From positions 326,992 to 388,070 of the forward strand of contig WELB01000088.1 of the NCBI GenBank assembly GCA_009602725.1: a stretch of 61,079 nt of DNA, read 5' to 3'. Positions within the stretch are counted from its first letter, which is position 1. Every line of letters starts with the position of its first letter. The position numbers were made by a program, and so were the translations under genes. Source of the stretch: Spirogloea muscicola. Lineage: Eukaryota > Streptophyta > Zygnematophyceae > Spirogloeales > Spirogloeaceae. Positions 1 through 61,079 of the stretch are shown here, in pieces. The notes under the pieces were generated by a model, which saw only the letters and a program-made list of their open reading frames with translations, searched no databases and was not told the DNA's origin.

Positions 1-2
1 TG

Positions 3-3000
3 GCCGCCGGCTTCTCCCCCGCCGCCCTGCGCGGCGCCGCCGGCGGCGGCTGGGCGGCGCTGGCGGCGGCGGAGTGGGCGGAGGCGGAGGCGGAGGCGGA
101 GGCGGAGGAGCCGCTGCTGCTCTTCCCGCCGCCCGACGAGCTCGTCGGCGGCGACGACCAGCTGGCGCAGGGCATTCTGCTCGAGGACGCCGCCGCGCGC
201 GCCCGCCTCGCCGCCCTCCTCCCCCCGCTCCTCCCCCCGCCGCCGCCGCCGCCAGCGCCGCCATTGCCGCCAAGCCCGCCGGACGCGCCGTCTCCTGCTC
301 TGACGCCGCCGCCGCCACCAAGTCTGCTGGACGCACCTTCTCTGGCTACGATGGCGGCCCACCTGCTCCAAGCCCCTGCTGCCGCCGCCACTGCCGCCGC
401 CGCCGCCGACACCGCCGCTTCCGCATCTGCAGCCGCCGAAGCCCACGTCGAGAAGGCCGCCGATACCGCAGCTTCCGCATCTGCAGCCGCCGAAGCCCAC
501 ATCGAGAAGGCTGTCGCGCTGCGCCCGGCCTTGCCCTGTCCTGCCGAGGACCCGTCGGCGCCGCTCTCGTCGGCCCTCGGCCCGGCGGCGTCCGATGGGG
601 AGGCCGTTGACGACCGCTTGTGGGGGCCGGCGAGGCTCGGGGCCGGGGCCGAGCCTCTGAGTGCCACAGGGCCGGCCCCTCTTGCTGGCCAGGTGCCGCC
701 GACGGCTGCATTCCCGGCGCCGCAGCTGGGAGTGCCGGTGCCCGCCAAGGTCCTGGGTGTGGGCCAAGCCGACGAGATGGAGGAGAACGAAGCTTCAGAT
801 GCGGAGATGCGGTCAGCCACAGTTCTGGTCACCGCAGCGAAGGCGGAGCCGCTGTCAGCTGCCGTCGAGGCGGTGGCATTGTGCATGCCGCAGGACAGGG
901 TGCCGAGTACGGCGGCCGCCACCGCAGAGGAGGCTGTCGTCGGTGCTCCGGAGACGCTGCCTTTGGAGACGCTGGCGTCGACGGAGGCGGTGGAAGAAAT
1001 GGCGCATATATTTCTTGATGCCGTGGCTGCTTATGCGGCTGTCGAGCCTACAGAGCAGCCGGTACTTGAGACGAGCCGTAAGACAGTGGGTGGACCTGCG
1101 ACTGTCCTTGCCAGCCCCGAAGTCCACGACGATGCCAAAACCGACGAGCTCGCCACCCCTGGCACCGCCGCTGAAGCTCCTGCAGCTGACCAGGCCGCAG
1201 AGGCTGCTACCAACAGTGCTGCGAATGACGGGCCAAGTGTGACGGAGGGCGCAAGTGGGGAGAGGCAGGGAGGAGTGGAGGAGAGGGGGAGGAGGGAGGA
1301 GGAGGTGGGGGAGGGGGAAGGTGCGAGGAGCGAGGTGCAGGCAAGGGGCGCTGAGGAGGAGCCGGAAGCGGGAGCCGGTGTCCTCCCCCGCCGCGAGCCA
1401 CGGCAGCGCAAGCGGCCTCGGCACCTGCTGGGCGGCGAGTGGGAGGAGGACGGCGGCGCTGGCCGAGGCCGCCGCCGTGGGCTGCCGGCCTCAGATGACG
1501 GCGGCGACGGCAGTGGCGCGGTAGAGGGTGAGGTGGTGGACATCACGGCGCTCAGTGTCAGCCGGCGTGCCCGTAGCAAGGTGCCCCATCGGCGGGCCGT
1601 CCCCCAGAATGACGAGTACGAGCAAGTGGAACCTGGTGTGAAGCAGGAGCTCAACAAGAGTGAGCGGTTACGGTCGGAGGATGTCGACGCTTTGGCACCG
1701 GACGATGTTGCGGCAGTCGAGGATGGCGAGAGGTCAGTGGTGACCGGGGGCGCAGCTCGGGGTGTGTCAATTGGCCCAACAGGGCTAGATAACCGCGAGG
1801 CTGCAATGCAGGGGCCGGTTGGCGATGAGCCGCCGAACTTAGTGGGCTGCGGCTCTCGCCAGGCCGGCATGGCGCAAGGAGTTTTGCGCGCGCCTCGATC
1901 GCTAGACGCATTGGCCAGGCCGAAAGTGTTGCAGGAGGTGGCCGCGGAGCTCGCAAGCGGAGGCAGCGGCAATAGTGGCAGATCTGGCAGTGACAAGACC
2001 AGCAGTGGCGACGTGATCGAGAAGGCCGAGGTCGGCGAGCACAGAGGCTTGGAAGCTGCGGCGATGCTTGTGCAGTGCCATCACTCGCAGAGTGCTGGTG
2101 GCAACCAAAGCACGGCGTCCCCAACAGCGCCCGATGGTGGTGAGGTGACGGCTGGAGCAGCTGCAAAACAGGCGACTCAGACGACAACGGTGGCATCTTC
2201 AACAGCAGCAACGGCGACAGCGGCAAAGGCGGTGGTGGCGGTCGTAGACATGGCAGCACAAGAGCCGGCGAGCACAGCACCAGCTGCACTCTTGCCGGCC
2301 ATCGGAACACGGCGGGCGGTGGCAGCAGTCAAGGCGGCCCAGCTGGCCGCCCGATTCCGCCGCTCAGCCGAGGCAGGCAGCTCTGGGCTAGGTGGCCGTC
2401 ACAGCGGCGTGCCTGCGGTGCTGCATGCTGCTGCCCGAGCTGCCAACAGCAAAAGCGGCAAGGCTGGGTTGTGCTCGTTCCAGCTGCGGCCTGGGAGGGG
2501 CCGGAACAGCTGCCTGCTCCCGATCCCCAGCGGCTGCAGGCTGTGCGAGCATCACGAGAAGGTGTTGCGGGGGGCAGCGCGCTCCATGAGGAGCGTGGGA
2601 GTACGCCATTCGCAGCAGCTCATTGGAGGCACCGTCAGCCATGGAGCAGGCCGCGCAGACGAGCAGCGGTGCGCTAAGTCGTCGGGGCAGGGATGGCAGT
2701 GCGACGACGCAGCGGAGCCCGGCCGGCGGCTGTGCGCATACCACCTTCGCTCCCGCTGGCTTCACGCGCTCGCCAAGAAGAGCGGCCCTGCCGGTGAGCT
2801 CCGCCTGCCTGCCTGCAGTTGGCACTGCAATTGGCGCCGCTGTGGCGGCCTTGGGCACCTGGCCGACTAAGTTAACCCAGTCCCATGCGTGCATGCGCTG
2901 GTTCTCTGCTGCAGCATCAGGCAAAGCTGGCCTGCAAGCTGCTGCGAGCAGCAGTCACGCCCGCGGGAAGGCCAAGCAAAAGGCTAGCAGTGGCAGCACT

Positions 3001-3039
3001 GATGGCAAAGGCAGTACGGCTCCGCCACGCCGCCATTAA
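3..3039 (+). CDS. WRC-domain zinc-motif protein, 5' truncated by the window edge
   Basis: The frame is open from base 3, so the true start lies upstream. Probable join: 3..2793, 2915..3039, with a 121-nt intron (GTGAG donor, CTGCTGCAG acceptor). Most of the protein is low-complexity Ala/Pro/Glu-rich. The recognisable part is near the C-terminus: two Cys3His motifs of the plant WRC type. The second, RCAKSSGQGWQC followed by LCAYH, has exact C-x9-C-x10-C-x2-H spacing; the first (about 2466-2555) is C-x12-C-x10-C-x2-H. WRC motifs occur in plant DNA-binding and nuclear proteins such as growth-regulating factors. No QLQ domain is visible, so this is not clearly a GRF. A nuclear regulatory role is inference. 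The gene is convergent with CDC20. The WRC call is good; the exact C-terminus is less sure. Confidence 0.7.
405..512 (+). repeat. Tandem 54-nt coding duplication in the WRC gene
   Basis: Two adjacent in-frame copies (405-458, 459-512) encode ADTAASASAAAEAHVEKA and the same peptide with one Val to Ile change. The copies differ at only a few bases, so the duplication looks recent. Confidence 0.9.
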
Positions 3040-4348
3040 GCTCTCTCAGCTCGTCAAGGAAGGTCGGTTGATTGCTCACTCAAACACTGAAATTTGCAAG
3101 AGCTAGGGCGGAGGAAGGCGCCAGCTCAGCATGCACTTAACAAGCCTCAACATCGAAGGATTGGTGTCAAGATAGATTCAAGCAAGTAAAGTTCAAGTGA
3201 TACCTCCAAAATAAAATGCCCAAGTATGTGCTGATCGAACTCTGTGGCGTGTGCCTCTGGTGTGTTCTTGTCATGCTCTAGGAGATCAGGAGCAATAATT
3301 ACTCCATGCAGCAGCCACAAGGATGCATGTTGTTGCAGAGCAGCAAGCACAACAGCCATCGCTGTCAACTCCTAGGAAAGCCATACTTGTACGCTACAGC
3401 TATAGCTGCAGTATTGACAGCCACAAAAGCCAAGCCTCAGAGCCTTGACTGGCCTGCGCAAGCGCCATAAGGTAGGCCGGCTGCCTGAGTAGGTTTGCCA
3501 AGGTTGTTATATATGCAGATTGTAACTGCGACACAAGAAGCAAAGTGCTCTTGCTACAGCAACTGTGCCAATGCCCGCACAAAATGCATGCCAGCTGGTG
3601 TGAGCGTAGATTTGTGTAACTACTCGCGTGTGCTGCAGCCGCCAGGCTGAGATGTGGTCTCTCTCACTAATGTACTTCATGCTCTTTTGTCTGCTCAGCT
3701 TAAGTAGCAGCAACCCTAACTTCTACCTCTGGCCTACATTGAAGTCGCAAGGGGGGCTTGGAGCAGGTGTCTAGTCTAGATAGCTTGCGGGTGTTTTGAT
3801 GAAGTTGGGGATGGATGTCTGCGCCGGCTGGCAGACCGGCAAATCAACATATTGCTATGGAAGTGGTGGCATTGATCAATGCCAGTGGAGCACGGTGGCG
3901 CTTCTTGGGAGCAGCACAAAGCTGCAGCGTGTCCACATGCCATGGTGCATGCACAATCGGGTTCCGCCCCCGCAGGGCTGCACCCCAAATAGTTGGGCCT
4001 ACACCGAAGAAGTTTCACATAGCAATGTCAGGAAGGTGGATTTTGCAAGCCACTGCTTTCGGCGGCTCCACACCATGCAAGAGCAAGACATGCCGGACTA
4101 AGGACAGCTCCACAAGAAGCAGCAAAGAGCTGCTGTGCTGAAAGCAGTTGAGGCCGCTTGCTTTCCCCAGCTAGCATTCTCAAGAGGAGCGTTGGCTGCG
4201 CTTACCTTGAGACTGCCTTTAAAGCACGAGAAGGGCACATGGTCATCGCTGCTCTCACAGTGACCACGCTCACCACCAGCAGTGCTGCCACGAGGGCCGA
4301 CTTGCTGCTGGCGGGTGCACAGATTCAAGAAGGGGGCGGTGGCCGCCC
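3040..4348. other. Convergent intergenic region, no supported gene
   Basis: This lies between the WRC stop (3039) and the CDC20 stop (4349, opposite strand), so it should hold both 3' UTRs. The longest open frame is about 108 codons (3815-4141, +) with no recognisable motif. It was not called. Confidence 0.5.
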
Positions 4349-6668
4349 TCAGCGGATATTTGCGCGCAGCAGCACGCTCTTTTTCTCCTCGCTTGCAGCC
4401 TTGGCACGGCCAGCCCGAACGCCGCCCCCCTCGACCTGCGGGCCGAATACTTTCCAGAATCGCAGCGTCTCATCGGCGGCCGCCGATAGCACAGTCAAGC
4501 CATCTGGGCTCTGCAAACAATGCAGCCGCCACATTTGCTGAATCAGTCCGATCCTCCACGCTCGACCCTAAATTTCATCCTCCAAACCCTAAACGCCAAA
4601 AGCTGGCGTCTGTTACACCCACGGCAGGCACATGGTGAAGACGAGGCAAGGATGGCAGCGCCGGTACTGGCCAGACCTGAGCAAGGTGGAGGACTCGGGC
4701 GGTGTGGCCAGTGAGCTCTGCAGCCTTGGTCATGGAGGGGTAGCGCCACAGGCACAGCTGGTTCTGGCTGAATCCATGCGAGCTCAGGATCTCGCGCTCG
4801 TGCTGGCTCCACAGCAGCGAGCACACCTGCGCTCGCCGCAGGCCCACGTTCAGGTGCCAGGCAGGAGTCGGCCACGAGCACCAGACTTAAGCAACTTCAG
4901 TCCAACCACTGCTGGCGGCCTGCAGAAGCTGTCGGACCTGCGAGTTGGTGTCGATGGAGCTGACGAGAGCGCCCGTGTGCGTGTTCCAGAACTTGATGCA
5001 GCGGTCAGCGGTGCCACCGCCCGATGCCAGCAGGTTGGCCTGGAACGGGCACCACGCCAGCGCCTTGACGGCGGCCTGGTGCGCGTCGAGCCGGTGGAGC
5101 GGCCCGCCGCTGCCGGCGCCGGCCGAGTCCCACACTAGCAGCTGGTTGTCGTTGCCGCCAGAGGCAAGCTGCTGGCCAGACGGCGACCACCGGAGGCCGC
5201 ACACCTCCTGTGCATGCCCTGCCAGCTGGGCCGTCACGTGCTCCCGCACCCGCACTGCGCGCCGCCACGCACTCACCCTACCGTCAGCAAGGTAATTTAG
5301 ACTGCCGCGTCGCTGCTCAGATTGCAGAGGCCGCCGCTCGGCAAGCTTGCTTGCTGTATTCTTGAAAGAGGGCAACAAGGACAGGCAGTGCAGAAGCGGC
5401 TCCACACCGTCGTGGTTGATGATCAGGTTGTCGCGGCCGCCTGTGCTGAGGCTGGAGCCGTTCCAGGAGAGGCTGCCGACGCGCGCAGTGTGGCCCTTGA
5501 GCGTGCGGATCTGCCGCAGCGAGCAAGAGTCCCACAACTGCACCTCGGAGGTGCTCAGCCCGACCGCCAGGTGTCGGCCGTCCGCAGCCCACGCCACGGA
5601 CGAGACGTAGTCGCTCTCGCCGGCACACCGGCTCAGCTCCTCGATGGAGCCAGAGGCAGCATCCCACAAGTAGACGGTGCCGCCCAGCGCCACGGCGACC
5701 GTGTTGCGCAAGCCCCAGTCCAGCAGGTTGAGGTAGTAGTCATCCACGAGCTCCGGCGCATCCAGGATGCGCTCCGGCGCCTGCCGCCGACGCCAGCAAC
5801 GACCGCCGAGCAACCACCGATGGGCGTCAGCATGAAAACGTCCCAAAGTTGAGCGTCACCGCCCAGCCTGTCCGTCCTCCTCTCGGAGGCTGACAGGGAA
5901 CTGGCCGAACCTGGGGGATATGGCGGAAGGCCCGGCGCGGCGGGGCGCGGCCCCCCGCCGCGCCGCTCTGGGAGTAGAGGACGCGCGCCCGGCTGCCGTC
6001 GTAGCCCTCGGGCGGCGCCGGCGCCTTATGCTTGAACGCCAGGATCTTGGTCGCCCGCTGGCTGACGCCGCTGCCGCCATTGCCGCAGGCCGCGCCTGGC
6101 TCGCGCAGCAGGTTGTCGGCCAGGTGCAGCTTGTAGTGCTCCTGCACACAGCGACGGGGCGGTGAGCTGCGGCATCAAGACCACAACCAAGACCCCAAGA
6201 CCACAAGACCACAACCACAAGACCACAATTACGACCACAACAAGCAGCATTGGCCGTACCTTGCCCGGTGTCACACACTCAGCGGCGCTGCCGCCGACTG
6301 CAGCAGCGACAGCGCCGGCACCGCCGGCAGTGGCTGCGCCGCCAGCATTCTCCTTGGCGTCAGCCAGGAGGTTGAATCGCGCCACCTCCATGTCCATGGC
6401 AGCTCGCGCAGGGATGAAACGGTCGCCCTGCGAGAAAGGCGGCCAGTGCGTTATAAGGTCCTGCACGGCTGGACTGATGACGGACCCGCGATCCATACGA
6501 GCGCACGGGAGGCGGCCATGGCAGGCAGCGCCTCACCTGGCCGGGCGTGTGGTGCGACGTCTTGCGCGCAGAGAGTGGAGAGGCGCCGCCGTTGCCTACG
6601 CCGCCGCCGCGGTCGGCGAGCGCCAGGCGCTCCCATCGGCTCGGCGCCTTGCTCGGAGTCTGCAACAT
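4349..6668 (-). CDS. CDC20: CDC20, anaphase-promoting complex activator (WD40)
   Basis: Complement of seven exons: 6537-6668, 6260-6427, 5911-6141, 5408-5780, 4938-5254, 4677-4826, 4349-4510; all introns are GT-AG and phases agree, giving about 510 residues. CDC20 recruits substrates to the APC/C ubiquitin ligase at mitosis. Visible hallmarks: the C-box GDRFIPAR at the start of exon 2; [16 protein letters not shown] before the propeller; [20 protein letters not shown], which is CDC20-type rather than Cdh1-type; repeated WD40 blades such as [14 protein letters not shown]; and a C-terminal Ile-Arg (RANIR stop), the tail that docks on the APC/C. The start is the in-frame ATG at 6668; a GTG at 6680 lies just upstream. 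Both APC/C-binding elements are intact, so the gene looks functional. Its 5' side faces a LINE relic. Confidence 0.95.
6176..6243. repeat. AC-rich simple repeat in CDC20 intron 2
   Basis: Imperfect iterations of AAGACCACAACC fill about 68 nt of the intron between exons 2 and 3 of CDC20. Confidence 0.8.
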
Positions 6669-6722
6669 AATGTCACTCACGTGCCAGAGGGGGGGGGAAG
6701 AAGGGAGGAGGAGGGGGGGGGG

Positions 6723-6862
6723 GNTTCAGGCATCAATTGATGACCTCTATGTGCTGGCCCGTGATAATTGAGAGGATCATTTGGCAGCGGTGATGTACCT
6801 TGAATGTGCTTGCCGTTGTACTTGGCCACTTTGGCCCTCAATTTCATAGTAACGCAGGTTTC

Positions 6863-6866
<4 letters not shown>
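6723..6866 (+). mobile_element. LINE family A 3' end remnant
   Basis: This encodes the ORF tail ASIDDLYVLARDN and stop, a decayed form of SISDLYVLTRGY seen in the copies at 7208, 38771 and 40575. It is followed by the shared stretch with TGTGCTTGCC and TACTTGGCC. It begins beside an N and a G-rich run, just upstream of CDC20. Confidence 0.7.

Positions 6867-6959
<93 letters not shown>
6867..6959. repeat. 93-nt T homopolymer
   Basis: An uninterrupted T run directly follows the family A LINE 3' segment. It could be a retroposition tail read on the opposite strand, or an assembly or base-calling expansion. It yields Phe- or Lys-only shadow ORFs on the two strands. Confidence 0.85.
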
Positions 6960-6960
<1 letters not shown>

Positions 6961-7199
6961 TCACGGGGCGGAGGAGGGAGGTCCGGGGGGGGGGAGGAGG
7001 GAGGTCGGGCCAGGCCAGGAGGGGGGGGGAGGGCTCCGGGCGCGGCCAACGGGAAGTTGGCGGGCCCGCCCTGGGCGCCACGTGGCGGGGTGGTGGCCCC
7101 CGACGCAGTGCGGGATGAGGGCGGGCGTCGCCGTTCCGCGGAGCCGCCGCCGTCGCCGTTTCCGTCGGCTGGCACCCTCGCCCGCCCCCTTTCGTATCT

Positions 7200-7611
7200 G
7201 ACATCTAGTTTTCAGGCATCGATCAGCGACCTTCATGTTTTGACCCGTGGTTACTGAGCGGGTCAATCTACTGTAAATTAGGTAGTTCTTTAGATGTGCT
7301 TGCCTCTGTACTTGGCCGTTCGGCCTTTGTTTGTTCAAACACACGAAATTCCTTTCGGAAGAGTGGCCACTTAGGCCTTCAATTATTTCACTACCCGAGA
7401 GTTGTCCTTCGGATGAGCTCCGTGCTTCACTGCCCTCGCCCCCTTCAGAACCTCTTCTTTCCATCCATCTGCATCTCCCTCTGCACCGTCTTGCACTTTG
7501 TAGTGTAGTCCTTTTTCGGCACTTCTTTCTTTGGCTTTGAACATTGTCCATTCTTTTTGGGTTGGCTTTGCCAGCCCCTCTTCTTAATGGGCGGGCACTT
7601 TGTTTCTTCTT
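7200..7611 (+). mobile_element. LINE family A 3' end with terminal hairpin
   Basis: The ORF tail ASISDLHVLTRGY ends at 7257. Then come the family A 3' UTR and, at 7559-7577, GGGTTGG-CTTTG-CCAGCCC, a 7-bp stem with one T.G wobble, followed by AATGGGCGGGCAC. The 5' part of the element is missing, as in typical 5'-truncated LINE copies. Confidence 0.7.
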
Positions 7612-7624
7612 TAAATTTCTCACG

Positions 7625-7905
7625 CAGTCCACACGCGAGCGGGCCGCGCTATGGCTGCTGCCTCTGGGTCTCGACGGAGTGCTTCTTTCCCAGGTGCGAG
7701 TTACTCGGATTTGCTGCTGCTCACTCGCGGGTACTGAGCTTCCATCTGCAGTTGTGTAGTGTCTAGCTTAGTGGTAGTGTGTTGTCCAGCTGTGTAATGT
7801 TCTCTTCTCGGCCCCTTCTTGGCTCTTTGGACCTTGTCCATTCTTTTCGGGCTGGCCTATCCCAGCCCCTTCCCTGTGTGGGCGAGCAATTTCTTCTTTT
7901 CACAG
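7625..7905 (+). mobile_element. LINE family B 3' end with terminal hairpin
   Basis: A decayed HLRAGRA segment leads to the ORF tail SDLLLLTRGY and stop at about 7735. The 3' UTR carries GGGCTGG-CCTATC-CCAGCCC at 7849-7868 and then GGGCGAGCAATTTCTTC. It lies in tandem behind the 7200-7611 copy. Confidence 0.65.
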
Positions 7906-8102
7906 CCCCCTCGTTTTTCAAGAAGAGTTTGCTCTCTCCAGAACTTAAGTCAAAACCTAGAAATTGGTGAAGGGCTGGACCATGAGGGCCAAGCCAAAGA
8001 ATGATAGGAGCGCACATGGGAGTGCAAGGTCATTGGCGAAGCAGGAACTCCTCGAGTTCCACTAGTATGATTGCCAACGGCTATGTGAAATCAAGTGAAG
8101 CT

Positions 8103-11029
8103 TTAGCTTTTGGCTGCCAAGGGCTTCCTTGCAAGGAAGAAATACATTGGTGTGAACAGCTCCTTCCTGCAAATTCAGACAGTACTTCGTATATAAGTAG
8201 TCCGATATTTGCAGCATAGAATGAACCTTATCCATGCGATGGAGGAGAATGGCTCTCACCTGCCTCCCTCGACTAGACCATCTGCACCTTTCTCTAGGAA
8301 CTGCGCGACTCGGTAGCTTCCTGCAGGAGCTATACTGAGCTTCTCCAGGGTCCAAACCTGCCAGTCAGCATCAAATCATGGGCTTGAATGCCCATCTACC
8401 AGGAAACTGCAATCGTCACTGAGGAAGTCATGTAGTGGGGATTACTTCTGTGCAGGCTATCATGACGTCATCAAGCTTTCATTTCCGCAAGCACCATTGC
8501 ATCCATGGGTCAGTCAGTCTTCCAAAATTCTGTCTAGCTGACAATGAGGACTGACTGGAAAAGGAGGTGGAAGGTGAGGAGTGACAAACCATCACGCGAG
8601 TGATACTGCGGCCAAGGAAAGTGAGTCGGAAGTTGGTGATGGAGAAGTGCGTTGGATCTAGGGGCTGATACCAGGGAACCTTTGCTGTCTTAACCAAATC
8701 CGCATCGTCCAGAATCTACAATATTGACATTTCGGAGTGCATATGTAAATGTCCAAGCCATCAATATACTCTTAAGTATATAGTTATATGACATCTGTAA
8801 GGAAGCAGCTGCGGACCCAGGCAACCAACTGCACCATGAGAGTGGCATGATCAGTACCTCAAATCCAGCACAAATCAGAGCATCATGGCATTGCTGGATA
8901 GTTCGAATTTCTGGCAAGCCATTCCCGAGCTCAATCTCTGCCTACAGCAATCAACAAATACGAAGGATGTTACTTGACATGTTGCCACATAGAATGCCAC
9001 AGTAAGGCCACTGTGCAATGCTGAAATGTCAATCGGAGATCCTGCTAATATGGAGGAGTTTACAGAAAAATCATTCTAACAGTCTGATGACCACCTTGAT
9101 TTGCTGATGTTCCCTATTCTTAGGATCGTATGCATCTGTGATGCACCATTCATATGCTGCAAAGCATTGCCCAGGCTTCAACACCCTGAAGATCTCTCTG
9201 TAGCAAGCCACCTTGCAAGAGAGGTGATAGAAAAATGTGATCAGGGGTGATGGCCTTCAGTAGATCCCTCTCAAAGGGGCAGTAATGAATGCCTTCCTAG
9301 GTGCAGAAGATATATGCGAGACCTGCATGCACCTGCTGAGTCAAGGCTGATGAGCTAGCAGTTGTCCAAGTCGACCAGACAATATTTCATTCTCGTCTGC
9401 TTGGCTGCAAGGGAAGGTAATATATACTCACAGCGTCCGGTGCGTGACAAGTTGCCTCAATAGCATAGGCAGCATCATAGGTTGCATCTTCAACTGGTAT
9501 GCTCATGAAGTCGGCTTTCAGAAAATTGCATGTATAGTCCAACTCGGCCTTCCTGTTGATTACCTGTTCAGAGAGTATGCTTCATGGCACTTGACTGGTG
9601 ACAATGCATTTTAGGAGCCTCACGACAACAGAGTGGTCTGGACAACAGGACCAGAAGCTTATCATCTAGTCTAAGTATATGCTGGGCGAGTCAAGTCATG
9701 TGGTTGTAGCTCAATACCTCTCCTCGAGAGATCTGGTAGGCATTGTTATTCAGGCCCGTGACTGATGCGCCACTGCAAAAGATGAGAGATGCTGCCTCTG
9801 TCAAAGATCTCTCAATCTAGAGGATCTGTCTAAACCAAATACAAGACAAATGTCTCCACTACAGCAGCAATTCAGATAAGTGCAAACATGGCCAGTCTGA
9901 GCAACAATCTGGTTCCTAGCCTTCTACAAAAGCAATTCATCTAATTTTCGTGCTTTGCACCACACCTGACTGATGCAATGCATATCTACACTTCGTGCTT
10001 TGCACCACACCTGAAGAGTGCAATTTCTCGCAAGGGTCCTCCAACTCCACATCCAACATCCAGCACCTGGCAATCCGTCTTCCACGACATTAAGGTCAAG
10101 TGCCCCAAGTGTCGCAATGCCTTGTCTCCTTTGTATAGATGTCACAGATATATGGAGGACGACACACTAAGGAGCTCAACAGTACATGTGATCCGACAAT
10201 GTCTCACCCGGTCAAGGGGAGAGAGTGATGGAATAGATGGTCTTGTATAACGACACAATATTCAACAGCGGGCTTGACAAAGATCGAATGTAATCGAGAC
10301 ACTGTGGGCTTTGATGACCTTCATGCCAGGCCGCAGTCCAAGGCGCAAGGCAAGAAAGTGCTCGTGCCTCCTGATGCTCTCTCTGAGTGTCTCATTCCTG
10401 TGCCTGCTTGCCGCAAAAACAATGCTGCAGTGCTCAGTGCGACAATGCCATACCTGTAGGAAAAGCATGAAATGTAATTACAGCAAAGCAGCTGCTTCAG
10501 CTGGAAAATGCAGACGACAAGTCCAGCACCTGTGCGCAAAGTGGAATGACTCGCCCCAGCCGTACTCGTAGAAGCTGGTGGCCAGGTCGTAGTACTTGTT
10601 CACCTGCAGCGCAGGCAGAGCCGCAGATCGTGACGCCTTTGCGGTGCAATTATGGTCCCCCCTCCCTATGTTACCAGCAGCGCTTGATCCGTTCAATGAC
10701 AGGCGCTACGGACATTACAGCCTGCGTGCGTGATGCGGAAAGCCCAGACGGCAGCACTGGCTGGCATCGGCAGACGGCGAGAGCCTCACTCACCATGTCG
10801 GTGTAGCTGCTCTTCCTCGCCGCCTCGTCGCCGCCATGATACGCGTGGTAGCTCTCGTAGCTGACAGGCGACGGGGGAGGCGTCCGTTAGTCGACACAGC
10901 CGCGCGCGCCGTTTCCCGCCGCCGCCGAGCCGGCGGTCGATCGCCTGCGGAGCCGGGCCTCACCCCCGCACGGCGGCCGCGACGCCGCCGNTCCGCCGGG
11001 CCCAGGCGCTCGCGCCAGGAGTCCGCCAT
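8103..11029 (-). CDS. SMT: Sterol C24-methyltransferase
   Basis: This enzyme transfers methyl from S-adenosylmethionine to the sterol side chain (phytosterol/ergosterol pathway, ER membrane). Exons 2-12, complement: 10794-10860, 10530-10603, 10319-10403, 10011-10066, 9718-9772, 9432-9563, 9095-9211, 8858-8935, 8596-8715, 8260-8357, 8103-8166; phases agree and introns are GT-AG. Motifs in order: [16 protein letters not shown] (sterol-binding region I), [20 protein letters not shown] motif [82 protein letters not shown] and the tail [14 protein letters not shown]. Total is about 340 residues, within the family range. Exon 1 (ATG at 11029, [12 protein letters not shown]) is tentative: an N at 10991 lies inside it and its phase does not join exon 2 as written. 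Confidence 0.95.
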
Positions 11030-12701
11030 GGGGCGGCGGCGCGCCGCAGGGCGCTGGCGGCGAGGCCTGTGACGGCGGGGAGTGCCGTCTGGACCAGAGC
11101 TCGTGCACCGTCAGACCTGCTGCCGCTCGGGATTCGAAGGTTCGCCGTCCCGCCGGCTGCACCTGGCTGGCTTTACCAGCCGCTCCATAGATGATCAGTA
11201 GCCGTTGATTCTTCGCTTCCCGCTGGGCGTTCGGTATCCGCGCCCCGCTGACGCTTAAGCAACCCCTTCTTTTCTTCCTGCTATTCTTCAGCTCAGGAGA
11301 GAAAGAAACAGCACTTCCAAGGTAAGGCGATGGCCGTGAGAGGCCAGCCCAGAGAGGACATGGACCATGGACTAGAGGAGATGCACAAGCGCTTCCTTTG
11401 AAGGCCTGGCTGAGGGATGTTGCGCGAGCTTCTTCGACTCCCAAATGCTGACTAGGGAGAAGGAGCTCTGGATGACTGGAGTTACTGAGCCACCAATACT
11501 CTTAGTGGCCACTTGCTTGGCTGTGTGGTGTAGAGAACATTCTTCACTCTCTTCGGACCTTGTGCTTCCTTCTGGGCTGGCCTTTCACATCCATGGCCTT
11601 CCACATCCATTGCCCATTTTTGCAAGACTTGAGGAGATGCTTCCAGCCCAGATGGGCATGCCGGCAGCCTATTGGTCGTTTTGCGACGTCGTGTGTCAGC
11701 TCTTTGCAAGCGAGCTCAGGCTCATCCTTTGCTGGTCGAGCCTTAGCTGGTGTCATATGGGCTTGTCCATTGCCGTCCGGTTGACGAACATCAGTTAGCG
11801 AACTCTACGTGCTGACTCGTGGTCACTGAGCGGGTCAGCTTAGCAGCAGGTGATGTACATCTGTGAATGTGCGTAAGTTGTCCTTGGCCATTCAGGCACC
11901 TTATCCGCCCCCTTGGATGAGCTAACCTTTCCCGGCTTCCTGTCATTTCAACAAACGGTTGCTTAGCACAAAATGTTGAGGGGCGGTTGCCACGGTCACT
12001 GCTTCCTAGAGCGGTTTGCGCTATCAGTGTCCTTAGGACCTTGTCTATCGCTATGGGGCTGGCCATGCACAGCTTCCGTCTCCTCACGAAGAAGCCCTCA
12101 GGAAGAAGCTTATATCTGATTTAGGAGATGATGATTGTGAGAGGCCAACCCACCCATAGAAGAAGCGACTCAGGGAAGCAACCTAGAAGCGACAACGCAC
12201 AGCACCCGTCCCGGCTTTCCGCTGGTCCCAGTTAAGCCTCCTCTCCGCTTCTTGATACAAGCTGATCTCTTTGAAGTTTGTCCCATCTTTTGGGCTTGCT
12301 TTTCACAGCCATCGTCTCTTTTCAGAATAGCTTCTTATGTGTTTGCAGCTTGCTGCAGGCAAGCACCTCCTCCACTTGCCCGTGCTGCACAGGCAGCTGA
12401 ACAGCACCTGGACGGCAAGAGTGCTGCACTCTGCCGAGGGGCCGACTTGCCATGGAATAAGATGTGCGCACACTAATGACCTAAGCCAGAGCGCCGCTCG
12501 GGAGCTGCCCGGCGACCAAATAAATGAACGAACAAAACGAATATGAGTGTCCTGAGGCCACCTTTGGCGGGAGGCGGGTGCCTGCTCGCTGCAAGGGCCG
12601 TGCGCCAGGTGAGCAAGCGCCAGTTTACACCATGCTCGCTTATCTGGAGCATCTTGGTGAAGTGGGTGGTATGTGCAATTCGACCTAGTGGTGCTGTTTT
12701 C
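11030..12701. other. Intergenic region with decayed LINE 3' pieces, no supported gene
   Basis: This separates the 5' end of SMT from the 3' end of GAUT. Scattered pieces resemble LINE 3' UTR: a GGCTGGCC/GGCCATCGCC fold at about 11325-11355 (minus orientation), a relative at about 12130-12150 (minus) and the ORF-tail relic at 11785. No open frame here has a recognisable domain. Confidence 0.5.
11785..11900 (+). mobile_element. Decayed LINE family A ORF end
   Basis: It encodes ISELYVLTRGH-stop and then GAGCGGGTCAGCTTAGC and the TGTGCGTAAG.TGTCCTTGGCC stretch, aligning by eye with the family A ends at 7210 and 40578. Confidence 0.6.
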
Positions 12702-15283
12702 CTAAAAGTCAAAAATGTTGCACTGGTGAATGTATGGGTCTGTATAGTCCACATGATTGCTCCAGAAAGTTCGGAAGTCAGCAATGGCAATGTCAAGCCA
12801 CGGCTTGGCTGGCCCGTTGTAGTGGAGGACAGCTGCATCTTTTACCATGGCCAGGTTGCTGTCTGGCTGATAGCCAAGGCCAAGCATGTGCCAATCGGCA
12901 CCAATGGGAGCCACATGACCGTCAAAGGCAATCAGAGCAGGTGGAAGAGTCCCCAGGCGCCACAGGGTTAGGTTCGCCTGCAGGTTCTGAACAATGAATA
13001 TTTGTGGTTCAGTGGTTGCCTCCGCCAGCGGTCTATGAGGAGGCACAAAAGCAAGACATAAGATGCCCACAAAAGCAAGCAAGCACTGACAAGGCTTCTG
13101 CCCACAAGGAGTGGCTGACTTAGGTCTAAGAAAGACACATCCCAAGAAAAGCCAGCTGCTGTTCTGCTGACAATTATCTGTGAGTGTCATTCCATGGCAT
13201 AAAGGTTGAGACAAGGTGGAACCTGCATTTCCCAGTGGTGATATACTTGCGTGATGTTGGACCTCCGCCAGGCGGCCAAGTCAAATATATTCATCCCATA
13301 TGCCCAAGCGCACTTTTCAGGATCAAGATGGGCAGCGACGAGAGGGCTTGAAAAATTGAAGTACATCTTGAAGCGTTTGGACATGACCCACTTGTCAGGA
13401 CCATGGCAAGTCTCCACTGCACCATTGACCTTGCCCTCAAGGGGTATTTGCCAAAGGCCACTTAGATCGCGTTGCACAACCACATCATCATCCAGAAACA
13501 CAACTTTGTCCAGTTCAGGAAAGACCTGCGCATGAGCTCTTCTGTGGAATCAATCACATCCCAGAGAAAGCAGTGGCTTTACTGAGGTAGGTGCACACCT
13601 CCTTCTTGCTAGCACAACCTTGTCAACAAGAAAGCAGTGGCATTACTGAAGTAGGTGGACAAGTCCTTCTTGCGAGCACAACATTGTGACAGGGTCAGCT
13701 TGCAACACAATGTGAAACATGGAGCATTCGCGTGGGAAGTTGGGGTCAATAGGGCTTGGCAATTCCAAGTCTCAGCTCACTGTCACTTACCTGAGGCAAG
13801 TACATTCTCAAGTGATTCATGATGGAGATGTACTTTGGGTTGCGGCCTTGAAGTTTGGCAGCTAGCACCATAGGCAACTCTGCAGGATTGACTCCTTCTG
13901 AATGGTCTCCATAGAAGTGCTTCTGCACTGTGGTGGAGCTCTCAATCACCTCCAGCACTGGGATGTTCTCCTTGGTCAACCAGGCCAGTTGGCGGGAGTT
14001 GCGGACGTCAATAGTTGCTGGCTCAAGTGGGTGCGTGGCAAACCACGCATGCATGGCTGTGAATGACAGGTCATCAGTGACAATATGAAAGACGATGTCT
14101 TCTGGAGCTAGCGCGTTCCTGACTGTCGAGCCAACCACCACAGATGCTGCCAGCACATTATCAGTAATCAACACCAGATGATGTAAGTTCTTGTCCAAAA
14201 GGCGGGGACGCAGAGCTGGCGATGGCAGGGGTCTCTGGGCCTCTGGATTGACGGTATATTCGCTTGCCAAACGGAGTGCCAAGCAGTGCAGTCCCTTTGG
14301 TATGCCTTTGGAGGCAAAGTGCCTGTACAGTGCTCGCTGAAGCTTGGCGACCCGGGCCCTTTCTGCATGCAGCTCAACCTGAAAAACAAGCACGGGTCAT
14401 CCCTTTGCTGGCAAGGTGGAACGCTAGCACAACCGTGACCGCTACCACATCAGAAGCAGGTACCGGCATGTTGCATAAGAGGCTTGTACTTTGACAGCTG
14501 GCAGAACGGTGTGGTGTGATATACAGAATTGGTCTGGTGATGCAGAGGGTTTGATGAGGTGCAAGAGATGGATCTGCGCGTAGGTGAAGGACAAGGATCT
14601 ACCATGGCTTTCAATTTGAAGACCAGTGTCGGGGTATCAAACTGCAAGTCAGTCGCCTGTGCAATGAGGTCATCAATGGTGTCAGGTATCTCGTCGTCCA
14701 ATGCTTGAAGCTCAGTCCTCGCCTTGAGTGCTGCAACCAATGGGGCCGGATCCGGCCAGCGGCGTTCCTGTGCGCAGTGCCCTGCCGAGTGAGAAGGATT
14801 GCAGCAATGCCTTCTACACCTGTGCTCCATAAGCGAACCAAACAAGCAGAACACCAAGATGCTGACGATTGTACTGCCTGAAGTCGTGAAAGACCAGAGG
14901 CCTACCAGCCTTGTTCTGGGCATCAGCTTGCCGGGCGACGACTTCCGCCCGAAGTACATACAATCTGTGAAGGGATGGGCACCAACCTGGAACAGATTAG
15001 AAGGGGATAACATTGCCATTTACTAGACGAGCTTGAGAGGCGGTCGTCAGGGCCTGCCTCGGAGCACGGCACCTGCGGTCTTGCAGTCCTGGATGTCATC
15101 CAAGGCGCTGACGGCCGCCGACAGGAAGGTGAAGGTGAGGAGCACGGAGGCGGCGAGCAGGCCGCAGACGATCCACCGGAAGGACCAGTAGCGCGCGGCC
15201 CGCTTCAGGAGCGCGGGGTCCAGGAAGCCGGAGCTGGCGGAGATGGTGATGCGGCGGCGGCCGGGCGAGACCTGAACCTTCAT
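12702..15283 (-). CDS. GAUT: GAUT-like glycosyltransferase, family GT8
   Basis: Complement of six exons: 15073-15283, 14906-14986, 14603-14781, 13791-14378, 13223-13525, 12702-12986; phases agree, about 548 residues. The N-terminus is a short cytosolic tail followed by one membrane segment (IVCGLLAASVLLTFTFLSA), giving the type II Golgi topology of galacturonosyltransferases. GT8/GAUT motifs: GIPKGLHCLALRLASEY, ITDNVLAASVVVGSTV, VFHIVTDDL, ISIMNHLRMYLPQ, the metal-binding FLDDDVVVQRDL, GKVNGAVETC, AYGMNIFDL, LWRLGTLPP, HMLGLGY and HYNGPAKPWLD. Land-plant GAUTs add galacturonate from UDP-GalA to pectin. The algal acceptor is unknown, so substrate is inference from family. Exons 2-3 (stem region) are poorly conserved and less certain. 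Confidence 0.93.
13565..13690. repeat. Imperfect tandem duplication inside a GAUT intron
   Basis: Two neighbouring copies of about 65 nt both start GAAAGCAGTGGC and share CTTCTTGC.AGCACAAC. They lie in the intron between the MYLPQ and VFPELDK exons. Confidence 0.8.
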
Positions 15284-16014
15284 GGCGGCCCTCCCGGAGC
15301 GCCCAGCGCGCCAGCTGGCACTCTGCGCAGGCCCTCGGTGGCGTGCGCGGCGACGGCGCGCTCATCTCGACGCGCGCGGCAGCGGAGCTCGGCTCGCACT
15401 CCTCGGCATGGCCGCAGGGCCTGCGCGATCAGGCCCCGTCGGCCGGCCCCGCCGGCCGCCTGACGCCGCGTCTGCCGAGGACCTCATCGCCGCTCCAGCG
15501 TCGCAGCTGGCGGCGGCGGCGNACGAAGCAAGCCCGGCAGCTAACTGCCAACGCCGCAGCGGTGGCGGAAACGGCGGCCGAGAGAAGCCTGAGAAGCCGC
15601 CGCAGGCCGGTGCCCACGATGCGACTTCGTGGCGCGGCGGCGGCGGCGGCGGCGGCTGGCGCGTCCGCGGCCTGCGGCGGGGCCGCCGGAGGGGGGGCGA
15701 GTCAACAATACGAGTTCTTGAGTGCGAAAACTGCCGGCGGGCAGCACGGGCCTGTGAAATCAGCAGATGTTCCGGTATGTGCCTGGCCAGGGGGCTTGCC
15801 GGCCGAGAAGACTCTGCCCATTGCTGGATGAGGTCGGCCCCGGGTGGCGGCTGCGGGGCGCCATATGCGCATGTGCGGAAATCGAGTATGTACGTGACAC
15901 TGCATGGTCAACCAAATAGCGGATTTTCGACTTGTCCTGCCCGGTGTGCTTACGATTCCCCCCACATGGGGTGTGCCAAGCCTGTGAGCGGCCAGCTCCA
16001 AACGAATGTGGCAG
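15284..16014. other. GC-rich region upstream of GAUT; no convincing gene
   Basis: Very GC-rich sequence with an N at 15522 and a GGC run near 15640. A plus-strand frame stays open for 250 codons from 15282, but it overlaps the GAUT start, lacks domains and owes its length to GC content. The stretch likely holds the GAUT promoter. Confidence 0.45.
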
Positions 16015-16260
16015 AAGAAGGGCTCGCCCATTGACAATTGGGGCTGGAAAAAGCCAGCCCTAAAAACGAATGAACAAAGGACGAGAAGGGGCCAGGGGAA
16101 GCACTAAGGAAAACAAGCACAACAAGAAACTAAGCAGCTATGAAGCACTCAGTAACCCCTGCTGAGCATCCTCAGGTCAGAGAGACTGGGTTCCTGGGAG
16201 CGGGTCCCCTGGCCAGAGCCAGAGCCAGTGGCAGAGTCTGCTGGGGAGGTCATTTGAGGA
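16015..16260 (-). mobile_element. LINE family B 3' end (minus)
   Basis: Read on the minus strand: a decayed GSGQG-like tail, GCTCAGCAGGGGTTACTGA, the family B UTR (GCTTCCCCTGGCCCC, TTTGTTCATTC), the hairpin GGGCTGG-CTTTTT-CCAGCCC (16041-16060) and GGGCGAGCCCTTCTTCT. It matches the copies at 43725-43850 and 44515-44650. Confidence 0.75.
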
Positions 16261-16914
16261 GCTTGCTTGGCAGTGGCGACCAGATTACCACAGCTCAGTA
16301 GCCGCAAGATAGCATTCTAAGGTCAGGAGAACCATGTCACGCCACAAACAGTGTCTCAACACTGATGGAGGTGGCTGTAGCTGCCAGAAGTACGAAGGAG
16401 ATCCCAGGGACGCTCCCAGGGACGCACCGGGCCTTTGTTGCACCGGTATAACACTTCAAGCTGGGGAACAAGTGGTAGGTGACTCCTTCGAATGCAGGAA
16501 AGTGGCTTTTCTCAAAGCCATCCGCTGTATATGGCCAGATCTGATGAAGAGGAATATGGTGCAGATCAGGAACAAGAAGATTGAGCCTGACGAGTTGGTG
16601 GCAGTAGCCACAGCCAGGCTCGCCTCCTGATCAACACAGCGCTCTTGCATGAGCAGCGATCTCTAGCACGGACTTGCCCAACGATCTTGCCCAAAGTACT
16701 GCGTTCTTGATCGAGAGGGTGTGGTATACAATGTCTATTGATAGGGAACGTCGACAAGGCAAATTCCATAGAATCAGGTGACATGTCAGGGTCCACGTTG
16801 TTGGCAACGTGCGCATTGTCAAAAGTGATGAAAAAGGAGAAATTTAGGTATTGGCCTGATAGGATAATTGTTACATGTAGCTTATAAGAACTCAGAGGGT
16901 CACCTTCAGGAATC
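16261..16914. other. No recognised gene
   Basis: A plus-strand frame at 16334-16630 (98 codons, Cys-rich start) and an overlapping minus-strand frame at 16566-16916 (116 codons) are both open. Neither has a recognisable domain. The minus frame could be a further exon of the fragment at 16915-17480. Confidence 0.3.
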
Positions 16915-17480
16915 AAGTGTCGATAACTTGCATTGATATCTCAGCATGGTTCCAGGCCCCAGTCAGAGAGGAGAAATTTTCCAACTTCGTGCTGAGGCAC
17001 AGGACTGGCCGCTTGTCTTTGATCCAGTGCAGTCTGCCCGTTGTCTCGAGGAACGCCTGCAGCGCGCGTGCCCGGGCCTTCATCTTGACCTTGCTGATGA
17101 GCCCCCCCACGGCAACAGAATGCGCAGCCTCGCCGGCTGGGTTATCGAGGACCTGCATGCTGACGGACGTGCGCTCCGTGTGGTACACAACAAGCATGCG
17201 GAGCTTTTTCCGCATGCTTGAGAGTGACGGTTGTAGCTCATACTCAGTGAGGAAGTCCTCGGAGGAGTTCCGGTAGCTGTCGTCGCCGCCGGCCTTCAAC
17301 GCCACAACCACGGCTGTCCAAGGTTATTGACGCTCTCCAGCACGCCCCGCGACGACCGGTGCAGGCCCGCGCCCGCCTCCTGCGAGCCCCCGCCTCGCTC
17401 TGGCGCCACTGGCGAGGCATCGAGTAGCGACTTCTTGACAGGCTCCGGCGATGTGACTGGCCCGCTTGAGGCCTCGGCGT
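16915..17480 (-). pseudogene. Unrecognised coding fragment, one arm of an inverted duplication
   Basis: The minus strand encodes GGDDSYRNSSEDFLTEYELQ, then a stretch including RMLVVYHTERTSVSMQV and ALQAFLETTGRLHWIKDKR, in a codon-like pattern, but I do not recognise the family. A frame break lies near 17308: the upstream part ends QPWLWR and the downstream part resumes at LKAGG one frame away, whereas the plus-strand copy near 19185 is continuous there. It begins beside a LINE 3' end at 17505. It may be the broken 3' part of a host gene or an older element ORF. Confidence 0.45.
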
Positions 17481-17504
17481 AGTCGCAAGAAGAAGTGGCA
17501 CTCC

Positions 17505-17745
17505 CAATGGGGGCAAGGGGTGCGAAAAGCCAGCCCAAAAAGAATTGACAAAGGTTCGGAGGGGCCCACAAGCGCGTAGCAGCAACAAAGGGGCCTGAAG
17601 ATGCTATGTCAGAACAGGGGAAGGATGGATCACGAGGAGCCTCAGATCCGACAAACTAGCTGCCGGAAAACCATCCCTCTGACGAAATCCGGAGGCCGCA
17701 GCGAGAGCACGGCCAGCACGCAGATGCAGAGCGTCGCAAGCTCCT
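17505..17745 (-). mobile_element. LINE family B-like 3' end (minus), subfamily with CCCCCATTGGGAG end
   Basis: ORF tail LHLRAGRALAAASGFRQ then SLSDLRLL, followed by a UTR with GGGCTGGCTTTTCGC and the end CTTGCCCCCATTGGGAGTGC. The 3' arm of the hairpin is decayed compared with family B. Confidence 0.65.
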
Positions 17746-17944
17746 CCCCGCTCTCTCGCTGCCGCTTTGCCCTCTCCTCGACTTCCTGTGCCTCTCTCTC
17801 CCCTTAATCTCAGCGTGAGAGTGGCCCTGTCGTCAGAGGCGCTGGAAGAGAGGAAACGAAGGCGTCGCAAGAGGGAGGAGATCAAGGAGAGAAGAGAGGC
17901 ACAGGAAGATGAGGAGAGGGCAAAGCGGCGGCGAGAAGAAGTGG

Positions 17945-18935
17945 CACTCCCAATGGGGGCAAGGGCTCTGAAAAGCCGCCCGAAAGAATTGACAAAGGTT
18001 CGAAGGGGCCAAAAATGCTTAGCAGCTACGAAGGGGCAAGGAGAAGGGGCCTGAAGAAGCTATGGCAGTACGGGGGGGAGGATGGACCACTTAGTAATTA
18101 CGAGTGAGGAGCCTCAGATTCGACAGACTAGCTGCCGGAAAACTATCCCCCTGACGAAAGCCGGAGGCCACAACGAGAGCACGGCCAGCACGCAGATGCA
18201 AGGCTTGGGCCATGGACCGCTGAAGAGAGACCGACAATCTCATACAATAGACTTGGGCCCACGAGCCAGCGGCGTTGAAGTCGGCCGGCTCACCGCGCCT
18301 GCAAGACACCGCGTGCCGCACAAGCCTGGCCAGCAGGTCGAGCCACTGGGACCCGAGAGCCCTGTGCACGTCCACAGCCAAGGGGACGAACTCATCTGCA
18401 GCAGGGTGGTCGGCGTCTTTGGCCGCCTTGCTGCGAGCAGCCTTCGCCGCAGCATGGCCAGCCCGCGAGGCAGAGAGCCCCGGGTTGGAGCGGTCGACCA
18501 CATCAGTGGTGACCACATCAGCGATGATACGCGGGCCGCCGCCCGGCGTGGACGCCACCAGGTCGACACGGCGCGTGTGGAGTCCGTCGGCCCTCTGGAG
18601 GATTGGCATAACGGAAGTGTTCTCCATCGCCACCATGTCGGCCTCCTGGAAAGAGAGAAGGCGCGCGGGGCGCATGAATTGAAAGGGAGGCCAATTCAAG
18701 CCAATACATTGTTCAGGCAAGAAGTCCTGGAAGAGGCCAAACATTGCATCACGGAGGAGGTCGTGAGCAGCTGTTCGTTCGCCTCCAGTGGCGCAGCGGA
18801 GGATATGCGCCGCCAGCTCCGCTGGGTCCGTCGACCGCTCCCCACACTCACACTGTAGCGCGCCAAGCAGACAGGGCGGGGGGAGACCTAGCAGGCGATG
18901 GGAGCGGCGAGAGAGCGGGGAGGTTGCGACTACGT
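17945..18935 (-). mobile_element. LINE family B C-terminal ORF region with CCHC and endonuclease-like block
   Basis: This is the longest family B copy. The minus strand reads CECGERSTDPAELAAHILRC (C-x1-C-x12-H-x3-C), a helix with HDLLRDAMFGLFQDF, a PEQCIGLNWPPF insert, then RRVDLVASTPGGG and ADVVTTD, ADEFVPLAVDVHRALG, QVYCMRLSVSLQ, LHLRAGRALVVASG and the end SNLRLLTRNY. A zinc motif before an R-x-D...DV block resembles the C-terminal restriction-like endonuclease of some LINEs; I infer that relationship. No reverse transcriptase is present: the copy is 5' truncated. Confidence 0.7.
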
Positions 18936-18954
18936 CGAGGGCCGAGGCCTCATG

Positions 18955-19020
18955 CTCATGTTCATTCTTTTTCGGGCTGGTTGTTCCAGCCCCTATTCTC
19001 AATGGGCGAGCACTTTCTTC
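18955..19020 (+). mobile_element. LINE family B 3' tip with hairpin (plus)
   Basis: CATTCTTTTTC, then GGGCTGG-TTGTT-CCAGCCC (18974-18992) and CTATTCTCAATGGGCGAGC. Only the last ~65 nt of the element are present, in opposite orientation to the copy at 17945-18935. Confidence 0.7.
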
Positions 19021-19025
19021 CTCAT

Positions 19026-19396
19026 GCGGGCCAGTCACATCGCCGGAGCCGGAGAAACCCGTTAAGAATTCGCTACTCGAAGCCTCGCCATTGGCGCCAA
19101 AGCGAGGCGCGGGCTCGCAGGAGGCGGGTGCGGTCGTCGCGGGCGTGCTGGAGAGCGTCAACAACCTCGGACAGCCGTGGGTGCTGGAGTTGAAGGCCGG
19201 CGGCGACGACAGCTGCCGGAACTCCTCCGAGGAAGTTCCACACTAAGTCTGAGCTACAGCCGTCGCTCGACAGCTCCGCACGCTTGTTGTACCACCCACC
19301 TGCATGCTGACGCACGTCCGTGAGCATGCAGGTCCGCGATAACCCAGCCGGCGAGGCTGCGCAGCCTGTCGCCGTGGGGGGGCTCATCAGGGACCG
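19026..19396 (+). pseudogene. Inverted second copy of the 16915-17480 fragment
   Basis: It matches 17093-17468 in reverse orientation: GCGGGCCAGTCACATCGCCG, GVLESVNNLGQPW and LKAGGDDS are shared. Here the frame is continuous across QPWVLELKAGG but breaks after SEEVPH-stop, where the other arm reads on as SEDFLTEYELQ. So both arms are damaged in different places. Confidence 0.6.
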
Positions 19397-19700
19397 TCCG
19401 TCGGTACCAGATCGACGGCGGAGCAGCAAGTTGGGCACTTACTTGACCGGGGCTGGAGGTGCCGTGTTCGCAAATCCTGCTCTATGTTAGCCTGATAGGT
19501 GACGTCTCTCGTGTATCCACGTGTCCAGCCACGTCACATGCCTTGTCAGATCGACATCAATAACCCACCGAAGAGGATATGTCATGACAAGGGTTGCGTG
19601 AGGCCCTGGCCCACTTCAGCTCAGTCCACTGTACGCACCCACAATGTAGGCCTGCGCTTGAGACCTACTTTGCTTAGTTTCTTAATAACTTGGCCAAAAT

Positions 19701-21069
19701 TCAGGTTGCAGGGCGAAACAGTGACTGGCGGAATGCATTGGCAGCGTGACTGTAGTGGAGAAGAAGTGGTCCCGGCAACAAGGAGAGCGAATCAGAAGCA
19801 CGAGATTCAGGCCGACGCGTGTCCACTATCAGTTGTATCATACAGCTGCCGCCTTTGATGGACTGGTCCACTGTGCTGAGCACTGCTTGCGTCTTTCGTG
19901 CGATTGATGGCCAGTACGGGTCCACTTTGCCACGGCCCGATTGGATGCCCGCCACAAGAGAAGCAAACTTCTCGAGCATCAGCGCCTCTTGAGGTACCCT
20001 CAGCTTTACCTTGTGATTGACCTCCTCCTTCGAGATCCTGCGGGCAACACCAGCTCAGCATGGTTAGTACCAACACAGAGCATGAGCACCACAATAGACG
20101 AGCACGTCCTGCCAGTGTTGCTTGAGCTGCCAGAGACAGAGCAAGTTTATGTGCAAAAGCAGCATCTCAGCAAGTCAAGTACCAAGTGGAGAAGTCTTTG
20201 AGAGCCACTGCGCTGGTAATTGTGAACGAGCATTCGTCCTCCCTGGATGGGATGATGAAGTCCTTCAGCTCCAGGACTGCTCTGGTGCCGACAATCTCGA
20301 GGTTTTGCCGAAATGGTGCATCAAAGCCGCAGTCAAAGACCGCCACGCGGCCGTCTGGCCAGGTAAGAGTGGCTCCACAGCTCATGACGACTCCAGCGGT
20401 GTTCAGCTTTGGGTCGGGATGAGCAGCCACGCGGTGGGGCATGTCGAAGTCGAAGGCCCACAGCGCGGCGCGAATGCAGAACCACCCAATGTCGCCGAGG
20501 CACCCGAGCCTGTCGAGGCCGGGCTGGCACCGGATGTTGGTGGCCAGGAACTCGTCCGCGGCCCAGAAGGAGAGCGAGGCGTTCACGTGGCTGGGCCGGC
20601 CGAAGGCGGACCGATCGTCGAGGTGTGTCGCCATGGCGGCGGCACGCGGGTTGTGCATCCACATGGTGCCGTCCATGAGCTGCACGCCGGCCTCGGCGCA
20701 CGCCGCCAGCATCTCCTCCAGCTCCGCGGCGTCCGTCGCCGGCGGCTTCTCCAGCAGGACGTGCTTGCCGGCCGCCGCGGCCTTGACCACCCACTCCAGA
20801 TGCAGGCCCGTCGGCAGCGGCACGTACACCGCGTCCACGCCCGGGTCGTCCAGCACCTCCTGGTAGCTCCCGTACGCCGTCGCCAGGCCCGCCTCGGCCG
20901 CGAACTCGCGCGCCTTGGCTAGCGACCGGCTGCCCACCGCGCGGGGCTCCACGCCGGACGCCTTGTGCATGGCGCGCACCACTTTGCGGGCAACCCTGGC
21001 GCACCCGAGGACGCCGAAGCGCACCGGCGGCGGCGACGGCGACGCCGACGGCTCCGTGGCCGCCGCCAT
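19701..21069 (-). CDS. Gfo/Idh/MocA family NAD(P)-dependent oxidoreductase
   Basis: Complement of 20183-21069 and 19701-20037 (one intron, donor GTACTT, acceptor CCCGCAG), 407 codons. The N-terminal Rossmann fold shows FGVLGCARVARKVV; DDPGVDAVYVPLPTGLH and KHVLLEKPPATDAAELEE carry the family EKP motif; GDIGWFCIRA lies in the C-terminal alpha/beta domain. The second exon (LRVPQEALMLEKFASLVAGI, PYWPSIARKTQAVL) matches plant members of the At4g09670 type, whose substrate is uncertain. The ATG at 21069 was chosen because similarity starts there, although the frame is open further upstream. The last ~38 residues after QLIVDT are not family-like and may reflect a missed 3' intron. First exon is very GC-rich. 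Confidence 0.88.
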
Positions 21070-21846
21070 GGCCGCCGCCTCTGGAGGCCAACCACAGGGA
21101 GAGGGCGAGCGAGCTGCGGGGTGGAGGGCCTCAATGGCTTGCCTGGTCCCCGACGCTAGCACCGTATCCTCTAGCACCTCCACAGCCCGCGACAGCTCGC
21201 CTGCGTCGCCGCAGCGCCTCGGCCTCGGGCGCGTCCTTGTGGCCTCCTGACAGGCAAGCTCGGCGGTGAGCCAGTCCGGCTCCGAGGGGGGCTCAAGCTG
21301 GCTGGGGGCGGCTACAGGGTACAGGTGGGAGAGAGTGGCTTTCCCAAACAAAAGTGGAGTCTGTGTATAAGAGCTATTTCTGTGTGAAGTGACGAAATAC
21401 ACGGGGCGATGGCTGCGTATGATGCCAGCCCGAAGGGTAGCTTGACAAGGTCCGAAGGGGCCGAAAAGCGTTGTCCAAAGCTGGAAGAGCTGTTTGTTTT
21501 CTTTCAGCCCCATTTCCAAGCGCACGTCTTTCGCTTGCAGCCGATTTGCGCCAACTCGAGCAGCCTCCGAGCGCCCCGGGGCCGTCCAGGTCCTCCGCAG
21601 CTTGCCGCCGCCGCGGCCGGGCCCGCGGGCCCGGCGCGGGTCACGCTCGGATGCGTGCCGCTCTGCGCTGCGGCAGCGAGGTGCGGCCTAAGCGTAGCAG
21701 CAAGCCTCGGAGACACGGCTGAGACCTGTCGTTGGTGCTAGCCCCTATGTGCTGCCATTAATCGCGTGGGAGACAGTGGCGGCTGCCGTCCTGGGACTAG
21801 TGATCAGGGGTCCACATTGGCGGATAGGCTTTGCCTGCATCATACC
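21070..21846. promoter_or_regulatory. Shared divergent upstream region, oxidoreductase and GLE1
   Basis: These 777 nt lie between two divergent starts (21069 minus, 21847 plus) and must hold both promoters and 5' UTRs. GC content is high in parts. I see no clear TATA box or other named element. Confidence 0.5.
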
Positions 21847-24800
21847 ATGGCCGTCGCCGTGGCGGTAGGACCGGCGTCTTCAGAGGACGGCAGCCCGTTG
21901 CCCTGGAAACCTTTGTACCTCCAAGGAATCCGGAGAAGGCTGCGCATGGCGTCCAGCAGCCCCGTGAGCCCGGTGCGCCGCTTGCGCTTCGAGGCGACGG
22001 CGGCCACGGCGCTCCGACGCCGGCACAGCGACGGCTTAGAACGAGTCTCGCAGATGGTCACTGCCACTGGGACCCAGGCTTCAGATGAGAGCGCGTACAA
22101 GTCCAGGTCCACATCGTTCATCACTCTGACGCCAAAGAGGGAGGCCGCGCGAAGACGACTCAGCGTCGAGGACGCAAGCAGAGGCTGCAGCAAGGTCGAG
22201 CCTTCGCCTGACTGGACCTTGGACGAGCTCAGCCGGGAGCTGGACGAGCTGCAGCCCCCCACCTCATCACACTTGCTGCCTTCTGACTCGAAGTCTCCTG
22301 CCAATAAGAAGACGTGAGCATTTCGCAGATCATACTAGCATGCTCAACAGGCAGGCTAATCGGCGCAACTCATTGACTGGCAGTGGCAGATGTCATTATT
22401 CTGTTATTGAGAGTCCATAGGTGATCACGTTATTCGTTGGCTCATATGTCCAGCTGACCACCGAAGGTGCATTGAGGCTTGCACGTCAAGAATGACATTT
22501 GCCCTCGTCAATGAAATTGTATGTGCAGCGTCTCGTGGAGGGCTCTCCGTGTTGTTGCAGACTTCAAGAAAAGTGCTGCATTTACCATGCGCCTGGATGA
22601 TGACGATTTGGCTGGGGACATAAGCGATGACGATGTGTGCAGCATATCGCGTGCATCTCCTACAAGTGAAGCTCGTGAGACCAGCTTTACTGTCAGCAGC
22701 AAATCTCAGGGGTAATCACTTGTAGCTTGGAATGTAGACTTGTCCTGGAGTTGGTCTTGCCGTCAGAAGCACCTGTTGGGAGGCACTTACAAGCTGCCTG
22801 CTGTTGCTAAACATAGTACTTGTCTATATGATGTACTCACTGCAAGCTTATGACGTACTAGCTGATAGTAAGGCTTGACTGCAGAAAGGAAGCACAACAG
22901 AAGCTGATGTGGTCAGAACAGCGGACAATCTTTCAAGTACCTGCAGGCAGGGTTGAGACAACCCTTCACGAGCTCGAGCGGCTAAGATTGTCACATGTGC
23001 AGGTCATTACTCAATACCCAATGCATGGGAAGCTCCTCAGTCCATTGACTGGAACTCCTCTGACCTCTCATCATTGCTGGAGCTTTTGGCATTGCACATG
23101 CCTAATTCGTCACAGACAACAGTGTCTGACAACTGACAACAGTGTCTAACAACTGGCAGGAGAAGTTGAGCAAGAGGCAAAATGCACTTGACTCAATGTT
23201 GCTGGATGAGCGAACAGCTGAAGCGGAGGCCTTGGCCAACTTAGCAAAGGAGAAGCAACTGCAAGCGGAGGCCTTACTGAAGGCAGATCGTGAAAAACAA
23301 GTTGCAATGTACTTGAGAGCTACTAGCGTCTGCAACTTCTTTGTATCAGGGGCTCAATGAGTGGGAGCTGTGCTTGCAGGTTAGCTTGACAGTCTTACTG
23401 CCTGCTGCATTTGCAGCACTCAAGCTCGAGATGCAGTGCTGGAGAGATTGCAGAGAGAACACGAACAACGAACTCAAGTCGGAGAGCGTAAGTTGATGCA
23501 TGACCTCGCTACCGAGGAGGCCAGGAGGAAGAAGCTGGCTGCTCAGGAGGAGCAAGAGTCCAGGATTAGAGCCAAGGCTGCAGCTGAGGTAGTACACCCT
23601 CGCAAAATTGCTGATGTCTCTTCCCAGGCTGCTTGCTTCCGGCATTGATGATGGACACAATCTGCATCACCTGTGAGGTCTGCAGCTGGTTAAGCAGGTG
23701 AGAGCAGTCAAGGGTACTAAGACGTTTGCTGGCACTGCTCCAGGCTCGACAAAGGATCGGGGCCGAAGCAAGGGCAGAAGCAGAGCGCAAGGCAGCAGCT
23801 GAAGCTGCTCGTAGGGAGCGGGCAGATGCTGCGGCGGCAGCGGCAGCTGCACGCGCTGATGGAGATAGACGTGCTAAGGAAGCTGCACAGAAAGCTAGTG
23901 AAGAAGAGTTGGCAGCCAAGAGAGTAGCAGCTAGTGCGCTTGAGGTTGCTCCTGTGAAAGTTTCAGGTGAGGCATCAGGTTGTCAATTCTCCTTAGATTT
24001 TTGTATGCAGCTGTTTTGTATGCAGCTGCAACATCAATAATTGAGGAATCAAGTTGCAGGAGCACAACCTGCTGGCTCTAACACTCGAGTAGCATACTGG
24101 GTGTCAGCATTCCTTCTCAAACGTACTTAGCGTCTCTCAGGACCCAAACCACAGGCAGCTGAGACGGCTATTCAAATGGAGAAGCAGCGCATGCTCGTGT
24201 TGAAGAGCTTCGAGGACTCTGCGGCACCCTTTGTGGCAAACGAGGCTGCCAAGAAGGTACGAGGATAGTTGTGATCCTGATCAGATCAGAGTAGCCAGTT
24301 GACCTTGCACTTGATGGATTAAGACAGTAAACTGACAGCATCTGCAGTTGATCTCATAGGAGCGAAAGAGTCTAGAGCGTATGATCATCCTTCACATACA
24401 ACAAATCTCAGCTACCCAGGAGCAAGTGAGGTATGACAGATCTGTGAGGCTGTGTGCATGCAGATTGTGCATGACCTTCTATGAGCAGCCTGCCATGCTC
24501 TGTCTACCTAAACTTTCTGGTAAGTGAATTTATCTGATTGGCACCGCTGTGTGAGATTGCAGGAGAAAGTCAGAGGAGCTGGCCCAGCTCTTGGGTGATC
24601 AGCGCCTGCCTCAGCAATTTCTGATTCTTACTTTCGCAATCAAGGTAGATGTAGGTACATCGTCCAGCTCATTGACTATCGTTCTGTGCACATTAGTAGC
24701 AAGCATAGAGGTAGTAGTATCACGCCAATTGGCTTTTGACAAGCAGGCTTGGGCTGCAGGTTATGAACCAGTGCGAATCTCAAGTCCAGAAGCTGCCCTC

Positions 24801-26122
24801 CTTTGCCTTTGCCCTGGCTCAAGTCGTCGTCAATGTCTCCGTGAAGGTACACAAAGCAAGAAGCAGTAACTCCTGCATCCAGCAGAGTTCGACTTCAATC
24901 AAGAGCAAGTTTAGTGCAATTGCTTTGGACGTGCTCATCCGACACCTTACAGCTCTTCATGGCTGACGTGCATGTGTTCCCCAAGTGACTAAGGGGGACT
25001 TCATGTGCAAATTGCAGATCCCTGTGGTCATGGAGGTCATTTTGGCTAAGCTGCATATTGCTTGTACTTACACCATTCCGAAGTACTATGCCCACATTAA
25101 GGTCAAATGCAATCTCTATCTTGCCATGCAATTACAGTCATTGACACCGCTGTTAGTAGGAGCTCGGATCTCATGTTCTTGTGCATGCTGGAGCTACATT
25201 ATTCTCTCTGCCCCATCTTGATGTTGTGCTTGTTGATCAGCAGAAACATTATGCATCTGACATAGAGTACTATAAGACTGTGGGGTACCGAGAGGAGAAA
25301 GGACAGCTGGAGAGCACTGATAGTTATTCTGCTCGAATGTCTGGCTATGTCATCCTGTATGCTGCCATATCCCAGGCAAGGCTGAACAATAGCCTGATTT
25401 CTTGACGCAATGAGCGTACTCTTTCCGTACTTCTTTCTTGTGCACTTTGTGGAAGTGGAGCATCACATATTTACTGGTCACCGACTGGTGGACAATGTGA
25501 TTACTGTCCTATCAACTGATAAGTGCATTCGCCAGACAGATGCACATCTTAGTTGACCTCTCTGTGCGACAGTTTGGTAAGGGGATTGAGCTGCTGGATG
25601 GTCGCGGCTTGGCAGACGGAGGTTGGGGCCATGTCGTCCAACCCACATGGCCTTGGACATGCTTGGACTTGGTGCGCTCAGCTCCTCAACCGCCTTCCTC
25701 CCAACCGCTTCACTGGGATGGCATTGGAGGCGCTCCTCAAGGTCAGGATTGAAACAAGCTCCAGCCCTCCATGTCTATTGATGCTTGACTTGGAGACATA
25801 GACCTGCCCTATGCAGGCTGGTTTACGCAGATACGTGCCTTGTCTTGCGAGCCAGTCGTCCAGAATGTCTTGACACGCAGATAGAGGATGCTTGCACCAG
25901 GTGGCAGGCTACAGGCTGTACATGGTGTATCAGCGTTCCTTCATCAAGCTGCTTGACGTGGTGGTTCGTGAGTACCTGCCCCGATTGAAGGAGCAGGGCG
26001 ACCCGGACATTCGTGCAGTAGTGAGCCGCCTGGAGACCTATGTACTCACCGAGGCCTTTCAGAACGTCCCCGAAGGCAGGGCGATGCCTGTCACAGACGC
26101 ATCCTCCCACCTCCGAGCCTGA
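21847..26122 (+). CDS. GLE1: GLE1, nucleoporin and mRNA export factor
   Basis: Fourteen exons: 21847-22313, 22529-22711, 22885-23002, 23160-23308, 23417-23588, 23744-23966, 24141-24256, 24360-24430, 24563-24644, 24760-24846, 25018-25101, 25244-25375, 25616-25741, 25901-26122; phases agree, about 743 residues. GLE1 sits on the cytoplasmic face of the pore and, with inositol hexakisphosphate, activates the DEAD-box helicase DBP5 to release mRNA. The middle is a long Ala/Glu/Lys/Arg coiled coil. The C-terminal domain is clear: LERMIILHIQQISATQEQVR, LLGDQRLPQQFLILTFAIK, NQCESQVQKLPSFAFALAQV, LHIACTYTIPKYY, TVGYREEKGQLESTDSYSAR, LLNRLPPNRFTGMALEALL, FIKLLDVVVREYLPRLKEQG. Intron 12 (from 25376) uses a GC donor (CAG/GCAAGG). 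Exons 2-5 are less conserved. Confidence 0.94.
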
Positions 26123-27058
26123 CACTGTCTCAGGCTCACAGTGATAGCATGCTGATTGTGTGGTCAGCCATATATGAACTCCATGATTCGTACTGGTGGT
26201 AAGCTGGAGTGCGTGGTACTTCGGCACCCTCCCATCGCATAGGGCAGCGGCAGCTGAGGCTGGCAGCAATAGCTTGCCAACCTCAGCTACTGCTGCCTCA
26301 AATTCTACTGTAACCTTTGCACAGCCATGGTCTCTGGAAACATCTGAGAGGAGAATTCTTTTGAAGCTCCGTTGGCTTGTCTATGTCGGTGTCCGAGCAC
26401 ACATATGTGAGCTTGTGCTTTGCATTGCACCCTTCACGTAAGGCACGAGGCATGTCATGGCTAAACTGGAGACAAGTAGCGGGTACCACCTCCTTGTTGA
26501 GGCCGCTGCACTAGCCTAATCCAACTGTCAATACCAAACCAACACTAGTGCTAGAGGCATGGATACCAGCGCCAGGGTTCACCCCAAATTCTCTAATATC
26601 GTAGCATAATTTAGCATGCTCGCCACTTTGTCAGGCTCTGTCTTCCACGGGCCATCTCTGCTATACAGGGCAGAGCAGGTGACCATGCCTATAGTATCTA
26701 CCGTTCTGCCGGTATAGTGTGAAGGTGCTGCTGGTGTTGCTGTAAAACTGCTCCATGTTGGAGCATCTGCGCTATTTACATAGGAGGCAGAGATGTAGTG
26801 GCTATGCCTCTCAGAGGTGGCATACTGCAGAGAGCCAAGAGGTCTCTGTGGATCACAAATCAAAATGAGCTCCTCCAAATGTACGATACTTCTCTTTCAA
26901 GCTTTGGTGCAATATCTATGCTTGGGCAACGCTATCTACAAGACAACAGGGGCCAATAGAAGAAGCAGCTAAGTATGTCATCATACTCAGAGCAACACTT
27001 CGCTTCACTGATAAGTGCAGATGCCTTCATGCCCAGCTCTTACTGTTCGAGGCCATTG
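26123..27058. other. Convergent 3' region between GLE1 and PIRL
   Basis: No open frame with recognisable content; it should hold both 3' UTRs. Base composition is balanced, unlike the GC-rich 5' ends nearby. Confidence 0.5.
26309..26313 (+). terminator. Possible TGTAA polyadenylation signal for GLE1
   Basis: TGTAA, the common green-algal poly(A) signal, occurs 187 nt after the GLE1 stop. The motif is short and could be chance. Confidence 0.3.
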
Positions 27059-28827
27059 TCACACGCTGGACTCCGCTGGAAGGTCCTGAATCTTGGCATC
27101 CTCGAGGTGGCGTTTTTGCAGGGAGCTGGCGAGCTGGGTTTGGGAATGGCCCTGGGCGATGACAAGCTGCGACCAGTTGCCCATAAGGGCGGCAAGCCAA
27201 CGGAGGATGTACCAGGACCCCAGCCAGGAGCTGCTCCAGGCGGCGCGCTTCCGAAGCTGGTCAAGGTGAGCCTGCCACCTATCGTAAAGATACTGCCCCC
27301 CACCAATGCACGTGCCAATGCGAGGTGGTCAGCAGCACATTTACTCAAGGCAATGCCTAATGAGCACCTGACCAGATGCAACTGTACGCCCTAGTACGAA
27401 GACAGCAGCTCCGGGTCCATGACAATGGGTTACTGCGCTTCATCACAGCAAGGACTTACGCACAAACTTTATATCTAGCAGTCAGCTCGTTGAACAGAAA
27501 TTGGTGCTCACCTGGTGCAAGGCGGCCTGGTTGCCGCTTGCAACGAGCTCTTGTGGTGGGTCGACCCACGGGTTGCCGCCCAGGATGAGCTTCACCTTGC
27601 CACCCAAGGCAAGGCGGCCGAAATCCACCGCCAGCTCATGAATCTGGTTGTTACTCACGTCGAGCTCCACAAGCGAGTCAAGGTCGGCCAGCGACGCCGG
27701 GAGCTCCGTCAGGTCTGCGAAGTTGTTGCTGACATTGAGGTGCGTGAGTGCCCTTAGCTGCCCGACGCCAGCGTCAATGATCTGCAGGCGGTTGAAGTGC
27801 ACGTGGAGTCGCTGCAGAGCCGTGGCCTTGCTGATGGTGGCTGGCAGGTAGCGCAGGCGGTTGAGGTGCACGGACAGGCGCCGCAGGTTGCCAAGGGCGC
27901 TGCCCAGCTCCTCTGGCAGCGCCACGAGGTCGTTGAAGCTCGCATCAAGTTCCTCCAGAGCCCTGTACCAACAAGGACAAGCAGGGAGCAGAGCATGATA
28001 GATGAAATTACATTGCACAACAGTAATATATAACAGGACTCAGCAACTGCAGAGAGCGGCATTCATAAGACGAGTCAATCAACTCATGTCATGCAATGAC
28101 AAAGTAAAAGAAGGGGGGATGGCATAAACACCACAAGAAAGCACACAGCCTACAGTTCACAAGGCAATCATGGACTCATGTTGCAGAGTCGAGCAATGCC
28201 ATGAGACCATCGTCTTCGACACCCAGCTCAAGTGTCAACCAGAGAGCAGCAACATGCATCAGTGGATTGATCAGCAAGCAACACTGCAGGCGAGGTCACG
28301 AGCCTCGGGCTGGCACAAGACAACCACCGAGGACATGGGTCAGCGCCAGGAGCGGCAGCCCACCGGCAGGCGAGGAGCGTCTTGGGAAGGTGGGCAATGT
28401 AGTTGTTGCTGACGTCGAGCACGCAAAGGCGGCCCAGCAGGCCCAGCGCGTCCGGCAGCTCCCGCAGCTTGTTCCCGCGGACGCTAAGGCGCGCCAGGTG
28501 CGCCAGGCCGCCCAGCGCGTCCGGCAGCGACTGCGGCGGCGGAACAGCGGCGAGGCTCAGCAGCATTGACAGCAGCTCCCAGTCCCATTGCCATGTTGCC
28601 ATCGCTTCACGGCGGCGGTCTGCCGCCACAGGGGGCGCACCTCGAGCTCGTTGCCGGAGAGGTCGAGCGCCGTCAGAGCGGTGGCGCGGCCGAGGTCCTC
28701 CGGCAGCCAGCCGAGCCCGCGCCGGCTGAGGTCCAGCTCCGCAGCCGCTCGCAGCGCCACCTCCCGGATCTCCGCGCGCAGCAGCGCCTCCGCCGCGTCC
28801 TCCGCGTCGGGCCCGGCGGCGGCGGCG
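27059..28827 (-). CDS. PIRL: Plant intracellular Ras-group-related LRR protein, 5' end lost in gap
   Basis: Complement of exons 28641-28827 (cut by the N gap), 28364-28530, 27512-27962 and 27059-27256, GT-AG introns, phases consistent. At least eight leucine-rich repeats: LDLSRRGLGWLPEDLG, ALTALDLSGNELE, LARLSVRGNKLRELPDALG, VLDVSNNYIAHLPKTL, LDASFNDLVALPEELG, RRLSVHLNRLRYLPATI, LQRLHVHFNRLQ, LNVSNNFADLTELPASL, LDVSNNQIHEL. The order ASFNDL / HFNRL / SNNFADL / SNNQIHEL and the close GNPWVDPPQELVASG are typical of PIRLs, plant relatives of Ras-binding LRR proteins. The last exon is odd: a Trp-rich stretch (SSSWLGSWYILRWLAALMGN) where land plants have a short charged tail. The start and first repeats are in the gap. 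Confidence 0.88.
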
Positions 28828-29598
28828 NNNNNNNNNNNNNNNNNNNNNNNNNNNNNNNNNNNNNNNNNNNNNNNNNNNNNNNNNNNNNNNNNNNNNNNNN
28901 NNNNNNNNNNNNNNNNNNNNNNNNNNNNNNNNNNNNNNNNNNNNNNNNNNNNNNNNNNNNNNNNNNNNNNNNNNNNNNNNNNNNNNNNNNNNNNNNNNNN
29001 NNNNNNNNNNNNNNNNNNNNNNNNNNNNNNNNNNNNNNNNNNNNNNNNNNNNNNNNNNNNNNNNNNNNNNNNNNNNNNNNNNNNNNNNNNNNNNNNNNNN
29101 NNNNNNNNNNNNNNNNNNNNNNNNNNNNNNNNNNNNNNNNNNNNNNNNNNNNNNNNNNNNNNNNNNNNNNNNNNNNNNNNNNNNNNNNNNNNNNNNNNNN
29201 NNNNNNNNNNNNNNNNNNNNNNNNNNNNNNNNNNNNNNNNNNNNNNNNNNNNNNNNNNNNNNNNNNNNNNNNNNNNNNNNNNNNNNNNNNNNNNNNNNNN
29301 NNNNNNNNNNNNNNNNNNNNNNNNNNNNNNNNNNNNNNNNNNNNNNNNNNNNNNNNNNNNNNNNNNNNNNNNNNNNNNNNNNNNNNNNNNNNNNNNNNNN
29401 NNNNNNNNNNNNNNNNNNNNNNNNNNNNNNNNNNNNNNNNNNNNNNNNNNNNNNNNNNNNNNNNNNNNNNNNNNNNNNNNNNNNNNNNNNNNNNNNNNNN
29501 NNNNNNNNNNNNNNNNNNNNNNNNNNNNNNNNNNNNNNNNNNNNNNNNNNNNNNNNNNNNNNNNNNNNNNNNNNNNNNNNNNNNNNNNNNNNNNNNNN
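28828..29598. other. Sequence gap (771 N)
   Basis: A run of N separates the divergent PIRL and snurportin genes and hides the first exons of both and their shared promoter. Open frames spanning it are artefacts. Confidence 0.99.
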
Positions 29599-31439
29599 GG
29601 CGGCCGCGTGGCCCTGAGTGGCCGCCGGCGTGGGAGGGGGCCAGGCTCGTGATGGCGCGCCCAGACGGCCGGCGCTGCCTCGTCGTTGCGTCCCACGGTA
29701 CGACCGTCAGCCGCCTGCGCAGCGGCCACGTGCTGCACCGCTTCCCGTCGGCGCTTCCCAACGGCGCGCGCGCCCGGGGCGTCGCGGCGCCCGCCCACGT
29801 CTTCTGCATCCTGGACGCCGTCTTCCATGAGGTGGGCCTGGCCTCCGTCAGTCGGCCTTAGCCAGCCTTCCTGGACAGGCAGGCGCCCCTTAAGCATTTC
29901 AATTAGTCTCCATTCTCTTGTGTTCTGCTAATGTAGGCCGTGGAGAATCAGTGATCTGGACAAGGTCTTGGGGAAAGGCTGCCATTGCCACGCTGAGACG
30001 GCGGCAGCCCTCTGTGGACAATCGCAGCCCGCCTGGCCATGAGCGAGCTTGCCGCGCCTGTCCTTGCGCAGGCGGACCAGACGTACTACGTCCTGGACAT
30101 GATGTCCTGGCGTGGGTACAGCCTGTACGACTGCGCAGCCGAGTTCCGCTTCTTCTGGGTCCAGTCCAAGCTCGCCGAGGCTGGCGCGTGCGGGCCGCCC
30201 TCGCACTTCCACCGCTACTGCTTTGCCCCGGTGCCGGCTCGACCAGCCGACCGCGACGGCCTGTGGGCCGCATATGCTGGCCCGGTGCCGTATGCAAGGG
30301 ACGGTCTGCTCCTCTACAACAGGTGGGTAGCGTACACAGGCCTCGAATCTCACAAGTCTTTGCCTCGTCTGAGGTGGTCAGAGCTGGCGGACAGTGTGAG
30401 GCACTGACGCCGCGGCTGTCCCAGACAGGCGCACTACAGCCTCGGCTTGACGCCGCTCGCGCTCCTATGGAAGGACAACCAGTGCAGCCGCTTCTTCATT
30501 GACACGGACGCGGAAGGCGACGTGCCGCAGCGCCAGCAGGTGCTGCCATGCCCTTGAAAGCGTCAACAGCTCCATAACTTGCATAGCTTGTTCTTTGTCT
30601 GCAGAGTGTCACATGCGTTCGTGCAGCATGTCGCATTGCAGCGGTTGGCTATCAGGGACCAGTGTGTAGCTGAGGCCGCCTGCACTCATGATAAAGCTGA
30701 TGCGCTTGTCGTAGGTAGTGCTGGAGCTGCAGCCGGACGGCACAGTGACTACGTCCGATGACCCCCCAGTCGTGCTCGCCACCATGCCAAAGGCCTTCCT
30801 GGAGCAGGTTTGGGAGAATCAGATTCAATACCACCAACTTGGCCGGTGACAGTCATAGAATCACAGTAGCAGCACATGTATCTGGTGGCACCTTGCAGCT
30901 AATCTGGCATCCTGCCGCATCATAAGCATGTGCCCTAAGGTACCCGTTCTAAAGACAGGGTCGTCTACCTAATGGAGAGGTCGATGTGTGTTTGGGTGAT
31001 TCTGACAATTTTGAGCTCTGAAAGCGCCACCTTGATTTGTATGCAGAATGCCAAGCACCTCCGCTCTGGGACGCTGCTCCGGTTTGCCATTGGCGAAGAG
31101 GGTCTGAGCATTGTAGACGGGCAGCCTGTGGCGCATGATATTGTGTACCAGGGCCTGGCTAACCAGAGGCGCGGTGGAGCGCACAGCTGCACGAAGGTGA
31201 GCCCTCGCCAAGCGAGCTTGTCACCTGGCAGCTTGATGCCCTGCAATGAATCCGTCACCATTTCTCGCTTGCGCCTGTTGCCTGATGCCAATGCATCTCG
31301 TGGTGGTCACCAGATCCTGTTCCAAGATGCCGCAAGGCATGGCCCGCTCGCATTCGAGGACCTCGTGGCTGCTGCACAGAGTCTGGACTCAGAGGAGGAC
31401 ATCTCCATGGCCTCCACTCCGGCACCACTTGCACACTAG
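29599..31439 (+). CDS. SNUPN: Snurportin-1, snRNP nuclear import adaptor, 5' end lost in gap
   Basis: Visible exons: 29599-29831, 30072-30322, 30425-30539, 30715-30807, 31047-31196, 31314-31439; GT-AG introns, phases agree. Snurportin binds the trimethylguanosine cap of spliceosomal snRNAs and hands snRNPs to importin beta. The cap-binding domain is clear: RPDGRRCLVVASHGTTVSR, LHRFPSALPNG, QTYYVLDMMSWRGYSLYDC, EFRFFWVQSKLAE, FHRYCF, YARDGLLLYNR, HYSLGLTPLALLWKD, VVLELQPDGTVTTSDDPPVV, HLRSGTLLRFAIGEEGLSI. The importin-beta-binding N-terminus is not seen and should lie in the gap. Convergent with CLC. Confidence 0.92.
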
Positions 31440-32113
31440 CTCCGGCCTTTCAACTGTCTCTGGTGCACCCTTCGTTGGGTGCTGGGACCTGGCTACTCCT
31501 GGCTACTCAGCCAAGGGCATACCTAGTCCACTTTTCTGAGCAGCACCTGCACTTTGCTGCAGCACATTAGCCATGCAGGCGTGTGAAGCATAGGAGCTGG
31601 GCAATGAGGTAGACCAATGTGGACAACCACTGTGCCATGTGCAACAAGGAGTGCTGAAGAATAGATACAGCAGCATTGAATTGAATAAACACAACGGAGC
31701 TATATGAGGGGACTATTCTCCGGTATATGTTGTGCACTACCTGACCACTTTCTGACGGACTTCAGCAGTAAAGCAGGGCATGGTGACACGCGAATGCTGA
31801 AGTAGTGGTTGTCAAAGGACCGTTGCGAATGAATGGATGCCTAAGGCTAGGATGACTACTATCAGTGACACCTGAGAGATATGATAATGAAATTGCTACA
31901 AACTGCCTAAGGCCTCAGGAATAAATGGCTTCTATCAGTGATACCTGAAAGACACAGAAAGATTTATCTAGGGCCTCTTATTAGCAAGTCAAGGCTCCCT
32001 TGTTGTATACTACCGAGCAAGGACTGCGAGAGAGATGGATACGGCAAAGCTGCTTAGGTGTCACGCGTCAAATCACCACTAGCACAGCCCAATGTGGGCT
32101 GAGGCACCACAAT
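31440..32113. other. Convergent 3' region between snurportin and CLC
   Basis: No supported gene. At 31840-31975 two short similar stretches (ATCAGTGAYACCTGA followed by a tract ending in AAGGCCT or AGGGCCT) form a weak direct repeat. Confidence 0.45.
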
Positions 32114-35100
32114 CTACAGCGGAGTCATGCTCAATCGAGCATTGAGTCTTCGGCCTCCCTGTGCTGTGAGCCGGTGGCGAGCCAATAAATACTCGGGCAG
32201 CAAGTCTTTCCTGGTGATGATGCCCCTAATAGGCGAGTCCTGCTGATGAACACAGAGCACAGTTGCAGCAGTGATAAGTGGATGCATAAGCCCTTGGCAA
32301 CAATACGCCTCGGTACCTCTCTTAAGAAAGCACTACTCTTGGGCACGGTCATCAAATGAAGGCAAGACCAAGGCTCTCTGCTCTATACCTTGTTAATTGC
32401 TGGAAGGACGCACAGATGGCGTAGGCCGAGTTGACGGAACAACATGAAGACCTTGTCCAGTGACATCGTCTCCAGGACCGTATGCGGAGAGGTGTTTGCG
32501 AAAGGGTGCAGGTCGATGTATTTGTGCATGTCCTCCTCCTTGACGCTTACGTCCTCTACACACAAGCCCTTGCCAGAGCCCGGCTTGGCAAAATCTGATG
32601 TGCTGTACTTGGTGAGGGGATGACCGGTCACAGAGTAGGGTCCAAGAGGGCAGTCCGAGCTTGACTGAAAGTTTTGCGATTGCAGAAGCACAAGTAAGTG
32701 GGAACGAAGGACGATTCCATAGAGGCTGGGTTGACCGTCAACCCACTTTATTATGGGGAAAGCGCTGTGCCTGTTGCTCCTTAACACCTGCAGCAGCACC
32801 TCCACACGTTCGACCCCTTGGAAACAGATGGGATCCCGCTCAACTGCATCTGCGGCCGTCAGCTCCTTCATAAACTGTTCCGGATGAGGCTCCAAGTACG
32901 GAATCTTCTTGAGGCTCACATGCAAATCGTAGATACCGTCATTCAATGAATCCCCCACCATCTTGGACACCAGTAGCACCAACATTATGAGGGGCAGCAT
33001 CTCAAGGTTGCCTGTGAGCTCCAGGAGGATGACGGAAAGAGAGACTGTCATGCGCATGGAGCCTCCGAGGAACGATGCAGCTCCCAAGAGGGCATATGTG
33101 CCCTCGTCAATTCTGCGTCCTCCAAAGAACCCCACCATCGCCATGCCAGCAATCCGGCCATAAGTGGCACCACACATGATAGCAGGCACGAACAAGCCGG
33201 ATGGGACAGCAATGCCGTATGTGACGACAGCCAGCAAGTAGAAGGTGACCATGAAGATGCTAAGGTGGAAGTAGTTGAATTCGGCGAATGTCCCTGTGCT
33301 GAACAAGTTTCGGATTGCGTCGTCGTTGGTATTGAAGAGAAGGGTGGCCAGCTCGTTGTAGTGGCCTGGAGGGCAGTAGAAATTCTTGAAGTTTCCGACC
33401 CGCCCGTATGTTGGACACTTGTCTGTGATGTGAAGGTCTGGGTCCGGACACGGTGTGCAGTGTGCACAGAGCGGAATGACATATTGCACAATAGATGTCA
33501 CGAGGGCGATGCAACAAGCCTCAGCGATTTTCAGCCTTGGGCCATACCTGCATAAGATGATAGACTTGAGAAGGAGCTGTGGAACAACACACAAAGAGAA
33601 AACACAGCATAGAGCAGGTTTGTGAATAGCAGCTTATTGCAACATAAATACCAGAGGCACAGTAGTATTCAGCTTTTTGCACTTACTTGGCAAGCCTGTC
33701 ACGCCGTATGGTGCATATGAGAATGTTGACTTGATTAAAAAGGCCGCCGAGGAGGCCTCCTGTTATCCCAAGGATCACCACAGGCAAAAGCTCCATCAAC
33801 CCGAAGTTGCTCTTGACACTGCTTGAGTCAAATATGATGAAGCCCCCATTGCTGAATAGGCCACATGCTCCATCACGACACATTGCCATGGCTGCTCGGA
33901 CCACTACAGCAACAATGGCATTTGTGAAAAAGACTCGCCATAGAAGTGGCGCACGCCACCTGCATGAAACGTATGTCATTCCGAGACTTTAGCTTAGCGA
34001 GTTGTTTCATTGTTTCTTCTTGTACCAATCATACTACAATTACAAGTTAGTTCACAAATCGTCAATCAAAGAAGAACAGAAGATGTCTGGATTGTGCCAC
34101 AACTAGCAAGCAAAGAGTCCGAGGCTAGCAGTGATCTCACGAAGCTGCAGCCTCACTGTCACTTTCTGATGACCAGCTGTATTTAACATCATAACGAGGC
34201 AACGGAGCGACGAGATAAAATACACTAACGAGGGTAAAAGACTTACCAAGAGGTCGCTTCTTCAAGGGCAAATAGAACACCACCCACTGGTGCTCGAAAG
34301 GCAGCCGCAACTCCCGCTGCGGCTCCACAGGTGACCAAATCTCGTCTGTCCCTGTCGTTCTTAAAGAGGCCCAGCCACTTGCAGGTCAATCCATACTTCT
34401 TGGAACCCCCTTGACCCAGTATGGATGCAATGCATGCACCTGTGTGGACTAATGGCCCCTCCTTGCCTACAGCTAGACCACCGGCAACAGCGCATATGCT
34501 GCCCAGCACCTGCAGTTTACAAAGCTTGAAAGCATGTGAGGCAACTACAGTTGATGTTGTTCATGTAGTCGCACTCATCAAGTGTGCAACCATTAACAGG
34601 ACCGTGCACGCAATGTTAATCAGGGTACATACAGGGGCACAAGCGTGTGCTTGCCAATAACATTCTTACATTGCAGAGACTCAACAATCAACTGAGTAAA
34701 CCATGCCGTAGCAGAACCCACTTTCGCTGAAACATTCTCACGAGCACTTGGCATCCAGTTTAAAACCTCCAACAACCTCCTAATATAAGCTCAAGAATAC
34801 CAAAATCATGGCAGCTTGGACAAGGAAGATGTGGGATGCCTGCCTTGACAATAAGCGTTCGTGGAGAGAAGATCTCAGGGGTGTCCACTCCATTCAAATA
34901 GCCCTTGACCTTTGGTATGCCAGAGCCAGCAGCTGCGGGTGCTACTTTTGTGCAGAGAATGGAGGCAACGAAAACGAGTGCTACGTTGAACATGGTGTAC
35001 ACGAGGCAAGCAGAAAAGTGCCTGCATATGTGCATTCCGATTGCTGTCTCAGATCTTGCTACAAGACAAGAGTCTGCTGGCAAGAATCCAAAAGATAAGT

Positions 35101-35905
35101 CGAGATATCATTGGAAGTCTGGCTGAGAAGCGGTGCGAACTTACTGGCGGTTTTGCATGAATTGTAAGGTTGTCTTGAATTTCCATCCTGATATATTCTC
35201 AACAGCCATGTTGATGCCGAATGCTGTGAGGCCACTTCCAATGCCAATAATGAGCACAAAGCACCATTTGAGAATGGTATATTGCGTCCTCTCGGAGCGT
35301 GTCCGAGATCGCCAGTCCTCTTTACAGACAGCCGACTCAACCGCTCTGCAATTGCGGGGCCACACAATTGCTTTCACATCACTAAGTGGCAACAGGTTGC
35401 AGAATGTCAAGCATATGACAATCCTGCTAGCCTTGTCTTCCTTGAATGTCTTATGTACTTACTACAGCAAACAAGCTCAAGTAGAAAGCAGCGGGTCTCT
35501 TTCAGCAACTTGTGACAAAGCAACGAAAGCACCACCAAGTAAGACTTGCAATGATAGTCTGACTGAGTTGTCATGTTTTCGCCAACAACTTTGCCCAGGC
35601 AATAGCAGACCGTGCTTCCATCCATCAACAAAGACCCATGTCCCGGTCATTGCCAGTCCTAGTCTGATCTCTATTTGTGATGAGTAGCAAGATAAGCAGG
35701 ATCTCTTTGAGATGCTTCGGAGCACTCACTCATAGTCAAGGCTTTCGATGGGAGCAGCACTTGCGCCTATGACGGCAGTGTGCGAGTGCAGGGAAGGGCA
35801 GCGCTTAGTCTGCCCCAGGCCTAGCTCAGGCTCCTGGTGCTCCTTGATCAGCGGCGACCGCACGCCGTTCTCGTCGGAGTCATTCGCCTGCTCGCGCGGC
35901 GCCAT
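32114..35905 (-). CDS. CLC: CLC-family chloride transporter, plant type
   Basis: Complement of seven exons: 35730-35905, 35145-35345, 34844-35021, 34247-34509, 33687-33959, 32389-33547, 32114-32239; phases agree, about 791 residues. Motifs in order: SLDYEAVES, KWCFVLIIGIGSGLTAFGIN, AAAGSGIPKVKGYLNGV (anion site, Ser as in chloride-selective members rather than the Pro of AtCLCa), AVGKEGPLVHTGAC (gating Glu), GVLFALEEATSWW (position of the proton Glu), GIAVPSGLFVPAI, then two cytosolic CBS regions ending GIITRKDLLPEYL. Both glutamates are kept, suggesting a H+/Cl- exchanger of an internal membrane; that is inference. Intron 3 begins with GC (GTCAAG/GCAGGC); using the nearby GT would delete the conserved Val-Lys. 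The ATG at 35905 is the first in frame. Confidence 0.93.
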
Positions 35906-36256
35906 GGTTGTGTGCTTCCTCGCGTCTGCCTCCCTCAAGTCATCAAGGGGCCGCACTTCTAAACTGTAGGTGTGGCACGTCCGTCATGTCTCCCATTTAC
36001 GATCAGGCAGCGTCCTCGCGGCCTAACGGTTCTCAACAGGGGCCCCCCTCAACCGCACATTTGGACGTGCGGCGCGCATCTTGTCTGTGCCTGGCATCAG
36101 GCCCGCCGGATACCCGCGCCTTGCGCGGGTATCGCGCGCGCTCGCTCCCTCCGACGGAGACAGAGTGCGTCCCAGGAACGAGATTGTGTGCGTGCCGCCT
36201 ACACCGTAAGAAATGACGCCGCTTCCGGAGTTCTGGCAGCAGCGGAGGCTGCGGCC
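35906..36256. other. Upstream region of CLC, possible divergent promoter
   Basis: GC-rich upstream sequence between the CLC start and the tentative plus-strand start at 36257. No named element was recognised. Confidence 0.35.
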
Positions 36257-36808
36257 ATGGCCGCACACCAGACGCTCCGAGAGGAGCCCCGCGCCGAGGC
36301 CTCACGGCCGGCCGCCTGCGCGGCGCGGCGGCCTCGCCTAGGCCTTGCTTGGCTAGCCGCGCCGCCCGGGTGGTGGCCTGCTGACGCGATGGTGAGCCAC
36401 GTCGAGGAACGCCATGATCGGCAATCAGTAACAGTTGCTCAGTGGGGCATTCTCGACTCGGTCATTCTTTCTGGCTGGCCTTTCACGGCCAATCCCTTAC
36501 ACAGAAAGTGCTGAGTATTTATCATGACCTCACGTTGGCGTTAAGAGAAGAAAGATAGAGCTGTTTCACTTTGGGTAGAGCTGTTCACTTTTCACCCCAA
36601 TCCCTGGGAGGAGGTTCGCTGCACCTGGTCGGCATCTCGGACGTGGGCGGGGCTCGAGCCGGCCCTCGGGCAATGGCGCTACCACCGGCCACCCACGGGC
36701 CGGCGATCGGAGAGCACCGCAGCGTAGCAACTGTGCCACCGGTGCCCTCGTGGGTGGTGGGGATGCTACGAGACTATTGTGCCGCCTTCACCAAATGCGG
36801 CTCCCGGT
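36257..36808 (+). pseudogene. Possible 5' part of a host gene cut off by LINE insertions
   Basis: ATG at 36257 (MAAHQTLREEPRAEASRPAA, transit-peptide-like) stays open to a GTGAGC donor at about 36391. A second open block (36603-36808) reads LHLVGISDVGG, GPAIGEHRSVATVPPVPSWV and MLRDYCAAFTKCGSR and ends at a GTAGGT donor. No third exon is seen: LINE 3' sequence starts at about 36845. I do not recognise the protein. A hairpin relative also sits in the intron (36468-36495). Confidence 0.3.
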
Positions 36809-36844
36809 AGGTTTGCAGCCCTTCCATGGCTTTTTTGTACTGTT

Positions 36845-36905
36845 GTTCATTCTTTTTTCTTGGGCTGGCTGTTCCAGCCCATATCCTCAATGGGCGAGAT
36901 CCTCT
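36845..36905 (+). mobile_element. LINE 3' tip with hairpin
   Basis: CATTCTTTTTTCTT, GGGCTGG-CTGTT-CCAGCCC (36862-36880), ATATCCTCAATGGGCGAG. Only the tip of the element is present. Confidence 0.7.
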
Positions 36906-36984
36906 CTTCTTCCATGGCCTCCCCATCTCTTAATACACACGCATGTCCTTCCAAGTAGAAAAGACTCCTCCAAAAGAGAATTTT

Positions 36985-37560
36985 GTGTATTAGAAACTAG
37001 TTTAGGCCAAATGGCCAAGTACAAGGCAAGCACATCTAAGGATCTACATAACCTACAGCATATTGACCCGCTCAATAACCACGACTCAAAACATAAAGGT
37101 CACTAATCGATGCATGAATACTAGATGCCAGAAACGGAGCCCTTCTGCCACCAACCAGAGCTCGCCCAGCTTTCTGGTGCAAGGCACTAGCCTGAGCACG
37201 CTGCAAACAGGCAGAAACTCGTCGTCGCAAGAGCGACAGATATGCAGCTGGCAAGCCCATCTCAGCCGGAAACACATCTGCACGTCGAGTGTAGCCTAGA
37301 TTGGCAATGGTTTGAAGGAGAGTGTGGAAACGAGGACCCAGACAGCCAAAGATGTCGATTGCCGCTGGCAGGAGCTGATCGCATTGGGGGTAATCGAAGT
37401 AGTGCCGCAGTTTATTTTTTTCTGCACCGTCCACTGCATGCCCAGCGATGTGTGTCGATGCTGGGCCCTTATATGCCTCCGTAACAACGTCGACCAGGGC
37501 CCGTGGTCCTCCACCAGGGTGCACGCCCACAATGTCAAGTGTGCGGCGATATAAAAAGGG
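36985..37560 (-). mobile_element. LINE family A remnant 1 of a tandem array
   Basis: The minus strand encodes GGGPRALVDVVTEAYKGPAS, HIAGHAVDGAEKNKLRHYFD, QLLPAAIDIFGCLGPRFH, ADVFPAEMGLPAAYLSLLRR and ends ASISDLYVLSRGY. It is nearly identical to 38675-39670 except for small indels (one codon missing in VDVVVTE). Confidence 0.75.
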
Positions 37561-37579
37561 CGATGATTAGCTGTGATTG

Positions 37580-37690
37580 AAGAAAGGGCTCGCCCATTGA
37601 GGATAGGGGCTGGAAAAACCAGCCCAAAAATAGAATGAACAAAGTACGAGAAGGGGGCCAGGGGAAGCGCTAATTGCTGTGATTGCCCTC
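37580..37690 (-). mobile_element. LINE family B 3' tip (minus) inserted beside the family A array
   Basis: Minus strand: AGCGCTTCCCCTGGCCCCC, TTTGTTCATTC, GGGCTGG-TTTTT-CCAGCCC (37607-37625), CTATCCTCAATGGGCGAGCC. Confidence 0.7.
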
Positions 37691-38674
37691 CCAAGCTCTG
37701 GCCATCCATGAGCGTCCCCTTTCCGCCAGCAATACACAGTTACCTTAGTCCCCCTAGCATACAGCTTCATCTCTGCCCAAATTCTGCACTGCCTTTGCCT
37801 GATCAGTGCATTGGCTTGGTTTGGCCCCTTGCATTCCTGTGCGCTGCGCCCCTTCTCTTCTTCACCCTGGAGGGCCGTCGAGAGTGGCCGCCTTGCACAG
37901 CCAGCGCGGGCCTTCGTTTCACACTGCTCTCACCCTTGATTTGTTCTTCTTACAAAGAATTTGCTCGCTTGCTTTGGCCTCCCTCTCAGTCGATGTGCAC
38001 CGTGCGCCTTCCCTTTCCACATAATGTGCACCGCGTGCTCCCCCCACCTTGGATTATGCTCACTCGTGGTTTTTGTGTTCCCATTCTCTGCTTGACGAAA
38101 CAGAGTTCTCTGATCGTCAGCCTGGTGAGGTGCTTGATCAGTAGGCATCTGTCAAGCCATCTGTCCTTTGGCATCGACATGCCCTTATGTATATGTCATT
38201 ACATCTTCCGTTTGACCAATAGATTGATTGATGACTGGAAGCTGGACTTGTTTCACAAGCTGTCAGCCAATGCAGCCTGAGAAGAACCTCAACGTGTAGT
38301 CCACTGTGTTGCTAACAGCAACATTATGCTCTAAGTGGCTGCAACAGGCAGCGGGACATTCAGGCATGCCCTCATTTCAAGTCTCCTGGCTCTAGAAGAG
38401 AAGCTTACTCCTCAAGCTGCCCTACTATATAAACGGCTTCAATACATCTTTTGAGGTAGTGAGTCCTATATGCGGATCAGCAATCTGGGCTGTTACTGAG
38501 CAGGAAGCACCTTTGCTTCTTCTTCAAAAGAGTCCTGCTATTTTTTTTGTATGAACTGTGCATAAGCTAGCCCCTGCTGACGTTCTTGCGACGACCAGTT
38601 TCGGCCTGTTTGCAGCGTGCTCAGGCTAATGCTTTGCACCAGACAGCTGGGCGAGCTCTAGTTGGTGGCAGAAG
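37691..38674. other. Repeat-derived spacer, no gene
   Basis: A plus frame at 37708-38280 (190 codons) starts near ATCAGTGCATTGGCTTGG, a relative of the PEQCIGLNW module found in family B, and is otherwise featureless. GGCCTCCCTCTCAGTCGATG at about 37977 is a second relative of that module. From 38281 to 38674 nothing is recognised. Confidence 0.4.
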
Positions 38675-39670
38675 AAAATTTCGTGTATAAGAAACAAATG
38701 TAGGCCAAATGGCCAAGTACAAAGGCAAGTACATCTAACGATCTACATAACCTACAGCATATTGACCCGCTCAATAACCACGGGTCAAAACATAAAGGTC
38801 ACTAATCGATGCATGAATACTAGATGCCAGAAACGGAGCCCTTCTGCCACCAACCAGAGCTCGCCCAGCTTTCTGGTGCAAGGCACTAGCCTGAGCACGC
38901 TGCAAACAGGCCGAAACTCGTCGTCGCAAGAGCGACAGATATGCAGCTGGCAAGCCCATCTCAGCCGGAAACACATCTACACGTCGAGTGTAGCCTAGAT
39001 TGGCAATGTCTTGAAGCAGAGTGTGGCAACGAGGACCCAGACAGCCATAGATGTCGATTGCGGCTGGCAGGAGCTGATCGCATTGGGGTAATCGAAGTAG
39101 TGCCGCAATTTTCTTTGTTCTGCACCGCCCACTGCATGCCCAGCGATGTGTGTCAATGCTGGGCCCTTGTATGCCTCCGTAACAACCACGTCGACCAGGG
39201 CCTGTGGTCCTCCACCAGGTTGCACGCCCACAATGTCAAGTGTGCGGCGATGATGACGTCCCTGGGCGTCCGTAGTGATAGGCATGATATGGTTAACTTC
39301 CACGACCGCTCGGTAGCCGGCGTCGCGCATCAAACCCGCCAGGGCATCGCGAAGGAGGTTGTGAATGCCCACCACTTCTGGTCTAGTGGGGCATCTCAGC
39401 ATGTGAGTGGCGAGCACAGCACCCTCTGCACGGAAGCCGCACTCGCACTGGCGCACCCTAAACAGGCAGTTAGGTGGGAGGCCGAGGAAGAGTTGAAGCG
39501 ATGTCCGAAAGGCCTCGGAGCTGATGCTGAAGGCGTTGGCGACGGGGGGAGAGGTGATCCAGTCAGTGGCACCAGGTGTGGCCAGAAAAGCAAGTCTTAG
39601 CAAGCTCCTTGGATTGTTCTGTCTCTCTGGCAGCCTCCTCAACCTTCTGCAGCGTTCGTCTTCCACTGCC
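38675..39670 (-). mobile_element. LINE family A remnant 2, best copy of the C-terminal region
   Basis: Minus strand: FRTSLQLFLGLPPNC, CECGFRAEGAVLATHMLRC (C-x1-C-x11-H-x3-C), TRPEVVGIHNLLRDALAGLM, VVEVNHIMPITTDAQGRHHR, RTLDIVGVQPGGGPQALVDV, VVTEAYKGPALTHIAGHAVG, EQRKLRHYFDY; then, after a frame break at PQCDQ (39087), FPAEMGLPAAYLSLLRRR and the tail SISDLYVLTRGY at 38771. The zinc motif followed by R-x-x-D...VDVVVTE...K..HY is the pattern I read as restriction-like-endonuclease-like. Confidence 0.75.
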
Positions 39671-39814
39671 GTAACCAGGATTGTGCCCCTTTATCAGAAG
39701 GGGCTCGGGCTCCACAGCCGTCGTCGGGGAGGAGCGTGAAGAAGCTGAAAAAGCTGAAAGAGGCGTTAAAGGAGTGGGAAGGTCGGCCACTGAGGCAATG
39801 GCAGCCCATCTGCA
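39671..39814. other. Short spacer between array units
   Basis: 144 nt, partly AAGAAGCTGAAA-rich; no match to the flanking elements noticed. Confidence 0.3.
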
Positions 39815-40545
39815 CGACGTGGTCGACACATCTGCACGACGTTTATAGCCTAAATTGGCAGAATTCTAGAGGAGTGTGTGGAAACGAGGACCCAGACAGC
39901 CAAAGATGTCGACTGCCATTGGCAGGAGCTGATCGCATTGGGGGTAATCGGAGTAGTGCTGCAGCTTTCTTTGTTCTGCACTGCCCACTGCGTGGCCAGC
40001 GATGTGTGTCGATGCTGGAGATATATACGCCTCCGTAACAACGACATCGACCAAGGCCCGTGGTCCTCCACCAGGTTGCACGCCCACAATGTCAAGTGTG
40101 CGGCGATGATGACGTCCCTGGGCGTCCGTGGTGATAGGCATGATATTGTTGACTTCCATGACCGCACGGTAGCCGGCGTCGCGCATCAAGCCCGCCAGCG
40201 CATCGCGAAGGAGGTTGTGAATGCCCACCACTTCTGTTCTAGTGGGGCATCTCAGCATGTGAGTGGCGAGCACAGCACCCTCTGCACGGAAGCCGCACTC
40301 GCACTGGCGCACCCCAATTAGGCAGTTAGGTGGGAGGCCGAGGAAGAGTTGAAGCGATGTCCGAAAGGCCTCGGTGTCCGAAAGGCCTCGGAGCTGATGC
40401 TGAAGGCGTTGGCGACGGGGGAGAGGTGATCCAGTCAGTGGCACCAGGTGTGGCCAGAGAAGTAAGTCTTGCCAAGCTCCTTGGATTGTTCTGAATCTTT
40501 GGCAGCCTCCTCAACCTTCTGCGGCGTTCGTCTTCCCACTGCCGA
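39815..40545 (-). mobile_element. LINE family A remnant 3
   Basis: Same protein order as the 38675-39670 copy (CECGFRAEGAVLATHMLRC, GIHNLLRDALAGLMRDAGYR, TLDIVGVQPGGGPRALVDVV, QLLPMAVDIFGCLGPRFHTL). Its 3' half is replaced after PRFHTLL. A short tandem duplication of TCCGAAAGGCCTCGG is seen at 40358-40390. Confidence 0.7.
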
Positions 40546-40569
40546 ACAGAAGGGCTTTGTATCTGCTAT

Positions 40570-40730
40570 CTAGTATTCAGGCATCGATTAGCGACCTTTA
40601 TGTATTGACCCGTGGTTACTGAGCGGGTCAACTTGCTGTAGGGTTACGTAGGTCTTCAGATGTGCTTGCCTTTGTACTTGGCCATTTGGCCTTCATTTGT
40701 TTGAAATACACGAAACTTTTCCTTGCCCCC
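40570..40730 (+). mobile_element. LINE family A 3' end (plus)
   Basis: TTCAGGCATCGATTAGCGAC starts the ASISDLYVLTRGY tail, followed by GAGCGGGTCAACTTGC, TGTGCTTGCC, TACTTGGCCATTTGG and ACACGAAAC. Orientation is opposite to the array on its left. Confidence 0.7.
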
Positions 40731-41632
40731 ATTGGGAGAGCCACTTCTCTCTATATGGGCTGCTTCTTTTTTCGATTGATGTTTCAATTGGTAGTGGAAT
40801 AGTATTGGGAAGGTGACGGGGTATGGAATGTGAAGAAAGGCGCCGGTGCACATGTACCGAGAGGTAGGCAAGGCAAGCTAGTACACCGTTTGTGAGAATA
40901 AAGGAAGAATCTGAAGAGGGGCTATGGTAACAAACCAGGAAACACAACTGAAGGGGGTCTCTAACACCCCGCGAGTAGACATATACATTCACGCCAGACT
41001 GATCCGGGGCGCCGGAGCACCACCAATTATGAGTCCAAGGCCAGTACATCCAGAGAACGGAGTGTTGTATTGAGTGATGGAGGGGTCTGAGTTGCGGAAT
41101 ACGAAGGCAAGAGAGAGCGAGCACGCGTTTGAATAGACAACGGGTAGCTAAGGTGCCACACGACGTCGCACTTGGTGGCTCAACTCCGTGGCCCCTGGCA
41201 ACGGTACTGCGCGCCTGCCTGCAGCCGCCGCGCGGGCCCTGCCGCCGTCGCCGCCGCCGCCGCCGCTGCCGCCGCCGCCGGATTGCGGCCTCTGCCTCCC
41301 TCGTGCCCTGATTCGGGGCGGGCTCCGGCGCGCCCCAGGGGCCTCGCGGGCCGGCTTCAGCGTCCTTGCAGCGGCAGAGGAGACGAGCCTCTGCTCCCGC
41401 GGATGTCGAATAGCCGCCGCGGGCGGCGAGGCGTGGTGGTTCGACAGCTGGCCTTGCGCAGCACGCGTTCGTCATCGGGCATTCTCAGCGCGCGGCTTCA
41501 GTGGCAGGCGGGCGAGCCGAGCTCCTCGACTACTGGCGCGGACGGCGGTGGGGGGGTCGGAAGCGATGCAAGCTCCAGCACAAGCCTTGATGCCTGGCGG
41601 TCGACAGGACGACTCCGAGCTGCACAGTTCGT
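40731..41632. other. GC-rich stretch, no convincing gene
   Basis: Relics to about 40880, then unique sequence and a GC-rich block (41180-41600) with CCG runs and overlapping open frames on all strands, the longest 188 codons. Without a domain or clean splice structure I do not call one. Confidence 0.35.
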
Positions 41633-42307
41633 GCGTTGGGAGGCCAGGGCGTCATGAGATGCGGCGAGCCGGCGTTCGCCCCGGCGAGGAAGTGGAGGAG
41701 GCTGGACGAGATCCTCCGCACGACCAAGAAGATTACCAAGCCCCTGCACATTGACTCGTGCCAGAAGGTGGTCAACCGACCTGTCACTAGGTACGGCGGC
41801 CTCTCAGCTACTGTGGCCGAAGTAGCCGACTCCAGCAGGCCGGGAAATCCCTCATTGGAGCTGCAAGTAGCAGCAGTCCCAGCTGAACAGGAAGTTGAGA
41901 GGGCGGCAGACGAGCCGGGGGGTTTAGCGACCACTGTGCGAGCAGCTGCTGTGAAGGAGCTGCAGCTTCTCTTCAAGCATAGACCACTGGCGCAAGTGGA
42001 CCACCAGCCTATTGAGAGCAGGGGTGGAGGAGATGCAAAATTGCCGCCAGATACAGGTGGTTCTACAGTATCAAAACACCGTCGCGACTTGGTCGCTCTG
42101 CAGACCTGCTCATGCTCAAGAAATCTGGAAAATGCTGGGCAGTGCAAAGTACCTCGTCAAGGCGATGTTAAGAGCCAGGGAAAGGCATGCGAAGGTTCTG
42201 GAAGTGGATCTGAGCCTGACATAGTCCCATTGCTTTTCCTGAAGGGAGGAGGAGGTAAGCGCTGGACTGAAATTGTACTGTTCGTAAAGGACATGAAGCA
42301 TTCGTAG
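41633..42307 (+). CDS. Possible gene fragment, unrecognised
   Basis: An open frame begins MRCGEPAFAPARKWRRLDEI, LRTTKKITKPLHIDSCQKVV, NRPVTRYGGL, and ends at 42307. It lies outside the repeats and downstream of a GC-rich, promoter-like block, as real genes here do, and continues past where GC bias alone would keep it open. A second frame (42012-42224) is also open, so an intron is possible. Function unknown. Confidence 0.3.
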   Translation, partial: ALGGQGVMRCGEPAFAPARKWRRLDEILRTTKKITKPLHIDSCQKVVNRPVTRYGGLSATVAEVADSSRPGNPSLELQVAAVPAEQEVERAADEPGGLATTVRAAAVKELQLLFKHRPLAQVDHQPIESRGGGDAKLPPDTGGSTVSKHRRDLVALQTCSCSRNLENAGQCKVPRQGDVKSQGKACEGSGSGSEPDIVPLLFLKGGGGKRWTEIVLFVKDMKHS

Positions 42308-43339
42308 ACGTCCCTGAGCGTCGTAAGGTGCTTCACACAACAGGTCTGAAAAGGCATCTCAGAAGTATGATGTGATCCTGCTAATCACTAGCGCCCATCA
42401 GTAAGTGAAAGAGCTTGGCAGCGCTTCACTTAGAAAACCCCTTTTGTATGTGCTGTGCAGCCCGCATGTTGTCAAGGACGACCTGTGTTGCTTCATCTTA
42501 CAAGTGTTGATGCACATGCCTCGCAGTTGCATTGCCACAGCTGGTCTCTGGCTTGTGCTTGCTGGGGTCACCAGATGCTCGTCGAGGAAACGACCAACAT
42601 GACAACAGAGGCCCTCCGCAGGCCAGCAATGCAAACTGCTCCTGCAATGTGAGGCCGGCATCCAAGTGTTTGCAAACACATAGCTACCAAAGTGCCTCTA
42701 TAGCGTTCGTAAGATCTCCAAGTCGCCAAGACAGACGCCCGTCCTCGGGAAATCCGCCAGTTGCAAAGAAGACATTGAACAAGCTTGATTGCATTGTCTC
42801 CGCTGACATTGCGGCATTGCAGTCCTCAAAATTCCAAATCAGGGAGGTCAAGCACTTCCTCTAAGTTCTGGTGGTCACGTGTAATTTACTGCAATCTTTA
42901 CTGTTGCAAGCATCTTGGCAGTGGACATATCCTGACACGCATTGTGTTATGCATGTGCTCATCGACTTACCTGTGACACAATTGTGGCACAGTTGCTGCA
43001 CTTGATCTCGCTGAGGTACCAGACCCTTAAGTATCCGCTTTTGCAAGCTGCACATATTTCTTACATATAGAGGGTGGCCAGAAATAGCTTCGCCCTTTGT
43101 TGCTCGCCTGCAGGTGGCAGCGTGCCGGACAGTCACGGACCAGATCGGAGCAACGATGCCCAGTCCGAGGCAGCCCGTCCAAGCGACCACCGGCCGCCAT
43201 GGCGGCAGTCCTTTCGCCTCTCGTTCGCCATCCGCCTCACTCAGCCTCCCCGCTGCCGCCGCCGCTGCCGCTGTGGGCCGGGCCGCAGGCGGCACGGCTG
43301 CAGGCCAGAGTTGGCCATCGGTGCGCTGCCCCAGCCCAC
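42308..43339. other. No supported gene
   Basis: Short open frames only (one, 42755-42864, ends LDCIVSADIAALQSSKFQIR and could be a terminal exon). Nothing decisive. Confidence 0.3.
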
Positions 43340-43855
43340 AGAAGAAGAAGCACCATTTTGAAAGAGAGAACGCGGATGCTGAAAAAGAGCTGAAGTACGC
43401 GGATCATCCGCGGGAAGACGAGTTCTTCCCGTTGGCCATCGACACACATGGGGCGCTGGGCGCTCGGTGGCTCGAGCTGCTCACCCAGCTCGCCCGCCAC
43501 ACCATCGCCCGGCGCTTCCATGGGGAGCCGGTTGACTTCCCTGCAGCCGGGTCGCTGGCGCAAGTGTATCGAATGCGCCTGGCCGTCTCGCTGCAGAGGT
43601 CCATGGCCCGGGCGCTGCACCTTCGTGCCGGCAGAGCCCTCGCTGCTGCCTCTGGCTCTGGCCAGGGGACCCACTTCCAGGAGCCCAGCATCTCTGATCT
43701 GCGGCTGCTTAGCAGGGGTTACTGAGTGTCTCGTAGCAGCTTTGTTTCTGTTACTTAGCGCTTCCCCTGGCCCCCTTCTCGTACTCTGTTCATTCTTTTT
43801 CGGGCTGGTTGTTCCAGCCCCTATTCTCAATGGGCGAGCACTTTCTTCTGAAAAA
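43340..43855 (+). mobile_element. LINE family B C-terminal end with 3' hairpin
   Basis: EDEFFPLAIDTHGALGARWL, QVYRMRLAVSLQRSMARALH, LRAGRALAAASGSGQGTHFQ, SISDLRLLSRGY-stop (43723), UTR, hairpin GGGCTGG-TTGTT-CCAGCCC (43802-43820), GGGCGAGCACTTTCTTCT. Family B as in 17945-18935 but on the other strand. The reading frame is intact over the visible part. Confidence 0.8.
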
Positions 43856-43879
43856 TGAAAGAGCGGCTGTACAAACCAG

Positions 43880-43990
43880 CCAGGTGCATCCAAGAGAGAG
43901 AAAAGGCGCGTGATGTGCATGAAGTGAAACGGTGGCCAAGTCAAGCCAAAACATTGTTCAGGCAGAAAAATTAGTGCAAGAAATGGGGCT
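43880..43990 (-). mobile_element. PEQC module relic (minus)
   Basis: The minus strand carries CCTGAACAATGTTTTGGCTTG then CCACCGTTTCACTTCATGC, a relative of the insert in the family B endonuclease-like region at about 18700. Confidence 0.5.
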
Positions 43991-44044
43991 ACATGAAACG
44001 AAGGCCTATGCGAAGGCGACTAAGGTAACAGTGTGATGTTAGTA

Positions 44045-44290
44045 CGTTGATACCCACGGGTGACCACATCCAAATCCGACAGGCTATCTTGGGGAGCTGG
44101 AGCGCCGCCATCCGAAGGGGGCGAGGGCTGCGAAAAGCCAGCCACAGAAAGTATGAGACGGTTAGAAGGAGCCAGAAAGCGTAGAGACGCACCGAGGGTG
44201 CCTGCCAGAGAGAAGGCGCGCGGGGCGCATGAAATGAATTGGCCTCCATATGGAGGCCAATTCAAGCCGATACATTGTTCAGGCAGAGTC
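44045..44290 (-). mobile_element. LINE-related remnant with PEQC module and SDLDVVTRGY tail (minus)
   Basis: The minus strand reads PEQCIGLNWPPYGGQF, a UTR-like stretch with GGCTGGCTTTTCGCAGCC and the ORF tail SLSDLDVVTRGY. It contains the 30-nt palindrome at 44235-44264. Confidence 0.6.
44235..44264. repeat. Perfect 30-nt palindrome
   Basis: The two 15-nt arms (TGAATTGGCCTCCAT and its exact complement) meet at a central ATAT. The equivalent place at about 18676-18706 has a single copy of the arm. Confidence 0.9.
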
Positions 44291-44359
44291 CAGGGCAAAC
44301 TAGACAAGGCTACATAATACGGAACCGAAACCAAGGTGCCAGAGGGGGAGATGCCGTCT

Positions 44360-44655
44360 TAGAGGTCTATGGCCCGGGCGCTGCCTCTTCGTGCCGGCAG
44401 AGCCCTCGCTGCTGCCTCTGGCTCTGGCCAGGGGACCCACTTCCAGGAGCCTAGCATCTCCGACCTGCGGCTGCTTAGCAGGAAATATCGTGTATTTCCT
44501 GCTAGCAGGGGTTACTGAGTGACTCGTAGCTGCTTTGTTTCTTTGTGTGCTTGCTTTTCTTAGCGCTTCCCCTGGCCCCCTTCGTGCTCTGTTCATTCTT
44601 TTTTGGGCTGGCTTTTCCAGCCCCTATTCTCAATGGGCGAGCCCTTTCTCTTTGG
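44360..44655 (+). mobile_element. LINE family B 3' end with fold-back insertion and hairpin
   Basis: RSMARALPLRAGRALAAASG leads into SISDLRLLSR, then an extra 26 nt (see the stem-loop at 44476-44504) before RGY-stop. The UTR ends with the hairpin GGGCTGG-CTTTT-CCAGCCC (44605-44623) and GGGCGAGCCC. Confidence 0.75.
44476..44504. repeat. 12-bp stem, 5-nt loop inverted repeat
   Basis: TAGCAGGAAATA, loop TCGTG, TATTTCCTGCTA. The paralogue at about 43713-43722 has no such insert. Confidence 0.9.
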
Positions 44656-44763
44656 AACGTGGACAAGGCCAGCACAGCCACGCTCGGAGGTTCACATGCA
44701 ATGCGGTGAAGCGGTGGTTATTGTCGACGTGGGTGGCTCTGTCGTATTCTAGGGCGCACAGGT

Positions 44764-44801
<38 letters not shown>

Positions 44802-45133
44802 GCGAGCGCCGCCGGGCGACGGGAGGGCCTCGGAGATACTCGGCGGGCCGCCAAGAGGCTCAGAGACGGCAGTCTCGCAGCGGTCTGGGCTGCGGTCACT
44901 GGGCTCTCCGGCTGTGCCAGGAGGCGCCGTGAGGGGCGCTGGCGCGCCACTGCCGGCCTGGCGCAAGCGGCTGTGGCCCCGTCGCTGCCGTGACCATCCG
45001 TGTTGGCGACGGCGCGTCGAGGCGGCATGCACTCAACCGGCCGCTTCAGGCGGAACAGGTTATGGCGGTGTCTCGTTTGAGGCTCCTGGAAGGAGGCGCC
45101 AGCGTGGGGCGCGTGGTGCTCTGATCGGCCGCC
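44656..45133. promoter_or_regulatory. Upstream region of XRN2 with CCG microsatellite
   Basis: GC-rich, with a pure CCG run at about 44764-44798. It should hold the XRN2 promoter and 5' UTR. No named motif seen. Confidence 0.4.
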
Positions 45134-53736
<8,603 letters not shown>

Positions 53737-53830
53737 TGTGCAACAGTTTGCACTAGCGGCCACTTGTCAGCAATTTGCCACTGCTCTCCTCTTGCTTCCT
53801 GGCTACATGTCTATGAGATCAGCAAAGGCT

Positions 53831-53835
53831 TGTAA
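53831..53835 (+). terminator. Possible TGTAA polyadenylation signal for XRN2
   Basis: TGTAA occurs 95 nt after the stop, a plausible distance for a green alga. Confidence 0.35.
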
Positions 53836-54254
53836 GAGGTCTGTGATTGTGCATTGCTGTCAACCTGCAACTGTGAATGCATGGCACATCGACCTGAGTA
53901 TGAGCCAATCTCCATTGCAGGCTGATGATGTCAGTGTTATGCTTAGCCGGGGTTGGCAGCACTCAAGCCTAAAATGAGGATGTCGAGCACGTAGCACTTC
54001 AGTGCCTTCTGCCGTTGAAGCTGCCGTCGAACCAGTATGCCTTTGGTGTCAATTTGACAAGGATGGTGAAATGGCGCACCTGTGGGCTATGTAAGGGGAC
54101 TCATACTTGGTCTAGCGTGAAGGGAGTCACATGCACGGTACTTCACCTCAGCTTCGGTCAGGGAGATACCTACCTCCATAGCCACAATGGCATCGGTGCA
54201 CCAAAGTATCCTCCTGCCGTGGCTTGGCACTACACCACTAAATTCCGTGGCGGT
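53836..54254. other. No supported gene
   Basis: Downstream of XRN2; a 99-codon plus frame that begins at 54015 runs into the LINE tail at 54255. Nothing else seen. Confidence 0.35.
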
Positions 54255-54860
54255 GCTCCGGCTCCTCCATTAGCCCTGTCGGATTTGCATGCCCTCACCC
54301 AAAGGTACCAATGATTCTTTTCAGCCGCCTTTTGCATTGTGCATGTGCACAGCACTCGCCCACATTTGAAGAGCTGCTTCTACCTTTTACTTCATGCGCT
54401 CCGCGCGCCTGTGGTGGAAGAGTGAGTGGAAGAAACAGCTATTTCAATGCAAGGCTATAACTTTGCGCCTTCTGGCCCTCCCAGCCCTTGTTCACTCCTT
54501 TGGGCTCAGCCACTGCCTGTCGCTGAACTTGCTGGTTCACACCAACGGCTGAAAGTTGGGACTGCTTTCAATCGTTCACAAATGGTCACATATCTTCTTG
54601 TCCAAGGTCATCCTTCGTTCATCCTTTTTCTGGGCTGGTCAATCACAGCCATCGCCCTGTACTGGAAGTGTCTGTCTTCATTCTTTCTGGCCCCTTCGAA
54701 GTTTGTTTCCTTCTTTCCATGGGCTGGCCAATCACGGCCGTCGCCCTCTATTGATAGTCTCCCTTTCAAATTTCTCCCCTGACCCCCTTCTCGTCCTTTG
54801 TTGATTCTTTTTTGGGCTGGCTTTTTCCAGCCCCTATTCTCAATGGACGAGCACATTCTT
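54255..54860 (+). mobile_element. Cluster of LINE 3' ends (plus)
   Basis: ORF tail LALSDLHALTQRY then stop near 54314; two hairpin relatives of the second type (GGGCTGGTCAATCACAGCC at about 54632 and GGCTGGCCAATCACGGCC at about 54722); then a standard family B end, GGGCTGG-CTTTTT-CCAGCCC at 54814-54833. At least two superposed insertions are needed. Confidence 0.65.
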
Positions 54861-55278
54861 CTTCCAAATGGCTGGAGGAAGGCAAGACGCCGCCGCCTGC
54901 TGCGACGGGACGGCGACGCGGGACGACAACGTTGGCGGAAACGCGGACGGAGCCCGACGGCCCGCCCCCTCCCCTCCCGGACCCGCCCTCCTCCCCCTCC
55001 CTGTTCCCCCCCTCCCCTACCGCCACCCATTCGCAGTGCGGGCCTCTCGCCCACCCTTCCTTCCCTCTTTCCCCCCGCCGCTTACTTGTCTGCCATTTGN
55101 GGCCTGGCCGTCGACGCCGCCTGCGCCGCGATATCCGCGTGAGCCGGAGCGATGCGGCCCGCCGCTGCGGCTGCGGCGACGGCGGCGGACGCATAAGCGC
55201 CGCCTCCGGTCGCAAATGTGAGCACCGCCGCCGCCGCCGCGCCGCCGTTGCCGCCGCAGCCGCCGCGGCAGCGGGGTG

Positions 55279-58200
55279 ATGCCGCGGCGGGTGCCCGTCT
55301 TCCTGGACACGGGCGCCGATGGCACGGCGCTGGCGGAGCGGCCGGTGCTTCCCGGGAGGCCCCCCCCTGGGAGGGCCCGCAAGAAGAAGGACAAGGGCGG
55401 GGGCAGGGAGGTCTCCCACAGCGGCGGCGGCGGCGGCGGCGTCCTCGACATCCGGCCTCACGGCCGCGGCGGAGCCGGCGCAGCCGACTGCGCCGCCGAC
55501 GACCAGGACTGCGATGACCAGGACCGGCACATTGACGGCGGCCTGGCGCTCGACGACGAGCTCTGCCCGCCTCAGGACATCGAGCTCAACCAGCCGCCGG
55601 AGCACACGTTTCTGCAGCACGGTGGCGGCGACGACGGCGGCGACGTCGATGGCGGAAATGGGGATGCCGAAGACCACAGTCATGGCCACGGCCAAGTCGC
55701 GCAGAGGCACGTGCAGCTGGGACTGGCCGACGATTCCATGACGCTGGGGGAGCTCGTGTCCGTTGCCGACGACGAGCACCGCGGCGGGCCGCCAACGCTG
55801 GCTGCGCAGCACGGCCGCGTGATGGAAGACGGTGAAGACGGCGTGGTGGGGGCCGAGGCTGACCTTGTTGGCCACGAGAATGGCGACCATGGGGATCACG
55901 ACGAGGTGGACCTCGCAAGCTACGGCCTCGCGCCGCTCAGCCGCGACGGCGACGACCACCTCCTCTTGGAGTCCACCTGTGACGGCAGCGGAGCTGGCCG
56001 CGGCGATGACAGGGGCCTGCCCAGCAGCAGCGAGGAGGCTGAGGCAGAGGCTGAGCGCATCTCGGGGCTGACGGCCATCGAAGCGACGCTGGCCCCTCAT
56101 GGCAGCTCGCCGGGAACATGCAAGGACAGTGGCAACCGGTCCGGGGCGAGTAATCTTGGCAGCTGCAAGTTGGTGGCGCGGACCAAGGAGGCGGTGCGCC
56201 ATCGGCAGGGCGGAAGCCGAGACGAGGGCCTCAGGCTTGCCAAGATTGACGCAGTGAGTGGCACCGGTCCACAACGCCGGCCGTCCATGATCATGTGAGG
56301 CTAGGGCCTCCCATCTTATGCAATGGCTATGCTGTGCAGAGGTTGGCGGCGAGGCGGGCAAGCAAGCGGCGGCGACGGGAGGGGCGGCCAGCGGCCACCG
56401 CCGCGAGCTCCAGGGTGCCGGCCAAGGCGCTGTCCTCCGACGACCGCCTGGAGCGCATCCGCAACCTCTCGATCGGTGCGCGCCTGGCCTATTAACTCTC
56501 CAAGCCCCTTCCTCCCTCCCCCCCACTCCTTCCCTCACCTCCAGGGCCCCTCCCATCTCGAACCCACACAACGACTGATACGGTGGCCATAATTTTGCTT
56601 TGCAATGCTGGCCTGGTCGATGCAGAGCTGAAGAAGGCGCACAAGGTATCGGCACGCCTGAAGGTTGCCAAGGAGGCATGCGAGCGCGAGATTGCCAAGG
56701 CAAAGGAGGTCATTGGCGAGAAGCCGCTGCTCGACAAGCTCAAGGTGCAGCAGTGACACTCTTGCTGCACCGCTCTTCTCTTTCTTTTTTGTGGGACGTT
56801 CCGGCGATAGACACTGATTGTGCTCCCAAGCGGTCGGTATGGTGGTGCAGGCGGTGGCCAAGCTCTGCGCGGACAATGGCGTACCGGACGTGCTGAGCCT
56901 CACAGCAGATGCACTGCTCTCAGGCTCCCTGCCTTTTGGCTCCATTCGTTTCCACCGCCTCGTCTCGCTCGCCGTCAATAGCAACAAGGATTTCACAAAT
57001 CAGGTCCATGCCAATGCCTTCGCAGTCCTCCATGATGGCAATCTGTCCATGTCGTATATTGCTCAACATCGCGGCATAGCCGGCCTTGTGCAGTCACCAA
57101 GCCCACCTTCTGATGCTTCTTGTGGGTTCCGACGATGACCGGCTGCAATGCAGCTGCAGTACTCAGACGAGGAGATGCGGTACTTCTCGGTGCTCAAGCG
57201 GCAGAGTTGCGCGGCAGCAGTACTTGAGGCCATGCGCGGCCCGATGAACATTGGCGGCGGCCACGGGCGGCACTCGGTGCGCACTGCCAAGGTCACCGAG
57301 TTTGTCCCATCCCTCAAGGCAAGTCCACACCCCTCCTTCTCCACCATCACTACCTCCCCCCACCATCAAGAGCACCATCACATTGGTGAGCCATTTTGAT
57401 CAGCTTGCTGGCGCTGAACTGTTTGGCCGCATGCAGGCAATTGAGCGGTACGAGAAGCAGCTGGAAAAGAACCGGCTGGCGGAGGGTGGCGATGGCCCGC
57501 CAACTTTGCTGGGGTGGACTGAAGAGCAGGGCGGCATGGTTCTGCACAATGCCGGGGCCATTGGCCGTGCGAAGACCGCCAGTGAGGGCGGCGGCAGTGG
57601 CAGTGTCAATGCTCACGGGCAGCACCATATGCATCTTCTCATGGCACATGAGAGGGAGGATGATCTCGGCAGCCACTCGGAAATCCACGTCAGCAGGCAA
57701 ACGCTGGCTGGCAATGGTGGCAGCAGCGGCGGCTACCTGGGTGCGCAGGTTGGTCACGTCAGCGGCTGCTTTGCTAAGCCCTGCTGCAGCTCTGCATCAA
57801 CCGTTGGTGGTAGCCCATGCTGGCCATGCCTGTGTTGGAGGTGGTGCGCTGAAGTTCAAGTCACTGCATTCAGGAGTAAGCAGTGATTTTATATGCATCA
57901 ACAGTATCTGAGTCTGCAACCTCTGGCTTCACAGGGCACTCTAGCAACTAGAATGTCATACTTAATTTCCTGTATTTGACCCTGCATGCTTGTGTTGCTC
58001 AGCACGACATGCAGGTGCACACGGACCTGACGGCAGCACCGTTGGCAAGCATGCCCCACACGCCATCGCAACAGAAGCGTTCGGCTGCTACTGCCGCTCC
58101 CGGGGCCAAGGCCGTCCGCCGACTGCGGGCCGCTGTTCTGAGAGAGAGCGGCGGTGCAGGAGGCGGAGGGATGAGAAGGCCACTATTGCCGCTACCACCG

Positions 58201-59576
58201 CCAGCGCACCTTGTGGAGCTAAGGCATGTCGGACATAATAGCAGCCTTGGCAGCGGGAGGGGAGGCACCAGCGGCGCTGGTGACTGCGGTAGCGGCGGCG
58301 GCAGAGGGATCGGCGGCGGAAGCGGCGCCGGCGCTCGTAACTACGCAGGTCACCACCATGAGCCATCGCCGCCATCATCGCCGCAGCTCTCCCAACATCA
58401 TTCTCACCACCATCCGGATGACAAGGAGATGGACCAGGGAGGCGGCGGCAATAGCGACCATGCAGGCGGCGGCAGCGGCACTGTCCATCACCACTACCAG
58501 GCTGGTCTGCAGGTCAGCTACAGGATGGCATACCGCTGCAGGGCCTTGAGAGCCGGCAGCTTGAGCGGCTGCCAGCGATCACTTAGCAGTTGCTGAGGCG
58601 CTCTTGACGACGACGTTGTGGCCATGTGCCGTCGATTGTGGAGCAGGTGGTGCACCAGCAGCTGCCGGTGCTGGCGCAGATGCAGCGCCAGCAAGTGACA
58701 GCGGTGTCCGGCAGCAGCATGCGTGTGGGACAATTAGCATCGCCAGCGCCGCCATCGCAGCAGCTATCCCAGTGGCAGGACGCAGCGGCAACCGCAGCCA
58801 CGCTGGCGAGCGCGGCCGCACAGGCAGATGCAGAGGCTGCCGCTGCCGCAGCGGCAAGCCACTACCTGCGTCCGCAGCCGCCGCAGCCACACCACCTCAG
58901 CACTGACCACTATGGCTTCCAGGTTTGGCAGCGCAGCTACTCAGGTCTCAGCAAGCGCATGGAGCGCCGCTGGAGCTGCCATTAGAACTGCATGAGCTTG
59001 ACTCCAGGATTTTGTGCTGATTGCAGCACCTGAGCCTGCAGCAGCAGCAGTGTGACGCGCACGCGCAGCAGCTGCATGCGGCTGCGGAGCATGAGGCACA
59101 GTACCTACGGTCACACCAGCTGCGTTCGCTGGACAGCGCACTCCAGGTTCGAGTGCGAGCACCAATGCTTGAGACAGTAATCTGCACATACTCTGAAGGC
59201 ATCTAGCATGCAGTATGGTTCAGGAACCGATGAACTTATAAATCAGGGCTTCAGAGCTGTTCAGCTTACGTATGCTGCCTCCTGTGAAGAGCTTCTCTCG
59301 CACTGCTCGTGCAAGTCTGACACAGCCTTTCGTTTTATGGCAACCTCTGGCCAGGACCATGATCCTACAGCAATGTACATGCGTAGCGGTCCGCCGCCAC
59401 TGCCACCGCAGCATCAGCCGCCACCGCCAGGCGGGTCGCCAAACATACAGCAATTCGATCTCGGCCAGGTGACACGGCATGCCGACCACAGTGACCTTGA
59501 TCTGCGGCCGCAGCTTGGCTTCACACCCTACGGTCACTTGGCGGCTGAGCACCTCTTCCGCCAGAGTCAGCAATAG
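55279..59576 (+). CDS. Unrecognised multi-exon protein, Gln/His/Gly-rich C-terminus
   Basis: Ten exons with agreeing phases: 55279-56253, 56340-56475, 56626-56744, 56851-57003, 57154-57318, 57437-57748, 58003-58512, 58647-58922, 59027-59146, 59355-59576; about 995 residues. Exon 1 is Gly/Asp-rich. A basic block (ARRASKRRRREGR) precedes a charged helix (RLKVAKEACEREIAKAKEVI). The middle looks like a folded, conserved core: VAKLCADNGVPDVLSLTADA, FGSIRFHRLVSLAVNSNKDF, YSDEEMRYFSVLKRQ, VLEAMRGPMN, VRTAKVTEFVPSL, then ERYEKQLEKNRL. The C-terminal third is Gln/His/Ala/Pro-rich, like many nuclear regulators. I do not recognise the family. Intron 5 has a GC donor (CTCAAG/GCAAGT). The ATG at 55279 follows an in-frame GTG; an N at 55100 means upstream exons could be missing. 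Confidence 0.75.
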
Positions 59577-59954
59577 ACCCCCGTGCTAGCTGCTGACAGA
59601 GGACACAGCAAATTCGAAGCTCGGGATGAGTGCTCTGCTTTCTAGGCTTGCAGAAGCCATCCACCTTCCTCCTCCTACGTCCCCCTGTTACCAGTCACCT
59701 TGCGACCTTTCATAAGTATACAAATACGAGTGCCCACGAGTAGGACACCTGCAGCTTCGTGGCCTGCAGCCTGCCTCGTCAGGGCAAAGTGCCTGCGAAG
59801 GGGCATATTTTTGGCTGCCAGAATGTACAGTTGAGTGCAGGCCCTCTGCCACAGGCAGCCACAAAGAAGTGGGTGATGGGGCTCAGCACCTTCGGTGTCA
59901 CCTATTGCAACACCCTGCGTGACTGGTTGCTAGTCAAGCTTGCGCGGCCTCAGA
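59577..59954. other. Convergent 3' region
   Basis: Between the stop at 59576 (+) and the stop at 59955 (-). No gene or repeat noticed. Confidence 0.5.
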
Positions 59955-61079
59955 TCACGCTCGAGGCTGGAGCCTTTGCGCTGGCAGCAGCTCCTCGGCA
60001 GCCCCCAGTGGCAGGAGAGGCAGGCGGCGCGCGACGACGAACCAGAAGATGCGAGCAGCGCGTGCATACAGGACGCGCACCTGCTGCAGGACTAGGCCGC
60101 CAGCCAGCAGCACCGCACTCTCTCCACCCTCAATACGTGTTTCGACCACGCACATACCATTCTGCGCGTCAGCTGCTCTACTTGAGCCCTTTGCGGCTGC
60201 AGCAGCAACTGACACAGTGGCCCCGCCGGCAGTCGCCGCCGCCGCTGGCGCAGTGCTCACAATGGGGCACGAGAGGTGCTCCAGCGGGTGCTCGTCGCAG
60301 AGCAGCGAGCAGCCCTCGACGCGGAGGCGGCCCGCGCGGTGCAGCAGGCAGCTGCCGAGCTCCACGCGCACGGTCAGGTTGGCGATGCGCGCATTGGCGT
60401 GGAACTCCAGCGCCCTGTCCAGCAGAGGCGCTCGCGTGAGCGCGGGAGGCGTCAGGACCAGCTCTGGCAGACGACCGACAATTGACAGCAACTGGAAAGG
60501 GGGGCCAGGCGTGGACGACAGCCGCGATGTCGGCGGCAAGGCGGCAGCGACAGCGGAGTACCCTTCGTAGCCACGCGGGCACGTGAGGACAGTGTCGTCC
60601 TGCGACGCGCCACCGCCCAGCTGCAGGCACCACCGCGGCGCTGCCTCAGTAATGTCCGCACGGCCGCGATCAGCGCCAGCGACGTCCACGAGTTGGGTGC
60701 GCTGCGGTTGCGCAAAGGCTGCTGCTGCTTGGCACGCTGCGCTTTCACTCACCAGGCACAGCGGCTTGTCGATGCGCACGTTGCGGGCCTCGTGCGGCGC
60801 GCCCGGCGCGATCACGATGGTGTCGCCCGGCCTGCGCGTCGCCAGGCGGCGTCGGCGGCAATTGGTGTCAGGACGTCCGCCGTCGGCATCAGAGAGGGCG
60901 GCGCGGCAGGTCATACATGGCTCGGCTGCTACGGGTCGGCTCCGATGGGACCTGGCGGCCAGCACAGCGGCGTGGAGCGAGGGGAAGCGCGGAGCGCCGC
61001 CGCCACCGACGCCGCCGGAGCCGGCGCCGACGTGCAGCAGGAGGCGGTCGTCGCTGGCCAGGCGCCGCCAGCGGCGGCA
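59955..61079 (-). CDS. SKIP5: SKIP5-like F-box/beta-helix protein, 5' end beyond the window
   Basis: Complement of 60952-61079, 60753-60831 and 59955-60620, with GT-AG introns and consistent phases. At the window edge the end of an F-box-like region reads CRRWRRLASDDRLLLHV, then RFPSLHAAVLAARPGDTIVI. The rest follows Arabidopsis SKIP5: APHEARNVRIDKPLCL, GGGASQDDTVLTCPRG, ALEFHANARIANLTVRVELG, SCLLHRAGRLRVEGCSLLCD, HPLEHLSCPIVST, CVVETRIEGGESAVLL and VRVLYARAARIFWFVV. F-box proteins bring substrates to SCF ubiquitin ligases; the right-handed beta-helix part would be the substrate domain. An insertion of about 50 residues separates PRG from ALEF. Partners are unknown. Confidence 0.85.
   Translation of the reverse strand, partial: CRRWRRLASDDRLLLHVGAGSGGVGGGGAPRFPSLHAAVLAARSHRSRPVAAEPCMTCRAALSDADGGRPDTNCRRRRLATRRPGDTIVIAPGAPHEARNVRIDKPLCLVSESAACQAAAAFAQPQRTQLVDVAGADRGRADITEAAPRWCLQLGGGASQDDTVLTCPRGYEGYSAVAAALPPTSRLSSTPGPPFQLLSIVGRLPELVLTPPALTRAPLLDRALEFHANARIANLTVRVELGSCLLHRAGRLRVEGCSLLCDEHPLEHLSCPIVSTAPAAAATAGGATVSVAAAAAKGSSRAADAQNGMCVVETRIEGGESAVLLAGGLVLQQVRVLYARAARIFWFVVARRLPLLPLGAAEELLPAQRLQPRA

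Follow-up and report, generated by a model that had tools for sequence, protein, structure and literature searches.

A recurrent hairpin at the 3' end of an abundant RLE-type LINE lineage in a streptophyte alga

The locus

The window, meaning the whole 61,079-nucleotide stretch of Spirogloea muscicola DNA that was analyzed, carries LINE ORF ends of families A, G and K together with copies of a short hairpin-bearing tail. The features are the following.

7537..7599, plus strand: C-type tail with the GGGTTGG wobble (pattern, fold and covariance model)
7827..7890, plus: I-type tail with a 6-nt loop; its downstream stretch resembles the others only loosely
16019..16084, minus: A/B-like tail that follows a short minus-strand ORF remnant at 16152-16232
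17495..17559, minus: second G-type tail, a weak covariance model match
17941..18003, minus: G-type tail after the G-family ORF remnant; outer helix without support
18094..18855, minus: G-family LINE ORF C-terminal remnant, 57% identical to family A
18951..19014, plus: tail-only insertion with target duplication CCTCATGC
36835..36902, plus: tail-only insertion with target duplication CTTCCATGGC
37075-37554 and 39836-40372, both minus: two more K-family remnants
37585..37649, minus: short tail insertion (L078) with target duplication CAATCACAGC
38774..39609, minus: K-family LINE ORF remnant (..SDLYVLTRGY), a related protein with a different 3' tail
43381..43725, plus: family A LINE ORF C-terminus (..SDLRLLSRGY) with its stop codon; the 43802 tail follows directly
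43779..43842, plus: family A tail, predicted two-helix fold, inner stem 43802-43820 (pattern, fold and covariance model)
44582..44645, plus: A-like tail with loop CTTTT (pattern, fold and covariance model)
54791..54855, plus: A/B-like tail with a 6-nt loop (covariance model)

The initial annotation reported the hairpin at nine places in the window, with a kept stem and varying loops. A pattern search for GGGCTGG-N5-CCAGCCC found five exact sites and one with a single mismatch at these places. Sixteen tails, including five from the window, were used to build a covariance model; it recovered all nine, and added two weaker G-type tails and a marginal partial match at 11164. As described, the stem is kept and the loops differ between copies. 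Stem sites with up to three mismatches number 16 in the window against a shuffled mean of 8.06, a count that one shuffle in 100 reached. The C(T/C)-like stretch said to follow each hairpin is present as well (8 window matches, 0.16 expected), though at 7849 only in loose form.

Across the genome the stem pattern with at most one mismatch occurs at 10,883 places and its reversed control at 9; the pattern reads alike on both strands, so that forward and reverse searches count identical places. A looser search, with no part fixed except the outer arm and the stretch after the hairpin, gave 1,611 and 1,538 places (control, 0 and 0). Among the 100 matches listed to the outer-arm pattern the hairpin was seen by eye in all, with both arms exact in 90. 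A comparison of positions 43500-44800 with Rfam gave one match only, under the gathering score and away from the tails, and phage records gave no match.

The element and its protein

The hairpin lies 76 nt beyond the stop of an ORF of roughly 1,330 codons, and two copies of the element have 4,110 nt in common at 99.9% identity. The element consists of a single ORF with C2H2-like motifs before the reverse transcriptase (RT) and a CCHC and a PD-(D/E)xK-like motif at the C-terminus. A Pfam search of the 1,328-aa frame identified the RT domain (PF00078, E 8.2e-16) and gave no match for an AP endonuclease at E 1 or for the C-terminal CCHC/PD-(D/E)xK region. Against solved structures the RT matched R2 proteins (E 7.4e-7 to 1.1e-6) and otherwise only a zinc-finger chain at E 0.81. 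Two C-terminal motifs, C-x-C-x11/12-H-x3-C and R-x-D-(L/I)-V..D-V-V-x-T, are by eye conserved in the A, G and K families. By their resemblance to the R2 pattern we take these to be CCHC and PD-(D/E)xK-like, and on these motifs a putative PD-(D/E)xK-like endonuclease is assigned.

Of the features expected of RLE-type non-LTR elements, a non-LTR-type RT, the lack of an AP endonuclease match in Pfam and signs of target-primed reverse transcription are seen here, and a C-terminal endonuclease is putative. Since it sits behind an ORF with an R2-related RT and a CCHC plus PD-(D/E)xK-like motif, we assign the hairpin to the 3' terminus of an RLE-type LINE of this streptophyte alga. The lineage is abundant and recently active. 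It is not an R2 element proper, which would insert at the 28S rDNA R2 site: copies are scattered over very many contigs, and their flanks are unlike. LTR elements were also considered; the PF00078 loci L009-L038 with a readable RT are Ty3-like, and beside these loci the strict pattern found no tail and a looser pattern one, in L034.

Sixteen ORF ends that are 57-91% identical to family A were compared, three of which were unjudgeable owing to an N run or the locus end. A same-strand hairpin lies within 165 nt of the ORF end in 11 of the 13 others, bearing out the annotation of the hairpin as a LINE 3' terminus. It is kept among families with a C-terminal identity of 57-100%; a stem-loop close to the 3' end is retained between families, in G-type tails only in part. 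The K-type sister family (34-47% identity to family A) has another, common 3' UTR at 9/9 ends, with no significant fold (z -1.2, -0.9 and -0.3). The view that the window hairpins sit on LINE remnants holds where they follow real ORF ends, but the insertions at 18974, 36862 and 37607 comprise only the tail, roughly 60-95 nt.

Insertion signature

The element ends in ...GAGC(A/C)CTTTCTT without poly(A), and the next base is C in 45 of 50 exact copies. The absence of poly(A) had been noted correctly, but in TTTCTTCT the final C(T) belongs mostly to the target, and the true end is CTTTCTT. Against this fixed 3' end the 5' ends are ragged, and copies are often extremely 5' truncated. Many have target duplications of 7-14 bp. 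The proposed mapping of 3' junctions and target-site duplications confirmed the fixed end and showed that 26 of 75 copies have direct repeats of at least 8 bp at their mapped ends (shuffled mean 2.94, maximum 7); such a repeat is absent in 49 of the 75, and a few of the 26 are at odd offsets. Tandem self-insertion was rejected, the tails clustering without clear orientation: another tail lies within 130 nt downstream on the same strand in 7 of 97 tails and on the opposite strand in 14 of 97 (7 pairs, counted once from either member).

A predicted second helix in the tail

The stretch noted 3' of the hairpin is predicted to pair with a conserved GTTCATT 5' of the hairpin in a second, outer helix, of which it is, in most tail families, partly the 3' arm. 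In family A the predicted outer helix GUUCAUU/AAUGGGC surrounds an internal loop and, further in, the GGGCUGG/CCAGCCC hairpin. Fold z-scores were -4.4 (A), -3.9 (A-like), -4.8 (F) and -3.1 (I), and a two-helix tail is predicted in most, not all, tail families. Comparison of the outer helix with shuffles counts in support of the fold except in G-type tails, five of which (z +0.3 to -0.7) show no folding advantage over shuffles. The E-type tail is scarcely above shuffles (z -0.9).

Stem covariation, whose absence the annotation itself named as refuting, was looked for in sets of 23 and 16 tails and was not found: in neither set did any of the 14 pairs show a two-sided change, and neither showed covariation in excess of shuffles. 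An apparent compensation between the outer arms of A-type and G-type tails was obtained only with the 3' arm shifted by hand by one base, and is discounted because the G tails fold no better than shuffles. The stem is conserved in sequence as well as structure. The family-specific changes, namely CTGGCCC in family D, GGGTTGG among C copies and T/C within the outer arm, are few events and retain pairing via G-U, with the exception of the innermost outer-helix pair.

Proposed mechanism and alternatives

In our main reading, which we put at a probability of about 0.7, the hairpin is part of a LINE 3' terminus of roughly 70 nt that is recognized by the element protein for target-primed reverse transcription. 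The protein would bind the 3' tail of its own RNA and nick the bottom strand where the top strand reads C(T). The RNA end CUUUCUU would then be placed at the nicked primer, where reverse transcription would start; synthesis would often halt within 100 nt, leaving tail-only insertions. Anatomy together with published R2 and zebrafish L2 biochemistry points to recognition of the tail by the RT, and the hairpin most likely marks the start of copying for the element's enzyme. Since two-sided stem covariation was not found, we infer this recognition from the parallel of R2 and further stringent-type LINEs. Overall the annotation is supported in part: the LINE 3' terminus, the lack of poly(A), the target duplications and the strong 5' truncation speak for it, and stem covariation was not found.

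Alternatively, the hairpin could form or protect the 3' end of the element RNA, through processing or as a histone-type, non-polyadenylated CUUUCUU end, and itself go unread by the RT. A fixed 3' end about 12 nt past the outer helix, the missing poly(A) and the conservation of stem sequence would suit such a role. We consider it unlikely, as the sister family of the same genome ends without this hairpin and the R2 and zebrafish L2 precedents favor direct RT binding. It is rather improbable that the two-helix tail is a natural retro-tag sufficient in itself, with tail-only RNA pieces of about 45-75 nt being released and copied in; the many tail-only insertions would then be extremely small SINE-like elements and not failed full-length copies.

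We give little credence to a functionless hairpin conserved merely through recent family kinship. The missing two-sided covariation and the poor folding of G-type tails speak for it, but by eye the inner stem is almost unchanged at a C-terminus identity of 57-75% where the rest of the 3' UTRs is largely unlike, and the few changes within families keep their pairs in the G-U manner described above. A DNA transposon or MITE, suggested by a short palindrome, high copy number and target duplications, was dismissed as next to impossible, the palindrome being at one end only, behind the RT ORF where present, and the 5' ends ragged against a fixed 3' end.

Among the papers listed by literature searches, no such RLE-type LINE lineage was seen for streptophyte algae. 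The algal element and its two-part tail look new; the underlying principle is already known. The tail is well suited to testing minimal RT-recognition tags: a short conserved tail, an R2-related RT and a sister family with another tail make template reading by an R2-like RT testable by tail swaps. As R2 proteins are described as under development for RNA-templated gene insertion (PMC12222951, PMC11331408), a dispersed relative with a compact tag would be of practical interest.

Comparison with known systems

Green-plant L1-clade LINEs (Ohshima) are described as carrying a hairpin near the 3' end whose stem is followed by a conserved CGAG (PMC3747384). CGAG follows the algal stem too, perhaps by chance. 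The plant elements carry an AP endonuclease, mostly end in poly(A) and have varying stems with compensatory changes, whereas the algal element has a fixed stem sequence, an R2-like RT without an AP endonuclease match in Pfam, and a CTTTCTT end.

In stringent-type LINEs of the L2 clade (UnaL2, ZfL2-1, ZfL2-2) a stem-loop near the 3' end is reported to be required for retrotransposition; the zebrafish L2 protein binds the stem-loop of its own tail, and the clade's protein reads the stem generally and the loop specifically (PMC4176376). The algal stem is also kept while loops differ, with compensatory changes at 0/14 pairs. The L2-clade elements belong to another clade and end in short repeats, in contrast to the fixed CTTTCTT end and extra outer helix seen here.

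HERO-group LINEs are given as RLE type, many without target specificity (PMC4640811), and the algal element is likewise RLE type and dispersed.

R2 elements differ in being confined to 28S rDNA; the algal element is dispersed, with short duplications and another tail sequence. Its 3' UTR of about 130 nt compares with 248 nt in R2Bm, for which a 43-nt two-stem tag is reported to suffice for target-primed reverse transcription (PMC10499050). With R2 (R2Bm, R2Tg) it shares the sequence relation of the RT, a single ORF, a C2H2-like motif before the RT, a CCHC/RLE-like motif after it and, as proposed here, a compact two-stem 3' RNA element.

Occurrence of the hairpin

All nine hairpins reported in the initial annotation (GGGCTGG and CCAGCCC separated by 5 or 6 nt) are present in the window, five of them exact, one with a single mismatch and three with 6-nt loops. 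The stretch 3' of the stem, which had been claimed to recur, does so, with 8 matches in the window against 0.16 expected. Across the 153.1 Mb and 471 contigs of the genome, the stem pattern with at most one mismatch occurs at 10,883 places, against 9 for the reversed control. A tail pattern of which only TTCATTCT upstream and CTCAATGGGCGAGC downstream are fixed, was found at 1,611 + 1,538 places and its control at 0 and 0. The inner hairpin lies in 100 of the 100 matches listed for this pattern, and both arms are exact in 90 (counted by eye).

The element protein

Several window hairpins are preceded by an ORF with the C-terminus SDLRLLSRGY or a relative of that ending. A genome search with the 236-aa window ORF, in which 150 of 18,627 first-look candidates were scored, gave 155 matches. 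Among the matches listed, 19 lie in open frames longer than 1,100 aa, although an N run accounts for the length in one or more cases (candidate C24). The frame spans 1,290-1,338 aa from stop to stop in four of five fetched loci (L069-L072). L069 and L072 are 99.9% identical over 4,110 common nt, and the L069 hairpin lies 76 nt from the stop codon.

In Pfam the 1,328-aa frame matches the RT domain PF00078 (E 8.2e-16) and one weak C2H2 region (E about 0.1), with a second C2H2-like motif seen by eye; no other domain was found at E 1. At E 1 four solved proteins match it: three belong to R2, with E about 1e-6, and the fourth is a zinc-finger chain with E 0.81. Families A and G and the sister LINE family K have in common a motif C-x-C-x11/12-H-x3-C, then R-x-D-(L/I)-V..D-V-V-x-T, which, on the model of R2, we read as a putative CCHC plus a PD-(D/E)xK-like endonuclease (RLE). 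The RT, the C2H2-like motifs, the R2 matches and this putative CCHC/RLE motif together point to an RLE-type LINE with an R2-like layout as the hairpin-bearing element. As to the host, its genome contains LHC genes (68 matches). Behind one tandem LHC chain, the entries closest to its LHCII are several LHCII chains of land-plant type, and its Lhca4 is likewise closest to the land-plant form, which suggests a streptophyte.

The sample comprised 16 ORF ends whose aligned part shows 57-91% identity to family A; three of these cannot be judged. A same-strand hairpin of this kind lies within 165 nt of 11 of the 13 others. Of the remaining two, the L044 end has another LINE fragment after it and the L073 tail is interrupted. 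Left out of the count were the L004 row (34% over 100 aa, A-type tail), probably a poor alignment, and an L071 row (55%), which looks spurious. A different 3' UTR, with no significant fold, is common to all nine K-type ORF ends. On the thin evidence of two lineages, tails would follow protein families.

Ty3-like LTR retrotransposons at L010, L015, L017, L018 and other PF00078 loci have identical long frames (listed 1,172-1,237 aa), so these have also been recently active. Another tail type, whose sequence is given below, has a second CCAG..CTGG palindrome after that sequence.

Other repeats and host gene pieces (position, strand where noted, feature)
Window 37075-40372, -, sister LINE family K, SDLYVLTRGY end, 34-47% identity to family A, another 3' UTR; also L008, L049, L056, L071, L079-L081
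L040 near 2260 (-), L079 near 2325, L004 near 1802, tail of the type GGGCTGGCC(T/C)(T/C)TCCCAGC(C/T)A(C)CAGT..
Window 4887-5855, -, CDC20/Fizzy-like WD40 gene piece
Window 20167-21687, -, GFO/IDH/MocA oxidoreductase gene piece
Window 32383-33633, -, voltage-gated chloride channel with CBS, gene piece

Fold of the tail

In the predicted fold of the family A tail, GUUCAUU pairs with AAUGGGC as an outer helix; inside it come an internal loop and then the inner stem of 7 bp, closed by a loop of 5 nt. Fold z-scores are -4.4 for the 69-nt A tail, -3.9 for the A-like 44605, -2.6 for the C-type 7559, -3.1 for the I-type 7849 and -1.6 for a 131-nt stretch around a B tail; families F, C, D and E give -4.8, -2.0, -1.8 and -0.9. 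Five G tails range from +0.3 to -0.7, the inner hairpin being kept in the best fold of two. A helix as long as the longest one between the tail sides forms in no more than 48 of 2,000 shuffled sequences for the A, B, D, F and I tails and for two of the three C tails; the corresponding number is 129 for E, 590 for the other C copy and 223-743 for G. By these folding and shuffle results, the downstream stretch is predicted to be partly the second arm of the outer helix, G tails excepted.

Covariation of the stem, raised in the initial annotation, did not appear: two-sided change was seen in 0 of 14 pairs, on 23 tails and on 16 tails. Paired cells amount to 84% (23 tails) and 92% (16 tails), against at most 54% and 57% with partners slid, for a structure derived from the same sequences. 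The few family-shared changes mostly keep pairing via G-U.

Insertion junctions and truncation

The fetched 355 kb contain 84 A/B-like 3' ends, and the 5' boundary was mapped for 75. Terminal direct repeats of at least 8 bp flank 26 of the 75 (a few oddly offset), against a shuffled mean of 2.94 and maximum of 7 in 50 shuffles. The usual junction is ...GAGCACTTTCTT with the duplication next. The base after the exact 3' end is C in 45 of 50 copies (CT in 36), and C is the first base of 18 of 34 repeats of at least 7 bp. This C(T) is a target preference, perhaps because the RNA end base-pairs with the primer.

Removal of ORF-selected copies left 51 of the 75, 43 of them A/B-like by sequence. Length up to GAGC is below 100 nt in 27 of the 43 (median 65), with the caveats that diverged copies may appear too short and that two long copies are themselves references. 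Dropping four distrusted copies (two C-type tails, two doubtful) leaves 23 of 39 short.

Short copies with clear duplications
L006, about 47 nt, duplication TTCGCCCTGC
L001, C-type, about 48 nt, duplication CAAAGAAAAG
Window 18974, 36862 and 37607

Some tail pieces stop in the hairpin interior. Pieces of 20-45 nt are nested in, or directly follow, other tails at L008 (minus, near 1256), L053 (minus, near 1052), L060 (near 2290) and L064 (plus, 2469-2520), possibly from aborted reverse transcription or template jumping. Tails cluster: within 130 nt downstream, 7 of 97 tails have a same-strand tail (in L006, L044, L053, L060, L061, L064) and 14 of 97 an opposite-strand tail (L045, L047, L051, L054, L057, L061, L069), much more than the average of about 71 stems per Mb would give.

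Mechanism and comparison with known LINEs

A 43-nt two-stem tag suffices for target-primed reverse transcription in R2Bm (excerpt of PMC10499050), and the zebrafish L2 tail stem-loop is bound by the element protein (excerpt of PMC4176376). As proposed from these systems, the protein of the present element may bind the tail of its own RNA, after which copying would begin at CUUUCUU. The main alternative is that the stem-loop instead forms the RNA 3' end. The results listed by searches of the openly accessible literature included neither an RLE-type LINE from streptophyte algae nor a tail of this sort. Stem-loop tails are already known in several LINE clades, those of green plants included (excerpt of PMC3747384), and the kind of tail is therefore known.
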